From Nitrospirillum viridazoti CBAmc (GTDB lineage: Bacteria > Pseudomonadota > Alphaproteobacteria > Azospirillales > Azospirillaceae): 64,000 bases of DNA. The first letter of the stretch is position 1. Each line of letters starts with the position of its first letter. The stretch spans positions 372,001-436,000 of the forward strand of contig NZ_CP022113.1 in NCBI RefSeq assembly GCF_000730165.1, given 5' to 3'. The position numbers and the translations under genes are program-made. This document shows positions 1 to 64,000 of this stretch, one piece after another. A model generated the notes under the pieces. It was not told where the DNA came from. It saw only the letters and a program-made list of their open reading frames with translations, and searched no databases.

Positions 1-305
1 TCGAATACCAGCATGGGCCTCAGTGGCCGGCTTCGCTCCAGTGGCCGGACAACGACCCCAACGGCGTCAGCCGCGTGGTGTTCGAGGTAACCGACGGCCT
101 GCCGCAGAGCGTGCTGAAAAGCGGTCCCTGGTCGCTGTTCCACCTGGTGGACCAGGGCACGGTCACGCCGCTGGGCAGTGACAACTTCCGCGTCAACTTC
201 GCTTCCGGCACCCACAACGCCGGCTTCGAGGTGAAGTCCAGCACCTCGCTCAACCCCTTCATCCTCAAAGAACTGAGGGCGTTCCGTTGTCCAGTCTCTT
301 TCTGA
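1..305 (+). CDS. tssM: TssM (IcmF) C-terminal end, partial
   Basis: The reading frame is open from base 3 and stops with TGA at 303-305, giving the last 100 residues of a protein that begins to the left of the window. The visible tail contains the WP-rich stretch (HGPQWPASLQWP) followed by a beta-rich segment and ends in a FILKELRAFRCP-like strand. This fits the C-terminal domain of TssM/IcmF, the inner-membrane anchor of the T6SS membrane complex that reaches through the periplasm to TssJ. The next gene starts inside this one (TTG at 287), so the two are translationally coupled in one operon. The assignment rests on this short tail plus the unambiguous T6SS genes that follow. Confidence 0.8.
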   Translation, partial: EYQHGPQWPASLQWPDNDPNGVSRVVFEVTDGLPQSVLKSGPWSLFHLVDQGTVTPLGSDNFRVNFASGTHNAGFEVKSSTSLNPFILKELRAFRCPVSF

Positions 306-1861
306 ATGGCGCCGTCTCGGCTCACGAGCCGGGTTTCTTCGGCAAGATCCCGGCGCGGGGGGACTTTGTCTCCCGGCGGCTGGATCCCGCGACCGTCCGC
401 CCGCTGGACGAATGGCTGCAGGCGTCGCTCGCCACCAGCCAGCGGCAGATGGGTGAGGCGTGGCTGCCCAGCTACCTGGACACGCCGGTCTGGCGCTTTG
501 TCCTGGGGCCGGGGGTCTGCGGCGACACGGCCATGGCCGGCGTGCTGATGCCCAGCGTCGACCGGGTGGGGCGCTACTTCCCCCTGGTGCTGGCGACCCC
601 GCTGCCCGGCTGCGTCGCCCCCATCCGCCTGATCGAAAGCGGTCGCGCCTGGTTCGACAAGGTGGAGGACCTGGCGCTGACCTCGCTGGACGACGACTTC
701 AACTTTGACAGCTTCGACCAGGCCGCCCGTGTGCTGGGCGCACCGCCCTACGACACCACGCGCGGGCCGGTGGAAAGCAGCGCCTTCCGCGTCGGGCTGG
801 CCAACAATGGCGGCGCCAACGGCCGGGGCGCCCTGGGCGGCGCCTATGCCGAACTGCTGGACCAGGTGCTGATCGGCTTCAACAATCGCTTCAGCCTGTG
901 GTGGACCACGGGGTCGGACAAGGTGGCGTCCTCGCTGCTGATCTCGCCCGGCCTGCCGGCGCCGCAGAACTACGCCGCCTTCCTGGATGGACGCTGGGAG
1001 CGCTGGGGCTGGGAACGGCCGGCCGACACGGCGCTGCACCTGGCGGACGAGGAACTGCCCATCCTGCTGCTGCGGCCCGTGGTGGCGCTGCCCAGCCATG
1101 GCCGCACCCATCCCGGCACCCGCCGCACCATCAACCAGGACGCCCTGCTGCTGCGGCCCGACCTGGGCCTGTGGTGCGTCGCCGACGGCCTGGGCGGCCA
1201 TTCGGCGGGCGAGGTGGCCAGCGCCCTGACCGTGAAGGCGCTGGACGCGGTGATGCCGCCCCTGTCCTACGGCGGCTTCGTGGAAGAGGTGCGCGAGGCC
1301 CTGGTCGAGGCCAACGACAAGCTGCGGGCCCAGGCTGCCACCCTGGGCGATCAGGCGCTGATCGCCTCCACCGCCGTAGTGCTGCTGATTTACGCCAACC
1401 GCTTCAATTGCCTGTGGGTGGGCGACAGCCGCATCTACCTGCTGCGCGACGGCCGGCTGCGCCAACTGACCACCGACCACGTGGCCGCCGGCATCAACCA
1501 GCAGCAGCGGGCCACCATGCTGGTCACCCGTGCCGTGGGCGCCGCCGACACGCTGGAGATCGACATGGTGCAGGACGTCGTCCAGCCCGGCGACCGCTTC
1601 CTGTTGTGCAGCGACGGCGTCACCAAGGTGCTGAGCGAGACGGAGATCGCCACGCTGATGCGGGGCATGCCCCCGCGCGAGACGGTGGATGCCCTGGTGG
1701 AGAACATCCTGGTCAGCGGCGCGCCGGACAACCTGACCGCCGTCATCGTCGATGTGCCGGAAAGCGATCATCCGGTGGCCGAGGCAGCCATGCAGGCCAC
1801 GGCCGTGCCGGCGCCGCACCCGCCGGCGCTTGAAGACGTGCGCCAAGGGGGTGCGGAATGA
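287..1861 (+). CDS. TagF-PppA fusion: T6SS regulator plus PP2C phosphatase
   Basis: A 524-residue two-domain protein. Residues about 10-230 match TagF (EPGFFGKIPARGDFVSR motif near the start, then a GRYFPL motif), a post-translational repressor of T6SS assembly. Residues about 265-490 form a PP2C-type Ser/Thr phosphatase (PppA). Visible metal-binding motifs are RTINQD (Asp285), VADGLGGHSAGE (Asp300), VGDSR, CSDG and PDNLTAV. PppA reverses phosphorylation by the PpkA kinase encoded next. TagF and PppA are separate genes in Pseudomonas; the fusion is typical of alphaproteobacterial imp-type loci. I chose the TTG at 287 because a GAGG lies upstream and the frame begins at the TagF domain. The gene overlaps the tssM end by 19 bases and the ppkA start by 4 (ATGA). 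Confidence 0.92.
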   Translation: MSSLFLNGAVSAHEPGFFGKIPARGDFVSRRLDPATVRPLDEWLQASLATSQRQMGEAWLPSYLDTPVWRFVLGPGVCGDTAMAGVLMPSVDRVGRYFPLVLATPLPGCVAPIRLIESGRAWFDKVEDLALTSLDDDFNFDSFDQAARVLGAPPYDTTRGPVESSAFRVGLANNGGANGRGALGGAYAELLDQVLIGFNNRFSLWWTTGSDKVASSLLISPGLPAPQNYAAFLDGRWERWGWERPADTALHLADEELPILLLRPVVALPSHGRTHPGTRRTINQDALLLRPDLGLWCVADGLGGHSAGEVASALTVKALDAVMPPLSYGGFVEEVREALVEANDKLRAQAATLGDQALIASTAVVLLIYANRFNCLWVGDSRIYLLRDGRLRQLTTDHVAAGINQQQRATMLVTRAVGAADTLEIDMVQDVVQPGDRFLLCSDGVTKVLSETEIATLMRGMPPRETVDALVENILVSGAPDNLTAVIVDVPESDHPVAEAAMQATAVPAPHPPALEDVRQGGAE

Positions 1862-3144
1862 GCCAAGCCGCCGTTCTTACCAACCCCGGCGCCACCGTGG
1901 CGAACGAGGAACCGCAGCAGCCGGACGAGATGACCTCGCTGCTGCTGAGCCCCGAAGCGCCGGATGAACTGACCCGCTTCGCCCCGGCCGAGCTGACCGA
2001 GGTCATGGTGGCGGCGGACGTCGCCGCGCCGAACGCCGCCCCGGTGGTGCCGACGCGCGAGGTGGTGGAAAGTCAGGTGGCGGGCTTCATCGCCGGCGTC
2101 CGGGCGCAGGCGCACCGCGCCGGCCTGGATGAGGTCGCGTCGCTGGACCTGCTGAGCGGCGCCCGTGCCGCGCTGGACCGCCACATCCAGGCCGCCCAGC
2201 GCCCTTGGGAGGATGGACCGGAGCCCGCGGCCGGTGCCGCGCCGGCGGCCAAGGCCGATCCCACCGGCTGGTCGGTGGCGCCGGGCAGCACCATGCTGAA
2301 CACCTTCATCGTGCGCACCCTGCTGGCGCGCGGCGGGATGGGGGAAATCTATCGGGTGCGCCATCGCGACCTGAAGACCGACCAGGCCATCAAGGTCATC
2401 ATCCCGGAATACCGGGACGACGCCAAGATCGTGGGCCTGTTCCACGAGGAAGGCCGCCTGCTGCAGCGCATCCGCCATGACGCGGTGGTCAGCTGCGCCG
2501 GCCTGTACCGCGACGGCGACGGCCGGTCCATGCTGGTGCTGGAGTATATCGACGGCCAATCGCTGTCCTACTTCCTACGGCGCGGGCCTTTGGGCCTGAC
2601 GGCGCTGGAGGCCCTGCTGCGCCGCCTGGCGGCGGGCCTGACGGCGGTGCACGCCGTCGGCATCGTCCACCGCGACGTCAGCCCCGACAATATCCTGCTG
2701 CCCGGCGACAATCCGGCGGCGGCCAAGCTGATCGATTTCGGCGTGGCGCGGGAGATGCGCAACGGCGTCACCCCGCGCGACGGGCTGGATTTCGCCGGCA
2801 AGTTCTCCTTCGCCTCGCCCGAGCAGCTGGGCATGCACGGCGGCGCCATCGGCGTCGCGTCCGACATCTATAGCCTGGGCCTGGTCATCGTCGCGGCCGC
2901 GCGGGGCGAGAAGCTGGCCATGGGCCAGACGGTGGAGGAGGCGACGGCCGCCCGCCGCCAGGTTCCCGACATCAGCGCCGTGCCCGACCGGCTGCGCGGC
3001 TTGGTGGAGGCCATGCTGCAGCCCGATCCCAAGCGCCGGCCCACTGACCTGAACACGCTGCTGCGGGCGCTGGACGCCAACAGCGGTTCGTCGGCCAAGG
3101 GCGGCTTCTGGGGCCGGCTGTGGCCGTCGCGGAAAGGTGCATGA
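1858..3144 (+). CDS. ppkA: PpkA-like T6SS serine/threonine kinase
   Basis: A 428-residue protein with a eukaryotic-type kinase domain at about residues 145-410. Visible motifs are the glycine-rich loop RGGMGE, the ATP-anchoring lysine in AIKVI (Lys179), the catalytic HRDVSPDN (Asp273), DFG in LIDFGVA (Asp293) and an APE-like SPEQLG. It forms the threonine-phosphorylation switch of T6SS with the upstream PppA domain; the usual substrate is an FHA protein (Fha/TagH), not encoded in this window. Unlike Pseudomonas PpkA there is no transmembrane helix and no C-terminal periplasmic domain. Instead a 145-residue Ala/Glu-rich N-terminal extension precedes the kinase, so it is probably cytosolic. The start ATG overlaps the preceding stop and the stop overlaps the tssA start. 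Confidence 0.9.
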   Translation: MSQAAVLTNPGATVANEEPQQPDEMTSLLLSPEAPDELTRFAPAELTEVMVAADVAAPNAAPVVPTREVVESQVAGFIAGVRAQAHRAGLDEVASLDLLSGARAALDRHIQAAQRPWEDGPEPAAGAAPAAKADPTGWSVAPGSTMLNTFIVRTLLARGGMGEIYRVRHRDLKTDQAIKVIIPEYRDDAKIVGLFHEEGRLLQRIRHDAVVSCAGLYRDGDGRSMLVLEYIDGQSLSYFLRRGPLGLTALEALLRRLAAGLTAVHAVGIVHRDVSPDNILLPGDNPAAAKLIDFGVAREMRNGVTPRDGLDFAGKFSFASPEQLGMHGGAIGVASDIYSLGLVIVAAARGEKLAMGQTVEEATAARRQVPDISAVPDRLRGLVEAMLQPDPKRRPTDLNTLLRALDANSGSSAKGGFWGRLWPSRKGA

Positions 3145-4274
3145 TGGATAACGGCGTTATCGTGCCCCCCGGCGTCCTGGACCTTCCCGCCCTGCTGGCC
3201 CCCATCCCGGGCGACCCGCCCTGCGGGCCGGACCTGCGTGTGCACAACGGCGGCGATGCCGCCTATTTCCAGCTGAAGGATCTGCGCGCCACCGCGCGTG
3301 CCATTGAGCGGCGGGCGGATTCCGAGGATGAGGCCCAGACCTCTCTGGCGGAGTGGCAGCGTATCCAGGACCTGGCGCGCAGCGTCCTGGCCCAGCGCAC
3401 CAAGGACATCGAGGTCGCCGTCTGGCTGACCGAGGCCGCCGTGCGGCTGGAGGGTTTCGCCGGCCTGGCCGATGGCTTCCGCCTGCTGGCCGGCTTGGTG
3501 GAGCAGTATTGGGACGGCGTCCATCCCCAGCCGGACGAGGATGGCATCGCGGTCCGCCTGGCGCCGATCGGCGGCCTTAACGGCCACGGGGCGGAAGGCA
3601 CGCTGATCCAGCCCATCCGCAAGGTGCCGCTGCTGCGCGAGGACCAGCCCATCGCCTACTGGCACTATGCCTTGGCCCAGCGCGCCAGCCAGACGCCGGA
3701 CACGCGCAGCCGCCCGGGCCGCACCCCGCCGCCCACGCTGGACGCCCTGTCCCAGCGCATGAGCCAGGTGCCAGCGGCCCGCAACCGGGCGCTGCTGGCC
3801 GACATCCGCGCCTGCCGCCGGGCCTTCCGCGACCTGGATCGGCTGCTGACCGAACGGGCGGGCGCCGACGCCCCGCCCACCTCCACCATCACCCACATCC
3901 TGGAGGAGGTGGAGGACGCGGTGGTGTTCCTGACCGGCCTGTCGGCCAAGGAAGAGGTGGAGGAGGCCGCCGTGCCCGACGTCATCCTGCATTCCGCCAC
4001 CGGCGCCCCCGTCGTGGACGAGGCTGCGGCGCCCCAGCGGCCGGCCAAGGGCATCACCAGCCGGGAAGAGGCGCTGACCCTGCTGGCGGAGATTGGTCAG
4101 TACTTCCGCCGCACTGAACCCCATTCACCCCTGTCCTACACCATCGAGGACCTGGTCCGGCGCGGCCGCATGCCGCTGCCCGAACTGTTGGCCGAGCTGC
4201 TGGCGGACGCGGGTGCCCGCAACACCCTGCTGACCACCGCCGGCATCCGCCCGGTGCAGGGCAACGGACAGTAA
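3141..4274 (+). CDS. tssA: TssA (ImpA) T6SS cap/baseplate protein
   Basis: A 377-residue protein of the ImpA N-terminal family. The signature region is at the start (LDLPALLAPIPGDPPCGPDLR), followed by the helical segment with YWDGVHPQPDEDG and the APIGGLNG motif. TssA caps the growing sheath or joins it to the baseplate. The C-terminal part holds the HSPLSYTIEDLVRRGRMPLP element found in the short class of TssA. I prefer the ATG at 3141 (or the one at 3144): it overlaps the ppkA stop as ATGA and has GGAAAGG about 5 bases upstream. The longer reading at 3120 would run into the kinase gene. Confidence 0.93.
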   Translation: MMDNGVIVPPGVLDLPALLAPIPGDPPCGPDLRVHNGGDAAYFQLKDLRATARAIERRADSEDEAQTSLAEWQRIQDLARSVLAQRTKDIEVAVWLTEAAVRLEGFAGLADGFRLLAGLVEQYWDGVHPQPDEDGIAVRLAPIGGLNGHGAEGTLIQPIRKVPLLREDQPIAYWHYALAQRASQTPDTRSRPGRTPPPTLDALSQRMSQVPAARNRALLADIRACRRAFRDLDRLLTERAGADAPPTSTITHILEEVEDAVVFLTGLSAKEEVEEAAVPDVILHSATGAPVVDEAAAPQRPAKGITSREEALTLLAEIGQYFRRTEPHSPLSYTIEDLVRRGRMPLPELLAELLADAGARNTLLTTAGIRPVQGNGQ

Positions 4275-4350
4275 GACACTGATGAGAAATCATTTTTATT
4301 TCGGGGCAACCCCTGACGACATGCAGCAACCCATGGGTAGGAGAAGGTAG

Positions 4351-4860
4351 ATGGCCAGCGTTCATGACAAGCTCGAGCGGGTTCGCAAGCCGCGCGTGCA
4401 CATCAAATACGAGGTCGAAACCGATGGGGCGATGGTCGAGAAGGAGCTGCCCTTCGTGGTCGGCGTGCTCGGCGATTTCTCCGGCGACCCGACGGACGAC
4501 CTGAAGCCGCTGAAGGACCGCAAGTTCATCCAGATCGACCGCGACAACTTCAACGAAATCCTGGCGCGCATGAAGCCGTCGCTGTCGTTGCGCGTGCGGA
4601 ACGAGCTGGAAGACGACGGCAGCGAAATGGCCGTGGAGCTGAAGTTCTCCTCGCTGGAGGACATGGAGCCTGGCCAGATCGTTCGCCAGGTGCCGGCGCT
4701 GCGCAAGCTGTTGGAGACGCGCAACCAGCTGCGCGACCTGCTGACCAAGGCCGACCGCTCGACCCAGTTGGAAGACCTGCTGGAATCCATTCTTCAGGAC
4801 GACACTCAGCTGCGCAAGCTGTCGCAGCAGCTGGGCGCCACCGCCGAGGAGGTGAAGTGA
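4351..4860 (+). CDS. tssB: TssB (VipA) contractile sheath small subunit
   Basis: A 169-residue protein. The start ([20 protein letters not shown]), the central [11 protein letters not shown] motif and the [12 protein letters not shown] motif are diagnostic of TssB/VipA. It forms the contractile sheath as a heterodimer with TssC. The gene is preceded by a strong AGGAGAAGG site about 5 bases before the ATG. The 76-base gap after tssA (4275-4350) is the largest gap inside the operon and holds an AT-rich CATTTTTATTT run and a small GGGG-CAA-CCCC hairpin, so a local promoter or processing site is possible. The stop overlaps the tssC start. Confidence 0.97.
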
Positions 4861-6353
4861 TGACCGACACCCTGACCGTTTCCCGCGAAGAAGCCGCGGC
4901 CGGCACCGTCGAAGGCCTCTCGCTGCTGGACCAGGCCATCGGCGCCACCAAGCAGACCGAGCCGGCGCGTGTGCAGGAACTGCTGCGCACCCTGACGGAA
5001 GAGGCGCTGGGCGGCACCGTCACCTACAGCCGCAACCTGACCCAGACGCTGACCGCGGCGGTGAAGGCCATCGACGCCAAGCTGTCCAAGCAGCTGGCCG
5101 CCATCATGCACCACCCGGAATTCCTGAAGCTGGAAGGCAGCTGGCGCGGCCTGCACCACCTGGTCATGAACACCGAGACCAGCGCCAACCTGAAGATCCG
5201 CGTGCTGAACGTGCGCAAGCGCGAACTGGCGAAGGATCTGGCCAAGGCGGTGGAGTTCGACCAGAGTGAGCTGTTCAAGAAGCTCTATGAGAACGAGTTC
5301 GGCACGCCCGGCGGTGAGCCCTACGGCATGCTGATTGGTGACTATGAGTTCACCAACCACCCCGAGGATGTGCAGATGCTGTCCAGCATCTCCAGCATCG
5401 CGGCGGCGGCCTTCGCCCCCTTCATCTCCGCCGCCAGCCCCAAGCTTTTCGGCTTCCAGGATTACCAGGAACTGGCCAAGCCCCGTGACCTGGAGAAGAT
5501 TTTCGAGACGGCGGAATACGCGCAGTGGCGCAGCTTCCGCGACAGCGAGGACAGCCGCTTCACCACGTTGACCCTGCCGCGCGTGCTGGCGCGCCTGCCC
5601 TACGGCGCCGCCACCCTCAGCGTGGATGACTTCAATTTCGAGGAGGCGCCCCTGGACCCCTCGGGCAAGTCGCTGGCGCTGGAGCACAACGAATATTGCT
5701 GGATGAACGCGGCCTACGTCCTGGGCTCGCGCGCCACCGAGGCCTTCGCCAAGTACGGCTGGTGCACGGCCATCCGCGGTGCCGAGGGCGGCGGCAAGGT
5801 GGAAACCCTGCCCACCCACGTCTTCGTCAGCGATGACGGCGACCCCGACCAGAAGTGCCCGACGGAGATCGGCATCACCGACCGTCGCGACGCCGAGCTG
5901 GGCAAGCTGGGCTTCCTGCCGCTCTGCCATTACAAGAACACCGACTATGCCGTGTTCTTCGGCGCCCAGACGGTGCAGAAGCCCAAGAAGTACGACCGTC
6001 CGGACGCCACGGCCAACGCCGCCATCTCCGCCCGCCTGCCGTACATGATGGCCACGTCCCGCTTCGCCCATTACCTGAAGGTGATGGCGCGCGACAAGAT
6101 CGGCTCCTTCCTGGAGGTCGAGGATTGCGAGGCTTGGCTGAACCGCTGGATCAACAATTACGTCAACGCCAACGAGGGCGCCGGCCAGGAAATGAAGGCC
6201 GCCTACCCGCTGCGCGAGGCCAAGATCACGGTGAAGGAAATCCCGGGTAAGCCCGGTTCCTATAACGCCATCGCCTGGTTGCGGCCCTGGTTGCAGATGG
6301 AGGAACTGACGACCTCGCTGCGCATGGTGGCACGGATACCGAGCAAGCTCTGA
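4860..6353 (+). CDS. tssC: TssC (VipB) contractile sheath large subunit
   Basis: A 497-residue TssC/VipB (EvpB family) protein. Visible signatures are [15 protein letters not shown], the [20 protein letters not shown] region with [13 protein letters not shown], the [14 protein letters not shown] segment and the C-terminal [16 protein letters not shown]. It interlocks with TssB to build the sheath whose contraction fires the Hcp tube. The ATG at 4860 overlaps the tssB stop (TGATG); a GTG one codon earlier is an alternative. A second, diverged TssC follows immediately, as in Agrobacterium and Rhizobium loci that carry two TssC genes (TssC40/TssC41, ImpC/ImpD). Confidence 0.97.
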
Positions 6354-7804
6354 TGCAACAGACCCTTGAGGCGGCAGCCCCGGGGGTGGAACGACGCATC
6401 GACACGACGGAAGGCCGGGTTCCCCGGCCCGACGCGCCCCCGGCTTGGCGGCTGGACCTCAGCCGCCATCCCGACAAGCGCCTGGTCATCGACCAGCTGA
6501 TCGCGGCGATCGACGCTCTGCTCACGGCCCAGGTCAACGCCATCCTGCACAATCCCCGCTTCCAGCAGCTGGAGGCGTCGTGGCGCGGGCTGCTTCAGCT
6601 CGTGGAGGCCTCGGCCTCCACCCGCGCCATCAAGATCCGCGTGCTGGACGTGTCCTGGCGCGAACTGTGCCGCGACTTCGAACGCGCCATCGAGTTCGAC
6701 CAGAGCCAGCTGTTCACCAAGGTGTACAGCGATGAGTTCGGCACGCCCGGTGGGGAGCCCTTCGGCCTGTTGATCGGCGACTACGCCGTGCAACACCAGC
6801 GCGACGCCGACCACCCCACGGACGACGTGGGCACGCTGAAGGCCATCGCCGCCGTGGCGGCCGCGGCCTTCTGCCCCTTCGTCACCAGTTGCTCGCCGGC
6901 GCTGTTCGGGCTGGACAGCTTCGGCGACATGGCCAGCGACGTGGACCTCGCCCGCTCCTTCGAGGGGCATGAGTTCATCCGCTGGCGGGCCCTGCGCGAG
7001 GCGGACGACGCCCGCTTCATCGGCATCGCCCTGCCCCGGGTGATGATGCGGCCACCCTACCGCCACGACCCCAACCGCATCGACGGCTTCCGCTTCATGG
7101 AACGCACGGGCCGGCCGGGGGCGGGGGACTACCTGTGGGGCAACGCCGCCTTCGCCTTCGCCACCGTGGTCATGCGCGCCTTCCACCAGTACGGCTGGTT
7201 CGCCGACATCCGGGGCGCGCCGGACGACCTGAACGGCGGCGGCCTGGTGGACCGTTTCCCCGGCCACACCTTCCCGACCCTGGGCGGGGCCGCGGCGCCG
7301 GCTGCACCCCTGGACGTCTACCTGTCCGACCGGCAGGAGAAGCAGTTGAGCGACCTGGGCATCGTGCCCCTGTCGCGGGTCAGCTACGTCGACGCCTGCG
7401 TCTTCTACAGCTGCCAGTCGCTGCACCAGCCCAAGGTCTATGACCGGGCGACGGCCACCTCCAACGCCCGGCTGTCGGCCATGCTGCAGTACGTTCTCTG
7501 CGCCTCGCGCTTCGCGCACTACATCAAGATGATCGGCCGGGACAAGATCGGTTCCTTCGCCACGGCGCATGATTTCGAGGAACATCTGCGCGATTGGCTC
7601 AGGGGCTATTGCCTGGCCAACGACGACGCCAGCACCTCGTTCAAGGCCCGCTATCCCCTGCGCGAGGCCGAGGTGCAGGTTCGCGACATTGCGGGCCGGC
7701 CGGGCGCCTTCGGCTGCGTCATCCATCTGAAACCGCATTTCCAGCTCGACGATGTCCAGACCAGCTTCCGCCTGGTCACGGAACTCGTCGGCCCGCAGGC
7801 CTGA
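6353..7804 (+). CDS. Second TssC-family sheath protein (ImpD/TssC40-like)
   Basis: A 483-residue paralogue of the preceding TssC. It keeps the family signatures ([77 protein letters not shown]) but has its own N-terminal extension with a Pro/Arg-rich start and insertions near ALFGLDSFGD. The ATG at 6353 overlaps the stop of tssC by one base. Two consecutive TssC genes are characteristic of alphaproteobacterial T6SS loci; in Agrobacterium both copies are reported to be needed. Which copy forms the shaft and which a specialised position cannot be read from sequence. Confidence 0.92.
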   Translation: MQQTLEAAAPGVERRIDTTEGRVPRPDAPPAWRLDLSRHPDKRLVIDQLIAAIDALLTAQVNAILHNPRFQQLEASWRGLLQLVEASASTRAIKIRVLDVSWRELCRDFERAIEFDQSQLFTKVYSDEFGTPGGEPFGLLIGDYAVQHQRDADHPTDDVGTLKAIAAVAAAAFCPFVTSCSPALFGLDSFGDMASDVDLARSFEGHEFIRWRALREADDARFIGIALPRVMMRPPYRHDPNRIDGFRFMERTGRPGAGDYLWGNAAFAFATVVMRAFHQYGWFADIRGAPDDLNGGGLVDRFPGHTFPTLGGAAAPAAPLDVYLSDRQEKQLSDLGIVPLSRVSYVDACVFYSCQSLHQPKVYDRATATSNARLSAMLQYVLCASRFAHYIKMIGRDKIGSFATAHDFEEHLRDWLRGYCLANDDASTSFKARYPLREAEVQVRDIAGRPGAFGCVIHLKPHFQLDDVQTSFRLVTELVGPQA

Positions 7805-7818
7805 CGGGAGAGGACCCC

Positions 7819-8643
7819 ATGAGCCAGACCGCCATCACCAACGCCCTGGAGGCCGGCGACCTGTTCGGCGCCTTGTCCGCCGCCACCGCGCATGTGCAGA
7901 AGGCGCCCACCGACACCGGCGCCCGCTATCTGCTGGCGGAGATCCTGTGCGTGGCGGGACAGTTGGAGCGGGCGGACAATCAGCTGTCCGTCGTGCTGAA
8001 CCAGGACCCCGGCTCCATGGTGCCGGTCTCGCTGCTGCGCCAGCTGATCCGGGCGGAGACGGCGCGCCAGGACTGGTACCGCGAGGGCCGTCCGCCGGAA
8101 TTCCTGACCGACATCACCGCCGCCGCCCGCCTGCACCTGGAGGCGGGCGTGAAGGCACGCGCCGGGGACGGGCAGGGGGCCGCCGCCACGCTGGCGGAGG
8201 CGGAGACGCTGCGCCGCGCCACCACCGGCCAGCACAAGGGCGCGGCCTTTGCCGACTTCCGCGACCTGGACGACACCTGCGGCGGCCTGCTGGAGATGCT
8301 GAGCGCCGATGGCAAGTACTTCTGGGTGGGCGCTGACGAGGTTCTGGGCCTGGATTTCGCGCCGCCCAAGCGCCTGTCGGACCTGATCTGGCGCCCCGTG
8401 CGCCTGACCCTGCGCGACGGCACGGCCGGCAGCCTGTACATGCCCATGATTTACGCCGGCGCCGGGACCGACGGCCTGACCGACCAGCACCGGCTGGGCC
8501 GCCTGACGGATTGGGTGGATCGGCACGGCGCCATCCTGGGGCGGGGCCAGCGCTGCTTCCTGCTTGGCGACGACGCCGTGGGGGCAGCCGACCTCACCTC
8601 CCTGCGCTTCGATGAAACCCAGGCCGATGTGGAGGCGGCGTAA
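7819..8643 (+). CDS. tagJ: TagJ (ImpE) T6SS accessory protein
   Basis: A 274-residue ImpE/TagJ-family protein. The N-terminal half is helical and TPR-like (ARYLLAEILCVAGQLERADNQL), the centre has the FADFRDLDD segment, and the C-terminal half has the DLIWRPVRL and YMPMIYAGAG motifs. TagJ binds the N-terminal helix of TssB in systems where studied and may influence ClpV-driven sheath recycling. The start at 7819 is chosen because GGGAGAGGA lies just upstream and the preceding gene ends at 7804. An upstream in-frame ATG at 7594 would lie deep inside the preceding gene. Confidence 0.9.
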   Translation: MSQTAITNALEAGDLFGALSAATAHVQKAPTDTGARYLLAEILCVAGQLERADNQLSVVLNQDPGSMVPVSLLRQLIRAETARQDWYREGRPPEFLTDITAAARLHLEAGVKARAGDGQGAAATLAEAETLRRATTGQHKGAAFADFRDLDDTCGGLLEMLSADGKYFWVGADEVLGLDFAPPKRLSDLIWRPVRLTLRDGTAGSLYMPMIYAGAGTDGLTDQHRLGRLTDWVDRHGAILGRGQRCFLLGDDAVGAADLTSLRFDETQADVEAA

Positions 8644-8646
8644 GCC

Positions 8647-9138
8647 ATGCCGGCGCAACAGCCCGCCACCATCGTGCCCTCCGTCCTCGACCGGCTGATC
8701 CAGCCGGTGGAAGGGCCGGCCGTGCGCAGCCTGGGCTGGAACGCGGCGTTGTCGCAGCTCAAGAACTCCATCCGCCGGGATCTGGAGGCCATGCTGAACA
8801 CGCGGCGGCGGCCGGGCAAGCTGGGCAATGATGTCGGCGAGCTGCACCGGTCCCCCCTGCAGTACGGCATCCCCGACTTCACGGCCATGAGCATGGCCGC
8901 ACCGGAACGCCAGGCCGCCTTCGGCCGCGCGCTGGAGGTGGCCATCCGCGAGTTCGAGCCGCGCCTGTCGTCGGTGGCGGTCACCCTGCTGAACGGCGGC
9001 CGCAACCTGGACCGCACCCTGCGCTTCCGGGTGGAGGCGGTGATCCGCCTGGACCCATCGCCGGAGCCCATCGTCTTCGAATCCGTGCTGGACCCCGTCA
9101 GCCAGACCTTCCTGATCAAGGGCGACCCCCATGCCTGA
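8647..9138 (+). CDS. tssE: TssE baseplate protein (gp25-like)
   Basis: A 163-residue protein with the gp25/lysozyme-like fold signatures of TssE: SIRRDLEAMLNTRRRP, the YGIPDFT motif, then IREFEPRLSSVAVTLL and the final FRVEAVIRLDP strand. TssE is the baseplate wedge component homologous to phage T4 gp25 and nucleates sheath polymerisation. It starts 3 bases after the tagJ stop and overlaps the tssF start by 8 bases, so the three genes are coupled. Confidence 0.95.
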   Translation: MPAQQPATIVPSVLDRLIQPVEGPAVRSLGWNAALSQLKNSIRRDLEAMLNTRRRPGKLGNDVGELHRSPLQYGIPDFTAMSMAAPERQAAFGRALEVAIREFEPRLSSVAVTLLNGGRNLDRTLRFRVEAVIRLDPSPEPIVFESVLDPVSQTFLIKGDPHA

Positions 9139-10966
9139 CACCTTCCTGTCCTTCTACAACCAGGAACTGGCGGCCATCCGGCGGGCGGCGACCCGCTTCG
9201 CGGGTGAGCATCCCAAGGTGGCGGGCAACCTCCGCATCAGCCCGACCACGGTGGACGACCCCCACGTCGCCCGGCTGATCGAATCCTTCGCCTATCTGAC
9301 GGCGCGCGTGCGCCAGAAGCTGGACGACGATTTCCCGGAACTGACCGACGCGCTCCTGGGCGTGCTCTATCCCCACTACGTGACGCCGCTGCCGTCCATG
9401 GCCATCGTGCAGATGAAGGCGGCGCCGGAACTGACGGGCAGCTTCACCGTGCCGCGCGGCGCACAGGTGGAGACGGAGGCCGTACGGGGTGAGGCCTGCC
9501 GCTTCCAGACCACCATGCCGGCCGAGATCTGGCCGGTGGAGGTGACGGCGGCCAGCCTGGCGGCCCTGCCGGCGGCGGCCCCCCTGGTGGCGGCCACCCG
9601 CCAGGCCAAGTCGGTGCTGCGGCTGAAGATCAGCTCAACCGCGCAAGGGCAAGGCCTGACCGACCTGGGCGTGGATCGCCTGCGCCTGTTCCTCTCCGGC
9701 CCGCCGGAGGTGGCGTTCACCCTGCACGAGCTGCTGCTGAACAACGTCGTCGGCATGGCGGTGGTGGAGGATGTGAATGACCCCAGCCCCGTGGAACTGG
9801 GGCCCGACCATTTGACCCCGGTGGGCTTCGAGCCCGAGGACGGCATGGTGCCCTACGGCGCCCAGTCCTTCCTGGGCTACCGCCTGCTGAGCGAGCTGTT
9901 CACCTTTCCGGAAAAGTTCCTGTTCGTCGATTTGCACGGCCTCAGCGCGCGGTCCCTGCGTGGGGTGGGCCAGCATATGGAGGTCTACCTCTACCTCGAC
10001 CGCGTCTGGACCGAGGGGGAGCGGCTGGTGCGTCCCCAGGTGTTCGCCCTGGGCTGCGCCCCGGTTGTCAACCTGTTCCGGCAGTCGGCCGAGCCTATCA
10101 TCCTGGGCCATGATGCCACCGAATATCTGGTGCAGGCCGACGCCCGCCGGCCGGAGGCGCGCGAGATCTATGCCATCGAACGGGTGCGCGCGTCCTCCCC
10201 CCGGGGGGAGAAGGCGGAGTTCCTGCCCCTCTACGGCAACCATCACGGCACCGATCCGTCGCGCCACCAGCATTTCTGGCACGCCATGCGTCGCCCCCGG
10301 GGCGGGCGCGACGCCAGCAGCGAAATGTACCTGTCGCTGGTGGATCTGGGCCTCAACCCCAACGCCCCGCCCGACTGGACGGTCAGCGTGGAGACGCTGT
10401 GCTTCAACCGCGACCTGCCGGCGCAGCTGCCCTTCGGCGGTGGCCATCCGCGCATGCACCTGACCGAGGGCGGGCCCATCGCCGGCGTCACCTGCCTGAC
10501 GCCGCCCACGGCGGTGGTGCGGCCGCAAACGGGTGACGGTGCCCGCTGGCGCCTGATCTCCCACCTCAACCTCAACCACCTGTCGCTGGTGGACGGCCAA
10601 GGGGGGAGGGATGGCCAGGGCGGGGCGGCGGCGTTGCGGGAGCTGCTGAAGCTTTACGACCTGAAGGACACGCCGGAGACGCGGGCCATCATCGACAGCG
10701 TCACCGGCATCGGCTACCGCCGCGCCACGGCCCGGGCGCCGCACGCCGATTTCGCCGCCCTGTGCCGGGGCGTGGACATCGACCTGGTGATGGATCCGGA
10801 GCGGGCGGGCGCCATGGGCATCTACCTGCCCTCGGCGGTGCTGGAGCGCTTCTTCGCCCTCTACACCTCCATCAACTCCTTCACCCGGCTGACGGTGCGG
10901 GCCAAGGGCCGGAAGGAGGCGCTGGTCCGCTGGGGCGCGCGCATTGGCGCCAAGGTGACGGCATGA
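9131..10966 (+). CDS. tssF: TssF baseplate protein
   Basis: A 611-residue TssF (ImpG/VasA family) protein. It starts with the diagnostic FLSFYNQELAAIRR and the FAGEHPKVAGNLRIS motif, followed by SFAYLTARVRQKLDDDFPEL and LYPHYVTPLPSM. The C-terminal part includes LISHLNLNHLSLVDG and the GIYLPSAVLERFFALY motif. TssF forms the baseplate wedge with TssG, TssE and TssK. Length is normal for the family, and overlaps with both neighbours (ATGA with tssG) indicate coupled translation. Confidence 0.96.
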   Translation: MPDTFLSFYNQELAAIRRAATRFAGEHPKVAGNLRISPTTVDDPHVARLIESFAYLTARVRQKLDDDFPELTDALLGVLYPHYVTPLPSMAIVQMKAAPELTGSFTVPRGAQVETEAVRGEACRFQTTMPAEIWPVEVTAASLAALPAAAPLVAATRQAKSVLRLKISSTAQGQGLTDLGVDRLRLFLSGPPEVAFTLHELLLNNVVGMAVVEDVNDPSPVELGPDHLTPVGFEPEDGMVPYGAQSFLGYRLLSELFTFPEKFLFVDLHGLSARSLRGVGQHMEVYLYLDRVWTEGERLVRPQVFALGCAPVVNLFRQSAEPIILGHDATEYLVQADARRPEAREIYAIERVRASSPRGEKAEFLPLYGNHHGTDPSRHQHFWHAMRRPRGGRDASSEMYLSLVDLGLNPNAPPDWTVSVETLCFNRDLPAQLPFGGGHPRMHLTEGGPIAGVTCLTPPTAVVRPQTGDGARWRLISHLNLNHLSLVDGQGGRDGQGGAAALRELLKLYDLKDTPETRAIIDSVTGIGYRRATARAPHADFAALCRGVDIDLVMDPERAGAMGIYLPSAVLERFFALYTSINSFTRLTVRAKGRKEALVRWGARIGAKVTA

Positions 10967-12048
10967 ACGCCATCGTGCCCCTGCCGACGCTCAGCGGTTC
11001 GCCCGCCCTGCTGGACATGCTGCGGCATGAGCCCTTTCGCTTCGACCTGTTCCGCGCCATCCAGCTGCTGGAACGGCAGTTCGGCGCCTCGGCCGAAGAG
11101 GACGAACTGCCCATCCGTTTCGCCGCGCACCAGTCGTTATGCTTCCCGGCGCATGAGATCCAGCGCCTGCACCTGCCCCACCTGGCGGAAGGTGGGCTGG
11201 CGGAAGACGGGGGAGAGGGCGCAGCGGCGGAGCCCGCCCGGCTGGATCTGAACGTCATGACCCTGACGGGGCCCGTCTCGGCCCTGCCGCAGGCCTATAC
11301 CGAGACGGCCATCCGCAGCCTGCGTGACCGCACGCCTGGCTTCGCCGCCTTCCTCGACCTGTTCAACGACCGTATCGCCACCCTGCTGTTCCGCGCCTGG
11401 CGGCGCTATCGCCTGCCCGCCTTGTATGAACATCGCGGGCTGGAGGGCGGGGACGCCGCCACGGCCGCCCTGTTCGGCATCGCCGGCTTCGGCACCGGGC
11501 ACCTGCGCGGCCGCCTGTCGGTGCGGGATGAGGTGGCGGTTTACTACGCCGGCCTGTTCAGCCAGCAGCCGCGCGCCGCCATCTCACTGGAGCGCATGCT
11601 GGCCGACGCCTGCGGCTTGCCTGTCAAGGTGCAGCAATTCGCCGGCCGCTGGATCGCCATCCCGGCGGAGGAGCAGACCTGCCTGCGCCTGGGTGGAAAG
11701 GCACCCGCCTACAATCGCCTGGGCGTGGACGCTGTTGCCGGCGCCCGCATGTGGGACGTGCAGGGCCAGTTCCGCATCATCCTGGGCCCCCTGACGCGAC
11801 GCCAGTTCATGGACCATCTGCCGGGCCGGCCGGGGCTGACACGTCTGGTGGAACTGGCGCGTCTTTATGCCGGGCCCGAGTTGGGCTTCGACGTGCAGCT
11901 GGTGCTGCACCGGGAGGAGGTGCCGCCCTGCCAGCTGGACGGGCGGGACGGCGCGGGCCCGCGCCTGGGCTACGACAGCTGGCTGGCGTCGCTGCCCATG
12001 CTGCACGACCCGGATGATGCAATCATCAGTATCAATGACACTGATTAG
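10963..12048 (+). CDS. tssG: TssG baseplate protein
   Basis: A 361-residue TssG (ImpH/VasB family) protein. Visible hallmarks are EPFRFDLFRAIQLLER near the N terminus, LTGPVSALPQAYTE, then DLFNDRIATLLFRAWRRYR and the C-terminal FRIILGPLTRRQF. It pairs with TssF in the baseplate wedge. The start ATG overlaps the tssF stop (ATGA). The last codons include an inverted repeat, ATCAGT (12025-12030) and ACTGAT (12040-12045), just before the TAG stop; it is weak and lacks a T run. The gene closes the first T6SS transcription block; an AT-rich gap follows. Confidence 0.94.
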   Translation: MNAIVPLPTLSGSPALLDMLRHEPFRFDLFRAIQLLERQFGASAEEDELPIRFAAHQSLCFPAHEIQRLHLPHLAEGGLAEDGGEGAAAEPARLDLNVMTLTGPVSALPQAYTETAIRSLRDRTPGFAAFLDLFNDRIATLLFRAWRRYRLPALYEHRGLEGGDAATAALFGIAGFGTGHLRGRLSVRDEVAVYYAGLFSQQPRAAISLERMLADACGLPVKVQQFAGRWIAIPAEEQTCLRLGGKAPAYNRLGVDAVAGARMWDVQGQFRIILGPLTRRQFMDHLPGRPGLTRLVELARLYAGPELGFDVQLVLHREEVPPCQLDGRDGAGPRLGYDSWLASLPMLHDPDDAIISINDTD

Positions 12049-12086
12049 TATCACCTGAAGCATATATCGGAAGTAATGCCGTTCTA

Positions 12087-12115
12087 TTAATGTAATGTTA
12101 CATGAACGGTATAAT
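12087..12115 (+). promoter_or_regulatory. Possible clpV-hcp promoter with palindromic operator
   Basis: The 209-base gap 12049-12257 is much more AT-rich than its surroundings. A perfect TATAAT lies at 12110-12115 with a weak -35 (TTAATG, 12087-12092) at 17-base spacing. A perfect inverted repeat TGTAA-TG-TTACA (12091-12102) sits in the spacer between them, where a bound regulator would block or reposition RNA polymerase. It would drive clpV and hcp separately from the tssM-tssG block. A housekeeping-type promoter is inferred only from sequence. Confidence 0.35.
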
Positions 12116-12257
12116 AACAGACGGAAAATTCGATACTATAACTATTGGGTAAGTTCCAATTGCCGTTCGAGTTTTATTTTTGCAGTCGTGCCATCGGCGG
12201 ACCTGGGTCGGACGATGGGGGTAGGGGAATACGTCAACCAAAAGCGCGGGTCTTGAA

Positions 12258-14906
12258 ATGGATTCGATAGATCTAAGGACGCTGGTCGATGGGCTGGATG
12301 CCACGGCACGGCGGGCGCTTGAAGCCGCCGCGGGCGGTGCCATGGCCAAAACCCACTATGAGATCGAGATCGAGCATTGGCTGCATGCCTTGCTCGACCG
12401 GCCGGACACCGGCTTGCGCCAGGCGCTGCCCAAAGTGGGTCTGGGGCCGGAGGCGCTTGAGCGCGCGCTTGAGCGCGGGCTTGCCCGCTGCCGCACCGGC
12501 AGCAGCCGCGCCCCGGCCTTCTCGCCGCGCGTCGTGTCGCTGATGCGCGAGGCCTGGTTCCTGGCCACCTTGCGCTTCAAGGCCGGGGCGGTGTCGCCCC
12601 TGCACCTGCTGGCGGCCCTGGTGGCCGATGACAAGGGCGCCTTGGCCTTTGGCGATCTGGCCGCCGCGCTGGAAGCCATCGACCCGCAGGCGCTGGACGC
12701 CCTGATCGAGACCGAGGTTCCCGAGGGTGCCGCCGCCGATGGCCAGACCCCGCGCAAGCCCGGCGGGCGCACGCCCAACCTGGATGCTTACACCATCGAC
12801 CTGACGGCGGAGGCGGCCCAGGGCCGCATCGACCCCATCACCGGCCGCGATGCCGAGGTGCGGCAGGTGATTGATATCCTGACCCGTCGCCGCCAGAACA
12901 ACCCCATCCTGGTGGGCGAGGCCGGCGTGGGCAAGACCGCCGTGGTGGAAAGCCTGGCCCTGCGCATCGCCGCGGGCGAGGTGCCGGCGGCCCTGCGCGA
13001 GGTCAGCATCCGCACCCTGGATCTGGGCCTGCTGCAGGCCGGCGCCGGCGTGAAGGGCGAGTTCGAGAACCGCCTGAAGGGCGTGATCGACGAGGTCAAG
13101 GGCTCGATCAAGCCCATCATCCTGTTCGTGGACGAGGCGCACACCCTGATCGGTGCCGGCGGCCAGGCGGGGCAGGGTGACGCCGCCAACCTGCTGAAGC
13201 CCGATCTGGCCCGTGGCGCGCTGCGCATGGTGGCGGCCACCACCTGGGCGGAATACAAGCGCTATATCGAGCGCGACGCCGCCCTGGTCCGGCGCTTCCA
13301 GCCGGTGAAGGTGGACGAGCCGGACGAGGCGACCGCCATCGCCATGATGCGCGGCCTGGTCCCGACGCTGGAGAAGCATCACGGCGTGCGCATCCTGGAT
13401 GCGGCGGTGCGGGCGGCCGTGCACCTGTCCCACCGCTACATCACCGGGCGCCAGCTTCCCGACAAGTGCGTCAGCGTGCTGGACACGGCCGCTGCCATGG
13501 TGGCCATGAGCCAGGCCGGCCGGCCCGAGGCGCTGGACGCCGTGGCCCGGGAGACGGAAGGGCTGGAGGTGGAAAAGGCGTCCCTGCTGCGGGAGGTGGC
13601 GCTGGGTGCCGACCATGGCGACGCCATCGCCGCCCTGGACGAACGGCTGGCCGACGCCCAGGTGCGCCAGGCCGACCTGCACCGGCGCTGGACGGAGGAA
13701 CGCCGCCTGATCGACGAAATCGTCGGCGTCCGGGGCTCGCTGGAAACGGCGCAGGGCGATACCGACGTGGCCGCCCTGCGCGGACGCCACGCCCGTCTGC
13801 ACCAGGACCTGACGGACTATCAGGGTGAGGAGCCCTTGATGCACCACGACGTCACCGCGCAGGCGGTGGCCGAGGTGGTGGCGCGGTGGACCGGCATTCC
13901 CGTGGGCCGCATGCTGTCCAGCGAGATCGAGACGGTGCTGGGCCTGGAAGGGCGCCTGGGCCAGCGGGTGGTGGGCCAGGACGACGCCCTGCACCTGATC
14001 GCCGACGTGCTGCACACCGCCCGGGCCGGCATCGCCGACCCGCGCAAGCCGCCGGCCATCTTCCTTCTGGCCGGCCCCAGCGGCGTGGGCAAGACCGAGA
14101 CCGCCCTGGCGCTGGCCGACATGATGTATGGCGGGGAACAGAGCCTGACCGTCATCAACATGTCGGAGTTCAAGGAGGAGCATAAGGTCTCCCTCCTCAT
14201 GGGGTCACCGCCCGGCTATGTCGGCTATGGCGAGGGCGGCATCCTGACCGAGGCGGTGCGCCGCCGGCCCTACGGCGTGCTGCTGCTGGATGAGATGGAG
14301 AAGGCGCACCCCGGCGTGCAGGACATCTTCTACCAGGTGTTCGACAAGGGCGTGCTGCGCGACGGCGAAGGTCGCGACATCGACTTCCGCAACACCACCA
14401 TCCTGATGGCGTCCAACGCCGGGTCCGACCTGCTGACGGCCCTGGCCGCCGACCGCGAGACCCTGCCGGATCTGGCCGGCCTGACGGCCGCGCTGCATCC
14501 GGAACTGCTGAAGCACTACAAGGCGGCCTTCCTGGGCCGGGTCACGGTGGTGCCCTACCTGCCGCTGACAGCGGAACGCCTGCGCGACATTGTCGGCCTG
14601 CAGCTGGGCCGCCTGCGCCAGCGGGTGGAGCAAACCTATGGCGCCGTCCTGTCCGTGTCGCCTGCGGTGATCGAACGGCTGGTGGCCCGGTGCGGCGAAA
14701 GCGACGTCGGGGCCCGCGCTATCGACCATGTGCTGTCGCGCAGCCTGATGCCGGCGCTGTCCAAGCGCCTTCTGGAAACCCTGGCCGCCCGGCGCACCGT
14801 CGCCGCCGCGACCGTGGATTGGGATGACGAGGCCGGGGATTTCCGGATCGACATCCAAACGGTGCCACTGGCCGAAAGGCCGATGGTGGAGTCCGCGGCG
14901 GAATAA
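12258..14906 (+). CDS. clpV: ClpV (TssH) AAA+ ATPase, sheath disassembly
   Basis: An 882-residue class I Clp ATPase of the ClpV branch. An N-terminal ClpN domain occupies about residues 1-160, followed by AAA1 with Walker A GEAGVGKT (220-227) and Walker B ILFVDEAHTLIGAGG, a middle coiled region, and AAA2 with Walker A GPSGVGKT (606-613) and LLLDEMEKAHP. The LDAYTIDLTAEAAQGRIDPI segment before AAA1 is typical of the ClpB/ClpV group. ClpV binds contracted TssB/TssC sheath and recycles it using ATP. The ATG at 12258 has only a weak ribosome-binding site (GGGT, about 8 bases upstream). It is followed by hcp, as in Agrobacterium where clpV and hcp share an operon. Confidence 0.96.
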   Translation: MDSIDLRTLVDGLDATARRALEAAAGGAMAKTHYEIEIEHWLHALLDRPDTGLRQALPKVGLGPEALERALERGLARCRTGSSRAPAFSPRVVSLMREAWFLATLRFKAGAVSPLHLLAALVADDKGALAFGDLAAALEAIDPQALDALIETEVPEGAAADGQTPRKPGGRTPNLDAYTIDLTAEAAQGRIDPITGRDAEVRQVIDILTRRRQNNPILVGEAGVGKTAVVESLALRIAAGEVPAALREVSIRTLDLGLLQAGAGVKGEFENRLKGVIDEVKGSIKPIILFVDEAHTLIGAGGQAGQGDAANLLKPDLARGALRMVAATTWAEYKRYIERDAALVRRFQPVKVDEPDEATAIAMMRGLVPTLEKHHGVRILDAAVRAAVHLSHRYITGRQLPDKCVSVLDTAAAMVAMSQAGRPEALDAVARETEGLEVEKASLLREVALGADHGDAIAALDERLADAQVRQADLHRRWTEERRLIDEIVGVRGSLETAQGDTDVAALRGRHARLHQDLTDYQGEEPLMHHDVTAQAVAEVVARWTGIPVGRMLSSEIETVLGLEGRLGQRVVGQDDALHLIADVLHTARAGIADPRKPPAIFLLAGPSGVGKTETALALADMMYGGEQSLTVINMSEFKEEHKVSLLMGSPPGYVGYGEGGILTEAVRRRPYGVLLLDEMEKAHPGVQDIFYQVFDKGVLRDGEGRDIDFRNTTILMASNAGSDLLTALAADRETLPDLAGLTAALHPELLKHYKAAFLGRVTVVPYLPLTAERLRDIVGLQLGRLRQRVEQTYGAVLSVSPAVIERLVARCGESDVGARAIDHVLSRSLMPALSKRLLETLAARRTVAAATVDWDDEAGDFRIDIQTVPLAERPMVESAAE

Positions 14907-14925
14907 GCCGCCAAGGCACCGCCCG

Positions 14926-14999
14926 GACCCAAGCCGCTTGGGGTCACCCGGCGCACCGTACCTACCGCACCGGCCGCTGGCCGCCCGCCAGTCCGGTGC
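14926..14999 (+). promoter_or_regulatory. Two stem-loops between clpV and hcp
   Basis: The 145-base gap 14907-15051 holds two hairpins. The first pairs GACCCAAG (14926-14933) with CTTGGGGTC (14937-14945) around a CCG loop with one bulge. The second pairs GCACCGG (14967-14973) with CCGGTGC (14993-14999) and continues inward with CTGG/CCAG. Neither is followed by a T run, so they look more like an mRNA processing or stability element than a terminator. Such an element would fit the need for far more Hcp than ClpV. No clear promoter is visible in the gap. Confidence 0.4.
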
Positions 15000-15051
15000 A
15001 TCGACGCAAACCCGCGTTCAACCAAAGTCCATGAAGTGAGGAGAACTACGA

Positions 15052-15528
15052 ATGCCCATTTACCTGCAGATCGACGGCATCTCCGGCGACGCCACCCAGC
15101 AGAACCATCAGCAGTGGACCGACATCAAGACCCTGCAGTGGGGCGTGACCCGGTCCATGAACACCCTGGCCGGCGCCACCGCCAACCGCGAAGGTTCTGA
15201 GCCGTCGGTGCGTGAAGTCGTGCTGACCAAGACCAGCGACAGCTCCTCCGTGAAGCTGTTCTCCCAGGCCTGCAGCGGCCGTTCGGGCGTGACCGCCAAG
15301 ATCCACATCGTCACCAGCGGCAACCCCGGCGACACCTACATCGAGTTCACCCTGACCAACACCCTGATCTCGTCCTACAACATCTCTGCCTCCAGCGACC
15401 GTCCGGAAGAGCAGATCGTGCTGAACTTCACCAAGGTGGAGATGAAGTACACCCCGTACGACAGCCAGCACAACCCGCAGTCCCCGATCATCGCCTCCTA
15501 CGACCTGGCCACCACCAAGTCGGCTTGA
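15052..15528 (+). CDS. hcp: Hcp (TssD) tube protein
   Basis: A 158-residue Hcp-family protein. It begins MPIYLQIDGISGDAT, has the LQWGVTRSM segment and ends its core with QIVLNFTKVEMKYTPYD, the C-terminal strand typical of Hcp1. Hexamers stack into the inner tube that is fired by the sheath and carries or chaperones small effectors. A good GAGGAG site lies about 7 bases before the ATG. Its codon use is highly biased, consistent with abundant expression. The gene is followed by a strong hairpin and then by candidate effector genes. Confidence 0.97.
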   Translation: MPIYLQIDGISGDATQQNHQQWTDIKTLQWGVTRSMNTLAGATANREGSEPSVREVVLTKTSDSSSVKLFSQACSGRSGVTAKIHIVTSGNPGDTYIEFTLTNTLISSYNISASSDRPEEQIVLNFTKVEMKYTPYDSQHNPQSPIIASYDLATTKSA

Positions 15529-15543
15529 TCGATCTCTTGAGCG

Positions 15544-15573
15544 ACCACGCGGGCGGGCAGCCGCCCGCGTGGT
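15544..15573 (+). terminator. Strong hairpin after hcp
   Basis: A perfect 13-base-pair stem (A plus CCACGCGGGCGG on the left, its complement on the right) with a four-base GCAG loop begins 15 bases after the hcp stop. It is followed by TTCC rather than a long T run, so it may act as a terminator of the T6SS transcript or as a 3' stabiliser of hcp mRNA. Confidence 0.6.
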
Positions 15574-15625
15574 TCCAAGCTCCTGATAAGCGCCTGGGAT
15601 CGCTCGCGCTCGTAACACGGATGGT

Positions 15626-15644
15626 GAAGCCGCCGTTTCGGCGG
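15626..15644 (+). repeat. Short hairpin element, copy 1
   Basis: The sequence GAAGCCGCCGTTTCGGCGG contains a CCGCC-GTTTC-GGCGG stem-loop and lies about 30 bases before the start codon of the low-GC membrane-protein gene. A shorter version of the same element (two bases fewer) occurs at 16161-16177 before the next gene. The pair may be a shared leader element or simple short-hairpin coincidence. Confidence 0.35.
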
Positions 15645-15672
15645 TCGCCCAGAGTCGTGGACGGAGAATGAG

Positions 15673-16161
15673 ATGATGTCTGCCCTGGGTGTTCATCGTC
15701 GGGGGCGGGATCGAGGGCAAGCGACGCTAAGCACCTGGCATTTTTACTTTCTCGATATCTTGTTTGTAGTCTGCATCTGGTTGATCTGGACGTCCTATCC
15801 GGATCTTTTGGTATTTGACGGTGGCGCCGACCACGTCCTCTTTAGCAGATATGTGTTTTGTTTCTTTGCTGGGCCGTTTTTGTATGGCATCCGAATTGCG
15901 ATGTATGTCGCGATCTTTAGAAAATATAAGAAGCCGATGACTATGGAAATTGGGATCATCCAGATTTCCATCGGCGCTTTTATAACGATCATGGTTCTTG
16001 GGATATTTGCCGGAGATCTATGGGCTTCGGCTCACGGATATAAGAAGTGCTTCAAGGTGGCCGATCGTTCCAACGATTACTTATATGTATTGCAAGGAAC
16101 AGAATGCCAGGAGCCTGGCCTCGGCGAATACCTGCACCCGGAAGACAGTAGGCGGCAGTAG
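15673..16161 (+). CDS. Low-GC membrane protein of unknown function
   Basis: A 162-residue protein I do not recognise. Three hydrophobic segments are visible (about residues 24-46, 55-82 and 92-116), then a polar tail with two cysteines (KKCF and GTEC). A GGAG sits about 7 bases before the first ATG, and a second ATG follows directly. Base composition is about 40% GC in the middle (15841-15960), against high 60s around it, which marks recent acquisition. Its position between hcp and a candidate effector suggests a role in the effector module (immunity or adaptor). That is inference from context only. Confidence 0.65.
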   Translation: MMSALGVHRRGRDRGQATLSTWHFYFLDILFVVCIWLIWTSYPDLLVFDGGADHVLFSRYVFCFFAGPFLYGIRIAMYVAIFRKYKKPMTMEIGIIQISIGAFITIMVLGIFAGDLWASAHGYKKCFKVADRSNDYLYVLQGTECQEPGLGEYLHPEDSRRQ

Positions 16162-16177
16162 AAGCCGCTTTCGGCGG
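16161..16177 (+). repeat. Short hairpin element, copy 2
   Basis: GAAGCCGCTTTCGGCGG at the stop codon of the preceding gene is the shortened twin of 15626-15644. It forms a GCCG/CGGC mini-hairpin 25 bases before the start of the 316-residue gene. Confidence 0.3.
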
Positions 16178-16201
16178 AAATAGGAGAGTGGGAGAAACGC
16201 T

Positions 16202-17152
16202 ATGGCAGTCGTCCTGAACAGTGATTGGGGACCGTTCCGCAATGAGACCGAGGCCACGACCTGCCTGTGCGCCTATGTCGACAAGGTGTGCGGTCCCGGG
16301 GTCGGCATTTCCTGGGCCACCAACGGCTATGTCTACCCCCTGCGCGGCCCTACGCGCGATGCCGGCGGCTTTGGTGACATCTTCGTTTTCCAGTGGAGCC
16401 ACATTCCCGCTCCGCCGCCCAAGCATCAGCCGCCGCCCGACTTCTGGCATCGGGTGAAGGCCTTCATAGAGAGCTGCATGGAAGCGCAGGGCAAGGCCGC
16501 CATCGCGCAGAGCGAGGCCGACCTGGCCATGAGCCAGGCCGTGGGACGCGTCTTCAACCGCATGTTTACCTCGCACGGCGATGACGCCCTGGGCGTGGCG
16601 CTGGACGTGCTGTGCGTCGCGGCCTCCATCGCGCTCATCCCCACCGGGCTGGGCGTGCTGGGCGTGGCCGGCCTAGTGGGCGGCGCCTTCCTGCTGGTGG
16701 CCGACGGTACCGCCTACGGCATGGAGCTGGCCGGCAACGATGAAGGGGCCGAGGCCTTCAAGCAGCACACCGAGAAATACCGCATCATCGCGACGGTCAT
16801 GACCCTGCCTGACATCGTCGTCGGTGGTCCCAAGGCCATCAAGGAACTGGCGGAGGCGCGGGAACTGTTGCAGGCGGACTTGACGACGGCCCGTTCGGCG
16901 GAGACCCTGGCCGCGCGCACCGCCAATGCCTCCCGTGCGGAGCGGTATGCGCAGATTGCGGAGCGTGCTCATTTGCGGTCCCAACTTCGTGCCAAGCAGA
17001 TCCACGCCGGTATGACGCTGGAGGTTGCCCCCCGCGCCGCTGGCGTCGGCTCCGGCTTCCTTATGATCCGGGAAGAGATCTTGGGTGATGAATCGGCCCT
17101 GCATGAAATCGCCCGCCGCCTTCAGGTTCACAGCGTCGCGGTGCACAAATGA
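16202..17152 (+). CDS. Candidate T6SS effector with hydrophobic core
   Basis: A 316-residue protein without a family I can name. Residues 1-70 are a mixed segment with four cysteines, residues 70-80 are proline-rich, and residues about 130-168 form a glycine/alanine-rich double hydrophobic segment ending in LLVADGTAYGMELAG. A charged, Ala-rich helical tail of about 55 residues (211-265) and a short C-terminal domain follow. Hydrophobic hairpins followed by a small C-terminal domain occur in some T6SS membrane-acting toxins. There is no signal peptide. It sits three genes after clpV and overlaps by ATGA a pair of paralogous membrane proteins that look like immunity proteins. A GGGAG lies about 8 bases before the ATG. 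The effector role is inferred from location and neighbours, not from a recognised catalytic motif. Confidence 0.6.
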   Translation: MAVVLNSDWGPFRNETEATTCLCAYVDKVCGPGVGISWATNGYVYPLRGPTRDAGGFGDIFVFQWSHIPAPPPKHQPPPDFWHRVKAFIESCMEAQGKAAIAQSEADLAMSQAVGRVFNRMFTSHGDDALGVALDVLCVAASIALIPTGLGVLGVAGLVGGAFLLVADGTAYGMELAGNDEGAEAFKQHTEKYRIIATVMTLPDIVVGGPKAIKELAEARELLQADLTTARSAETLAARTANASRAERYAQIAERAHLRSQLRAKQIHAGMTLEVAPRAAGVGSGFLMIREEILGDESALHEIARRLQVHSVAVHK

Positions 17153-17586
17153 TGACAGACACCCACTCCGCCCCCGCCTGGCGGCGCCCCTCTCCCGGAT
17201 ATCTCTTCCACCTGGCGCTCGCGGTGGTGGGCATCACTTTCCTGGCCATCGGCCTGGACGGTTCGCTCAAGCTGCGGGCGCAGCTTGATCCGGTGGAAGC
17301 GCTGGATGGGGCGGGGCTGGTGGGTTTCCTGTTCAGCTGGGCGCTGGTCTTCGGCTTTCGCCTGATCTTCTGGGGCCGCGTGCCCAGCCAGACCCAGGGC
17401 CTGGTTCGCCTGTTGCTCAGCGCCATCTTCGCCGTCGAGGTCGTGGCTACAATCGTGGCCTTGGGCCTGCTGTTCACCCAGCCCGGCGGCGTTGGCGGCA
17501 GCGTCCTGGTGACCGTCTTCACCCTAGCGGCCGCCCTCTGCCAGATTTCCACCATCATCTGGCTGCTGCGCTACCGCAAGGAGTGA
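17149..17586 (+). CDS. Four-helix membrane protein, candidate immunity protein 1
   Basis: A 145-residue protein with four predicted membrane helices (about residues 18-38, 55-76, 85-109 and 116-140). It has an N-terminal WRRPSPGY motif, a conserved FRLIFWGRVPSQTQ loop between helices 2 and 3, and the ending WLLRYRKE. It overlaps the candidate effector stop by ATGA and is followed by a clear paralogue. Small polytopic proteins encoded directly after a hydrophobic toxin are typical cognate immunity proteins for pore-forming or membrane-targeted toxins. That function is inferred. Confidence 0.65.
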   Translation: MMTDTHSAPAWRRPSPGYLFHLALAVVGITFLAIGLDGSLKLRAQLDPVEALDGAGLVGFLFSWALVFGFRLIFWGRVPSQTQGLVRLLLSAIFAVEVVATIVALGLLFTQPGGVGGSVLVTVFTLAAALCQISTIIWLLRYRKE

Positions 17587-17596
17587 GGAGGGCGGG

Positions 17597-18061
17597 ATGG
17601 GCGTGTCGACGATATCCAGCGCCGCGTCACGTCCCACATGGCGCCGGCCCTCCACCGGTTACTATCTCACGTTGGGCTTGGCGCTGCCAGGCATCGTCTT
17701 CGCGGCCACCAGCATTGCCGCGTCCCTACAGATCCGGGCGCATGCCGATCCTTTCGACATTCTCAATCCCGTAGGTCTGCCCGCGCTACTGTTCGTCTGG
17801 TTCCTGCTGTACGCCTTCCGCCTGATCTTCTGGGAGAAGGTGCCCCCACAAATGCAGAACCTGGTGCGTACGCTCTTGACGCTGGTGTTATGCGTCGAGG
17901 TCTTGGCGGGTCTGGCGGCCTTCATCTTGGTATGGAACCTGCCGACAGAGGACTTGGTGCGCGGGCAATCAGATCTCATCGTCGTGGGCTGGTTCACCAC
18001 TCTTGCCGTTCTCAGCCAGATCGGCACGGTTACCTGGCTGCTGCGCTACCGCAAGGAATAG
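17597..18061 (+). CDS. Four-helix membrane protein, candidate immunity protein 2
   Basis: A 154-residue paralogue of the preceding protein with the same four-helix layout, the WRRPSTGYY start motif, the FRLIFWEKVPPQMQ loop and the identical WLLRYRKE ending. A GAGGAGGGCGGG site precedes the ATG, and the gap to the first copy is only 10 bases. Tandem duplicated immunity genes are common where strains swap effector variants: one copy may be cognate to the local effector and the other an orphan. No recognisable gene follows for about 820 bases. Confidence 0.65.
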   Translation: MGVSTISSAASRPTWRRPSTGYYLTLGLALPGIVFAATSIAASLQIRAHADPFDILNPVGLPALLFVWFLLYAFRLIFWEKVPPQMQNLVRTLLTLVLCVEVLAGLAAFILVWNLPTEDLVRGQSDLIVVGWFTTLAVLSQIGTVTWLLRYRKE

Positions 18062-18088
18062 CGCGTCACAGCGGGTCATTCTCGCGGA

Positions 18089-18220
18089 TCAGGGACAGTA
18101 CAGGGTCACGCGCTCCGCGCCATCTTCGTTGCGGATGCGGGCGTCGCTGAAACAGTGGCGCACCAGGGAGAAGCTGCGGCCAGACAGGGCCACGGCGTGG
18201 GCATGCGGCCCGCCCCGTCT
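18089..18220 (-). pseudogene. Possible remnant of a gene 3' end
   Basis: On the - strand a short frame ending at 18089 reads as a plausible protein tail (HAVALSGRSFSLVRHCFSDA, then IRNEDGAERVTLYCP and a stop). It has no ATG and loses its protein-like character upstream, where a TACCC-TTTT-GGGTA mini-hairpin lies at 18221-18234. It may be the surviving 3' end of a gene destroyed by rearrangement; a 34-residue GTG-started peptide is an alternative. I do not recognise the family. Confidence 0.3.
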
Positions 18221-18288
18221 TACCCTTTTGGGTAGGTGGGCCCGAGTAGCGTCCGATCACCAATGGGTTTCGCTTATGTAAAAGGGAA

Positions 18289-18356
18289 TGGGCACTTCCG
18301 CCGTCCCGCGACCCGCGCAGCGGTCTTTTCGGAACGTGCGCGGGAGCGGAAGCCCA
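18289..18356. repeat. Long imperfect inverted repeat
   Basis: Three nested stems share one axis. TGGG (18289-18292) pairs with CCCA (18353-18356), CTTCCGC (18295-18301) with GCGGAAG (18346-18352), and CCCGCGCA (18312-18319) with TGCGCGGG (18337-18344) around a 17-base loop. That gives 19 base pairs in 68 bases. Further symmetric elements follow at once: TGCGTGGC (18370-18377) with GCCACGCA (18422-18429), the palindrome GTGGCGCCAC (18393-18402) and the palindrome GGCCTGCAGGCC (18413-18424). No protein gene is supported here. A structured RNA, a REP-like element or a MITE end are all possible. Confidence 0.45.
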
Positions 18357-18519
18357 TCGGCTGGGTGCTTGCGTGGCGCTGGAAACCAAGGCGTGGCGCC
18401 ACTTTGAGAACAGGCCTGCAGGCCACGCATGGCAAGAGGACGCCCCCTCTCGCCCCACATCCTCCCTTATGTCTATGCAAGGCCTCCCTTGCTGAACCGC
18501 ATTGCGCTAAGCGTGTGCG

Positions 18520-18780
18520 ATGGCGTCTTGAATAAATTATTCCTCATATTGTTAAAGAACTTATTGGAGAATGCTGCCATAAACTGCTGCACATATATCG
18601 GAAAACTGTGCATCTCATGAAAATATCACCAGAGCGTTCATGTTTTACGTCATCAATCTGATGACAGTAACGACGCTATATTTTCCCACATTTGGCGTTT
18701 ATGTCCCGTAAACAAAGCCCGAAAATATGCCTGATGATTATGAATCTACTATCTTGATGCAAATCTCCAACGAAGGGGTT
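18520..18780 (+). promoter_or_regulatory. AT-rich upstream region of the giant adhesin gene
   Basis: About 260 bases of strongly AT-rich DNA in a GC-rich genome. It includes a perfect inverted repeat GTCATCAATCTGATGAC (18649-18665) lying 12 bases before a TATATT (18677-18682). This is the most likely location of the promoter and regulator sites for the adhesin gene. No convincing -35 hexamer at standard spacing is visible, so an activator-dependent promoter is possible. Confidence 0.4.
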
Positions 18781-18801
18781 ACTCGGATATTCAGATGTGC
18801 T

Positions 18802-18863
18802 GGGACCGCTGTCCCCTGCGCGCGTCCCGGCGCGTGGGGGTGGCAACCGGCGTAATGCCGGTT
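18802..18863 (+). promoter_or_regulatory. Structured 5' leader of the adhesin mRNA
   Basis: Three hairpins precede the adhesin start. H1 pairs GGGAC (18802-18806) with GTCCC (18811-18815). H2 pairs CCCC (18813-18816) and GCGCGC (18818-18823) with the segment 18830-18839, with one bulge. H3 is AACCGGC-GTAAT-GCCGGTT (18845-18863), followed by TTTCTGATTT-like sequence and then the GGGGGAG ribosome-binding site. H1 and H2 use the same bases 18813-18815 and exclude each other. H3 with its T-rich tail resembles an attenuator. Regulation by alternative folding is inference. Confidence 0.4.
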
Positions 18864-18885
18864 TCTGATTTGGGGGAGTGGGCTT

Positions 18886-21800
18886 ATGGGCAAGATGCTG
18901 CCGGACGTGCGCAAGGACCTGGATACGCAGGGCCAGGACACGCGGACGTGGCCGTTGCGCGCACGGCCATCGCGCACACTGCTGCTGGCTGGCACCTCCC
19001 TCCTGGCCATGGGCACGGCCCTGACGGCCCCCCGGGCAACGGCGGCGGATACCACCATCACCGGCGGCAGCACGTCGTTCGTGGCGACGCAGTCATCGGG
19101 CAACCTGACCCTCACCAACAGCGGCACCCTCAGCGGCGCCACCGCCCTCAAGTACACCGACGGCACCAGCTTCCTGATCAACCAGGGCCTGATCCAGGGC
19201 AGCATCCGCGGGGCGTATCTGGCCGGCACCCAGGCCGCCGGCTACGTCACGCTGACCACGCTGATGAACACCGGCAGCATCGTCTCCGCCGGCAACGCCA
19301 TCGAAATCGGCCTGGGCAACACCCTGGTCTCGCTGGTCAACAGCGGCATGATCCAAGGCAACCTGCTGCTGGGCGGCGACAGCGCCGTTACCATCTTCGG
19401 CGGCACCGGCGGCGCGGTCGGCACCTTCACCGGCGTGTCCGGCAACCAGGGTACCATCACCAGCAATCTCGCCAACCTGACCCTGGGTGGCGGCGGCTTG
19501 CTGCTGAACGACAATATCAATGTCACCGGCCAGACCCTGGTGAACAGCGGTGCCGGCATCATTCTGGCCAGCATCGTCAGCGTCACCGGCGACTACGCCC
19601 AGACGGGCGGCAGCCTGGCCCTTAACAGCGGCGAACTGGTGGTCAGCGGCGGCGCCACCGTCACCGGCGCCACCGTCACGGCCTCGCTGGCCAGCCTGGC
19701 GGCGGGCGGCAATTACGTGGTGGGCGACACCGTGGGCACGCTGATCGCCGCCGACAGCGGCAGCTACAGCGGCATCACCGGCGCCCTGACCAGCGGCCTC
19801 ACCCTGGCGCTGGTGACGGGGACGGACACGTCCAACCTGCTGGCCCTGGCGGACAGCGACTATATCGGCGGCACGCTGGCCGGCGTGACCAACACCGGCA
19901 GCATCAGCAGCCTGTACGTGGCCGCGACGGGCAGCCTGGGCGGCTTCCGTAACGAGACCACCGGCACCATTTCCAGCCTCGACCTGCACGGCGCCATCGG
20001 CACCCTGGACAACGCCGGCCTGATCCAGGTCAGCGGCTCCAGCGGCTTCAACGCCAACGGCACCATCGGCACGCTGAACAACAGCGGCACCATCACCGGC
20101 AACATCCTCAGCCTGTTCGTCCAGGGCAGCATCGGCCTGCTGCAGAACCTGGCCGGCGCCACCATCGGCGGCAACAGCGTCGAAGCCATCCTGATCGTCA
20201 CCCCCACTCTGCACGGCACGGCCGGCACCGTGGGCACGCTGAGCAACAGCGGCCTGATCAGCGGCAGTGCCGTGGGGGTCGAGGTCGACGGCACCGTCGG
20301 CCTGCTGCGGAACCAGGCCGGCGCCACCATCGCGGGCAACAGCCATGCCATCAATGTCTACGGCGGCATCACCACCCTGACCAATGCCGGTGTCATCCAG
20401 GGCATCGGCAGCGCCATCAACGTCGCCCCCGCCGCCTTCGTCTACGGCACCGTCGGCCTGCTGGAAAACCAGGCCAGCGGCAGCATCGTTTCCTCCAATG
20501 CCGCCGGCGTGGACAACAGCCTTCTCCTCCACACCCTGGTGAACAGCGGCTATATCTCCGGCGGCACCCGGGGCGTCCTCAACACCGGTGCCATTGATGT
20601 CCTGGAAAACCGGGACGGCGGCACCATCACCGTGTCGAACTACAGCGGCCTGACGGCCCTGCGCAACGACGGCAGCATCGGCACGCTGACCAACGCCGGC
20701 CTGCTGGCATCCGACCTCTCCCTGGCCACCCCCGTCGGTGCGGGCATCAGCGTCACCGGCACCGTCGGCCAGCTGATCAACAGCGGCACCATCCTGGGTC
20801 ACTCCGGCGTGGTCGTCAGCGGCACTGTCGACACGCTGGACAACCAGTCCATCGGCACCATCCAGGGCCAGGGCGGTATCGTCATCGGTGTCCAAAGCGG
20901 CGGCACCATCGGCACCTTCATCAACAGCGGCACCCTAACCGGCCGCTATCTCGTCGCCGCCATCGGCAGCAGCGGCGCGCTGGCCGCCATCGGCGGCATT
21001 GCCAACAGCGGCACCATGGTGGTGGGCGCCTCATACCCGACAGGCACCGCCATCCAATTGAGCTATGCCACCATTGGGCAGATCAGCAACAGCGGCACGG
21101 TGGTCGCGGCCAACAGCAGCGTCAATAGCTACATCGTCAGTGCCGACAACAGCACGATCGGCAGCATCGCCAACAGCGGCCTGGTGTCGATCCGGAATGG
21201 CACCTTCGTCGTCAACACCAATGGCAGCATCGGCACTATCAGCAACAGCGGCGTGATCAACGGCGGCAGTGGCGGCGCGCTATCCAACGGCGGGTACGGC
21301 GGGCAGTTTGGCAGGGTTGGAATCTTCGCCAACAGCGGCACCATCACTACCGCCAACGCCGCCATCAGGAACTGGTCCTCCGGCGTCCTCGGCACCCTGG
21401 TGAACAGCGGTACCATCAGTGCCCGCACTGCCCTCTACACCTCCGGTGACTTCGGTACCTTGGTGAACAGCGGCCTGATCGAAGGCGGCATCACCAGCGA
21501 AAACGGCACTGACCTGACCATCCAGGGCGGCGCCGGCGGCACGGTGGGCACCTTCACCGGCCAGGACGGGGTGGCCAAGGGGCTGATCGTCAACCAGATG
21601 GGCGACCTGACCTTCAGCGCCGGCGCGTTGCTGCTGAACGACGATATCAATGCCACCGGCCATACGGTCACCAACGCCGGTGCCAGCCTGCAGGTCGCCA
21701 CCCTGCTCACCATCACCGGCGTCTATGACCAGGCGGCGGGCACCCTGGTGCTGGGCGCGGCCGGCGGCCTGTCGGTCACGGGTGCGGCCATGGTGGGCGG

Positions 21801-24800
21801 CCTGGTGCAGGCCGACCTCGCCGGCATGGCCACCGCCAACTTCCTTGTGGGCGATACCGTTGCCACGCTGGTGCATGCGGATGGCGGTCTGGTGTGGAGC
21901 GGCAGCCTGGGCCGCAGCGCGCTGGGCGGCCACCTGGCCGTCGGCGATGGCACCACCGGCACCGATTTGATGGCTCTGGCCGCCAGCGATTATATCGGCG
22001 GCACCTACGGCACCCTCAGCATTGGTGGCGGCACGCTGCTGTCGGCCCCCACCGCGCTCTACATTGCCGGCACGGGCACCCTGGGCGCACTGGCCAACAG
22101 CGGCACCATCGCCGGCGACATCACCAACGACAGCGCCCGCGACCTGACGATCCTGGGCGGCGCCGGTCTAACCATCGGCACCCTGACGGGCAGCAGCCTG
22201 ACCAACCAGGGCACCATCGCCAGCACGCTGGCCAACGTGGTGCTGGGCGGTGGCAACCTGGCATTGAACGACGCCGTCCATGTCGGCACCGGCACCCTGG
22301 TCAACAATGGCGCCAATCTGACGCTGTCCACCCTGGTTAATGTCAGCGGCAATTACAACCAGACCACCGGCGGCCTGGAACTGGGCGGCAGCGGCACGCT
22401 GGCGGTCAGCGGGGCTGCCAGCATCACCGGCGGCAGCCTGGTGTCGGGGCGTCCGCTGTCCGCCACCGGCAACTACCTGGCCGGCACCATCCTGGACACC
22501 CTGGTGACGGGTGGCGCGGGGTCCAGCTATGACGGGGTGACGGTTACCAACAACAGTGCTGTGGTGGGGGGCATCGGCGGCATCGTCTCCGGCGACGCCC
22601 TGTTGCTGGGCGCCACCGGCAACTATATCGGCGGCACCTATGGCAGTCTGGCCAACACCGGCACCCTGTCCGGCGCCTTTGGCTTGGTCGTGGGCAACCT
22701 CGGCACCCTGGACACCTTCAGCAATAGCGGCCTGATCTCCGTCACGGGCATGACCGGTATCGGCATCTACGATCGCGGCGGCTCTCTCGGCCAGCTCGAC
22801 AACAGCGGCACCATCATCGCCCATAGGGGCGTCCAGCTCGACACTGGCGCGACCGTGGGCACGATCGCCAACAGCGGCAGCATCGGCGCCTCTGCCTCCG
22901 CCATCGAGCTGTATAACGCCCGGGCCGGGCTGATCACCAACACCGGCACCATCGCCGGCACCGCTACGTTCGGCGACGGCATCATCCTGCTGCAAGGCGC
23001 CAGTGCCGAAACCGTCGACAACGCCGGAGTGATCAGCGAGACCGGCTACGGCGGCAACGGTATCGTCAACTATGCGTCCAGCACCATCGGCACCGTGCTC
23101 AACAGCGGCACCATCATCGCCGCCGGCCTCGGCATCGGGAACTTCAGCAGCAGCGCCAGCATCGGCACCCTGGTCAACAGCGGCCTGATCAGCGGCGGCA
23201 CGGGCGCCATCCTGAACGGCGACACCGCCACCATCGGCACGCTGATCAACACCGGCACCCTGCGCGCCGCCAACGGCAGCGGCTACGCGCTGGCCAACCA
23301 CAACGGTGCCGTCATCGGCACGCTGATCAACGCCGGTGTCATCGCGGGCGCAGTGACGGGTGCCCTCTACAGCTCCGACACCATCGGCACCGATTTCACC
23401 ATCCAGGGTGGCGACACCGGCACGGTGGGTACCTTCACCGCCTGGGACATGTCTGCCAAGGGCATGATCTACAACACGCTGGGCAACGTCACCTTCACCT
23501 CGGGCGCCCTGCTGCTGCACGACGACATCTACGTCCCCGGCTATTCCGTCACCAATGTCGCCGCCGCCCTGGCCCTGGACACGGTGGTCACCATCACCGG
23601 CGCCTACAGCCAGTTGGGCGGCACCCTGTCCATGGGCACCGCCGGCGGGCTGTCGGTCACCGGCAGCGCCGGGCTGGCGGGCCTGTACCAAGTCACGCTC
23701 AGCGGCAATGCCGGCGCCAACTATGTGGTGGGTGACGCCGTCGGGACCGTGGTGCAGGCCGATGGCGGCGTATCCTACAGCGGCAGCCTGACGGGCACGG
23801 CGCTGGACGGCCACGTGGTCCTGGTCAACGGCACCACCAGCAACCAGCTGCTGGCCCTGGCGATCAACGACTATATCGGTGGCAGCTACGGCACGATCAG
23901 CGTCACCGGCCTGCTGACGGCACCCACCGCCCTGTACATCGCGGGCACGGGCAGCCTGGGCGCCCTGGCCAACAGCGGCACCATCGCCGGCGACATCGTC
24001 AATCTCGGCACGGCCGACCTCACCATCAGCGGCGGCACGGGCGGCGTGGTCGGCACCTTGAGGGGCGCCAGCCTGACCAGCCAGGGCACCATCACCAGCA
24101 CTCTCGCCAACGTCGTCCTGGCCGGCGGCAGCCTGCTGTTGAACGACGCCGTGAACGTCGGCACGGGCACGCTGGCCAATGCCGGGGCCACCGTATCCCT
24201 CTCCACCATCGTCAGCGTCACCGGCAACTACAGCCAGGCGACCGGCACCCTGGCCCTGGCCACGGGGGCGGAACTGGTGGTCAGCGGCGCCGCCAGCATC
24301 AGCGGCGGCACCGTTTCCGTCGCCCGCCAATCCACTCTGGGCAATTACCTGGTCGGCAGCACCTACGCCACCCTGGTGGCCGGCGGGGCCGGGTCCAGCT
24401 ACACCAACGTCGCTGTCACCACCGGCAGCCACGCCCTGGGCCTGGCCGGCACCGTGTCCAACAACGGCCTGCTGCTGGGCGCCACCGGCAACTATATCGG
24501 CGGCAGCCTGGGCAGCCTGGCCAACAACGGCACGTTGGCGGGCCATGTCGGCCTCAGCATCGTGCAGAATGGCCAACTCGGCACCTTCACCAATAACGGT
24601 CTGATCAGCATCGGCGGCGGCAGGGCCGTCGAAAACCGGGGCAGCATCGGCCTGCTGGAAAACACCAGCATCGGCACCATCACCGGCACGATGGGCCTCT
24701 ACAGCGGCAACAACAGCACCCTCAGCACCCTGGCCAACGCCGGCCTGATCAGCGGCACCTACGCCGTCAGCCTGGAATACGCCCAGGTCACGCTGCTGGC

Positions 24801-27800
24801 CAACAGCGGCACGCTGGAGGCCCTGGCCGGCGCCGGCGTGCCGGTCGCGCTGAACCTGTCGAACAGCACCATCAACACCCTGGTGAACAGCGGCCTGGTC
24901 AGCACCGACGGGTATGGCTATGGCGTCAACCTCAACTTCGCCACCATCAATACGCTGGTCAACCAGGGCACCATCGCCGCGGCCATCGGCATCAGGATGG
25001 CCTACGCCAGCCTCACCGCGCTGGGGAACAGCGGCACCATCAGCGGCACTACCGCCATCCAGAACAGCTACGGCGGCGGCATCGGGACCCTGGTCAACAG
25101 CGGCACCATCATGGGCGTCAGGGCCTACTTGGGTTTTGCGAACGCCAGCCTGGGCACCCTGGTGAACAGCGGCCTGATCCGGGGCGGCATCTACAACGGC
25201 AGCACCGACTATAACGACACCGTCGCCGGCGACCTGACCATCCAGGGCGGCACCGGCGGTACGGTGGGCACCTTCACCGGCCAGGATGGTGTCTCCACGG
25301 GCCTGATCTTCAACAGCCTGAGCAACCTGGTGTTCGCCAGCGGCGCCCTGCTGCTGAACGACGACGTCCGGGCCAACGCCCATACCGTGTCCAACACCGG
25401 TGCGGCCCTCACCCTGGTCAACACCATCAACCTGACGGGTGCCTACAGCCAGTCCGCCGGCACCCTGGTGCTGGATGGGGCGGCGCAACTGAACGTCATC
25501 GGCGTGGCCAGCATCGCCGGCCAGGTGGCGGCCTCGGTCGCCGGCGACAGCGCCGCCAATTACCTGGTGAGCGACACGGTGGGCACCCTGGTGCAGGCCA
25601 CGGGTGGCCTGACCTACGCCGGCACCTTCGTCAATCACGGCGCGCTGGATGGCCATGCGCAGCTGACTGTGGGTACCAGCGGCAGCGAACTGCTCGCGCT
25701 CGCCACCACCGACTATATCGGCGGCAGCTACGGCACGATCAGCGTCACCGGCCTGCTGACCGGACCTACCGCCTTGTACATCGCCGGCACGGGCAGCCTG
25801 GGCGCCCTGGTCAACACCGGCACCATCGCCGGTGACATCGTCAACGCCAGCGCCAACACCCTCAGCATCACGGGCGGCACCAGCGGCACGGTGGGCACCC
25901 TGACGGGCGGCAGCCTGACCAACCAGGGCACCATCACCAGCACGCTGGCCAACGTCGTGCTGGCCGGCGGCAGCCTGCTGCTGAACGACGCCGTCAATGT
26001 CGGTACGGGCACGCTGGCCAACGCCGGGGCCGCCGTGTCCCTCTCCACCATCGTCAGCGTCACCGGCAACTACAGCCAGGCGACCGGCACGCTCGCCCTG
26101 GGTACGGGGGCGGAACTGGTGGTCAGCGGGGCCGCCAGCATCGGCGGCGGCACCGTCGCCGCCGCCGCCCTTTCTGACACCGGCAACTATCTGGCCGGCA
26201 GCATCTACGGCACCCTGGTGGCCGGCGGTGCGGGGTCCGACTACACCGGCGCCACGGTGACCGGCAGCGCCATCCCGGGCATGGGCAGCACCGTGACCGG
26301 CAACAACCTGGCGCTGTTCGCCACCGGCAACTACATCGGCGCCAGTTATGGCAGCCTGTCCAACAGCGGCACGCTGGCGGGGGCCGTGGCCCTGCAGGTC
26401 GGGGGCACCGGCAGCCTAGGGACCTTCAGCAACAGCGGCCTGGTCACGGGCGCCTACCGCCCCATCCTGAACTACAACACCCTGGGCCTGCTGGAAAACC
26501 AGGCCGGCGGCACCATCACCGTCACCGCTGCCGGCACCCTGCATCAGGACACCGCGGCCATCTACAACGGCCAGTTCAGCTCTATCGGCACCATCACCAA
26601 CGCCGGCCTGATCGCCGTCGCCAACGATCCCGGTGATTTCAGCGTCTATCAAATCTACGCCATCTCCAACAATAGCGGGACCATCGGCCAGATCACCAAC
26701 TCCGGCACCATCACCGGTTTCAACGCCATCTTCAGCAGCGGCACCGGGAACGTCATCGGCACCATTGACAACCAGGGGGTGATCAGTGGCCGGGCCAATA
26801 TCAATCTTGCATTCTCTCGGGTCGGCTTGGTGACCAACAGCGGCACCTTGAGCGGCTATGGCACCACCTCAGCCGGTCTCGTGCAGATCTCCTACGCCAC
26901 CGTCGGTACCATCGCCAACAGCGGCCTGATGGCGGCGGACCATAACGGCAACGCCATCTCCAACACCTACGGCACCATCGGCACGGTGCTGAACCAGGGC
27001 ACCATTCGCATCAGCGGCAGCGGCACGGCCATCAACAACTACGGCATACCGGGGACGATCGGCACCATCGTCAACTCCGGGACCATCCTGGCCGACAACG
27101 TGGCGATCCAGGAGGCCTACGGCGCCGCCCTGGGCACCGTGATCAACACCGGCACCATCGCCGCCGGCGTCGTCATCCGCTCCTACGGCAATTCCGGCCT
27201 GGGTACCGTGGCCAACAGCGGCCTGATCCGGGGCAACCTCATGAATGGCGACGCCACGGGGGCGTGGACGGGCCAGGTGGATACCGCCGTCGGCGACCTG
27301 ACCCTGCTGGGCGGCACCGGCACCCTCGTGGGCACCTTCACCGGCCTGACCGGCAAGGGCCTGATCGACAACAGGGTAAGCAACCTGTCCATCGCCGGCG
27401 GCAACCTGCTGCTGAACGACGACATCCTGGCCACTGGCCACAGCGTCATCAACAGCGGCGCCGCCATCACCCTGGGCGGCGCCATCACCGTCACCGGCAC
27501 CTATGCGCAGAGCGCCGGCACGCTGGTGGTGAGCAGCGCCAACACCCTGCAGGCCGACAGCGCGACGGTGACGGGCGGCCAGATCGGCCTGGACGCCTCC
27601 GGCAACTACATCGTCGGCCAGGCGCGGACCGTGATCGGCGGCGCCACCGGCGCCTACGGCGGCGCCACCCTGAACGGGACCATCGGCACTGGCTCCGCCA
27701 TCGTCCTGGGCACCCTGGTCCAGAGCGGCGGCGCGCTGCTGGCGCAGTTCAGCAGCGACTACATTGGCGGTAGCCTGGTGACCCTGACCAACAGCGGCAC

Positions 27801-30800
27801 CATCACCAGCGCCTTCCCCGGCATCGTCGTCGCCAGCACCGGCAGCGTCGGCACCATGACCAACGACGGCGCGGTCATCGGGACACAGCAGGCCGTGGCC
27901 CTCGGTGGTGTCATCGATACCCTGGTCAACAACGGGACCATCAGCGCCATCTCCGCCATCGGGTTGACGGGCACCGTGGGCAGTGTGCTCAACACCGGCG
28001 TCGTCCGGGGGGCTATCGCCTTGTTTGGCGACAGCACCACGCGCTTCGCAAACGCCGGCACCATCACCGGCGCCTACAATTCCTTCGCCGGCATTTCCTA
28101 TGCCGGCCTGATGGCGGCCTCCAGCATTGGCACGCTGGTCAACAGCGGCACCATCAACGCCCAGTATGCCCTGCTCATGGTGGGTAGCCAGGGCGGCGCC
28201 AGCAGCATCGGCACGCTGATCAACAGCGGCGTCATCGCCGGCACCATCGTCAACGGCAACAGCGGCGTCCTGGGTTTCCTGCCCAACGACACCGTCGCCA
28301 GTGACCTGACCATCCAGGGCGGCGGCAACGGGACGGTCGGCACCTTCACTGGCCAGACCGGCAACGGCCTGATCCAGAACAAGCTGAGCAACCTGGTGTT
28401 CAGCGGCGGCAGCCTGCTGCTGAACGATGACGTTGACGTCACCGGCCACACCGCGCTCAACAGCGGCGCCAGCCTGACCCTGGTCGACACCATCGATGTC
28501 ACCGGCACCTACGTCCAGGGTAGCGCCGGCACACTGGTGGTAGGCAAGGGTGGCCAGCTGGCCATCGACGGCCAGGCCACCATCGCCGGCCAGTTGCGCG
28601 CGGGCGTGGCCACCGACAATTTCCTGCCGGGCCAGCAGGCCACCCTGGTAACCGGCGGCTTGGGGTCTGACTACAGCGCCGCGACCATCGCCAGCAACCT
28701 GGCGCATCTGGCGCTGACCAACAGCGTCACGAACAACGCCGTGGTGGTGACGGCGCAAAACTACTACATCGGCGGCAGCCTGGGCGCCGACATCACCAAC
28801 ACCGGCACTGTCAGCGCCGCCACCGCCGTCTACATCGCCGGTGGCGCCACGGCCGTGGGCACGCTGGTCAACAGCGGCGTGATCACCGGCGACATCATCG
28901 ACGACCGCGCCGGCGCCAGCCTGCTGCTGGCCGGCGGCACCGGTGTGGGCACCTTCACCGGCGGCACCATCACCCACACCCTGGGCGACATCCACGTCAC
29001 CCAGGGTACCATCCGGCTGAACGATTCGGTCAACGCCGGCACCGGCGCGCTGTCCATCGACAGCCCGGCCTTCGTGACGCTGGGCGGCACCGTGGCCGTG
29101 ACCGGCACCCTGCGCATGGCCGGCGGCCTGCTGATCGGCACCACCACCGGCCTGCTGACGGCCGACAGCGCCACCGTCACCGGCCGGGTGCTGACCGACG
29201 CCCTGGGCAACTACAGGGCGGGCGACACGCCCACCCTGGTCCAGGCCACCACCGCCGACTATGGCGCCGCCACCCTGGCCAGCCTCTTCGGCCTCAGCGG
29301 CAGCGTGGCGCAGGACGGCGGCAACCTGGTTGTCCGTTACCTGAATGACTATCTCGGCGGCGGCCTGGCCACCCTGAACAACGCCGGTACCCTCACCAGC
29401 GGCGGCTATGGCGTGTACGTGGCCGCCACCGGCAGCATCGGCACGCTCAGCAACAGCGGCGTGCTGGGTGGCGTGACGGCGGGCGTGGTCGGCAATGGCG
29501 GCACCATCGCCACGCTGGTCAACACCGGCACCATCAACGCCGCCTACGCCCTGGGCCTGGGCGGCGGCGCCACGCTCGGCACCCTGGTTAACAGCGGCGT
29601 GATCGCCGGCACCATCGTCAATGGCGACAACAACCTGATCGGCCTGGGCGTCGACACGGTGGCCGCCAACCTGTCCATCCAGGGCGGCAGCGGCGGCCTG
29701 GTCGGCACCTTCACCGGCCGGAACCTGACGGCCAAGGGCAGCATCCTCAGCCGTCTCAGCGACCTGCTCTTCACCAGCGGGAACCTCTGGCTGAACGATG
29801 ACATCGACGCCACCGGCCACACGGTCGGCAACCTGGGCGCCGACGTCACCCTGACCAGCGCGATTACGGTCACCGGCGCCTACACCCAGGCAGCGGGCGG
29901 CACGCTGGTGGTGGGCACGTCCGGCCGGCTGTCCGTGACCGACGCCGCCACTGTGGCCGGCACCGTTGTCGCCGGCCTGGCGACCGAAAACGCCACCCTG
30001 GGCCAGGTCTCTACCCTGGTGGCCGGCGGTTCGGGCAGCGACTACAGCGCGGCGCACGTCGCCACCGTCACCGGCATGGGCGTCACTACCAGCATCAGCG
30101 GCGGCAGCCTGCTGGGCATCCATACCAACTATTACGTCGGCGGCAGTCTGGGCAGCCTGGCCAACAGCGGCAGCATCAGCGCCGCCACCATCCTGTACAT
30201 CGCCGGCACCGGCACGCTGGATACGCTGACCAACAGCGGCACCATCGCCGGCAACATCGTCAACCGTAGCGCCCATACCCTGTCCATCAGCGGCGGCGCC
30301 GGCGGTGCCTCCGGCACCTTCACCGGTGGCACCATCACCAATACCGCCAGCGACCTGGCCCTGGTGTCCGGCGACCTGGCCTTGGCTGACGCCGTCAACG
30401 TGGCCGGCCATACCCTCGTCAACAGCGGCGCCAACGTCACGGTGGCCGGCGCCGTCAGCGTCACGGGTGACTATGGCCAGTCCGCCGGCATCCTGCTGCT
30501 GCGGCCGGGCACCGACAGCCTGAACGTCAGCGGCAACGCCAGCCTGACGGGCGGCACGGTGGCCATGGCGGGCTTCAGCGTCACCGGCAACTATTTCGCC
30601 GGCACGCTGGGCACCCTGGTCCACGCCGGCGGCACCCTGATGACCGGCGCCGCCATCACCGCCGACGGCGTGGGCAACCTGAACATCGCCAGCAGCGTCA
30701 CCGGCGGCAACCTGCTGGCCCTCATCGGCAACGACTATATCGGCGGCACGCTGGGCAGCCTGGTCAACACCGACACCATAATCAGCCGTACCGCCCTGTA

Positions 30801-33800
30801 CGTGGCCACCAGCGGCAGCGTCGGCAGCCTAGCCAACAATGGCACGCTGACGGGCCAGTACGCGGGGCTTTTCACCGAGGGCAGCATCGGCACCCTGGTA
30901 AACACCGCCACCATCAGCCAGGGCGGCGGCACCTTCAGCAGCGCCATCGGCGCCTCCGTCGGCCTGCGCAACACCGGTGTCATCGGCAGCCTCAGCAACA
31001 GCGGCCTGATCAGCGCCGCCAATACCGGCCTGAACAGCCAGGGCAGCATCGCCACCCTGTCCAACAGCGGCACCATCACCGCCACCCACTTCGGCCTGCG
31101 CAATCACAGCGCCAGCGGCAATATCGGCGTCATCGACACCCTGACCAACAGCGGCTGGATCAACGGCGGCATCGGCGGTGTGGTGCAGAATGCCGGCGGC
31201 GTGGGCTTATTGGACAACAGCGGTTCCATTTCCGGCAACAACTTCGCCGTCGCCGTGAACGGCGGCACCATCGGCACCCTGCTGAACAGCGGCACGCTGT
31301 CCAGCAGCAGCGCCGGCGTGGCGCTCACCAACCGGGGCAGCATTGCCATCCTAGCCAACAGCGGCCTGATCGGCGGCAGTGGCAATGCCATCACCATTGA
31401 CAGCAATTCCGCCCTGGGTCTGCTGGCCAACAGCGGTGTCATCGCTGGCAATATTCAGAACAACGCCACCCGGGACCTGACAATCCAGGGCGGCGACACC
31501 CTCACTGGCACCTTCACCGGCCTTAACGGCGGCCGGGGCCAGATCGACAACACCGTCAGCACCGTGGTGTTCTCGGCCGGCAATGTGCTGCTGAATGACG
31601 ACATCGACGCCACCGGCCACGCCGTGCTGAACACCGGCGCCGCCGTCACCCTGGCGTCAGCTGCCAGGATCACCGGCGACTATGGACAAAGCGGCGGCAC
31701 CCTGTCGCTGAACACCACCAATACCCTGGGCGCCAGTGGCGCGATCAGCATCAGCGGCGGCTATGTCCAGGTGAACGACCTGGCGGCCACGGTCAACTAT
31801 ATCCACACCACCTTGGGCGTGCTGGCCACCGGCAGCGGCGCGTCCGACTACAGCGGCGCCCGCTACCTCAACACCGTCGATGGCGTGGCGGTGGGCGGTG
31901 TGGCGGCCAACGGCACCCTGACGGGCGTGGTGCTGAACGATTATATCGGCACCACCTACGCCACGCTGGCGAACAGCGCTGACATCCAGGCGACGCTGGG
32001 GGCGGCACAGCTGTACGTCGCGGTCACGGGCAGCCTGGACGGCTACACCAACACCGGTACCCTGCACGGCGGTGGCACGGACCTGGTGCATGTCGGCGGC
32101 ACCGTCGGCACCATCAGCAACAGCGGCATCCTCAACGCCTTCAGCAAGGCGATCCACCTGGCCGGCGGCAGCGTCGCCACCCTGTCCAACACCGGTGGCA
32201 TTTTCGCCAACACTGGCGTGTTGGTGGACGCGGCCGGCACCATCGGCGTGCTGAGCAACGCCGGCACGATCTGGAGTCAGCACACCGCCCTCTACAACCT
32301 CGGCGGCATCGGCAGCCTGGCCAACACTGGGTCGATCACCACGCTGGTCAGCGGCGGCACCATCGGCCTGCTGGACAATTCCGGCTCCATCACCGCCATC
32401 CAGCTGGGCGTCAGCATCAACGGCACCAGCCCCACGGCATGGATCGGCACCCTGCTGACCAGCGGCCGGCTGGGCGGCGGCGATACCGGCGTGTCCATCG
32501 CCACCGGCGGCACCATTGCCCTCCTGTCGGTCGCCGCCGACGGCCTGATCACCGGCAGCCGGTACGGCGTCTACAGCGATCAGTCCATTGGCACCCTGGC
32601 CAATGAGGGCACGATCTTCGGCCAGCAAGCGGGCATCAATAACAATGGGATGGGCAGCATCGGCCTGCTGACCAACGACGGCACCATCCAGGCCCAGTCC
32701 GGCTATGGCATCAACAACAGCAATACCGGGTCCATCGGCACCCTGATCAACACCGGCCTTATCGGCGCCACCGGGGGCGGCGTCGGCGTCAGCAACACCG
32801 GCGGCACCATCGCCAGGCTGGTGAACAGCGGCACCATCCTGGGTGTGGGCTCCAGCGCCGCCGCCATCAGCAACGACGGTGGCACCCTCGGCACGCTGGT
32901 GAACAGCGGCCTCATCCGGGCCGAGGCCCCCTTGGGCACCGGCATCTATGGCGGCAGCATCGGCCTGCTGTCCATCGCCGGCGGCGGCCAGGTCATTGGT
33001 GCCCAGGGTGTCTACGCCGGGGAGATGAACACCCTGGCCAACAGCGGCACCATCCAGGGCAGCACCATCGGCGTTCGCGCCGACACCCTGGATACGCTGG
33101 TGAACGACGGAATCATCCAGGGCGGGACGCTCACCGCCGGCATGACCGCCGGCCAGGGCATCATTTACAACAACGCCGTCGGCCTGCTGCGCAACAGCGG
33201 CACCATCAGCGGCGGCTATGCCGGTGTGGCGGCCGCCGGCACGACCGGCACGATCCTCAACAGCGGCAGCATCCTCAGCCGCTTTGGGGCCGTGAACGTC
33301 AATGGTCTGGACCTGCTGAACAACAACGGTCTCCTCAGCGGCGGCACCGCCGTCTTCAGCAACAGCGGCGTCGGCAGCCTGGTGAACACTGGCACCGTGG
33401 TCGGCGGCACCGTCGCCCTGTCCGGCGCCTTCGGCGTCATCGACAATGCCGGCCTGATCCAGGGCCCCGTCGCGGCCCGGTTCAGCAACCAGGTCATTGG
33501 CTTCACCAACAGCGGCATTGTGGCCGGCGACATCGTTGCCACCATCGGCGACCTCAGCATCACCGGCGGCAGCGGCACGCATGTGGGCACCTTCACCGGC
33601 TATGCCGCCAACACGCAAGGCACCATCACCGTCACCGGCGGCACCCTGGTGCTGGCGGGCGGCAATGTGGCCCTGAACGACCAGGTGCAGGCCAGCGTCG
33701 TCAATGCCGGCGCCAACCTGACCATCGCGTCGGCGGTGACCATCGCTGGCGCTTACACCCAGGCGGGCGGTACCCTCCAGCTCAACACCGCCACCCCGCT

Positions 33801-36800
33801 GCAGGTGGCCGACCAGGCCACCATCGCCGGCGGCGTGCGGGTGGGCCAGGCCACGGCCAACTTCACCGTCAACCAGACCACCACCCTGGTCAGCGCGGCG
33901 GCGGGCTCCGACTACAGCGCCGCCACCGTCGGCGGCCTGGCGGGCATGGACGTCGCCGGCACGGTGGATGGCGCCGGTCGCCTGATCGCCGCCTTCCGGA
34001 ACGACTATATCGGCGGCAGCCTGCTGACCCTGTCCAACACTGGCAGCATCAGCGCCAACACCGGCGTCTATGTGGCGGGCACGGGCAGCCTGGGCACCCT
34101 GGTCAACACCGACCGCCTGTTCGGCACCCTGGCCGCCGTGTCCATCGCCGCCGGCGGCGTGCTGGACGTGCTGGACAACGAACAGACGGTGGACGGCAAC
34201 GTCATCAACGACGGCAACCATGGGCTGACCATCGTCGGCAACACCAGCCAGGCCAGTTCCTTCCAGAACGGCACCATTCGCAGCCGCGGCGCCGACGTGG
34301 TGCTGGCCGCCGGCCGCCTCTCCATGGGCGATGTCGTCGACGTCGGCGCCCTGACGCTGCGCAACACCGGCGCCACCATCCTGTCCAACGCGCCGCTGAA
34401 CGTGGTGGGCAACTACCGCCAGACGGCGGGTGAGCTGGACGTCATCGCCGGCAGCGGCGCCTTGCGGGCCAGCGGCAATGTCGACCTAGCGGGCCAGGTG
34501 CTGGTCTACGCCGGCACCGCCAACATCCTGGCCGGCGACGTCAGCACCATCGCCCAGGCCGGCGGCACGCTGGGTGTCAGCGGCGCCACCGTCCAGGGCT
34601 GGAACCTGTCCATCACCAGCGCCGTCAGCGGCAGCAGCCTGCTGGCAACCGCCCATACCGACTATCTGGGCGCCTCCGCCACCAGCGTAGTCAACACGGC
34701 GAACATCGACGGCACCTCCGTCGCGGTCTACGTGGCGGCATCCGCCACCATTGGCACCGTCACCAACCAGGGCACGCTGTCCGCCCGGTCCAACACGGCG
34801 GTGCAGGTGGGGGGCACCATCGGCACCCTGGCCAACACCGGCCTGATCGCCGGCCAGGACAATGCGCTGTCCATCAGCGGCCGTTTGGATACCCTGGCCA
34901 ACGCCGGCACCATCGCGGGCGATATCCTCAACGCCACCAGCGGCGCGCTGGTCATCACCGGCGGCAGTACCGGCACGGTGGGTACCGTCACGGGCTATGC
35001 CGGCGGGCGGGGTACCATCACCAATGTGCTGAGCGGCCTGACCTTCGCCGCCGGCAACTTGCTGGTGAACGACGATATCGACGCCGCCGGACAGACGGTG
35101 ACCAACAGCGGCGCCACCCTGACGCTGGGCAGCGGCACCATCACCGGCGCCTTCGCCCAGACGGGCGGCACCCTGTCCATCATGAGCCTGGCGGTCAGCG
35201 ACGCGGTCAGCCTGACGGGCGGCGTGCTGGTGGCCCAGGGCGTCACCGCCAGCGGCAACTATCTGGCCAGCACCCTGGGCACCCTGGTCACGGCCGGTGC
35301 CGCCTCCAGCTACGCCGGCGTCACCCTGGCGTCCGACCTGACCGGCCTGAACGTCGTCGGCCAGACGATGGGCAACGACCTGCTGCTGGTCGCCAACAAC
35401 GACTACATCGGCGGCACCCTGGCAACGCTGACCAACAGCGGCACCATCACCGCCGCCGCTGCCGTCTATATCGCCGCCACCGGCAGCCTGGGTACCCTGA
35501 TCAACACCGGCACGCTGTCGGGTGACATCCGCAACCTGTCGGCCAACGCGCTGGCCATCGCCGGCAACACGGCCGGCGGCACGGGTCTGCTGACCGGTGG
35601 CACCATCCGCAACACGCAGTCCGACCTGACCTTTACGGAAGGCGCGTTGCGGCTGGAGGACGCCATCGACGTCACCGGCCATACGGTGGTGAACAGTGGG
35701 GCCAACCTCACCATCGGCGGCACCGTCGCCGTGGCCGGCAACTTCAGCCAGACCGGCGGCAGCCTGCTGATGGACCTGTACGGCAGCCAGCTGACCGTGT
35801 CCGGCAGCGTGGCCATGACCGGCGGCGCCCTGACCATCACTGGCGCCAGCAACCTGGCCAACTACACCGTGGGATCCGCCCTTTCCACCCTGGTTTCCGG
35901 TGGTGCGGGCGCCAACTACGCCGGTCTGTCCATCACCACCGACCTGACCGGCTTCGACATCGGCAGCAGCATCGCCGGCAACGCCCTGGTCGCCATGGCG
36001 TTCAGCGACTATATCGGCGGCACGCTGGGCACGCTGAACAACACTGGCACCATCAGCGGTGTCGTGACCGGCCTGTACGTCGCCGGTACCGGCAGCCTGG
36101 GCACCTTCACCAATACTGGTGCCATCACCACCAGCAGCCGGGCCGTGGCCATCAGCCCCTACGGCACCGCCGGCCGGGTGGACACCCTGGTCAACCAGGG
36201 CGGCATCACCGGCCAGACCGCCGTCTTCGTCGGCCAGGGCGGTATCCTTGGCATCCTGGTCAACAGCGGCACGCTGGCCGGAACCGGCTATGCCGCCATC
36301 GACAACTTCGCCGGCACCATCGGCCTGATCCAAAACAGCGGCACCATCGCCTCCTCCTACCCCTATTCGGCCCTGGCCAACAACTGGGGGGCCGGGATCG
36401 GCACGGTGTCCAACACCGGCATGCTGCAAGGCCTGTACAACGGCGGCACCATCGGCCTGGTCAGCATCGGCACCGCCGGCACCATGCACGGCTGGTTCAC
36501 GGGGCTGGCCAATGCCGGCACGCTGGCGGCTGTGATCAACGACGGCCAGATCTCCGGTCCCATCGGCGTGCGGGTCGGCGGCAGCAACGGCAACGCCGGC
36601 GGGGGTAGCCTCGGCACGCTGACCAACGCTGGAACCATCAGCGGCACCTCGCACGGCGTCGACAACATGGTCAGCGGCGCGCTCAGCCCCACCATCGCCC
36701 GGGTGGACAACAGCGGCCTGATCACCAGCGCCAACGGCGCCGCGATCTTCAACGAAGGCTCGGCCAGCGCGCTGGGTACCCTCGGCACCCTGGCCAACAG

Positions 36801-39800
36801 CGGTACCATCCAGGGTGTCGTCGGCCTCGCCAACGACGGCACCCTGGGTACCCTGCTGAACGGCGGCACCCTGGCCGGCAATGCCGCGGCCCTGACCATT
36901 GGCACCCTGGGCACTCTCGGCTATTTCCGGAACGATGGCCTGGTGGCGGGCGATATCGTCAACCTGGCCGCCCGGGACCTGACCATCAACAACGCCGGAT
37001 CCATCGGCACCTTCACCGGCTACGGCGCCGGCACCCAGGGCACCATTCGCAACACCGGCGGCAACGTCGTGTTCGCGTCCGGCGCCCTGACGCTGAACGA
37101 CGCCATCGACGTGGGCAGCCACACGGTGGTCAACAGCGGCATCGCCCTGACCCTGGCCGGCACCGTCAGCATCACTGGCAACTATGCCGAGGCCGGCGGC
37201 ACCGTCACCATGGCCCCGGGCAACCAGCTGGCTGTCAGCGGCGTGGCTAGCATCAGCGGCGCCGTCTTCTCCCTGACCGGCCAGACGGCCACCGGCAACT
37301 ATCTGGCCGGCACCTTGGGCACGGTCGTAGCCGGGGGCGCGGGTTCCGACTACAGCGGCACCTCGCTCACCGCCGGCTACCAGGGCGTGGCCGCCCTCTC
37401 CAACGGCGGCAACCTGGTTGCCGTGGCCACCAGCGACTACATCGGCGGCAGCCTGGCCTCGGCCGGCAACAGCGACACCATCGTCAGTAGCCTGGCCTCC
37501 AGCTTCCTGACGGTGGCCAGCACCGGCACCCTGGGCAGCTTCACCAACAGCGGCAGGCTGACGGGCGGCGTCTTCCAGGTGGACGTGGCCGGTGTCATCG
37601 GTACCTTCGTCAACGCCGGCAGCCTCAGCGGCAACAGCTTGGCCGTCCATGTCGACACCATCGGCAGCGTCGGCGCCCTGTCCAACAGCGGCATGATCGG
37701 CACCGCCGGCAACCAGGTGGGCATCGCCGGCACCCTGGGCCTGCTGTCCAACAGTGGCACCATGGGCGGCGTGTCCGTGGGCGGCACGGGCACGCTGCGC
37801 ACCGTGGACAACAGCGGGCGCCTCGCCAGCGTGCTGGTCGCCCTGGGCGGCCGCCTGGACAGCCTGGTCAACACCGGCTGGATGGGCAGCCTGGGCGCCA
37901 GCGGCCTGGTCACCCTCATCAGCAACGGCGGCACCATCGGCGGCGGCTCGACCGGGATCAACCTCACCCAGGCCAGCATTGGCCACCTGTCCAACACCGG
38001 CACCATCAGCGCCGCTGTCGCCGTTGCCGTTGACGGCAGCAGCACCATCGGCACCCTGTCGAATACCGGCTGGATCAGCAGCCTGGGCGACAGCGGCACC
38101 ATCGGCATCCTGGACAATGCCGGCTCCATCACCGAGCTGGACGTCAGCGGCCGGGTGCTGTCGCTGCTGAACAGTGGGTCCATCGGCGGTAACGCCAACG
38201 GCATCTACCTGGCACAAGGCGGCACCATCGCCAGCCTGTCGATCAGCGCCGGCGGCGTGCTGGCCGGCACCCAGCTGGGCCTCCAGAGTGAGGAGCGGAT
38301 CGGCACCCTGACCAACGACGGCCTGATCCAGGGGGTCAGCGCGGGCATCAACAACCGCCGCACCACCAGCACCATCGACCTGCTGAACAACCGCGGCACC
38401 ATCTGGGCCACGGGCAGTACCGGTTTCGCCATCAACAACGCCGGGACCATCGGCACCCTGCTGAACAGCGGCCTCATCAGTGGCGGTCTGGCCACGGGCA
38501 CCGGCATCTACGGCGGCAGCATCGGCCTGCTGTCCATCACCAGCGGTGGCCAGGTCATTGGTGCCCAGGCTGTCTACGCCGGGGTGATGAACACCCTGGC
38601 CAACAGCGGCACCATCCAGGGCAGCACCATCGGCGTTCGCGCCGACACCCTGGATACGCTGGTGAACGACGGAATGATCCAGGGCGGCACGCTCACCGCC
38701 GGCATGACCGCCGGCCAGGGCGTCGTCTATAACAACGCCATCGGCCTGCTGCGCAACAGCGGCACCATCAGCGGCGGCTATGCCGGTGTGGCGGCCGCCG
38801 GCACGACCGGCACGATCCTCAACAGCGGCAGCATCGTCAGCCGCTTTGGGGCGGTGAACGTCAACGGCCTGGACCTGCTGAACAACAGTGGTCTCCTCAG
38901 CGGCGGCACCGCCGTCTTCAGCAACAGCGGCGTCGGCAGCCTGGTGAACACCGGCACCGTGGTCGGCGGCACCGTCGCCCTGTCCGGCGCCTTCGGGGTC
39001 ATCGACAACGCCGGCCTGATCCAGGGCCCGGTCGCGGCCCGGTTCGGCAGCCAGGTCGCGGGCTTCAGCAACAGCGGCATTGTGGCCGGCGACATCGTCG
39101 CCACCATCGGCGACCTCAGCATCACCGGCGGCAGCGGCACGCATGTCGGCACCTTCACCGGCTATGCCGCCAACACGCAGGGCACCATCACCGTCACCGG
39201 CGGCAACCTGGTGTTCGCGGGTGGTGGGGTGTGGCTGAACGACCAGGTGGCAGGCAGCGTGGTCAACGCCGGGTCCGACCTGATCCTGACCAGCATCGTC
39301 AGCATCAGCGGCGCCTACAGCCAGGTCAGCGGCACGCTGGACCTCAGCCGAGGTGCGGGACAGCTGGCGGTGGCCGATGCCGCCAGCATCACCGGCGGCA
39401 CCATCGTGGCCAGCGTCAGCGCCGGCGCCAATTACCTGGCCGGTACGCTGGGCACCCTCGTGGCCGGCGGGGTTGGTTCCACCTACACCGGCGCCACCAT
39501 CGTCACCGCCGTCACCGGCCTGGCGTCCAGCGGCCTGACCGCCGGCGGCGACCTGCTGCTGATGGCCGATAACGACTATATCGGCGGCACCCTGGCCACG
39601 CTGACCAACAGCGGCGCCGTCACCGCAGCCACCGCGCTCTACATCGCCGCCAGCGGCAATCTGGGCACGCTGGTCAACAGCGGCACCCTGACGGGCAACA
39701 TCCGCAACCTGACGGCCCATGACCTGGTGGTCGTGGGCGGCCCCGGGGGCGGAAATGGTGGCGGTGTTGTGGGCACGTTGATCGGCGGCACCATCGTCAA

Positions 39801-42800
39801 CAGCCTGTCGGGCGTGTCCTTCATCGCCGGCAACCTGTTGCTGGCCGACGCCATCGATGTCGGCGGCAACACGGTGGTGAACAGCGGCGCCACCCTGACC
39901 ATCGGCGGCACCGTTGCCATCACCGGCAACTACAGCCAGACCGGCGGCGGCCTGATGCTGTCGCTGGGCGGCAGCCAGCTGGCGGTCGGTGGCAGTGCGG
40001 CCCTGACCGGCGGCGTGGTCACCATCACCGGCGCCAGCAGCCTGGCCAACTACACCGTGGGCTCTGCCCTGGCCACCCTGGTGTCCGGTGGCGCGGGATC
40101 CCGCTACACCCTGTCCATCACCAACGATCTGACCGGTTTCGACATCGGTAGCACGGTGGTGGGCAACGCCCTGCTGGCCGTGGCCCACAGCGACTATATC
40201 GGCGCTTCCCTGGGCAGCCTGGCCAACACCGGCACGGTCAGCGCCGTCACGGCCTTGCGCATCGCCAGCAGCGGCTCACTGGGCAGCTTCGCCAACAGCG
40301 GCGTGCTGCTGGGCGGCGTCGACGCCGCGTCCAACCTCGGCACCCTGGGCACGCTGTACAACGCCGGCCTGATAACCGGCACCACCGCCGGCGTGGCCAA
40401 CAGCGGCATGCTGGGCCTCCTGCTCAACGCCGTCGCGGGCACCGTGGCGGGTGGCATCGCCAACCAGGGCGTCTTGGGCCAACTGGCCAACGCCGGCCTC
40501 ATCACCGGTGCCACGGCCATCGCCAACAGCGGGGCCGGCACCATCGCCACCGTCGCCAATACCGGCCTGATCCAGGGTGGCCAGGTGGGGCTGCTGAACG
40601 CCGCCACCATCGGCCTGCTGGACAACAGCGGCACGCTGTCCGGCATCACCGCCCTGCGCAACGCGGCTGGCGGCAGCGTCGGCGGTATCGTCAATAGCGG
40701 CCTGATCCAGGGCGACATCGTCAACCTGGCGGCCGGCGGTCTGACCATCAGCGGCGGCAGCGGCACCCAGGTGGGCACCCTGGCCGGCGGCACCATCACC
40801 AGCACCGGCGCCGACGTGGCCTTCAACGCCGGAACGCTTTTGCTGGCCGACGCCGTCAACGTCACCGGCCATACCCTGGTCAACAGCGGCGCCACCCTGG
40901 TGCTCACCAGCGTCGTCTCCGTCACCGGCAACTATAGTCAGACGGGCGGCGTCCTGGGCCTGACCGCAGGCAGCAGCGGCCTGGCGGTCAGTGGTGCCGC
41001 CACCCTGTCGGGCGGCGTCGTGGCGGCCGCCTACGACGCGGGCGTCAACTACTTCGGCGGGGCCATCGCCACCCTGGTGTCGGCGGCGGGCGGCCTGAGC
41101 GTCTCGGCCTCCATCACCAACACCGTGACGGGCTTGGCCATGGTGACGCGGCTGTCGGGCACCGACCTGACGGCCAGCATCGCCAACGACTACATCGGCG
41201 GCACCTTGGGTAGCCTGACCAACACCGCCGCCCTGGGTGGGCCCACCGCCTTCTACGTGGCGGCGGCGGGCAGCGTCGGCACCCTGGTCAACAACGGCAC
41301 CCTGGCGGGCACCCTCAACGGTCTGGCCGTGGCCGGTGGCCAGATGGGCCAAATCAGCAACGCCGGCCTGATCCGCGGCTCCTCCACCGCCGGTGTGCAG
41401 GTGGGCACGGGCGGCCGCCTCGGCACGCTCAGCAACAGCGGCACCATCGCCTCCGACATTGGCTCGGGCGTGCTGGTCCAGGGCAGCCTGGGCAGCCTGA
41501 CCAACAGCGGCCAGGTGACCGGCGGCGGCGTGGCTTTGGACATCGCCACTGGCGGCATCGTGGGTTCGGTCAGCAACTTGGCCGGCGGCACGCTGGCCGC
41601 CGGCACCGTCGGCGTCCTGGTGGCGTTGGGCGGCACCCTGGGCGGCTTCAGCAACGCCGGTGTCCTGACCGGCGCGCATCTGGTAGGCATTGCCGGTCAG
41701 GCCGGGCTGGTCAACAACAGCGGCACGCTCACCGGCGGCGCCTCCACCGCTTTCCGCATCAGCGGTACGCTCGGTACCTTGGCCAACAGCGGCCTGATCA
41801 CCGCTACCCACGGCGTGCTCAGCGTCACCAGCAGCGGCGTGCTGGGCCTGCTGGCCAACAGCGGCACCATCATCGGCGACATCACCAACGCCGGCGCCCA
41901 GGACCTGACCATCACCGGTGGCGGCACCGTGGCGGGCACCTTCACCGGTGGCACCCTCACCAACCTGGCCAGCAACGTGGTGCTGGCGGGGGGCGGCCTG
42001 GTCTTCAACGACACCGTCAACGTAACGGGCCACACCCTGGTCAACAGCGGCGCCAACGTCCTGCTGTCCAGCACCCTGACGATCACCGGCGCCTACAGCC
42101 AGACCGGCGGCACCCTGGCCCTGGCCGGCAACCATTTGGTGGTCAGCGGTGTCGCCAGCCTCAGCGGCGGCACGGTCAGCACCAGCATCGCGGCGGCCAC
42201 CAACGTCAACTATCTGCAGGGTGACATCCTGGGCACCCTGGTGGTCGGCGGCGCCGGCTCCAGCTACACCGGTGTCTTCACCCAGGTGAACGTGACGGGC
42301 CTAGGGGCGGCCGCCAGCGCCGTGAGCATCGGCGCCGACACCGACCTGGTGGCCACCGTTTCCAACAACTACATCGGCGGCACCCTGTCCACGCTGGGCA
42401 ATGCCGGTACCATCGTTGCCGTCACCGCCCTCTATGTCGGCAGCGGCGGCAGCGTCGGCAGTGTCAGCAACAGCGGCGCGCTGTCGGGCAGCGTGGTGGG
42501 CGTGGTCAACAACGGCACCGTCGGCACCTTGACCAACAGCGGTACCGTCACCGGTTCCGTCGCCGGTGTCGCCAACGCCGGTTCCGTCGGCAGCTTCAGC
42601 AACGACGGCTCGGTTAGCGGCTCCATCGCCGGTGTGGTCAACAGCGGCACCATCGGCACCCTGGGCAATACCGGCACCGTCACCGGCAGCATTACCGGCC
42701 TGGGCAACCAGGCGGGTGCCAGCATCGGCACGCTCAGCAACAGTGGCACTGTCGCCGGCCAGATGGCGCTGAACAACGCCGGCACCATCGAGGTGGTCGT

Positions 42801-45800
42801 CAACAATGGCGCCCTGATCGATGCCGGCGCCCCGACGGCCGCCGGCCTGTACAACACCGGCAACATCGCCACGGTGCTGAGCAGCGGCACCATCCTGGGC
42901 GCCACCTATGGCGTCTACAATGCCGGCACCATCGGCACGCTGGCCAACAGCGGCCTGATCACGGCGCCCACCGCCCTTTATCTCGACACGGGCTCCAGCC
43001 TGGGTGTGCTGGCCAACAGCGGCACCGTCGCCGGCAACATCCTGAACCTGTCGGCCAACACGCTCAACATCATCGGCGGCAGCGGGACGGTGGTGGGTAC
43101 CCTGACCGGCTACACCGCCGGCAGCCAGGGCAGCATCATCAACACCCTTGGCAACGTGAACCTTGCCTCCGGCAACCTGTTGCTGAACGACGCCGTGAAT
43201 GTCGCAGGCCACACCCTGGTCAACAGTGGCGCCTCGGTAATCCTGGACAGCCTGGTCAGCGTCACCGGCGCCTACAGCCAGACGGCCGGCACCCTGACCC
43301 TGACGGATCCTGCCCATGTCGGCCTGGCCGTCAGCGGGACCGCCAGTTTCAGCGGCGGCACGGTTGTCGCCCAGTACAGCGCCACCGGTAACTACCTGGC
43401 GGGCGTGGACACGCTGGTGGCCGGCGGTGTCGGCTCCAGCTACCTCGGCGTGGTGGTCCAGGGCAGCCTCACCGGTCTGGTGGTGAGCCAAGGCGTGGCG
43501 GGCACCAACCTGCTGGCGGTGGTTGGCAACGACTATGTCGGCGGTACCCTGGGCAATCTTTCCAACACCGGCACCCTCACCGCCGCCACGGCTGTGTACA
43601 TCGCGGCCAGCGGCAGCCTGGGCAATCTTTCCAACAGCGGCGCCCTGATCGGCGACCTGATCAACGCCAGCAGCCATGATCTGGTGATCGCGGGTGGCAG
43701 CGGCACGGCAGTGGGCAGCTTCTCGGATGGCACCATCCGCAACAGCCTGTCCAACCTGACCTTCGCGTCGGGCGCGGTCAGCCTGGGCGATGCCATCGAC
43801 GTCACCGGCCATACCGTCAGCAACAGCGGCGCCAACCTCACCCTGGCCAGCGACATCTCCGTCACCGGCGCCTACAGTCAATCGGCGGGCACGCTCGACG
43901 TGGCCGGCCATAGCCTGAACGTCAGCGATGCCGCCAACGTCAGCGGCGGCACGGTCTCCGCCGGTCTCAATGGCACCGGCAATTACCTGGTGGGTGACAG
44001 CGCCACCCTGATCCAGGGCGGTGCCGGTTCCAACTATGCCGGCGCCGTGGTGACCAGCGGTGTCAGCGGCCTGTCGGCGACCGGCACGACCAACGGCACC
44101 AGCCTGCTGGCCGTCGCTGCCAACGACTATATCGGCGGCACTCTGGCCAGCTTGGCCGTCACTGGTAGCCTGACCAACACCGCCGGCGCCACGGCGGTGT
44201 ACATCGCCAGCACGGGCACGCTAGGCACCATCGCCAACAGCGGCACCATCGCGGGCAGCATCGTGAACACCAGCGCCAACGCCCTGGTGTTTACGGGCGG
44301 CACCGGCACGGTCACCGGCACCCTGACGGGGACCGGCGGCATCGGCACGATCACCAGCACCGGCGCCAACGTCACCCTGACCAGCGGCAACCTGCTGCTG
44401 AACGACCACGTGAACGTGGGCAGTGGCACGCTGGTGAACAGCGGCGCCAACGTGCTGCTGACCAACGCCATCGGCGTGACGGGCAACTACAGCCAGTCGG
44501 CGGGCACGCTGGCCATGGGCATCGGCAGCGGCACGGCGGGTGAGCTGTTGGTCAGCGGCAACGCCGCCTTCACCGGCGGCACCGTCGCCGTGACGGCGCT
44601 CTCGGGCAGCAACCTGATCGCGGGTCAGAGCTACACCATCGCCGAGGTGGGCGGGGCCTTGACCACCAGCGGCCTCAGTGCCGCAGCCACGGGCTTCAGC
44701 GCCACGCTGGGCACGGGCGCCAACGGCGCGGCCACCGACCTGCTGCTGACGCTGCTCAGCGACTATGTCAGTGGCACGCTGGGGACGCTGACCAACACCG
44801 GCACGATCAACGCCGCCACGGCGGTGTTGATCACCAGCGCCGGCAGCCTGGGGACCCTGGCCAACAGCGGTGTCCTCATCGGCAACGTGATCAACGCCAG
44901 CGCCAATGACCTGGTGGTCGTCGGTGGTTCCCCAAATGGCGTTAATGGCGGCACGGTGGGCAGCTTCAGCGGCGGCACCATCCGCAACAGCCTGAGCAAC
45001 CTGACCTTCGCCTCGGGTGCCGTCAGCCTGGGCGACGCCATCGACGTAACGGGCCACACGGTCAGCAACAGCGGGGCCAGCCTGACCCTGGCCGGCGACG
45101 TGGCGGTGACGGGCAACTACAGCCAGACGGCGGGCACGTTGGCCGTCGCGGGTCATAGCTTGAGCGTCAGCGGGGCGGCGCAGGTGACGGGCGGCGTGGT
45201 CGATGCCGGGATGACCGGGACGGCCAACTACCTGGTGGGCGACAGCGTCACCCTGATCCGGGGCGGCAACGGCTCGACCTACACCGGGGCCACGGTGGTC
45301 AGCGGCCTGACGGGCCTGGACGCCACCGGCACCACCAGCGGCAGCAACCTGTTGGCCGTGGCGGGCAACGACTACATCGGTGCCAGCCTGGCCACGCTGA
45401 ACGTCACGGGTACCCTGGCCAACAATGCGGGCGGCGCCACGGCGCTGTACATCGCCCGCACGGGCACCTTGGGCAGCCTGGCCAACAGCGGCACCATCCG
45501 TGGCAACATCGTCAACCTGTCGGCGGGTGATCTCAGCATCACCGGTGGGTCCAACGGCGCGGTGGGTGTGTTCACCGGCGGCACCATCCGGAATGCCGGC
45601 AGTAATGTGGTGTTCGCGTCGGGCGCCGTCAGCCTGGGCGACGCCATTGTCGCCACCGGCCACACCGTGGCCAACAGCGGTGCCAGCATCAGCCTGGCCA
45701 GCGACATCAGCGTCACCGGTGCTTACAGCCAGTCGGCGGGCACACTCTCCGTTGCCGGTCATGTGCTGAGCGTCAGCGACGCCGCCAGCGTCAGCGGCGT

Positions 45801-48423
45801 GGTCAACGCCGGCGTCAACGCCACCGGCAACTACATCGTTGGCGACAGCGTCACCCTGATCCAGGGCGGCATCGGCTCCAGCTATACCGGTGCGACTGTC
45901 ACCAGCGGTGTCACCGGCCTCGATGCAACCGGCACCACCAGCGGGACCAACCTGCTGGCGATCGCGGGCAACGATTATGTCGGCGGGACTCTCAACACCC
46001 TGAACGTCACCGGCACGCTGGCCAACACGGCCGGCGGTGCCACGGCGCTGTACATTGCCAGCACGGGCACCCTGGGCAGCCTGGCCAACAGCGGCACCAT
46101 CACCGGCAATGTGGTGAACACCGGTGTCCGGGACCTGACCATCATTGGCGCCACTGGGGGCGGCGGCAATGGCGCGGTGGGCCGCTTCACCGGCGGCACC
46201 ATCACCAGCACCGGGGCCAACGTGGTGTTCGCGTCCGGTGCGGTCAGCCTGGCTGATGCGCTGAACGTCGCCACCCATACCGTCAGCAACGCCGGCGCTG
46301 GCATTGCGCTCGCCAGTGACGTGGCGGTCACGGGCAACTTCGCCCAGAGCAGCGGCACGCTGACCACGGGCGGTCATGTCCTGACCGTCAGCAATGCTGC
46401 CACCGTGACGGGCGGCGTGGTCAATGCCGGTGTCAGTGCCACGGCCAACGTCCTGGCGGGAGACAGCGTCACCCTGATCCGGGGCGGCACCGGCTCCAGC
46501 TACAGCGGTGCCACCGTCACCAGCGGCCTCACCGGCCTGTCGGCCAGTACCGCTGTCAGCGGCAGCAGCCTGATGGCCGTGGCCGGCAACGACTATGTCG
46601 GCGGTAGCCTGGCCAACTTGGCGGTCACCGGCACGCTCAGCAGTCCGACGGCGCTCTATATCGCGGCCACCGGCGCCTTGGGCACCCTGGCCAACAGCGG
46701 CACCATCAGCGGCAACATCACCAACCTGTCGGCCAACGACCTGGTGGTTGCGGGCGGCACCGACAGCGCCCCCGGCACCCTGACGGGCGGCACCATCACC
46801 AATACCCGGTCCGATCTGCGCTTCGTGCGTGGCGTCATGATGCTGAACGGCCGGGTCGATGTCGGCAGCCACAGCGTGGTGAACAACGGGGCGACCCTGC
46901 TGGTGAACAGCGCGGTCAACATCACCGGCAGCTACAGCCAGACGGCCGGCAATCTGGTGGTCGGCGTGTCGTCCACCACCAGCTACGGCAGTCTGGTCAT
47001 CAGCGGCAGCGCCAGCCTGACGGGCGGGTCGGTGACGCTGACGGCGATCAATGGCGGCCAGCTGTCGGCGGGCAGCTACACCATCGCATCGGCCGGCTCC
47101 ACCCTGACGACCAGCAACCTGACCCTGACCGCCACCGGCTACACCGTCACCAGTTCCACCATCACCGCCAACGGCGCTACGGATCTGATCCTGACGCTCA
47201 GCAGCGGCAGCGGCGGGAGCACCGGCCCCACGGGTCCCACCGGCCCGGCCACGCCCAGCACCCAGTACACGGCGGTGGGCCTGGCGGCGGGCGGTCCGGG
47301 GGTGGGCACCGGCCGGGCGCTGGACGTCATCGCCAACAGCGACGGCGCGGCGGCCCAGGCCTTCCAGACGGCGGTGCTGACCCGCCTGTCCAAGCTGTCG
47401 GGCGAGGCGCAGCAGCTGGCGGTGATCCAGCTGTCGCCCAGCCAGCTGACGCCGCAGATCAACACCTTCTCCGTCACGCCCTCCACCAACGCCATCAGCC
47501 TGCACCAGCAGCATGCGGCGGCGTACATGGATGGCCCAATGGGGGATGTAAACGGGAAGGGGGCGGCGGCCGGCTCCGACGGCCAGCAAGGCGCGGTGTG
47601 GGGCGAGATCCTGGGCGGCGGCGTTCTGCGCGGCAACAACGCCGACGCGGCGGGCTACAGCGGCACCACGGCCGGCCTGGTGCTGGGCGTGGACTGGTAC
47701 GCCAATGACACGGTCATGGCGGGCCTGGCCTTCAGCTGGCTGAACGGTTCGGTCAACGGCGAGGGCACCGCCGCCGGCAGCCAGACCAAGGCGGCCAGCT
47801 ACCAGCTGACGGCCTACAGCGTCTGGCGACCGGATTGGGCGGACCAGCGCCTGTCGGTCGAGGGCCAGGCCAGCTTCGGCTACAACCACTACGACCAGCG
47901 CCGCTGGATCGGTTTCCTGGGCGCCCGCGCCAACGCCAACTATGGCGGGGAGCAGTATCTGGGCAAGGTGACGGTGGGCTACGACCTGCCGGTCTCCGCC
48001 AGCTTCACCCTGACGCCGCAGGCCAGCCTGCGGGCCGTGCGCCTGACCAACCACGCCTATGACGAGCATGATGCCGGCGTGGCCAACATGGCGGTGGGCG
48101 CCTTGAAGGTGGACAACCTGACGCAGGAGCTGGGCGCCAAGCTGTCGGGTAATATAGGGACGGCCTGGGGCCGGCTGCTGCCGGACCTGCGTCTGGCCTG
48201 GGTGCACGACTATCTGAACGGCCCCATCGCCACCACCAGCGTCCTGGCCGGCACCAGCTTCGTCAGCAGCACCGGCCGCACCGCCGCCGATGGTCTGGGC
48301 ATCGGCGTGGGGGCCACCCTGGATCAGGGCGACGGCTTCAAGCTGCGGCTGGAATACTCCGGCGAGTTGCGCCGCGACTATCAGAGCCACGCCGGGGTTC
48401 TGCGCGCCACCTTCGACTTCTGA
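18886..48423 (+). CDS. Giant autotransporter adhesin, 9845 residues
   Basis: One uninterrupted frame encodes a type V secreted protein of roughly 0.9 MDa. A 30-residue charged N-region is followed by a hydrophobic segment (residues 31-48) and a likely cleavage after ATA at 53. Residues about 54-9440 are a Gly/Ser/Thr/Asn/Ala-rich beta-helix passenger built from coils of the type LVNSGTISG, with 28 copies of a DYIGG-type marker. A short GPTGPTGPA linker (near 47227-47250) leads to a helical linker (AQAFQTAVLTRLSKL). Residues about 9550-9845 are the C-terminal autotransporter beta-barrel (WGEILGG, AGLVLGVDWY, LRLEYSGE), ending in phenylalanine. The ATG at 18886 has GGGGGAG 7 bases upstream. I saw no cysteine. 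The passenger would cross the outer membrane through its own barrel and act in adhesion or aggregation; the ligand is unknown. The gene stands alone, with hairpins and AT-rich DNA upstream. Confidence 0.93.
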   Translation: MGKMLPDVRKDLDTQGQDTRTWPLRARPSRTLLLAGTSLLAMGTALTAPRATAADTTITGGSTSFVATQSSGNLTLTNSGTLSGATALKYTDGTSFLINQGLIQGSIRGAYLAGTQAAGYVTLTTLMNTGSIVSAGNAIEIGLGNTLVSLVNSGMIQGNLLLGGDSAVTIFGGTGGAVGTFTGVSGNQGTITSNLANLTLGGGGLLLNDNINVTGQTLVNSGAGIILASIVSVTGDYAQTGGSLALNSGELVVSGGATVTGATVTASLASLAAGGNYVVGDTVGTLIAADSGSYSGITGALTSGLTLALVTGTDTSNLLALADSDYIGGTLAGVTNTGSISSLYVAATGSLGGFRNETTGTISSLDLHGAIGTLDNAGLIQVSGSSGFNANGTIGTLNNSGTITGNILSLFVQGSIGLLQNLAGATIGGNSVEAILIVTPTLHGTAGTVGTLSNSGLISGSAVGVEVDGTVGLLRNQAGATIAGNSHAINVYGGITTLTNAGVIQGIGSAINVAPAAFVYGTVGLLENQASGSIVSSNAAGVDNSLLLHTLVNSGYISGGTRGVLNTGAIDVLENRDGGTITVSNYSGLTALRNDGSIGTLTNAGLLASDLSLATPVGAGISVTGTVGQLINSGTILGHSGVVVSGTVDTLDNQSIGTIQGQGGIVIGVQSGGTIGTFINSGTLTGRYLVAAIGSSGALAAIGGIANSGTMVVGASYPTGTAIQLSYATIGQISNSGTVVAANSSVNSYIVSADNSTIGSIANSGLVSIRNGTFVVNTNGSIGTISNSGVINGGSGGALSNGGYGGQFGRVGIFANSGTITTANAAIRNWSSGVLGTLVNSGTISARTALYTSGDFGTLVNSGLIEGGITSENGTDLTIQGGAGGTVGTFTGQDGVAKGLIVNQMGDLTFSAGALLLNDDINATGHTVTNAGASLQVATLLTITGVYDQAAGTLVLGAAGGLSVTGAAMVGGLVQADLAGMATANFLVGDTVATLVHADGGLVWSGSLGRSALGGHLAVGDGTTGTDLMALAASDYIGGTYGTLSIGGGTLLSAPTALYIAGTGTLGALANSGTIAGDITNDSARDLTILGGAGLTIGTLTGSSLTNQGTIASTLANVVLGGGNLALNDAVHVGTGTLVNNGANLTLSTLVNVSGNYNQTTGGLELGGSGTLAVSGAASITGGSLVSGRPLSATGNYLAGTILDTLVTGGAGSSYDGVTVTNNSAVVGGIGGIVSGDALLLGATGNYIGGTYGSLANTGTLSGAFGLVVGNLGTLDTFSNSGLISVTGMTGIGIYDRGGSLGQLDNSGTIIAHRGVQLDTGATVGTIANSGSIGASASAIELYNARAGLITNTGTIAGTATFGDGIILLQGASAETVDNAGVISETGYGGNGIVNYASSTIGTVLNSGTIIAAGLGIGNFSSSASIGTLVNSGLISGGTGAILNGDTATIGTLINTGTLRAANGSGYALANHNGAVIGTLINAGVIAGAVTGALYSSDTIGTDFTIQGGDTGTVGTFTAWDMSAKGMIYNTLGNVTFTSGALLLHDDIYVPGYSVTNVAAALALDTVVTITGAYSQLGGTLSMGTAGGLSVTGSAGLAGLYQVTLSGNAGANYVVGDAVGTVVQADGGVSYSGSLTGTALDGHVVLVNGTTSNQLLALAINDYIGGSYGTISVTGLLTAPTALYIAGTGSLGALANSGTIAGDIVNLGTADLTISGGTGGVVGTLRGASLTSQGTITSTLANVVLAGGSLLLNDAVNVGTGTLANAGATVSLSTIVSVTGNYSQATGTLALATGAELVVSGAASISGGTVSVARQSTLGNYLVGSTYATLVAGGAGSSYTNVAVTTGSHALGLAGTVSNNGLLLGATGNYIGGSLGSLANNGTLAGHVGLSIVQNGQLGTFTNNGLISIGGGRAVENRGSIGLLENTSIGTITGTMGLYSGNNSTLSTLANAGLISGTYAVSLEYAQVTLLANSGTLEALAGAGVPVALNLSNSTINTLVNSGLVSTDGYGYGVNLNFATINTLVNQGTIAAAIGIRMAYASLTALGNSGTISGTTAIQNSYGGGIGTLVNSGTIMGVRAYLGFANASLGTLVNSGLIRGGIYNGSTDYNDTVAGDLTIQGGTGGTVGTFTGQDGVSTGLIFNSLSNLVFASGALLLNDDVRANAHTVSNTGAALTLVNTINLTGAYSQSAGTLVLDGAAQLNVIGVASIAGQVAASVAGDSAANYLVSDTVGTLVQATGGLTYAGTFVNHGALDGHAQLTVGTSGSELLALATTDYIGGSYGTISVTGLLTGPTALYIAGTGSLGALVNTGTIAGDIVNASANTLSITGGTSGTVGTLTGGSLTNQGTITSTLANVVLAGGSLLLNDAVNVGTGTLANAGAAVSLSTIVSVTGNYSQATGTLALGTGAELVVSGAASIGGGTVAAAALSDTGNYLAGSIYGTLVAGGAGSDYTGATVTGSAIPGMGSTVTGNNLALFATGNYIGASYGSLSNSGTLAGAVALQVGGTGSLGTFSNSGLVTGAYRPILNYNTLGLLENQAGGTITVTAAGTLHQDTAAIYNGQFSSIGTITNAGLIAVANDPGDFSVYQIYAISNNSGTIGQITNSGTITGFNAIFSSGTGNVIGTIDNQGVISGRANINLAFSRVGLVTNSGTLSGYGTTSAGLVQISYATVGTIANSGLMAADHNGNAISNTYGTIGTVLNQGTIRISGSGTAINNYGIPGTIGTIVNSGTILADNVAIQEAYGAALGTVINTGTIAAGVVIRSYGNSGLGTVANSGLIRGNLMNGDATGAWTGQVDTAVGDLTLLGGTGTLVGTFTGLTGKGLIDNRVSNLSIAGGNLLLNDDILATGHSVINSGAAITLGGAITVTGTYAQSAGTLVVSSANTLQADSATVTGGQIGLDASGNYIVGQARTVIGGATGAYGGATLNGTIGTGSAIVLGTLVQSGGALLAQFSSDYIGGSLVTLTNSGTITSAFPGIVVASTGSVGTMTNDGAVIGTQQAVALGGVIDTLVNNGTISAISAIGLTGTVGSVLNTGVVRGAIALFGDSTTRFANAGTITGAYNSFAGISYAGLMAASSIGTLVNSGTINAQYALLMVGSQGGASSIGTLINSGVIAGTIVNGNSGVLGFLPNDTVASDLTIQGGGNGTVGTFTGQTGNGLIQNKLSNLVFSGGSLLLNDDVDVTGHTALNSGASLTLVDTIDVTGTYVQGSAGTLVVGKGGQLAIDGQATIAGQLRAGVATDNFLPGQQATLVTGGLGSDYSAATIASNLAHLALTNSVTNNAVVVTAQNYYIGGSLGADITNTGTVSAATAVYIAGGATAVGTLVNSGVITGDIIDDRAGASLLLAGGTGVGTFTGGTITHTLGDIHVTQGTIRLNDSVNAGTGALSIDSPAFVTLGGTVAVTGTLRMAGGLLIGTTTGLLTADSATVTGRVLTDALGNYRAGDTPTLVQATTADYGAATLASLFGLSGSVAQDGGNLVVRYLNDYLGGGLATLNNAGTLTSGGYGVYVAATGSIGTLSNSGVLGGVTAGVVGNGGTIATLVNTGTINAAYALGLGGGATLGTLVNSGVIAGTIVNGDNNLIGLGVDTVAANLSIQGGSGGLVGTFTGRNLTAKGSILSRLSDLLFTSGNLWLNDDIDATGHTVGNLGADVTLTSAITVTGAYTQAAGGTLVVGTSGRLSVTDAATVAGTVVAGLATENATLGQVSTLVAGGSGSDYSAAHVATVTGMGVTTSISGGSLLGIHTNYYVGGSLGSLANSGSISAATILYIAGTGTLDTLTNSGTIAGNIVNRSAHTLSISGGAGGASGTFTGGTITNTASDLALVSGDLALADAVNVAGHTLVNSGANVTVAGAVSVTGDYGQSAGILLLRPGTDSLNVSGNASLTGGTVAMAGFSVTGNYFAGTLGTLVHAGGTLMTGAAITADGVGNLNIASSVTGGNLLALIGNDYIGGTLGSLVNTDTIISRTALYVATSGSVGSLANNGTLTGQYAGLFTEGSIGTLVNTATISQGGGTFSSAIGASVGLRNTGVIGSLSNSGLISAANTGLNSQGSIATLSNSGTITATHFGLRNHSASGNIGVIDTLTNSGWINGGIGGVVQNAGGVGLLDNSGSISGNNFAVAVNGGTIGTLLNSGTLSSSSAGVALTNRGSIAILANSGLIGGSGNAITIDSNSALGLLANSGVIAGNIQNNATRDLTIQGGDTLTGTFTGLNGGRGQIDNTVSTVVFSAGNVLLNDDIDATGHAVLNTGAAVTLASAARITGDYGQSGGTLSLNTTNTLGASGAISISGGYVQVNDLAATVNYIHTTLGVLATGSGASDYSGARYLNTVDGVAVGGVAANGTLTGVVLNDYIGTTYATLANSADIQATLGAAQLYVAVTGSLDGYTNTGTLHGGGTDLVHVGGTVGTISNSGILNAFSKAIHLAGGSVATLSNTGGIFANTGVLVDAAGTIGVLSNAGTIWSQHTALYNLGGIGSLANTGSITTLVSGGTIGLLDNSGSITAIQLGVSINGTSPTAWIGTLLTSGRLGGGDTGVSIATGGTIALLSVAADGLITGSRYGVYSDQSIGTLANEGTIFGQQAGINNNGMGSIGLLTNDGTIQAQSGYGINNSNTGSIGTLINTGLIGATGGGVGVSNTGGTIARLVNSGTILGVGSSAAAISNDGGTLGTLVNSGLIRAEAPLGTGIYGGSIGLLSIAGGGQVIGAQGVYAGEMNTLANSGTIQGSTIGVRADTLDTLVNDGIIQGGTLTAGMTAGQGIIYNNAVGLLRNSGTISGGYAGVAAAGTTGTILNSGSILSRFGAVNVNGLDLLNNNGLLSGGTAVFSNSGVGSLVNTGTVVGGTVALSGAFGVIDNAGLIQGPVAARFSNQVIGFTNSGIVAGDIVATIGDLSITGGSGTHVGTFTGYAANTQGTITVTGGTLVLAGGNVALNDQVQASVVNAGANLTIASAVTIAGAYTQAGGTLQLNTATPLQVADQATIAGGVRVGQATANFTVNQTTTLVSAAAGSDYSAATVGGLAGMDVAGTVDGAGRLIAAFRNDYIGGSLLTLSNTGSISANTGVYVAGTGSLGTLVNTDRLFGTLAAVSIAAGGVLDVLDNEQTVDGNVINDGNHGLTIVGNTSQASSFQNGTIRSRGADVVLAAGRLSMGDVVDVGALTLRNTGATILSNAPLNVVGNYRQTAGELDVIAGSGALRASGNVDLAGQVLVYAGTANILAGDVSTIAQAGGTLGVSGATVQGWNLSITSAVSGSSLLATAHTDYLGASATSVVNTANIDGTSVAVYVAASATIGTVTNQGTLSARSNTAVQVGGTIGTLANTGLIAGQDNALSISGRLDTLANAGTIAGDILNATSGALVITGGSTGTVGTVTGYAGGRGTITNVLSGLTFAAGNLLVNDDIDAAGQTVTNSGATLTLGSGTITGAFAQTGGTLSIMSLAVSDAVSLTGGVLVAQGVTASGNYLASTLGTLVTAGAASSYAGVTLASDLTGLNVVGQTMGNDLLLVANNDYIGGTLATLTNSGTITAAAAVYIAATGSLGTLINTGTLSGDIRNLSANALAIAGNTAGGTGLLTGGTIRNTQSDLTFTEGALRLEDAIDVTGHTVVNSGANLTIGGTVAVAGNFSQTGGSLLMDLYGSQLTVSGSVAMTGGALTITGASNLANYTVGSALSTLVSGGAGANYAGLSITTDLTGFDIGSSIAGNALVAMAFSDYIGGTLGTLNNTGTISGVVTGLYVAGTGSLGTFTNTGAITTSSRAVAISPYGTAGRVDTLVNQGGITGQTAVFVGQGGILGILVNSGTLAGTGYAAIDNFAGTIGLIQNSGTIASSYPYSALANNWGAGIGTVSNTGMLQGLYNGGTIGLVSIGTAGTMHGWFTGLANAGTLAAVINDGQISGPIGVRVGGSNGNAGGGSLGTLTNAGTISGTSHGVDNMVSGALSPTIARVDNSGLITSANGAAIFNEGSASALGTLGTLANSGTIQGVVGLANDGTLGTLLNGGTLAGNAAALTIGTLGTLGYFRNDGLVAGDIVNLAARDLTINNAGSIGTFTGYGAGTQGTIRNTGGNVVFASGALTLNDAIDVGSHTVVNSGIALTLAGTVSITGNYAEAGGTVTMAPGNQLAVSGVASISGAVFSLTGQTATGNYLAGTLGTVVAGGAGSDYSGTSLTAGYQGVAALSNGGNLVAVATSDYIGGSLASAGNSDTIVSSLASSFLTVASTGTLGSFTNSGRLTGGVFQVDVAGVIGTFVNAGSLSGNSLAVHVDTIGSVGALSNSGMIGTAGNQVGIAGTLGLLSNSGTMGGVSVGGTGTLRTVDNSGRLASVLVALGGRLDSLVNTGWMGSLGASGLVTLISNGGTIGGGSTGINLTQASIGHLSNTGTISAAVAVAVDGSSTIGTLSNTGWISSLGDSGTIGILDNAGSITELDVSGRVLSLLNSGSIGGNANGIYLAQGGTIASLSISAGGVLAGTQLGLQSEERIGTLTNDGLIQGVSAGINNRRTTSTIDLLNNRGTIWATGSTGFAINNAGTIGTLLNSGLISGGLATGTGIYGGSIGLLSITSGGQVIGAQAVYAGVMNTLANSGTIQGSTIGVRADTLDTLVNDGMIQGGTLTAGMTAGQGVVYNNAIGLLRNSGTISGGYAGVAAAGTTGTILNSGSIVSRFGAVNVNGLDLLNNSGLLSGGTAVFSNSGVGSLVNTGTVVGGTVALSGAFGVIDNAGLIQGPVAARFGSQVAGFSNSGIVAGDIVATIGDLSITGGSGTHVGTFTGYAANTQGTITVTGGNLVFAGGGVWLNDQVAGSVVNAGSDLILTSIVSISGAYSQVSGTLDLSRGAGQLAVADAASITGGTIVASVSAGANYLAGTLGTLVAGGVGSTYTGATIVTAVTGLASSGLTAGGDLLLMADNDYIGGTLATLTNSGAVTAATALYIAASGNLGTLVNSGTLTGNIRNLTAHDLVVVGGPGGGNGGGVVGTLIGGTIVNSLSGVSFIAGNLLLADAIDVGGNTVVNSGATLTIGGTVAITGNYSQTGGGLMLSLGGSQLAVGGSAALTGGVVTITGASSLANYTVGSALATLVSGGAGSRYTLSITNDLTGFDIGSTVVGNALLAVAHSDYIGASLGSLANTGTVSAVTALRIASSGSLGSFANSGVLLGGVDAASNLGTLGTLYNAGLITGTTAGVANSGMLGLLLNAVAGTVAGGIANQGVLGQLANAGLITGATAIANSGAGTIATVANTGLIQGGQVGLLNAATIGLLDNSGTLSGITALRNAAGGSVGGIVNSGLIQGDIVNLAAGGLTISGGSGTQVGTLAGGTITSTGADVAFNAGTLLLADAVNVTGHTLVNSGATLVLTSVVSVTGNYSQTGGVLGLTAGSSGLAVSGAATLSGGVVAAAYDAGVNYFGGAIATLVSAAGGLSVSASITNTVTGLAMVTRLSGTDLTASIANDYIGGTLGSLTNTAALGGPTAFYVAAAGSVGTLVNNGTLAGTLNGLAVAGGQMGQISNAGLIRGSSTAGVQVGTGGRLGTLSNSGTIASDIGSGVLVQGSLGSLTNSGQVTGGGVALDIATGGIVGSVSNLAGGTLAAGTVGVLVALGGTLGGFSNAGVLTGAHLVGIAGQAGLVNNSGTLTGGASTAFRISGTLGTLANSGLITATHGVLSVTSSGVLGLLANSGTIIGDITNAGAQDLTITGGGTVAGTFTGGTLTNLASNVVLAGGGLVFNDTVNVTGHTLVNSGANVLLSSTLTITGAYSQTGGTLALAGNHLVVSGVASLSGGTVSTSIAAATNVNYLQGDILGTLVVGGAGSSYTGVFTQVNVTGLGAAASAVSIGADTDLVATVSNNYIGGTLSTLGNAGTIVAVTALYVGSGGSVGSVSNSGALSGSVVGVVNNGTVGTLTNSGTVTGSVAGVANAGSVGSFSNDGSVSGSIAGVVNSGTIGTLGNTGTVTGSITGLGNQAGASIGTLSNSGTVAGQMALNNAGTIEVVVNNGALIDAGAPTAAGLYNTGNIATVLSSGTILGATYGVYNAGTIGTLANSGLITAPTALYLDTGSSLGVLANSGTVAGNILNLSANTLNIIGGSGTVVGTLTGYTAGSQGSIINTLGNVNLASGNLLLNDAVNVAGHTLVNSGASVILDSLVSVTGAYSQTAGTLTLTDPAHVGLAVSGTASFSGGTVVAQYSATGNYLAGVDTLVAGGVGSSYLGVVVQGSLTGLVVSQGVAGTNLLAVVGNDYVGGTLGNLSNTGTLTAATAVYIAASGSLGNLSNSGALIGDLINASSHDLVIAGGSGTAVGSFSDGTIRNSLSNLTFASGAVSLGDAIDVTGHTVSNSGANLTLASDISVTGAYSQSAGTLDVAGHSLNVSDAANVSGGTVSAGLNGTGNYLVGDSATLIQGGAGSNYAGAVVTSGVSGLSATGTTNGTSLLAVAANDYIGGTLASLAVTGSLTNTAGATAVYIASTGTLGTIANSGTIAGSIVNTSANALVFTGGTGTVTGTLTGTGGIGTITSTGANVTLTSGNLLLNDHVNVGSGTLVNSGANVLLTNAIGVTGNYSQSAGTLAMGIGSGTAGELLVSGNAAFTGGTVAVTALSGSNLIAGQSYTIAEVGGALTTSGLSAAATGFSATLGTGANGAATDLLLTLLSDYVSGTLGTLTNTGTINAATAVLITSAGSLGTLANSGVLIGNVINASANDLVVVGGSPNGVNGGTVGSFSGGTIRNSLSNLTFASGAVSLGDAIDVTGHTVSNSGASLTLAGDVAVTGNYSQTAGTLAVAGHSLSVSGAAQVTGGVVDAGMTGTANYLVGDSVTLIRGGNGSTYTGATVVSGLTGLDATGTTSGSNLLAVAGNDYIGASLATLNVTGTLANNAGGATALYIARTGTLGSLANSGTIRGNIVNLSAGDLSITGGSNGAVGVFTGGTIRNAGSNVVFASGAVSLGDAIVATGHTVANSGASISLASDISVTGAYSQSAGTLSVAGHVLSVSDAASVSGVVNAGVNATGNYIVGDSVTLIQGGIGSSYTGATVTSGVTGLDATGTTSGTNLLAIAGNDYVGGTLNTLNVTGTLANTAGGATALYIASTGTLGSLANSGTITGNVVNTGVRDLTIIGATGGGGNGAVGRFTGGTITSTGANVVFASGAVSLADALNVATHTVSNAGAGIALASDVAVTGNFAQSSGTLTTGGHVLTVSNAATVTGGVVNAGVSATANVLAGDSVTLIRGGTGSSYSGATVTSGLTGLSASTAVSGSSLMAVAGNDYVGGSLANLAVTGTLSSPTALYIAATGALGTLANSGTISGNITNLSANDLVVAGGTDSAPGTLTGGTITNTRSDLRFVRGVMMLNGRVDVGSHSVVNNGATLLVNSAVNITGSYSQTAGNLVVGVSSTTSYGSLVISGSASLTGGSVTLTAINGGQLSAGSYTIASAGSTLTTSNLTLTATGYTVTSSTITANGATDLILTLSSGSGGSTGPTGPTGPATPSTQYTAVGLAAGGPGVGTGRALDVIANSDGAAAQAFQTAVLTRLSKLSGEAQQLAVIQLSPSQLTPQINTFSVTPSTNAISLHQQHAAAYMDGPMGDVNGKGAAAGSDGQQGAVWGEILGGGVLRGNNADAAGYSGTTAGLVLGVDWYANDTVMAGLAFSWLNGSVNGEGTAAGSQTKAASYQLTAYSVWRPDWADQRLSVEGQASFGYNHYDQRRWIGFLGARANANYGGEQYLGKVTVGYDLPVSASFTLTPQASLRAVRLTNHAYDEHDAGVANMAVGALKVDNLTQELGAKLSGNIGTAWGRLLPDLRLAWVHDYLNGPIATTSVLAGTSFVSSTGRTAADGLGIGVGATLDQGDGFKLRLEYSGELRRDYQSHAGVLRATFDF
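32935..33642 (+). repeat. Near-identical internal duplication, copy A
   Basis: About 708 bases encoding GIYGGSIGLLSI through YAANTQGTITVTGG. It matches 38497-39204 at a constant offset of 5562 bases (1854 codons) with only scattered substitutions and no visible insertion or deletion. Most surrounding modules differ far more from each other, so this pair is a recent duplication or gene-conversion product. Confidence 0.85.
38497..39204 (+). repeat. Near-identical internal duplication, copy B
   Basis: The partner of 32935-33642. After this block the sequence resumes similarity to the part of the gene after 35100 (marker at 39574 like that at 35401, marker at 40192 like that at 36007). Copy B therefore looks like a copy of 32.9-36.0 kb from which about two modules were lost. 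Confidence 0.8.
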
Positions 48424-48541
48424 AGGGGCGATCTCCAACCGGTTCCCTGCCAAGTCCCGCCAGCCGCCAGCGGCGGGGCAGGGGGCCGCCGGCCGGATGT
48501 GTGGACGGACGGGCTTATTCCCGCTAGCCCTCGCCACACTT

Positions 48542-48569
48542 CCGGCCGGGTCTGGCCGGCCGGGTCTGG
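48542..48569 (+). repeat. Tandem 14-base repeat after the adhesin gene
   Basis: CCGGCCGGGTCTGG occurs twice head to tail (48542-48555 and 48556-48569), followed by a degenerate CCGACCGG. It lies in the 239-base gap between the adhesin stop and the RidA gene. The unit can fold back (GGCC/CCGG), so it may contribute to transcription termination, though no T run follows. Nothing else is recognisable in the gap. Confidence 0.55.
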
Positions 48570-48662
48570 CCGACCGGACCGCGACGGTTCTCCGCCAGGG
48601 CATGTGCGGCTATAACCTCTCCGCGGGCCGGGTGGCGCGCATGCAAGAGGGGAGCTTTTTGA

Positions 48663-49010
48663 ATGATCGAACGCATCGGCAAGGCGCAACGCTGGAGCGA
48701 CGCCGTCGCCGTGAATGGCCTGGTGTTTCTGGCCGGCCATGTCGCGGATAAGACGCGCGGCCAGTCCGTCGCGGCGCAGACCGCGGACGTGCTGGCCCAG
48801 ATGGACGAGACCTTGGCCAAGGCCGGCATCACCAAAGCCAACCTGGTCAGCGTCACCATTTACCTCGCCGACATGGCCGGCTTCGATGAGATGAATTCGG
48901 TTTGGGATCGCTGGGTGGATTCCGACAATCCCCCGGCCCGGGCGACGGTCGAGTCACGGCTGGCCTATCCCGATTTCGCCATCGAGATGACCGCCATCGC
49001 GGCGCGGTAG
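48663..49010 (+). CDS. RidA/YjgF-family protein
   Basis: A 115-residue protein of the RidA (YjgF/YER057c/UK114) family. Visible are the VFLAGHVAD strand, the QTADVLAQMDETLAKAGITK helix, SVTIYLADM and the conserved PARATVESRLAYPDFAIEM region. The arginine in PARATVE corresponds to the carboxylate-binding arginine of active RidA. RidA enzymes hydrolyse reactive enamine/imine intermediates released by PLP enzymes. Length is slightly below the usual 125-130, and the exact subfamily (RidA or Rid1-7) is not decided. GAGGGGAG lies about 9 bases before the ATG. It may form a unit with the dGTPase gene 120 bases downstream; that gap shows no other feature. Confidence 0.88.
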   Translation: MIERIGKAQRWSDAVAVNGLVFLAGHVADKTRGQSVAAQTADVLAQMDETLAKAGITKANLVSVTIYLADMAGFDEMNSVWDRWVDSDNPPARATVESRLAYPDFAIEMTAIAAR

Positions 49011-49130
49011 TCCCCATGGCCACCGGCCGGGACGGCCAAGGATTAGCTGCGGCATTTCCCGGCCGCGCCCGCTACACTCCCGCCCGATTTGGCCCGCCCG
49101 GTGGGTCGGCGGCGGCGGTAGAGGGTTCCT

Positions 49131-50471
49131 ATGGTGTGGGATGAGCGGCGGGGCGATCGGCGGGGGCAGACCAGCGACACGCGCCGGCCGGCGGATATCG
49201 ACTACGCCCGTGTCATCCACTCGGCCAGCTTCCGGCGGCTGCAGGGCAAGACCCAGATCCTGAATTTGGGCGACAGCGACTTCTACCGCACCCGCCTGAC
49301 CCACTCGCTGGAGGTGGCGCAGATTGCCGGCGGCATCGTGCGCCAGTTCCAGCACCAGTTCACTGATCACCCCGCCCATCCGCATCTGCCGGACATCGCC
49401 CGCATCCAGGCCATCGGCTGCACCCACGATCTGGGCCACCCGCCCTTCGGCCATGGCGGGGAGGTGGCGCTGAACTACTGCATGCGCGACCATGGCGGTT
49501 TCGAAGGCAATGGCCAGACGCTGCGCGTCCTGTCCCGGCTGGAGAAGTTTCCCGAGGGGGCCGGTGCCAACCTGACGCGCCGCACCCTTCTGGGTGTGCT
49601 GAAATACCCCGTGGCCTACCATGAGGCCGCCAATCCCGCGGTGCGGCCCGGTCTGGACGCCAGGGCGACCACTATCCGGATCATCGACCGCAAGGCGTCC
49701 AAGCCGCCCAAATGCTATATGGACAGCGAGGCGGACGTGGTCGACTGGATCCTGGCGCCCCTGAGCACGTCCGACCGGGACGCCTTCCGCGCCTATGTCC
49801 GCCAGGACGGCAGGCATCACAAGCCCCTGCACAAGTCGTTCGACTGCAGCATCATGGACCTGGCCGACGACATCGGTTTCGGCGTGCATGATCTGGAGGA
49901 CGCGCTGGCCCTGCGGCTGATAGGGCGGGATGACTTCACGACCCGTGTGCCCCGTGAACGGTGCGCCGCCTTCCTGGACACGCTGCGCGGGCCCTATGCC
50001 CAGGAACTCGGCGGCGATGCTTACGCGGCCTTCGTCGACAGGCTGTTCGGGGAGGAGGACCAGCGCAAGCTGTTCATCGGCCGCATGGTCCACTACCTGA
50101 TCGCCAGCTGCCATATCGACACGCGGGAAGCGTTCCAGGAACCGCTGATCCGCTATCGCGCCGCCATGGACGACCGTGCGCGGGGCTTCCTGGACGCGCT
50201 GAAGCAGGCGGTGATGGACATCGTCATCCTCAGCCCGGCCGTGCAGCAACTGGAGTTCAAGGGCCAGAAGATGGTGGTGTCGGTGTTCGAGGCCATGGCG
50301 TCCGAGCCCGCAAATTTCCTGCCGCGCGAGGTCTATGCCCGTTATCGGCAGGAAGGGGACAGCCCCCGGGTCATCTGCGACCACATTTCCGGCATGACCG
50401 ACAACTTCCTGATGAAGACCTACGACCGGCTTTTCAGCCCGCACATGGGTTCCGTTTTCGACCAGCTGTGA
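49131..50471 (+). CDS. dgt: dGTP triphosphohydrolase (HD-domain dGTPase)
   Basis: A 446-residue HD-superfamily dNTPase that hydrolyses dGTP to deoxyguanosine and triphosphate. The metal-binding set is visible: H58 in RTRLTHSLEV, H99-D100 in CTHDLGHPPFGHGGE and the distal acidic motif MDLADDIGFGVHDLEDA (242-258). The N-terminal WDERRGDRRG and RVIHSASFRRLQGKTQ match the roughly 440-residue class, which includes homologues reported to deplete dGTP during phage infection, rather than the 505-residue E. coli Dgt. A housekeeping role in dNTP balance is equally possible. GAGGG precedes the ATG. The stop faces the convergent SPFH gene across 20 bases. Confidence 0.92.
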   Translation: MVWDERRGDRRGQTSDTRRPADIDYARVIHSASFRRLQGKTQILNLGDSDFYRTRLTHSLEVAQIAGGIVRQFQHQFTDHPAHPHLPDIARIQAIGCTHDLGHPPFGHGGEVALNYCMRDHGGFEGNGQTLRVLSRLEKFPEGAGANLTRRTLLGVLKYPVAYHEAANPAVRPGLDARATTIRIIDRKASKPPKCYMDSEADVVDWILAPLSTSDRDAFRAYVRQDGRHHKPLHKSFDCSIMDLADDIGFGVHDLEDALALRLIGRDDFTTRVPRERCAAFLDTLRGPYAQELGGDAYAAFVDRLFGEEDQRKLFIGRMVHYLIASCHIDTREAFQEPLIRYRAAMDDRARGFLDALKQAVMDIVILSPAVQQLEFKGQKMVVSVFEAMASEPANFLPREVYARYRQEGDSPRVICDHISGMTDNFLMKTYDRLFSPHMGSVFDQL

Positions 50472-50491
50472 GGGGGATCCGGGGGCAGACG

Positions 50492-51673
50492 TCAGCGCTG
50501 CGGCGGATCCGCCGCCGGCCCTGTCGGTTCATTGGGAAGGGGCGGAGCCTCCGCAGGGGTTGTGGGGGCGTTGGTCGGTCCCGGCGCCGCTTCGCGTGCC
50601 ACCGTCGGTTCCGGCCGCTTGGCGGCCGGGGCAGCGCCGGGAGCGGGCTTGGCCGCCTCAGCCCGAGGCGCGGGGGCGCGGCCATGTTCCTCCGCGGCCG
50701 GCTTGGGCGCCTCCTGCGGGCGGCCGTCGTCGCCCGTGTTCAGGATGACGGGCAGGCCGTCGCGGCCGCCGATGATGATGGTCTTGGCGTTGGAGGAATT
50801 GGCCAAAGTGGTGGTCGCCTCGATGCCGCGCAGGCGCAGGTATTCCGGCGTGATGGTGTTGGCCACCGTCGCCTGGAAGTCGCGGATGCCCTCGGCCTCG
50901 ATGCGCTTGCGGTCGCGTTCCTTGGCCTCGCGCGCCAGGCGGAAGTCGTACTCCTGCATGATCTGCTGCTGTTCGGCCTTGCGCTCGATGGCGGCGCGCA
51001 CGCTGTCCGGCAGGGTGACGCTGGAGATCAGGATGTCCTCCACCCGCACCAGGGCCGGGCCGCGGCCGCTGGCCATCTGTTCCTCCAGCGTCAGGGTATC
51101 GGGCGCGGTCTCCCGCGTCGGCAGGGGGAATTCCTCGCGGTCGCGCTTCAGCAGATAGGCCTGAATCTCCGCGCGGTTCAGGGAGTAGAACTCCTCCGGG
51201 CTGTGCTGGGAGACGAATTCGTAGAGCAGCGAGGCGATCTTGGGCCGCACCAGCGTGTCGGCGTAGTCGGGACCCGCCAGCTTGTGCACCAGGCCGGCGG
51301 CGTGGGGGTTGATGCGGAAGCGCACCGACATCTCCACCTCCATGGTCAGGCCATTGGCCGCCACGGCGGGATAGGTGCGCGTCAGGGTCTGCAGCCGGCT
51401 GTCGTAGATGTAGATCTGGTCCCAGGGGGCGATGACGTGCGTCCCTTCCTCCAGCACATGGTCGGTGACGGTCCCGCCGGCGAAGCGGTGCCACAGCACG
51501 CCGACGGATCCGGCGGGCACGGCGACGACCACCGCCGGGGCGAGCGCGAGGGCGGCCAGCAGCAGCAGCAGCGCTGCGGCATAGAGCGACAGGCTGTTGG
51601 CGTCGGCCCAGCGCTTCAGACGCTGACGGAAGGATCGCGGGCCGCTCTTGGCCCCGGGTTCGGCCATGGTCAT
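50492..51673 (-). CDS. SPFH/band-7 (prohibitin-like) membrane protein
   Basis: A 393-residue protein with one N-terminal membrane helix (about residues 28-52). An SPFH/PHB domain follows (VPAGSVGVLWHRFAGGTV, then EGTHVIAPWDQIYIYDSRLQ, VRFRINP and an RPKI motif), then a helical segment rich in Glu/Arg (IERKAEQQQIMQEYDFRLAR) and a Pro/Ala-rich low-complexity tail from about residue 315. Such proteins form oligomeric scaffolds in membrane microdomains and often regulate proteases such as FtsH. The start overlaps the stop of the small membrane-protein gene (ATGA), so the two are coupled. Confidence 0.88.
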   Translation of the reverse strand: MTMAEPGAKSGPRSFRQRLKRWADANSLSLYAAALLLLLAALALAPAVVVAVPAGSVGVLWHRFAGGTVTDHVLEEGTHVIAPWDQIYIYDSRLQTLTRTYPAVAANGLTMEVEMSVRFRINPHAAGLVHKLAGPDYADTLVRPKIASLLYEFVSQHSPEEFYSLNRAEIQAYLLKRDREEFPLPTRETAPDTLTLEEQMASGRGPALVRVEDILISSVTLPDSVRAAIERKAEQQQIMQEYDFRLAREAKERDRKRIEAEGIRDFQATVANTITPEYLRLRGIEATTTLANSSNAKTIIIGGRDGLPVILNTGDDGRPQEAPKPAAEEHGRAPAPRAEAAKPAPGAAPAAKRPEPTVAREAAPGPTNAPTTPAEAPPLPNEPTGPAADPPQR

Positions 51674-51867
51674 CGTTCGGTCGGCGTCCGCAAATGGTCA
51701 CGCACCCGCGAACTCTGCCGGCCCACCGCCTGGATCAGGAAATTCAGCAGGGGCGTCAGGATCAAGGCCAGCAGGAAGTGACCCATGAAGCCGATGGTGG
51801 TGTTCCGGCCCATGACACCACAGAGGATGCAGGCCAGCAGGTAGATGACGATGACGGTCAAGGGCAT
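51670..51867 (-). CDS. Small two-helix membrane protein
   Basis: A 65-residue protein with two hydrophobic segments around a GRNTTIGFMGHF turn. This layout (helix, GRN-x-x-IGF, helix, charged tail) is common in small uncharacterised bacterial membrane proteins. I chose the ATG at 51867, directly before the first helix; a longer reading to 51978 would add 37 residues with no membrane-protein character. The stop overlaps the SPFH start (ATGA), which suggests the two products act together in the membrane. Confidence 0.7.
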   Translation of the reverse strand: MPLTVIVIYLLACILCGVMGRNTTIGFMGHFLLALILTPLLNFLIQAVGRQSSRVRDHLRTPTER

Positions 51868-51984
51868 GAGGTGCGCAATCCCGTACGAGTGGAGCCCCGC
51901 AAAGGGCCGCCGTGCAAGTGGTGGGCCTTGGAATGGGGCGGCTGACGCCGGCCTCATTCCAAGGGTACCACAATTCAAACGCGA

Positions 51985-52596
51985 TCAGGCGGCCGCCGCA
52001 GCCGCCTGCGCCGACTTTCCACGCACCTCGTTGAACTTCTCCTTGAAGAAGTCCGTGACCTTGGCCGGGTCGAAGGTGAGGAAGGTGCCGCCGGAGGCGA
52101 AGTGCTGCGCGAACACCTTGCCCAGGGCGTAGGTGAAGGCCGCGTTGAAGGCCGGCTGGGTCAGCAGGCCCAGGACCGGGCCAACCAGCGGGATGGCCTT
52201 CAGCGTGTGGCGGAACGCGAAGGAGCCCAGCAGGCTGCCGCCCAGCGTTGCCGGGGCGACGGTGGCCAGCAGGGTGCCGATGGCGGCCTTGCCGATGTCG
52301 CCGCGGAAATCCACGCCGTAGTGCTTGGCCAATTCGCGCAGCAGGTTCAGCTGCACGCCGGCCAGCACCGCGTCATCCAGCAGCACGACCGGGATGACGG
52401 CTGAGCCGGCCGCCAGCAGGAGGTGGGTGCGGATGATATGGCGGACGGCGACCTCATCCGCCACGGCCACGGCCGCGTGGGTCGTGTCGGAGGCGACCGC
52501 GTCGACCGGGGCTTCCGTGGTGGTGGCCGTGGGGGACACGGCCTCGGGGCCGGCCGCCGCGGCCTCTTCTGGGGTTAGTTCTTTCTTCGTGACCAT
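51985..52596 (-). CDS. DUF697-family membrane protein
   Basis: A 203-residue protein. After an Ala/Thr-rich N-terminal 50 residues comes the DUF697 signature (IIRTHLLLAAGSAVIPVVLLDD, then LNLLRELAKHYGVDF) and two Gly/Ala-rich membrane segments with GKAAIGTLLATVAPATLGG. The C-terminal tail is amphipathic (KVTDFFKEKFNEVRG). DUF697 domains occur alone or fused to GTPases (YcjF-like); function is unknown. I chose the ATG at 52596, which has GGAG about 12 bases upstream on the - strand. A longer frame to 52662 has no supporting site. Confidence 0.8.
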   Translation of the reverse strand: MVTKKELTPEEAAAAGPEAVSPTATTTEAPVDAVASDTTHAAVAVADEVAVRHIIRTHLLLAAGSAVIPVVLLDDAVLAGVQLNLLRELAKHYGVDFRGDIGKAAIGTLLATVAPATLGGSLLGSFAFRHTLKAIPLVGPVLGLLTQPAFNAAFTYALGKVFAQHFASGGTFLTFDPAKVTDFFKEKFNEVRGKSAQAAAAAA

Positions 52597-52635
52597 GATC
52601 TCACGCTCCAAAGAAGACGTTGAGGGGGGACCGGT

Positions 52636-52726
52636 CCGGACCACGGGTCCGGCTTGTTCCATCCCGGGAGGGACGGCCCGATGTGACTGGCCGCCGGCAA
52701 GGGCCGGCAGCCCGACGATATGGGCT
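52636..52726 (-). terminator. Hairpin cluster after the NRPS operon
   Basis: The 144-base gap between the thioesterase stop and the DUF697 gene holds three stems: AGCCC/GGGCT (52709-52726), GCCGGC-AAGG-GCCGGC (52693-52708) and CCGGACC-ACG-GGTCCGG (52636-52652). They lie just downstream of the last gene of the - strand NRPS operon and probably end its transcript, although none is followed by a T run in that direction. Confidence 0.45.
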
Positions 52727-52740
52727 AACCAATAACGGGC

Positions 52741-53508
52741 TCATGACGGCGGTTCCCCGGTTGAGGAAGCCGCCAATGCGTTCTTTAAAAATAGACTGTG
52801 AATAAGGCGGACGTAATCGTCGGGATTTTCCTGAATGAAAAAATGACCTCCTTTCATCGTTTGTAGTTGGAAGCCGCGGGCCCTGACCGTTTCCCAGGCC
52901 GCCACCTCTTCCACCGTGACGGTCGTGTCGGCATCGCCGGCCAGGGCCAGAAGCTCCAGGGGCAAGGGTGCGGGGGTAGCCACCCGATAGCTGTCGGACA
53001 AAGTGAAGTCCGCGCGCAGCAGGGGGCGCATCAGGTCCATCAGGTCCCGGTTCTCCAGCACCTCGGGCGGTGTGCCGCCCAGGCGCCGCAGTTCCTGATC
53101 CAGGCCGGCGTCGTCCAACTCCCAAACCGGGGAGCGGTTGGGGGGCAGGTGGGGCGCCCGGCGCCCGGAAACCACTAGGCCCAGGGGCGGCCGTCCGACG
53201 CGCACCAGCGCCTCGGCCACCGCGTGGGCGATGGCGGCCCCCAGGGAATGGCCGGCCAGGACCAGGGGCCGCCGGGGCAGGGCCTTCAGCGCCGCCACGA
53301 TGGGCGGCACCACCTGGTCCATGCGGGTGGCGGCCGGTTCCTGCCAGCGGCCGGGCCGGCCGGGCAGCAGCACGCCCCAGACGTCCAGGCCCGGCGGCAC
53401 GCCCTTGGCCAGAAAATTCAGCGCGTTCAAGCCGCCGCCGCCATAGGGGAAGGCGACGATGGTACCAATAGGGTTCGTGCCCCGGATCAGGGGGTGCAGC
53501 CAACTCAT
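52741..53508 (-). CDS. Type II thioesterase for NRPS editing
   Basis: A 255-residue alpha/beta hydrolase of the GrsT/TEII family. The start has FPYGGGG, the nucleophile motif is GHSLG (Ser88), the acid is Asp194 in AGDADTTV and the base is His222 in KGGHFFI. Stand-alone TEII proteins remove wrong acyl groups or stalled intermediates from NRPS carrier domains. The neighbouring NRPS ends in a reductase and has no internal thioesterase, so this enzyme is more likely a proofreader than the release enzyme. The start overlaps the preceding ABC transporter stop (ATGA); it is the last gene of the operon. Confidence 0.9.
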   Translation of the reverse strand: MSWLHPLIRGTNPIGTIVAFPYGGGGLNALNFLAKGVPPGLDVWGVLLPGRPGRWQEPAATRMDQVVPPIVAALKALPRRPLVLAGHSLGAAIAHAVAEALVRVGRPPLGLVVSGRRAPHLPPNRSPVWELDDAGLDQELRRLGGTPPEVLENRDLMDLMRPLLRADFTLSDSYRVATPAPLPLELLALAGDADTTVTVEEVAAWETVRARGFQLQTMKGGHFFIQENPDDYVRLIHSLFLKNALAASSTGEPPS

Positions 53509-55217
53509 GCCTGGGCCTCCGTCGGTTCGGCCGGGCCGGGTTCAAGCGGCAGGGGATGCACCAGGCGCAGGCGCCCTTCGGACATTTGATAGACGCGGTC
53601 GGCCAGGTCGAACCAGCGCTCGTCATGGGTGACGCAGATGACCACCTTGCCCTGCGCCTTCAATTCCGGCAGCAGCTGCTCGTAAAAGACCGCGCGGAAG
53701 TGGGGGTCCTGGTCGGCCGCCCATTCGTCCAGCACGATGACCGGCTTGTCCTCCAGTTGCGCCAGCACCAGGGCCAGGCGTTTGCGCTGCCCGGTGGACA
53801 GACGGACGGTGGTGAAGGCGCCGTCGGCCACGGCCACCTTGTCCTGCATCTCCAGCCGGGTCAGCAACCCCTGCACCCGCGCCGGATCCGGCGACGCCAC
53901 GCCGTAGAGCCGGCGCGACAGGTGATAGTCGGAGAAGATGGCCGAGATCTGGTCACGGTAGTCCTGCAAAGCCGCTGCCGGCACGGGCGCGCCATTGACC
54001 AGCAGCGTGCCGTGGTCCAGCGGCATGAGGCCGGTCAGCAGGCGCAGCATGGTGGATTTGCCGGAACCGTTGCCGCCGGTGATGAAGGTGACCTCCCCAC
54101 CCCGGAACTCCGCCGTCAGCGGCCCCACGGCGAAGCTGGGCGTGCCGTCATCGTTGCGATAGGCGAAGCCGGCCTCGGCCAGGGCGATGGACCGGGGGGC
54201 GGGCAGCGTCGCCACGCCATCGGCCGGTCTCTCCTCGATGGGCGCGCGACCGGCCGGTACGGGGGCGTCGGCGGTGACGGCCCAGCGGCCAGCGGCCTCG
54301 GCCAGACGCCGCTCCATGTCCTCGATATTGCTCAAGGCCCGTTCGGCCATGGACACCATGGGCGTCACGAAGGACACGGTGCTGATGGGCCCGACGATGA
54401 ACAGGGCGGCCGTCGTCACCGGCACCACCACCTTGTAGTATTCCGCCGACACCAGGGGGACGACGAAGACCATCAGGCCGATCAGGGCATAGAACATGGC
54501 CTCAATCAGGGAGAAGTTGCGCACCCACTGGGTCTTGGTCTCGACATTCACCCGCCGTGCGCGGGATGACGCCGCCCCCACCGCCCCCACCAGGGCGTCG
54601 GCCCGGCGGCGGCTCATGCGGGCCTCCTTGAAGCCCTGGGTCAGGTCGGTCAGCCCGTCGAAGACGTCGGCCTCCGCTTGGCCGGATTCCGCCAGCATTT
54701 CCTTGAACGAGCGGGTGCGGCGATAGCGGATGGAGACCGCCAGGCCAGCGAAGGCGAAGGCCAGCACGCAGGCCAGGGGCGAGAGATAGGCCAGGTAATA
54801 GGCCAGGAAAACCAGCATCACCGCCTGCTGCGCGCCCACCGCCAGGATGGGCAGCACGCGGGCCAGGATCTGGGTATCCTGGATCAGCACGCCGTGCAGG
54901 GCGGCGCGGCCGATGCGCTCCACCGTCACCAGGTCGGCCCGCCGCACCGCGTCGAACACCCGCATGCGGAAGGTGTGGATCAGCCGTTCGGCATCCCGCG
55001 ACGCCGTCACCAGGATGGCGTTGTGCGATACGCAGAACAGGGTGATGGTCACCGCGTACATCAACACCAGGCGGGCGTCGACCTTGTCCGCTTCCTGGCT
55101 GGCCGCCGCCACCAGGCCCAGCAGGGCGGTGGTGGCGATGGCCGATACCAGGTTCATGAAGGTCAGCATCTTCAGGTTCTGCGGGATCTCCCGCAGGACG
55201 ACCTTGGCCAGTCTCAT
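53505..55217 (-). CDS. Cyclic-peptide export ABC transporter 2 (PvdE/SyrD-like)
   Basis: A 570-residue half-transporter with six N-terminal membrane helices (within residues 1-285) and a C-terminal ATPase domain. Walker A is GGNGSGKST (381-389), the signature is LSTGQRKRLAL and Walker B is VIVLDEWAADQDPHF. The DEWAADQDP form is characteristic of the PvdE/SyrD cyclic-peptide exporter family, which moves siderophore precursors or lipopeptides to the periplasm. I chose the ATG at 55217, which overlaps the stop of the first transporter gene (ATGA); a longer frame to 55421 runs into that gene. It is a diverged paralogue of the upstream transporter and the two may work as a heterodimer. Confidence 0.9.
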   Translation of the reverse strand: MRLAKVVLREIPQNLKMLTFMNLVSAIATTALLGLVAAASQEADKVDARLVLMYAVTITLFCVSHNAILVTASRDAERLIHTFRMRVFDAVRRADLVTVERIGRAALHGVLIQDTQILARVLPILAVGAQQAVMLVFLAYYLAYLSPLACVLAFAFAGLAVSIRYRRTRSFKEMLAESGQAEADVFDGLTDLTQGFKEARMSRRRADALVGAVGAASSRARRVNVETKTQWVRNFSLIEAMFYALIGLMVFVVPLVSAEYYKVVVPVTTAALFIVGPISTVSFVTPMVSMAERALSNIEDMERRLAEAAGRWAVTADAPVPAGRAPIEERPADGVATLPAPRSIALAEAGFAYRNDDGTPSFAVGPLTAEFRGGEVTFITGGNGSGKSTMLRLLTGLMPLDHGTLLVNGAPVPAAALQDYRDQISAIFSDYHLSRRLYGVASPDPARVQGLLTRLEMQDKVAVADGAFTTVRLSTGQRKRLALVLAQLEDKPVIVLDEWAADQDPHFRAVFYEQLLPELKAQGKVVICVTHDERWFDLADRVYQMSEGRLRLVHPLPLEPGPAEPTEAQA

Positions 55218-56878
55218 GCCGGCACCTCCCGCCCATGCCAGGCGGTATCCAGCGGCACCTCGCGCAGGCGTCCCTCCTCCATGTGCAGGCGCCGGTCGGC
55301 TACGTCGAAATACTGGTCGTCGTGGGTGACGGCGATCAGGGTCAGGCCCCGGTCCTTCAGGGCCGGCACCACCTCGCGATAGAATTTCTGACGGAAGTGC
55401 GGGTCCTGGTCGGCCGCCCATTCGTCCAGGATCAGCACGGGCTTATGCTCCAGCAGCGCCGCCACCAGGCCCAGGCGCTTGCGTTGTCCGGCGGACAGGT
55501 CGCGGCGGGCGAAACGGTCGCCGTCCACCCGCGTCACGCGCTGCATCTCCATCCAGCGCACCAGTTCATCGACCTCGGCCGTGTCCAGCGCCGGCACGCC
55601 GTAGAGGCGCGCGAACAGGTGGAAGTCGGCGAAGACGGTGGCCATCTGCTCGCGATAGGGGTCCAGCCGCTGGGGCCCGATGGCCAGGTCGTCCACCATC
55701 AGGCGGCCGCGCATGGGCTGGTACAGGCCAGTCAGCAGCTTGATGAAGGTGGACTTGCCGGAGCCGTTGCCGCCGGTGATGAACACCACCTCGCCCCGCC
55801 GCAGGGTAAGATCGAAAGGTCCGACGGCGAAGGCCGGTTCACCCGCTGGGGCCGGGAAGGTGAACTCCACCCCATCCAGGCGGATCTCGCGGAAATCCGC
55901 CGGCAGGTCCAGGGGGGGCGCGTCCTGCCCCGGTTCGGCCAGGGCCGCCAGATCCTTTTCCAGGTCCAGCATGCGGCCGGCCGCACCATCGGCCGCGGTC
56001 ATGACCGCCAAGGATTGCATCAGGCCGAAGATGGGCGTGGACAGGAAGATCACCGCCGCCGCGACCTTCACCATCTGCTGCGAAAAGCTGCTGGAATAGT
56101 GGGGCAGCACGAAGACCAGGATGCCCAGCATCAGGTTGAAGACCATCTCCCCGAAGATGAACTGCTGCCAGGTGTGCATGTGCACCCGGCCGCGCTGCGC
56201 CATGGTGCGGTCTGAGGTGGTGACGAAAATGGTGTTGAGGTCGTCGCTACGGGCGCTGCTCAAACGCTGTTCCTTGAAGCCGTCGAACAGGTCCGACACG
56301 CTTTCGAACAGCGCCTCCTCCTCCGCCATCAGCAGGACCTGCTGTTCCTCCAACGCCCTGCTCAGCCGGACATAGAACCAGGCCCCGCCCACCAGCACGG
56401 CGGAGATGACGAAGAAGGCCAGCGGCGACAGCACCGCCATGTAGACCAGCACCGCGACGACCGACAGGACGGAGCGCAGGGTGATGGCCATGAACTCGGA
56501 GTTCTGCGAGATCAACTGCCCCGCCTGGGTCACGCTTTCGAACAGGCGGGCCTGGCCGAACCGCTCCAGCTTCAGCAGGTCGGACCGGCGCACCTGGTCC
56601 ACCAGGCGCATGCGCACCGTGTCGACCACCTCTTCCAGATAGGCGGCCATCTGGGTGACCATCCAGCCTTCCGTCGCCATGTAGGCGGCAAGGCTGGCCA
56701 GGAAGGCACCGGCCAGGACGAAGTTGACGCCTGCGCGCTGCTGCTCCGCGATTTCGGAGGCGGCGGCGTTGACGATGACCAGGATCAGGGTGCTGGACAA
56801 CGCCGATCCCGCCGCCGCCAACAACAGGCGCCGGATGCGGGCGGGACCGATAAGCTTGATCAGGCGGAGAAGGTTCAC
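55214..56878 (-). CDS. Cyclic-peptide export ABC transporter 1 (PvdE/SyrD-like)
   Basis: A 554-residue half-transporter. The membrane domain (residues about 1-290) is followed by an ATPase domain with Walker A GGNGSGKST (369-377), signature LSAGQ (461-465) and Walker B LILDEWAAD (482-490). The D-loop region DQDPHF is shared with the next transporter. It starts with GTG at 56878, overlapping the oxygenase stop (GTGA), and ends overlapping the second transporter (ATGA). Two adjacent half-transporters of the same family suggest a heterodimeric exporter for the NRPS product. Confidence 0.9.
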   Translation of the reverse strand: MNLLRLIKLIGPARIRRLLLAAAGSALSSTLILVIVNAAASEIAEQQRAGVNFVLAGAFLASLAAYMATEGWMVTQMAAYLEEVVDTVRMRLVDQVRRSDLLKLERFGQARLFESVTQAGQLISQNSEFMAITLRSVLSVVAVLVYMAVLSPLAFFVISAVLVGGAWFYVRLSRALEEQQVLLMAEEEALFESVSDLFDGFKEQRLSSARSDDLNTIFVTTSDRTMAQRGRVHMHTWQQFIFGEMVFNLMLGILVFVLPHYSSSFSQQMVKVAAAVIFLSTPIFGLMQSLAVMTAADGAAGRMLDLEKDLAALAEPGQDAPPLDLPADFREIRLDGVEFTFPAPAGEPAFAVGPFDLTLRRGEVVFITGGNGSGKSTFIKLLTGLYQPMRGRLMVDDLAIGPQRLDPYREQMATVFADFHLFARLYGVPALDTAEVDELVRWMEMQRVTRVDGDRFARRDLSAGQRKRLGLVAALLEHKPVLILDEWAADQDPHFRQKFYREVVPALKDRGLTLIAVTHDDQYFDVADRRLHMEEGRLREVPLDTAWHGREVPA

Positions 56879-57876
56879 GCGGCCCGTCCTACTTTGGGGG
56901 CGTCCGCGCCGCCATAGGCGGACAGCGGCACGTCATCGTCGACGCGGATGCGCCAGACGTGGCGCTCATGATCCTCGAACGCAGTTCGGCCGTGCAAGGC
57001 CATGTGGTTGTTGACGAAATGGATGCTGTCCGCCGGCATGGAGATCTGCAGCAGGGCCTCGGGCCGCCGCGCCTCCGTCAGCAGCAGGTCCAGCGCCCGG
57101 CGCACGTCCGGTGTGTCGGCGGCGGGGTGCAGGGCCAGTCCCTTCATCAGCGTGTCGGCGCGGAAGCGGATGCCGGGCCGTTCGGCGAAGATGGTGGCGA
57201 AGGTCACCTCCACCGTGTCCGTGCCGCCGTTGGCGGTGAAAACGCCGGGAATGCGGAACGGCAGCACCTTGCGCGACAGCAGGTCAATGGCCCAGCGCCC
57301 CTCCTCTGTCGCGGACAGCGATCGCTTCAGGCATTGCAGGTCGCGCACCAGGGAGATGCCGCCGCCGCAGGCCGCCGGGCGGATGTAGTACAGCATCATG
57401 TATCGCTCCGGCCGGGCGAAGTACTGCGTATCGGTGTGCAGATCGGCCTCGTCGGCATGCTCGGAGAAGGTGGTGGCTGCCTTCTGCTGTCGCACCTTAA
57501 CGTCCCAGATGACGCGGCGGTTCACCTGGTCCGTGGCCGTCGGCCGGCCCATGCAGGCGGCCAGCGCGAACAGCACCTGGGCCCGCTCCTCCAGCTCCAG
57601 GTGCGCCAAGCCGGCCTGGCGCACGGCGATGCCGCTGTAGTCGGTCTCCAGGATGTGGCACAGCGCCTCGGCCGTGGCGGCCAGGGTGGGGCTGGCCACG
57701 GTGAGGGCGGCGCGCAGCTCCACGGGTGTGGTGGGCGGCACCAGCCGCTCGATCCGGATGTCCGGGCCGTAAAATTCCCGTAATGCCGCCTGCACGCACA
57801 GGCGTTCCCGCTCGGGCACGGGCGACAGGGCGAAGTCGCCGATGCGGAGGCCTAGGTCTTCAAGATGGGTCAACAT
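56875..57876 (-). CDS. TauD/TfdA-family 2-oxoglutarate Fe(II) oxygenase
   Basis: A 333-residue non-haem iron dioxygenase. The iron-binding triad is visible as His147-x-Asp149 (DLHTDTQY) and His295 (HMALHGRTAFED), with an arginine for 2-oxoglutarate in HVWRIRV (Arg309 or Arg311). The layout (an N-terminal helical region, then the HTD motif with TQYF, and FVNNHMALHGR) resembles the clavaminate-synthase-like group that includes AsnO and VioC, which hydroxylate the beta carbon of free or carrier-bound amino acids for NRPS pathways. It lies directly downstream of the NRPS (49-base gap) and overlaps the first exporter gene, so it probably hydroxylates the NRPS substrate or product. The exact substrate cannot be read. 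Confidence 0.87.
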   Translation of the reverse strand: MLTHLEDLGLRIGDFALSPVPERERLCVQAALREFYGPDIRIERLVPPTTPVELRAALTVASPTLAATAEALCHILETDYSGIAVRQAGLAHLELEERAQVLFALAACMGRPTATDQVNRRVIWDVKVRQQKAATTFSEHADEADLHTDTQYFARPERYMMLYYIRPAACGGGISLVRDLQCLKRSLSATEEGRWAIDLLSRKVLPFRIPGVFTANGGTDTVEVTFATIFAERPGIRFRADTLMKGLALHPAADTPDVRRALDLLLTEARRPEALLQISMPADSIHFVNNHMALHGRTAFEDHERHVWRIRVDDDVPLSAYGGADAPKVGRAA

Positions 57877-57925
57877 GGCTCGTCACCGTCTTGGAAACAG
57901 GAGGGGCTGAGGGTTCGGAGAATGG

Positions 57926-60900
57926 TCAGTAGGCGTCACGGGCGGCCTCCATCATCGCGGCCAGCCCGTCGGCGGGCAGCCCGTCCGGCCAGCGGAAGCC
58001 CAAACGGGCCAGCAAGGCCTGGGTCTTGGCCGTCGCCAACTCGGTGCGGCGGTCCCGCTCGTGCGGCGATTCCTGGCGATAGACGCCGAAGGTGGGCAGC
58101 AGCTCGGCCAGCGGTTTTTCCATCGCCGGGTCGTTCAGGGCGGTCTCGATCCGCTCCAGCAATTGGCTGTAGCTGCCGGTGTCCAGATGGCTGGCCATGC
58201 CGGGGGCCGCCCGCATGACCTGGGCCAGGAAATCGCGGCGGGCGTGGTCGACGTGATGGGTGTGGTGGGCCAGATCCGGCGCCTGCGCCAGGGTCACCAC
58301 CGCCTCCGCCACCTTGTCGACATGGCACAGCCAGGCGTGCATGTCCTCGGGCACGAAGCGCAGGCGGGTCAGCGCCGCCGTCAGGCGAAAGAAGGCGTTT
58401 TGCCGGATGTTGCGCTGAAGTGCGCCACCTTCCGCCGCGAAGACGACATTGCCCACGCGATGGATGCTGGCGTTGGCGATCTCGCCCCGCGCCGCCACCA
58501 CCAGATGCTCCGCTTCCTGCTTGCTGCGGACGTAGTAGTTGTCGTCCAACGCCGCGTGGTGTTCGTCATATTCGGTGTACAGGCGGTAGCCATCGTCGGG
58601 CGACCGGCCGCACACCGACAGGGTGGAGATGAAGTGCATGTCGGCCGTGCGGCCCGTGCGCCGGCCCCGCTCAACCGCCAGGTCCAGCAGGTGGCGGGTG
58701 GCCTGGACGTTGTCGGCGTGGCTGTCGCGGTAGTGGCCGTAGTGGTTCACATTGGCCGCGCAGTGCAGGATGGCGTCGGTCTCGACGGCCAAGGCGTCGT
58801 GCCGGCCTTCGGCCAGGCCTAGATCGGGTACGCGCAGGTTGCCGGCCCAGGCCTGGACGCGACCGGACGCCAGCAGGTCCATTGCCGCGTTGTCGCCGAA
58901 ATAATGGCGCAGCACCTCGGAAAGCCGCCCTTGCGCCTCCGCGTCGTCGCGGCCGCGGACCAGGGCGGTGACGCGCCGTGCCGGGTCCAACGCCAGGTGG
59001 CGTAGCAGGTAGGCGCCGAGATAACCGGTGGCCCCCGTCAGCAGGACATTGCCATAGGGGCGGGTCGTCGCCGGGGGCGAGGCCGCCAGGGGCTCATAAC
59101 GCTGGCGATAGGCGGCCAGCAGGGGCTCCAACGTGGTTTCGCGTGCCGCCTCGAACGCGGCCTCGCGGGCCTTGAAGGCCTGCCAGTGCGCGCGGGCGCC
59201 GGCGATCAGGCCGGTCAGCTGGCCCGCCTGCGGACGGCAGCTTCGGGCGAAGTCCTCCAGCCGGGGGTTCTCATACAGGTCATTGACCGTGCACGCGAAT
59301 TCCCGGCGCACGCGGTTGACCATGGCCGTGGCGCGCAGGCTGTCGCCGCCCAGCTGGAAGAAGTCATCCTCGCGTCGCAGGCCACCCACCTTCAGCACGG
59401 CGGACCAGATGGCGGCCACGCGTTCTTCCACCGGTCCCTGGGGCGGGGTGCCGGCGCGGTGATCGCCATCCGTGGACTGCCGCAGGCGATAGTCGTCGAT
59501 GCGGGCGCGCAGGCTTGCCTGGTCGACCTTTCCGGCCAGGGTGGTGGGGATGCTTTCCACCGGAATGACGGCGGCCGGCAGCATGTAGCTGGGCAGGCGC
59601 TGGGCCAGGGTCTCGCGCCAGGCGGCGTTGTCCGGCAGGTTGGTGCCGGTGGCGAAGGCGTAGAGCGCCTGGTTGCCGGCGGCATCCTTGTGCACCAGTA
59701 CCACGGCCTGGCGCACGCCCGGCTGCGCCTCGATAGCGGCGGCGATCTCGCCCAGTTCCACCCTCTGGCCGCGCAGCTTCACCTGGCCATCGGTGCGGCC
59801 CAGCACCAGCAACTCGCCCCCGGCCGTCCAGCGGCCCAGATCGCCGGTGCGATAGCGCCGTCCGTCAGGCGGGGTTGGGAAGGCGCGCTTGGTCAGGTCG
59901 GGCCGGTTGAGATAACCCTGGGCCAGGCTGGCGCCGGCCACCCAGATCTCGCCGATGGCGCCGGGGGGTACCTGGCGGCCCTGGGCGTCCAGGATCATGA
60001 CGCGGACGTTGGGCAGGGGCCGGCCGGCCGTCAGGCGTGGCGCGCCCGGGTCTATGCGGCCGATGGTGGTGGCCGCCGTGTTTTCCGTGGGGCCGTAGCC
60101 GTTGTAGCAGGCCAGGCGGCCGGCATAGTGGCGGGCGTCGGCGGCGATGGGTGCCTCCCCCACCGTCATCAGGATGCGCAGGGGCGGCAGCTCTAACCGC
60201 TCGAACAGGCGCAGGTAGGACGGCGCCATGGTGGCGACGGTGATGCCCCGGCCGGCGATCAGGCCCGGCATGCCGGCGATGTCGTCCATCTCGGCCCGGG
60301 TCAGGGGGGACAGGGCGGCGCCCGTCCTCCAGGCCATCACGACATCCGAGATCCACAGGTCGAAGGTGGGGGACGATAGCGTCAAGACGCGGTCCGCCGG
60401 CGTGATGCCGAAGCGCTCGCCCATGCCCACCGCCAGGTTCATCAGGCCGGCATGGGTGACGACCACGCCCTTGGGCGTGCCGGTGGAGCCGGAAGTGTAG
60501 AGGATGTAGGCGGGATCGGCGCCGACGTCCTCAGGCAGATCCTCGTCCGCCAGGGAGACATCCCGCACTTCCTCCGGCCGCAGCAGGGGCAGGCCCAGGG
60601 CAGCCAGGGCGTCGGGCGGGGTATGGCCGTCCAGCGCCAGGATCATCTGTGCGCCGGCATCCTGGGCGATGAAGGCCAGCCGGTCGCCTGGCAGGTCGCT
60701 GGTCAGCGGCACATAAGCGCCGCCGGCCCGCCAGACGGCCAGCACGGCGGCGGGCAGGGCGGGGGAGCGGTCGGTCAGGACGCCCACGACCTGGCCCCGG
60801 CGCAGGCCCCGCAGGCGCAGGGCGGCCGCCAGGACGCCGATCCCGGCATCCACCTCGGCATAGGTGCGCACGCCGGCGGCGGTGATGAGGGCGGGCGCCT

Positions 60901-63900
60901 CAGGCTGGGCCCGGGCCAGATCCTGGAACAGGCGGTCGAAGCGGGACGCGGGCGAAGCCAATTCGGGCCCGTGCTCCCACCGTGCCAGCTGGGCGGCCTC
61001 ATCGGGCAGCAGGGTGGGCAGGGGCTGGTCGGCGACCCCTTGCGCCACGTGGCGGGCCAGAGCCGCCAGCGACAGCGCCCAGCTCTCCACCGTTTCGCGC
61101 TCATAAAGTGCCGCGTCCACCAACCATTGCAGCACGAGGCGGCCGTCTGCCAGGGCCTCGTGCGTCAGGGCCATGTCGTGCGCGGCGGCCAAGGGGCTTA
61201 GGCGATAGGTGGGGCGTTCGGGGATGGCGATGGTGGCCGTCGTGAGCGCCCAGTCCGCATCCCCGCCGTTGCCAACCGCCATGGGCGTCTCGCTGACCAG
61301 GAGGTTGTACAGCGGGTAGCGCCCTGGCTGGACCAGGTCGGGGTACTGGCCACGGAAGTCCCCCAGGATGCGGGCGGTGGGGTAGCGGGAGTGGCCGAGC
61401 CCGTCGGCCAGCGACTGCTGCACCCCGGCCAGAACCTCGGCCAGCGTGTCGCCCTCCGCCAGATGGCAGGCCAGGGGCAGCATGTTCAGGTAATACCCCA
61501 CCACCCGGGCCTCATCCGCCGTCTCGCGGGTGGAGGCGGCGGTGCCCAGGGTGAAGTGGGCCCGGCCGGTGCGTCGCCGCACCTCGATGGCCATCAGGGC
61601 CAGCATCAGGGCGTGCAGGCTGGCGCCCTGGCCCTGGGCGATGCGGCGCAGGGCAGCGGTGGTGTCGGCGTCCAGGCACAGGCGCAGGCTGTGGCTGCCC
61701 TTCGCGGCCTGACTGCTGCGGCCCAGCGGGCGCGGCGCATCCAGCGGCCATTCGTCGAAGGGTCCGTTGCCCTCCGGCGCCGGGCTGGCCACCAGATGGT
61801 CCAGCGTATCGCGCCAATAGGCGGCGTCGGCATCGGCGGCCGGGCTGGCCAGGTAGGCCTCCTCCCGCGCCGCCGTCAGGGCCAGGCCGCCCGGAAGCGC
61901 CTCCAGCGCCTGTCCCTTCAGCAGGGCGGTCAGATCCTCGATCAGCACGGCCAGGGACAGGCCGTCGCCCACGGCGTGGTGCAGGCCCAGCCAGAACACG
62001 GCGGTGTCCGACGTTCGCACCAGGCCCGCCCGCCACAGCGGGGGCTGGCCGAGCGGAATGGCCGTGGCGGCATGGCCGCGCGCCTGGGCCAGCGCCGCGT
62101 CGGCATCGGCCGCCGTCTCGATCAGGAAGTGGCGATTGACCAGCGCCCCGGCGGCAGCGGCGTCCAGCACCGGACGCCGCAGAACGCCCTCGCCGGCCTC
62201 CTCGAAGTGGCAGCGCAGGGCGTCATGGCGCTGGACCAGGCCGGTCCAGGCCCGGCGCCAGGCGGCATCATCCGGCACGGCGCCCGTGACCGTCAGGGCC
62301 AGCGCCATGGTGAAGGCGCGTGTGTCCAGCCCGGCACCCTCCGCCACCCAGAACTCGCGTTGGCCTTCGGTGGCGCGGTCGCTGCCACTGCCCACCACCA
62401 CCGTTTCGCCCTGGCCCAACTGGGCCACGCGGCGGGCGAAGCCGCGCAGGGTGGGGTCGCTGAACAGTTCGCGCGCCGGCACCGGATGGCCGAACGCCTT
62501 CTCCAACTGGTGCGACACGGCGATGGCCAGCAGGCTATGCCCACCCAGGCGGAAGAAATCGTCCTCCCGACCCACGGCGCCGCAACCCAGCACATCCCGC
62601 CACGCCGCTGCGATGCGCTCTTCAACCGGCCCCTGGGGCGGGGTGGTGGCACGCTGACCGCCGTCCTGCCGCAGTCGGTACTCATCGATGCGGGCACGCA
62701 GGCTGGCCTGGTCGACCTTTCCGGCCAGGGTGGTGGGGATGCTTTCCACCGGGATGACGGCGGCCGGCAGCATATAGCTGGGCAGGCGCTGGGCCAGCGC
62801 CTCGCGCCAGGCGGTGTTGTCCGGCAGGTTGGCGCCGGTGGCGAAGGCGTAGAGCGCCTGGTTGCCGGCGGGATCCTTGTGCACCAACACCACGGCCTGG
62901 CACACGCCCGGCTGCGCCTCGATAGCGGCGGCGATCTCGCCCAGTTCCACCCTCTGGCCGCGCAGCTTCACCTGGCCGTCGGTACGGCCCAGCACCAGCA
63001 ACTCGCCCCCGGCCGTCCAGCGGCCCAGATCGCCGGTGCGATAGCGCCGTCCGTCAGGCGGGGTTGGGAAGGCACGTTTGGTCAGGTCGGCGCGGTTCAG
63101 GTAGCCCTGGGCCAGGCTGTCGCCGGCCACCCAGATTTCGCCGATGGCGCCAGGGGGAACTTGGCGCCCCTGGGCGTCCAGGATCATGACGCGGATGTTG
63201 GGCAGGGGCCGGCCGGCCGTCAAACGTGGCGCGTCCGGGTCTATGCGGCCGATGGTGGTGGCCGCCGTGTTTTCCGTGGGGCCGTAGCCGTTGTAGCAGG
63301 CCAGGCGGCCGGCATAGTGGCGGGCGTCGGCGGCGATGGGCGCCTCCCCCACCGTCATCAGGATGCGCAAGGGCGGCAGGTCCGCCCGCTCGAACAGGCG
63401 CAGGTAAGAGGGCGCCATGGTGGCGACGGTGATGCCCCGGCCGGCGATCAAGGCCGGCATCGCCGCGATGTCGTCCATCTCGGCCCGGATCAAGGGGGAC
63501 AGGGCGGCGCCCGCCCCCCAGGCCATCACGACATCCGAGACCCACAGGTCGAAGGTGGGGGAGGCCAGGGTCAGCACGCGGTCCGCCGGCGTGATCCCGA
63601 ACCGCTCGCCCATGCCCACCGCCAGGTTCATCAGGCCGGCATGGGTGATGACCACGCCCTTGGGCGTGCCGGTGGAGCCGGAGGTGTAGAGGATGTAGGC
63701 GGGATCGGCGCCGACATCCTGGGGCAGGTCCTCGTCCGCCAGGGAGACATCCCGCACTTCCTCCGGCCGCAGCAGGGGCAGGCCCAGGGCAGCCAGGGCG
63801 TCGGGCGGGGTATGGCCGTCCAGCGCCAGGATCATCTGCGCGCCGGCATCCTGGGCGATGAAGGCCAGCCGGTCGCCCGGCAGGTCGCTGGTCAGCGGCA

Positions 63901-64000
63901 CATAAGCGCCGCCGGCCCGCCAGACGGCCAGCACGGCGGCGGGCAGGGCGGGGGAGCGGTCGGTCAGGACGCCCACGACCTGGCCCCGGCGCAGGCCCCG
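57926..64000 (-). CDS. Nonribosomal peptide synthetase with terminal reductase, partial
   Basis: The frame is open through the right window edge, so the N-terminal part is missing; more than 2020 residues are visible. Order in the protein: adenylation A1 (partial, to about 62705), carrier PCP1 (serine of GGHSL at 62534-62536), condensation C2 (HHAVGDG at 61961-61981, intact), adenylation A2 (about 60970-59515), PCP2 (serine of GGDSL at 59339-59341), then a thioester reductase (GATGYLG near 59020, YVRSK near 58535). A domains have YTSGSTGTPKG, NGYGPTEN and GKVDQASL. Reading the specificity positions against GrsA gives D-L-S-T-M-V-G-A-A-K for both, a code I cannot match. NAD(P)H-dependent release would yield an aldehyde or alcohol. 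It heads the operon with the oxygenase, exporters and type II thioesterase. Confidence 0.94.
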   Translation of the reverse strand, partial: RGLRRGQVVGVLTDRSPALPAAVLAVWRAGGAYVPLTSDLPGDRLAFIAQDAGAQMILALDGHTPPDALAALGLPLLRPEEVRDVSLADEDLPQDVGADPAYILYTSGSTGTPKGVVITHAGLMNLAVGMGERFGITPADRVLTLASPTFDLWVSDVVMAWGAGAALSPLIRAEMDDIAAMPALIAGRGITVATMAPSYLRLFERADLPPLRILMTVGEAPIAADARHYAGRLACYNGYGPTENTAATTIGRIDPDAPRLTAGRPLPNIRVMILDAQGRQVPPGAIGEIWVAGDSLAQGYLNRADLTKRAFPTPPDGRRYRTGDLGRWTAGGELLVLGRTDGQVKLRGQRVELGEIAAAIEAQPGVCQAVVLVHKDPAGNQALYAFATGANLPDNTAWREALAQRLPSYMLPAAVIPVESIPTTLAGKVDQASLRARIDEYRLRQDGGQRATTPPQGPVEERIAAAWRDVLGCGAVGREDDFFRLGGHSLLAIAVSHQLEKAFGHPVPARELFSDPTLRGFARRVAQLGQGETVVVGSGSDRATEGQREFWVAEGAGLDTRAFTMALALTVTGAVPDDAAWRRAWTGLVQRHDALRCHFEEAGEGVLRRPVLDAAAAGALVNRHFLIETAADADAALAQARGHAATAIPLGQPPLWRAGLVRTSDTAVFWLGLHHAVGDGLSLAVLIEDLTALLKGQALEALPGGLALTAAREEAYLASPAADADAAYWRDTLDHLVASPAPEGNGPFDEWPLDAPRPLGRSSQAAKGSHSLRLCLDADTTAALRRIAQGQGASLHALMLALMAIEVRRRTGRAHFTLGTAASTRETADEARVVGYYLNMLPLACHLAEGDTLAEVLAGVQQSLADGLGHSRYPTARILGDFRGQYPDLVQPGRYPLYNLLVSETPMAVGNGGDADWALTTATIAIPERPTYRLSPLAAAHDMALTHEALADGRLVLQWLVDAALYERETVESWALSLAALARHVAQGVADQPLPTLLPDEAAQLARWEHGPELASPASRFDRLFQDLARAQPEAPALITAAGVRTYAEVDAGIGVLAAALRLRGLRRGQVVGVLTDRSPALPAAVLAVWRAGGAYVPLTSDLPGDRLAFIAQDAGAQMILALDGHTPPDALAALGLPLLRPEEVRDVSLADEDLPEDVGADPAYILYTSGSTGTPKGVVVTHAGLMNLAVGMGERFGITPADRVLTLSSPTFDLWISDVVMAWRTGAALSPLTRAEMDDIAGMPGLIAGRGITVATMAPSYLRLFERLELPPLRILMTVGEAPIAADARHYAGRLACYNGYGPTENTAATTIGRIDPGAPRLTAGRPLPNVRVMILDAQGRQVPPGAIGEIWVAGASLAQGYLNRPDLTKRAFPTPPDGRRYRTGDLGRWTAGGELLVLGRTDGQVKLRGQRVELGEIAAAIEAQPGVRQAVVLVHKDAAGNQALYAFATGTNLPDNAAWRETLAQRLPSYMLPAAVIPVESIPTTLAGKVDQASLRARIDDYRLRQSTDGDHRAGTPPQGPVEERVAAIWSAVLKVGGLRREDDFFQLGGDSLRATAMVNRVRREFACTVNDLYENPRLEDFARSCRPQAGQLTGLIAGARAHWQAFKAREAAFEAARETTLEPLLAAYRQRYEPLAASPPATTRPYGNVLLTGATGYLGAYLLRHLALDPARRVTALVRGRDDAEAQGRLSEVLRHYFGDNAAMDLLASGRVQAWAGNLRVPDLGLAEGRHDALAVETDAILHCAANVNHYGHYRDSHADNVQATRHLLDLAVERGRRTGRTADMHFISTLSVCGRSPDDGYRLYTEYDEHHAALDDNYYVRSKQEAEHLVVAARGEIANASIHRVGNVVFAAEGGALQRNIRQNAFFRLTAALTRLRFVPEDMHAWLCHVDKVAEAVVTLAQAPDLAHHTHHVDHARRDFLAQVMRAAPGMASHLDTGSYSQLLERIETALNDPAMEKPLAELLPTFGVYRQESPHERDRRTELATAKTQALLARLGFRWPDGLPADGLAAMMEAARDAY
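59515..60811 (-). repeat. Adenylation-domain duplication, copy in module 2
   Basis: About 1.3 kb covering most of A2 is nearly identical at DNA level to 62704-64000 (A1) at a constant offset of 3189 bases (1063 codons, one module). The similarity continues to the window edge and probably beyond. The carrier domains and the regions after them are clearly different, so only the adenylation part has been duplicated or homogenised recently. Confidence 0.9.
62704..64000 (-). repeat. Adenylation-domain duplication, copy in module 1
   Basis: The partner of 59515-60811, at an offset of 3189 bases. Differences are few and mostly silent or conservative, for example near the residue pairs DPD/DPG and RAD/RPD. 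The specificity-determining positions are the same in both copies. Confidence 0.9.

What the first reader, a model, noticed from the sequence alone, without database searches (positions are those of the whole stretch)
18886..48423. A 9845-residue single-frame autotransporter adhesin
Seen: one frame of 29.5 kb without stops, a signal peptide, a beta-helix passenger of about 9,400 residues and an autotransporter barrel ending in Phe. Known: type Va autotransporters usually have 500-3500 residues, so this would be among the largest type V proteins. A fully extended beta-helix of this size would reach micrometre scale. It poses open questions about periplasmic transit and folding through one barrel.
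Basis: partly seen in the sequence, partly recalled or inferred. Interest (0 to 1): 0.85.

Follow-up and report, generated by a model that had tools for sequence, protein, structure and literature searches.

The report
Giant modular autotransporter surface protein
A soil and plant-associated type of bacterium (Nitrospirillum) carries one very long gene for a single protein of 9,845 building blocks that probably forms a stiff fibre about 0.2 micrometres long on the cell surface; it is real and among the largest of its kind, but a slightly larger one was already described in 2012.

Summary
Confirmed: one uninterrupted 9,845-codon frame at 18886..48423 (+), coding throughout (GC3 about 0.92, no N), with a signal-peptide-like N terminus and a C-terminal PF03797 barrel (E 2e-45). 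An internal stretch is predicted at pLDDT 91 as a right-handed beta-helix like Vag8, UpaB and pertactin. It is not an assembly artefact: a syntenic orthologue in a separate assembly is collinear over 8,077 residues (88% identical, dN/dS 0.42), and indels remove whole ~22-24-residue coils. The passenger has 29 copies of a ~165-residue module; the last, just before linker and barrel, belongs to a distinct specialised clade. The genome (Nitrospirillum) has ten related long autotransporters (1,967-9,845 aa, about 2% of the genome), so this is the largest of a genus-wide family. Corrections: BigE (10,429 aa, PMC3419190) is larger, so 500-3,500 is the wrong yardstick; the helix would be about 170-200 nm, not micrometre scale; "adhesin" is inferred. 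Verdict: a new, extreme member of type Va autotransporters. It sharpens the question of how a 9,400-residue chain crosses one barrel and folds; repeated modules as folding waypoints is the most novel, unproven reading.

The parts
18886..48423 (+). Giant autotransporter gene, 9,845 codons plus stop
   Evidence: orthologues
18872..18878 (+). Shine-Dalgarno-like GGGGGAG before the ATG
   Evidence: read directly from sequence
18886..19044 (+). Signal-peptide-like N terminus, residues 1-53 (AxA before 54)
   Evidence: read directly; same signature in paralogues; start MGKM(L) conserved in orthologues
19045..47244 (+). Passenger, residues 54-9453, predicted right-handed beta-helix
   Evidence: AF2 of residues 1100-1760 pLDDT 91.2, VIA Z 27.4 to Vag8, 25.2 UpaB, 22.3 pertactin
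19447..19938 (+). Module 1 (~165 aa)
   Evidence: profile score 187.7 bits
21577..22083 (+). Module 2
   Evidence: 193.5 bits
22207..22710 (+). Module 3
   Evidence: 202.6 bits
23458..23958 (+). Module 4
   Evidence: 200.5 bits
24082..24579 (+). Module 5
   Evidence: 213.1 bits
25300..25800 (+). Module 6
   Evidence: 206.8 bits
25924..26418 (+). Module 7
   Evidence: 214.9 bits
27355..27849 (+). Module 8
   Evidence: 174.6 bits
28363..28848 (+). Module 9
   Evidence: 168.9 bits
28963..29439 (+). Module 10
   Evidence: 112.2 bits
29734..30219 (+). Module 11
   Evidence: 178.6 bits
30328..30822 (+). Module 12
   Evidence: 211.5 bits
31534..32037 (+). Module 13
   Evidence: 200.8 bits
33616..34092 (+). 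Module 14
   Evidence: 189.1 bits
34267..34749 (+). Module 15
   Evidence: 164.3 bits
35008..35490 (+). Module 16
   Evidence: 214.1 bits
35599..36099 (+). Module 17
   Evidence: 216.7 bits
37036..37530 (+). Module 18
   Evidence: 209.5 bits
39178..39663 (+). Module 19
   Evidence: 205.8 bits
39787..40281 (+). Module 20
   Evidence: 212.1 bits
40789..41277 (+). Module 21
   Evidence: 207.9 bits
41950..42456 (+). Module 22
   Evidence: 204.8 bits
43126..43620 (+). Module 23
   Evidence: 224.3 bits
43729..44223 (+). Module 24
   Evidence: 231.8 bits
44344..44850 (+). Module 25
   Evidence: 160.1 bits
44974..45471 (+). Module 26
   Evidence: 229.1 bits
45580..46074 (+). Module 27
   Evidence: 221.4 bits
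46195..46680 (+). Module 28
   Evidence: 219.5 bits
46789..47244 (+). Terminal module (29th, lacks the last ~16 positions), at the pre-barrel (autochaperone) position
   Evidence: 95.8 bits; own clade with the terminal copies of 11 related proteins, support 1.0; model aligns with IcsA C-terminal fragment 5ke1 Z 12.8 and Ssp Z 15.9
47245..47595 (+). Gly/Pro/Thr linker and helical segment, residues 9454-9570
   Evidence: AF2 helices at residues 9472-9548 (low confidence)
47596..48360 (+). PF03797 autotransporter barrel (profile match); barrel runs to Phe at 48418-48420
   Evidence: E 2.1e-45; 12 strands in the model; VIA Z 18.6 AaaA, 17.6 NalP
32862..33721 (+). Internal duplicate block, copy 1
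   Evidence: 92% DNA identity to copy 2; homogenised within the gene
38427..39283 (+). Internal duplicate block, copy 2
42513..48423 (+). C-terminal 5.9 kb shared with the 6,659-aa paralogue at 92% DNA identity (tiles up to 99.7%)

Best explanation
The gene encodes a giant classical (type Va) autotransporter. Inferred from the established pathway: the precursor crosses the inner membrane through Sec, its C-terminal 12-strand barrel is inserted by BAM, and the passenger is exported C terminus first and folds on the outside into one right-handed beta-helix. The finished rod of about 420 coils would be about 170-200 nm long and stay anchored by the barrel, presenting its N-terminal end far beyond the cell surface. 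It is the largest of a family of long, related autotransporters in Nitrospirillum that grow and shrink by gain and loss of whole coils and modules and exchange their C-terminal parts by gene conversion. The likeliest role is long-range adhesion or cell-cell contact (for example plant root, soil particle or neighbouring cell). Shown here: frame, conservation, selection, barrel, predicted helix, module array, family. Inferred: secretion route, rod length in vivo, adhesion.
For: Intact frame and coding composition. Barrel: PF03797 E 2.1e-45, Foldseek E 4.5e-5 to EspP and 6e-5 to BrkA, VIA Z 18.6 AaaA. Helix: AF2 pLDDT 91.2, pTM 0.86; VIA Z 27.4 over 348 residues to Vag8, then UpaB and pertactin. 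Orthologue with the same upstream T6SS gene in an independent assembly: 88% identity over 8,077 residues, dN/dS 0.42; a second, 80%. Indels between orthologues of 22, 23, 24, 45, 52 residues (this gene) and mainly 22, 24, 42-47, 202, 203 residues (8,561-aa paralogue and its orthologue) equal whole coils or modules. dN/dS falls from the N terminus toward the barrel in three of four pairs (Spearman -0.37, -0.75, -0.45), as expected of a variable distal tip on a conserved shaft. 29 modules, while shuffles reach at most 24.6 bits. Cysteine-free, strongly acidic chain.
Against: No expression, surface localisation or adhesion data. The barrel part of the AF2 model is of low confidence, so the barrel rests mainly on the profile match. 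Orthologue contigs end inside the gene, so the last ~1,590 residues are confirmed only in the window's own assembly and by the paralogue. One related gene (G006) has a frame break in its assembly. The dN/dS gradient is absent in the fourth pair, and the N-terminal alignment in the 80% pair is gappy. No known adhesion domain found.
Confidence: 0.78

Rival explanations
1. Assembly artefact: the length comes from a mis-joined or expanded repeat array.
For: Gene contains repeats, including an 860-bp pair at 92% identity, and the last 5.9 kb resembles a paralogue at 92%; relatives' contigs break inside this gene family.
Against: Copies are otherwise only about 70-85% alike at the DNA level; the collinear orthologue in another assembly has both copies of the 860-bp pair and differs only by small coil-sized gaps over 8,258 residues; nine further frames above 5,000 aa, some running to contig ends, occur in separate assemblies of the genus.
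Confidence: 0.04
2. Decaying or unexpressed gene kept open by chance and high GC.
For: A related gene in another species has a frame break; no expression data.
Against: No stop in 9,845 codons, GC3 constant, dN/dS 0.42 over 8,077 codons with many tiles at 0.1-0.3; barrel and terminal module strongly conserved across paralogues.
Confidence: 0.04
3. A surface-architecture or spacer protein (self-associating, matrix or shield) rather than an adhesin for a foreign target.
For: Low-complexity acidic Gly/Thr/Ala/Asn helix that also resembles the self-associating passenger Ag43 (VIA Z 17); no recognisable binding domain; many paralogues per genome.
Against: The distal N-terminal part evolves fastest, which is more typical of a part that meets a changing partner.
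Confidence: 0.35
4. Contact-promoting adhesin working with the neighbouring type VI secretion system, holding target cells near the injector.
For: tssH lies 4 kb upstream here and in two other Nitrospirillum assemblies; T6SS cluster at window 1-15 kb.
Against: A similar giant in G006 has no tssH in the 8 kb upstream; none of the paralogues was tested for such linkage; a rod of 0.2 micrometres would keep cells apart rather than close.
Confidence: 0.06

Closest known systems
BigE (10,429 aa betaproteobacterial autotransporter, Celik et al. 2012, PMC3419190)
   Same: Giant single-chain type Va autotransporter, one barrel, size reached by replication of a passenger unit (eight-fold) plus further repeats
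   Different: Related to betaproteobacterial proteins, BrkA-like passenger with a ~309-aa unit and 69-aa repeats and an EstA-type barrel; here 29 copies of a ~165-aa module. Sequences were not compared (BigE not held)
Other Nitrospirillum giants (8,561; 6,659; 6,010; 5,768; 5,384 aa in this genome)
   Same: Same module, same linker and barrel type, about 3 modules per 1,000 residues
   Different: Shorter; different order and number of modules and coil blocks
Fap2 of Fusobacterium nucleatum (3,786 aa)
   Same: Long beta-helical rod on an autotransporter barrel, ligand bound at the distal tip; 45-50 nm by cryo-EM (PMC12397386)
   Different: About 2.6 times smaller; no repeated module family of this kind described there; known ligands
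Vag8, UpaB, pertactin, Ag43 passengers
   Same: Right-handed parallel beta-helix; VIA Z 27.4, 25.2, 22.3, 17.4
   Different: Far shorter, sequence identity 15% or lower
AIDA-I, EspP, BrkA, NalP, AaaA translocator domains
   Same: 12-strand barrel with helical plug; PF03797 type
   Different: About 11-18% identity in the structural alignments; no SPATE-type cleavage claimed here

Membership tests
Type Va (classical) autotransporter | C-terminal PF03797 beta-domain at the very end of the chain | tested here: met
   E 2.1e-45, full 1-255 profile; Foldseek and VIA matches
Type Va (classical) autotransporter | Sec-type N-terminal signal peptide | tested here: inconclusive
   Signature read by eye and shared with paralogues; no predictor available
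Type Va (classical) autotransporter | Passenger and barrel in one polypeptide | tested here: met
   Single frame 18886..48423
Type Va (classical) autotransporter | Beta-helical passenger (most members) | tested here: met
   AF2 pLDDT 91 for residues 1100-1760, VIA Z to 27; rest by homology of modules and coils
Type Va (classical) autotransporter | Surface display through its own barrel | not testable with these tools
   needs experiment
Type Vb two-partner secretion (FhaB-like) | Passenger without own barrel, separate TpsB | tested here: not met
   Barrel is fused to the passenger
Type Vc trimeric autotransporter | Short trimeric YadA anchor (4 strands per chain) | tested here: not met
   Full PF03797 barrel with 12 predicted strands instead
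Pfam AC_1 autochaperone domain (PF18883) | Match to the AC_1 profile | tested here: not met
   No match in the gene; the genome's best places are elsewhere and below cut-off. The terminal module holds the same position and aligns with the IcsA C-terminal fragment
BigE / BrkA-like group | Sequence similarity to the BigE passenger unit or EstA-type barrel | not tested

The most novel reading that the evidence does not exclude
The repeated ~165-residue module, never more than about 550 residues apart and homologous to the specialised copy at the autochaperone position, serves as a periodic folding waypoint (restart or ratchet site) that lets one barrel export and fold a 9,400-residue helix; the roughly constant module density (about 3 per 1,000 residues) of the long members would reflect that need.
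Probability: 0.2. Interest if true: 0.75.

Novelty: new member of a known kind. Interest (0 to 1): 0.45.

Why it matters
It is one of the longest intact autotransporters on record by the literature found here and comes with a natural length series (about 2,000 to 9,800 residues) sharing the same barrel, terminal module and repeat units within one genus and even one genome. That makes a standing question testable: how a very long unfolded chain survives the periplasm and crosses one narrow barrel, and whether folding outside needs nucleation only at the C terminus or again along the way. It also shows how such proteins evolve: by whole coils and modules, with gene conversion of the C-terminal part.

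Tried and rejected
hmmscan of half-proteins found nothing, probably because of composition correction; short pieces gave the barrel. phmmer of the barrel against the PDB found nothing. PF18883 (AC_1) does not match the gene. Weak module hits (12-22 bits) were dropped: shuffled sequence reaches 24.6. Nucleotide search in PLSDB gave no match. No tRNA, Rfam family or sigma-70-like promoter near the gene. I first took contig G001:C3 / L009 as the orthologue's C terminus; it may equally belong to the paralogue, because both share that end, and its downstream DNA does not match this window, so it is not used as proof. Paper searches for Nitrospirillum autotransporters and for larger autotransporters found only BigE. 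Antisense ORFs up to 1,900 aa inside the gene are shadows of the high GC3.

Full report
What was checked. The reported frame exists exactly at 18886..48423 on the + strand: 9,845 codons and a stop. GC by codon position is about 0.58/0.55/0.92 in every tile, so the whole length behaves as coding DNA; the other two + frames of the same DNA hold 75 and 356 stops. A GGGGGAG stands at a normal distance before the ATG. The protein starts with a basic stretch, a hydrophobic stretch and an AxA site; paralogues show the same signature. It has no cysteine and 17 lysines.

Where it is. The window lies at 372001-436000 of contig 4 of a 7.38-Mb, four-contig assembly. The nearest named relatives in the genome collection are Nitrospirillum amazonense and N. 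iridis, with barrel identity up to 96%, so the organism is a Nitrospirillum; species not determined. The gene stands alone between a type VI secretion cluster (tssA, sheath, tssEFG, tssH) and a dGTPase gene.

Barrel. The last 340 residues match PF03797 over its full length (E 2.1e-45) and TIGR01414 (E 5e-22). The AF2 model of residues 8899-9845 has a confident passenger (about 90) and a poorly scored barrel, which nevertheless shows a helical segment and 12 strands and is closest to autotransporter translocators (EspP, BrkA: Foldseek E 4.5e-5 to 6.5e-5; AaaA Z 18.6, NalP 17.6).

Passenger. Residues 1100-1760 are predicted at mean pLDDT 91.2. VIA-align puts autotransporter passengers first: Vag8 Z 27.4 (348 residues, rmsd 3.2), UpaB 25.2, pertactin 22.3 and 21.6; plain Foldseek gave the same kinds of protein, but no E-value under 0.001. 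So a right-handed parallel beta-helix is well supported for this stretch and by homology for the rest. The NSG-like motif occurs 195 times against 27 in shuffles, mostly 21-24 residues apart; indels between orthologues are mostly of the same size or twice it. I take 22-24 residues as one coil.

Length. About 9,400 residues at 22.5 per coil and 0.48 nm per coil (textbook beta-strand spacing) give about 200 nm. Independently, Fap2 (beta-helix modelled as residues 242-2698) measures about 45 nm (PMC12397386), scaling to about 170 nm.

Modules. A profile built from the gene finds 29 strong copies (95-232 bits) of a ~165-residue module, 28 full and one terminal; shuffled sequence reaches at most 24.6 bits. 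Between them lie linkers of 36-41 residues or blocks of coils of up to about 550. The terminal copy directly precedes the linker and barrel. In twelve related proteins the terminal copies form one clade (support 1.0), 64% identical to each other but 37% to internal copies of their own protein: a position-specific, specialised unit. Its part of the model aligns with the C-terminal fragment of IcsA (5ke1, Z 12.8) and with Ssp (Z 15.9), though not with the Pfam autochaperone profile.

Family. Ten autotransporters of 1,967-9,845 aa in this genome contain at least one strong copy of the module; summed, about 53,000 residues, 160 kb, 2.2% of the genome (my addition). Eight of them carry 5-29 strong copies; the 3,352- and 2,119-aa proteins have a single one. 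In the other species of the genus open frames of 8,529, 8,144, 8,107, 8,048, 6,934 and 6,158 aa occur. The module was found in 11 of 81 family genomes (3 of 13 genera), in only the own genome of 289 drawn from the class at a strict cut-off, and in Sphingomonas echinoides (L016). Among about 80 barrel relatives in 398 genomes drawn from the phylum, the longest frame outside this genome was 5,541 aa (an incomplete census).

Independent confirmation. In G001 the orthologue sits behind the same tssH (99% identical protein) and runs 8,107 residues to the contig end; 88% identity over 8,077 aligned residues, dN/dS 0.42, gaps of 22, 23, 24, 45 and 52 residues. G003 has another, 80% identical, also behind tssH, also to the contig end. 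G006 has a related gene of about 30.4 kb that carries one frame break in its assembly; whether that is real or an error is unknown.

Evolution. dN/dS is highest in the N-terminal part (0.8-1.0 in the first 600-1,000 residues of this gene; 0.6-0.9 in the first 2,000 of the 8,561-aa paralogue) and falls toward the barrel in three of four pairs, not in the fourth. Because passengers emerge C terminus first (PMC5895577), the N terminus is the distal tip. The last 5.9 kb are 92% identical to the 6,659-aa paralogue, with tiles at 99% or more, and the two internal copies of an 860-bp block are more alike within this gene (91.9%) than to their orthologues (84.8 and 90.4%): gene conversion.

Mechanism. 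The Sec, BAM and vectorial-folding steps follow from the known pathway, not from data here. Published work proposes nucleation at a stable C-terminal core, helped by a barrel loop, and notes that a folded C terminus alone does not suffice to drive folding of the N terminus of an isolated passenger (PMC5895577). In a passenger about ten times longer, repeated modules could act as further nucleation points. For: a density of about 3 per 1,000 residues in the long members, homology to the terminal copy. Against: internal copies have diverged strongly from the terminal one, shorter members have lower density (0.3-2.5), and constant density may simply reflect growth by module duplication. Hence probability 0.2.

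Known kinds. It meets every conclusively tested feature of type Va autotransporters; types Vb and Vc are excluded by the fused full-size barrel. BigE, 10,429 aa, built by eight-fold repetition of a passenger unit, is the direct precedent (PMC3419190). So this is a new, extreme member of a known kind, interesting mainly as the top of a length series within one genus.

Noticed in passing
window 3120-14906 (+): Type VI secretion cluster: tssA, sheath small and two large-subunit genes in a row (4857-6353 and 6353-7804, the second scoring lower), tssE, tssF, tssG, tssH; a Ser/Thr-kinase-like gene at 1858-3144.
   Followed up: partly
window 15046-18150: Several ORFs between tssH and the giant gene without any Pfam or NCBIfam match (16202-17152, 15046-15720, 17597-18061); this stretch differs between species (G003 matches in pieces). 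Could be T6SS cargo or immunity; not tested.
   Followed up: no
window 49131-50471 (+): dGTPase matching the 'anti-phage deoxyguanosine triphosphatase' model well above cut-off (E 3e-163).
   Followed up: no
window 53505-64000 (-): Non-ribosomal peptide synthetase (two adenylation domains, runs off the window) with a TauD-like dioxygenase and a cyclic-peptide-type ABC exporter: probable small peptide or siderophore cluster.
   Followed up: no
G006:C1:1804158-1834485 (L079-L081): Related giant of about 30.4 kb in another Nitrospirillum with one frame break separating 8,529- and 1,919-residue frames; G006:C2 shows a similar split (1,472 and 5,853). Real decay, phase variation or sequencing error is open.
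   Followed up: partly
G000:C3:924237-958528 (L048, L049): Two giant paralogues (5,384 and 3,656 aa) lie side by side on the same strand.
   Followed up: no
G001:C5:256794-264044: Two adjacent autotransporter frames of identical length (2,062 aa), apparently a recent tandem duplication (or one frame repeated by the assembly).
   Followed up: no
L016 (Sphingomonas echinoides): A 3,650-aa autotransporter with ten strong copies of the same module and a 44% identical barrel outside the family: horizontal transfer or an older origin.
   Followed up: partly

Follow-up and report, generated by a model that had tools for sequence, protein, structure and literature searches.

A tandemly repeated T-C-A unit in a five-module, reductase-terminated nonribosomal peptide synthetase of Nitrospirillum with four-module relatives

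The 64,000-nucleotide stretch of Nitrospirillum viridazoti CBAmc DNA analysed here (the window) holds the 3' part of a nonribosomal peptide synthetase (NRPS) gene in which a whole carrier-condensation-adenylation (T-C-A) unit of exactly 1,065 aa occurs twice in tandem (aa 2643-3707 and aa 3708-4772). It is likely that the last internal unit, T3-C4-A4, was duplicated in tandem and converted a four-module ancestor into a five-module enzyme, which would add the same residue twice, release its chain by reduction and carry copies that were later homogenised.

The window cuts the gene, and the full gene was read from the Nitrospirillum genome (G000:C4:429926-445762). It encodes a protein of 5278 aa arranged as A-T, four C-A-T modules and a terminal reductase. 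The AMP-binding, PP-binding and Condensation domains all score above the Pfam cut-off and the core motifs are intact in the C domains (HHxxxDG, 4/4) and the T domains (GGxS, 5/5), as in a modular NRPS. The C-terminus carries an NAD(P)-binding thioester reductase instead of a thioesterase (Table 1), which places the enzyme among the reductase-terminated NRPSs; the chain is presumably released by reduction, with an aldehyde as the released form. The best-scoring NCBIfam profiles of this kind are those of aureusimine AusA (NF047350) and myxochelin MxcG (NF038078), both of which end in a reductase. The terminal NAD-binding reductase is the feature shared with these synthetases, but the Nitrospirillum NRPS is a member of neither family: it scores 777 bits where the curated cut-off is 2500, and 663 bits where it is 2300.

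Table 1. Features of the synthetase gene and its neighbours (window positions).
Feature	Position	Strand	Remarks
3' part of five-module NRPS gene	57926..64000	-	runs off window
A4, code DLSTMVGAAK	62717..64000	-	continues beyond window; ends first copy of T-C-A unit
Second copy of T-C-A unit (T4-C5-A5), aa 3708-4772	59447..62641	-	complete in window
T4 carrier (GGHS)	62426..62620	-	Pfam PF00550; 96.7% to T3, which lies outside window
C5 condensation domain (HHAVGDG)	61040..62371	-	Pfam PF00668
Divergent stretch of C5, aa 4142-4224	61091..61339	-	from motif C7 onwards
A5 adenylation domain, code DLSTMVGAAK	59528..60928	-	Pfam PF00501 and PF13193
Terminal carrier T5 (GGDS)	59237..59437	-	outside repeat; boundaries approximate
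Terminal thioester reductase (TD), TGATGYLG motif	58301..59041	-	Pfam PF07993, E 7.2e-39
TauD/TfdA-type dioxygenase	56875..57876	-	Pfam PF02668; same neighbour in A. brasilense Sp7
ABC exporter 1, cyclic-peptide-export-like	55214..56878	-	285.5 bits, just below TIGR01194 cut-off of 286.2
ABC exporter 2	53505..55214	-	TIGR01194, above cut-off
Type II thioesterase-like protein	52741..53508	-	Pfam PF00975
DUF697 protein	51985-52662	-	order as in A. brasilense Sp7
Band_7/prohibitin-like protein	50492-51673	-	order as in A. brasilense Sp7

The first-pass annotation, made from the window, had described two near-identical A domains (A4 and A5 here) offset by 3189 bases, and this was borne out. Among offsets of 1000-5999 (window positions 54001-64000) only 3189 gives a long diagonal, which runs from near 59500 up to the edge of the window with an identity of 0.86-1.00 in 50-base windows. 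Aligned over 1,233 bases of the full gene, A4 and A5 share 95.1% identity. This is well above the likeness common to homologous A domains, since the nine remaining A-A pairs reach only 55.5-63.2%. T3 and T4 are 96.7% identical and C4 and C5 91.4%, whereas T4 and the terminal T5 are 61.4% identical; the A-A and T-T pairs other than A4-A5 and T3-T4 lie at 55.5-68.7%. The earlier statement that the carrier and flanking regions differ proved to be an effect of the window edge: only the second copy is complete in the window, and the first, which ends at position 62642 (as placed by the 3189 offset), lies mostly past it. Copying or conversion of an A domain alone between otherwise distinct modules, as had been proposed, is very improbable. 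The difference between T4 and T5 fits it within the window, but T3-T4 and C4-C5 match as closely as A4-A5 over most of their length and the boundaries of the unit sit in the A-T linkers, away from the edges of the A domains. Identity over whole modules (plain module duplication), which the annotation had set against its own view, is what is found in these near-identical tandem modules of one gene.

The boundaries of the repeat are sharp. The peptide PPQGPVEER occurs at each of them (aa 2643, 3708 and 4773), and identity begins and ends at CCGCCCCAGGG, found in the A3-T3 and A5-T5 linkers; this 12-bp repeat in the A-T linkers marks the duplication junction. The most likely route to the duplication of the T3-C4-A4 unit would be an unequal crossover between linkers at this short repeat, which encodes PPQGP. 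Near-identical tandem repeats are classically misassembled, and the assembly of N. amazonense BR 12005 (G002) breaks in the same region, yet a duplicate made by the assembler would yield identical copies. Here 202 aligned nucleotide positions (26 + 93 + 83, divergent stretch included) distinguish one copy from the other, and the genome is in 4 contigs, so an assembly artefact is hardly credible. Baunach et al. (2021, PMC8097286) describe recombination within NRPS genes at conserved motifs, with the native Asub-T interface kept. The Nitrospirillum event resembles those cases in taking place within an NRPS gene at a conserved motif but, unlike them, has its junction in the A-T linker, and the A4-T4 pairing is therefore non-ancestral. 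This pairing is presumably functional.

The duplication is placed in context by related synthetases. Five complete homologous ORFs (G029, L033, L035, L036 and L126) have four modules; they come from two Azospirillum-type genomes, Telmatospirillum, Rhizomicrobium and one Chlorobiaceae MAG. The extra fifth module arises from the doubling of the T-C-A unit ahead of the terminal T, and trees of the synthetase family group A4 and A5 in one clade with the terminal A domains and C4 and C5 in another with the terminal C domains. Among the closest known systems is the NRPS of Azospirillum brasilense Sp7 (WP_059399527.1, plasmid NZ_CP012916.1), whose cluster contains the NRPS, TauD, two ABC exporters, an alpha/beta hydrolase, a DUF697 protein and a prohibitin-like protein; domain order and neighbours are common to the two clusters. 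Its A codes (ILRLLAMGTK, DAWFLGAILK, DVSDVGAITK and DASTMVGAAK) are closely similar, module by module, to those of Nitrospirillum, but the Sp7 line has four modules instead of five, and at position 236 its terminal code carries Ala where that of Nitrospirillum carries Leu. We know of no product of the Sp7 cluster, and a literature search on Azospirillum, Nitrospirillum or Telmatospirillum with NRPS or aldehyde gave nothing on the NRPS cluster among the titles listed. The order of the A codes and the gene neighbourhood are those of the Azospirillum-type family and the module number is not; the Nitrospirillum enzyme is related by descent to this four-module family without being a four-module enzyme itself. 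As a rough indication of rarity, 2 of 385 genomes of the class match at E <= 1e-80 (the window's own and one at 42% identity), in a count that scored at most 4 candidates per genome and whose matches lack G002, G026, G029 and G010.

Both A4 and A5 read D-L-S-T-M-V-G-A-A-K, as first reported. Applied to E. coli EntF as a control, the extraction returned DVWHFSLVDK, the known serine code of that enzyme. In line with the earlier remark that the code could not be matched to a known amino acid, a literature text search for DLSTMVGAAK and close variants (six strings in all) found none; codes of Tyr and Arg type likewise had no match in the literature searched. The terminal code is kept across phyla in the synthetase family as D[LAS]S[TS]MVGA[AG]K, and judged by this conservation DLSTMVGAAK is a family specificity and no local oddity. 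The proposal that consecutive modules load the same building block is supported: A4 and A5 probably add one residue twice in succession, since both copies share one code. Of the readings of the A domains only the Leu-like one of A2 has literature support, as PMC12283262 names DAWFLGNVVK as one of the most frequent codes in the Leu/Ile/Val group.

The divergence between the copies bears on their history after duplication. The orthologue used for comparison, in N. amazonense BR 12005, is partial: its two ends lie on separate contigs and its middle is absent, and the contig matches give a gap of 857 bp for a four-module gene or 4,052 bp for a five-module one. A separate A4 contig was looked for in that genome and not found. 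Before and after the divergent stretch the copies differ at 10/285 and 29/349 fourfold sites respectively, and in the second of these parts either copy differs from the orthologue at 55/339 and 53/339. The two copies are thus closer to each other than one species is to the other. The divergence is uneven along the repeat (Fisher p 0.013 for 10/285 vs 29/349), which suggests gene conversion after duplication. The longest identical run between the copies is 159 codons, a length reached in 0/20,000 shuffles, or in 348/20,000 in a weak test restricted to fourfold sites; both tests exclude the divergent stretch. A post hoc ratio test leaves out the 40-codon windows with starts at aa 3322 and from aa 3562 onwards. 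After the divergent stretch the codons that differ match the orthologue 33:36 by copy 1:copy 2 and show no significant clustering (1,512/20,000 shuffles), as plain recent duplication would give. The gene conversion of the first-pass annotation is therefore retained as a suggestion for the period after duplication and is not proven.

The pattern of copies closer than species is broken by a late stretch of the C domain, where C4 and C5 differ at 47/83 residues surrounded by DNA that is 95-98% identical and C5 differs from the terminal C domain of N. amazonense at 1/83 residues, with 11/52 fourfold changes. A compensated frameshift was ruled out as the source of this stretch: the aligned DNA is 169/243 identical with real substitutions, and the single residue change between C5 and N. 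amazonense set against the 11/52 fourfold changes contradicts it too. Among 59 genomes searched (own included), the C5-type stretch occurs at 99% only in N. amazonense, the next best genome having 47%. Of 42 family-conserved positions C4 retains 31 and C5 and N. amazonense 24 each, and C4, with its family-like version, looks like a vertical relic.

Homogenisation that spared the 83-residue stretch and import of the stretch from elsewhere both fit these data. The second possibility would date the duplication after the divergence from N. amazonense, with no homogenisation; C4 alone would have acquired a foreign segment of about 250 bp, its source being a related condensation domain. We regard this as possible though doubtful. 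A silent divergence between the copies below that between species, the even 33:36 differences and the C5-type stretch in N. amazonense agree with it, but no donor turned up among 7 genomes (own included) or in a plasmid collection, where the best outside match to the C4 stretch is 57% (G026), C4 looks vertically inherited, and the even silent divergence of a single recent event is not seen. Under the preferred reading, the copies probably went on recombining with each other after the duplication, which kept them alike over most of the unit but left the C-domain stretch different. A stronger version, in which the duplication is old, recombination keeps the modules interchangeable and the stretch (ancestral in C4, derived in C5, under purifying selection in two species) must differ between them, seems rather unlikely. 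If true, the stretch would separate the module extending an older chain from the one extending a chain that already ends in the new residue, and a donor-side selectivity element of the C domain would have been mapped by nature at sub-domain resolution.

In the Figure 4 model of Medema et al. (2014, PMC4256081), internal recombination preserves the likeness of duplicated PKS/NRPS modules, and some parts escape it via functional divergence. The Nitrospirillum copies would resemble this concerted evolution, but the part that differs is a single 83-residue stretch within a C domain, and the case for homogenisation here comes from a single gene compared with a single partial orthologue. Module duplication is a known way for assembly lines to grow and a recognised route to longer products; the unexpected part is the short divergent stretch. 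A clear duplication with four-module relatives and a readable 12-bp junction is a useful guide for engineers, and a lone divergent stretch between otherwise interchangeable modules offers a direct test of condensation-domain selection. The conserved terminal code without a match hints that bacteria of soil and plants use a building block yet to be assigned.

The two adenylation (A) domains that the first-pass annotation described as near-identical are A4, truncated by the window edge, and A5 of a five-module nonribosomal peptide synthetase (NRPS) of Nitrospirillum viridazoti CBAmc (genome of 7.38 Mb in 4 contigs; window at C4:372001-436000). The last 2,024 codons of the gene lie inside the window, and the domain order of the whole protein is A-T-C-A-T-C-A-T-C-A-T-C-A-T-TD, that is five A, four condensation (C) and five T domains followed by a reductase (TD) at the C terminus. 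A4 and A5 are identical at 95.1% of 1,233 bases, compared with 55.5-63.2% in the nine other A-A pairs, and the offset of 3,189 bases was recovered as well, with 50-base windows 0.86-1.00 identical between about 59500 and the edge of the window. No second such diagonal was found at offsets of 1,000-5,999 in the last 10 kb of the window. Both domains gave the reported code DLSTMVGAAK with a script that returns DVWHFSLVDK, the serine code of EntF, for E. coli EntF. The claim that the carrier and flanking regions differ does not hold for the whole gene, as T3 and T4 are identical at 96.7% of 213 bases and C4 and C5 at 91.4% of 1,314; the apparent difference comes from comparing T4 with T5, the pair visible in the window. 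Across the gene, the longest diagonals pair aa 2633-3095 with 3698-4160 (95.8%) and aa 3150-3704 with 4213-4767 (93.8%).

The repeated element is therefore a tandem T-C-A unit. Each copy opens at PPQGPVEER in the A-T linker; DNA identity between the copies starts at CCGCCCCAGGG and ends beyond the recurrence of that string at the A5-T5 linker. Twelve bases at this string are common to the A3-T3 and A5-T5 linkers, and at the new A4-T4 junction a duplicate of the terminal A domain is followed by a duplicate of T3. Such boundaries would be expected if linkers A3-T3 and A4-T4 of an ancestor with four modules had recombined unequally.

Coordinates of the NRPS gene, its repeat and other features
Feature	Location	Strand	Size or content
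Five-module NRPS gene	C4:445762 down to 429926	minus	5,278 aa
Copy 1 (T3-C4-A4)	NRPS, from aa 2643		1,065 aa exactly
Copy 2 (T4-C5-A5)	NRPS, from aa 3708 (next boundary aa 4773)		1,065 aa exactly
Divergent stretch in C4	NRPS aa 3077-3161
Divergent stretch in C5	NRPS aa 4142-4224
Two helix-turn-helix proteins	L010:11553-14015 (upstream of NRPS, outside window)
Second NRPS region	G000:C3:1045239-1064748		several A domains
DUF697 and Band_7/prohibitin-like proteins	window 50492-52662	minus
Very large autotransporter	window 18886-48423	plus	9,845 aa, single ORF

Homologues with similar codes in the same order were compared from Azospirillum brasilense Sp7 (L126), G029, Telmatospirillum siberiense (L033), Rhizomicrobium electricum (L035), alphaproteobacterial (L034), Chlorobiaceae (L036) and Geobacter (L041) MAGs, G010, G026 and Nitrospirillum amazonense BR 12005 (G002), which is the nearest relative with the cluster; these ten are a subset, as at least six more Azospirillum plasmid records exist. 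Five of the ten (G029, L033, L035, L036 and L126), all complete ORFs, have four modules, and four (G002, G010, L034 and L041) are fragmentary. The remaining homologue, that of G026 (L114), is complete and has four A domains plus an additional C-T pair that lacks an A domain; its adjacent C domains (C motifs at aa 1814 and 2362) are sisters (tree support 0.913), and the pair is apparently an independent expansion in the same kind of line. The separate G010 contigs L118 and L119 carry one A2-type domain each (DAWFIGAIIK and DAWFVGGIAK), sisters in the tree (0.989), which may represent a duplicated module 2. When 385 genomes of the class were scanned with A5 at E <= 1e-80, with at most four candidates scored per genome, the genome itself and one other at 42% matched and no close A5 relative was found elsewhere, a rough indication of rarity; G002, G026, G029 and G010 were not among the matches listed.

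Within the repeat, the two copies diverge sharply in a stretch late in the C domain that starts just before the R-PLFD motif (motif C7) and extends almost as far as the Pfam condensation domain does. There, 47 of 83 aligned residues and 93 of 249 bases differ between C4 and C5, compared with 26 bases over 434 codons before the stretch and 83 bases over 546 codons after it. The C5 stretch and its counterpart in G002's terminal C domain agree at 82 of 83 residues despite changes at 11 of 52 fourfold sites, so this version is under purifying selection. When 42 positions conserved in at least seven of nine other terminal C domains were used as a reference, C4 kept 31 while C5 and G002 each kept 24, marking the C4 stretch as the family-like version and the C5 stretch as the derived one. 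Within the stretch, C4 averages 48.9% and C5 40.0% identity to these nine domains; immediately ahead of it the means are 54.3% and 54.2%.

We favor, with modest confidence, a history in which the duplication preceded the split from G002 and the copies were later kept alike except in the divergent stretch. This would account for the presence of the derived version in the last module of each species, and it requires no donor. Alternatively, and with a probability somewhat short of even, the duplication followed the split and C4 then took in a family-like stretch; the differences after the stretch are split evenly between the copies (33:36) and do not cluster significantly (1,512 of 20,000 shuffles), as this would predict, but a donor was not found in seven genomes (this one among them) or in the plasmid collection. 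The uneven divergence along the repeat supports some later recombination between the copies. The longest identical run is 159 codons (0 of 20,000 shuffles), fourfold sites alone are identical 110 in a row (348 of 20,000), and fourfold differences in the two parts flanking the stretch number 10/285 and 29/349 (Fisher p 0.013). Additionally, the ratio of copy-copy to between-species differences is low, 10:42, at aa 3162-3321, directly after the divergent stretch, and 42:54 at aa 3362-3561 (p 0.0037, segments picked post hoc). Both G002 contigs of the gene end inside the repeat.

The terminal A domain reads DLSTMVGAAK, DASTMVGAAK, DSSTMVGAAK, DLSSMVGAAK or DLSTMVGAGK in all ten homologues, so this specificity is an old one that has been conserved. 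In each of the nine family A1 domains that were read, among them the one here (aa 185 of the NRPS, locus L010, outside the window), positions 235, 236 and 239 read I-[LM]-R, and Asp235 is absent. A missing Asp235 points to a starter that lacks a free alpha-amino group, suggesting something other than an ordinary alpha-amino acid. A2 is predicted to be Leu-like. From the domain order and codes, which are what was observed, together with general knowledge of such enzymes, T1 would take the starter, T2 a Leu-like residue and T3 the residue selected by A3; modules 4 and 5 would each add the same residue, and the reductase would free a product that is presumably an aldehyde, with cyclisation a possible next step. 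Two ABC transporters are the likely export route. The neighbors here are TauD, two exporters, a thioesterase, DUF697 and Band_7; in Azospirillum the order is a TauD-type dioxygenase, two ABC transporters, an alpha/beta hydrolase, DUF697, a short protein and a prohibitin-family protein. The DUF697 and Band_7/prohibitin-like proteins lie behind the cluster, in the same order as in A. brasilense Sp7. The two proteins upstream of the NRPS, for which helix-turn-helix domains are the only ones shown, look like IS transposases, and the genome has a second NRPS region. The 9,845-aa ORF has repeated LxNSGxI-type units and a C-terminal autotransporter beta-domain (PF03797, E 9.1e-45, last 500 aa).

For PKS and NRPS lines, PMC4256081 describes how modules are duplicated and evolve in concert, with escape through functional divergence; recombination within NRPS genes is described in PMC8097286 and PMC9205934. 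In PMC11546977, C domains are described as secondary gatekeepers and the acceptor site as the main filter. The five-module gene is a further case of this already described module duplication. Less usual are the divergence limited to part of one C domain and the junction in the A-T linker, whereas the A-T interface tends to stay native according to PMC8097286.
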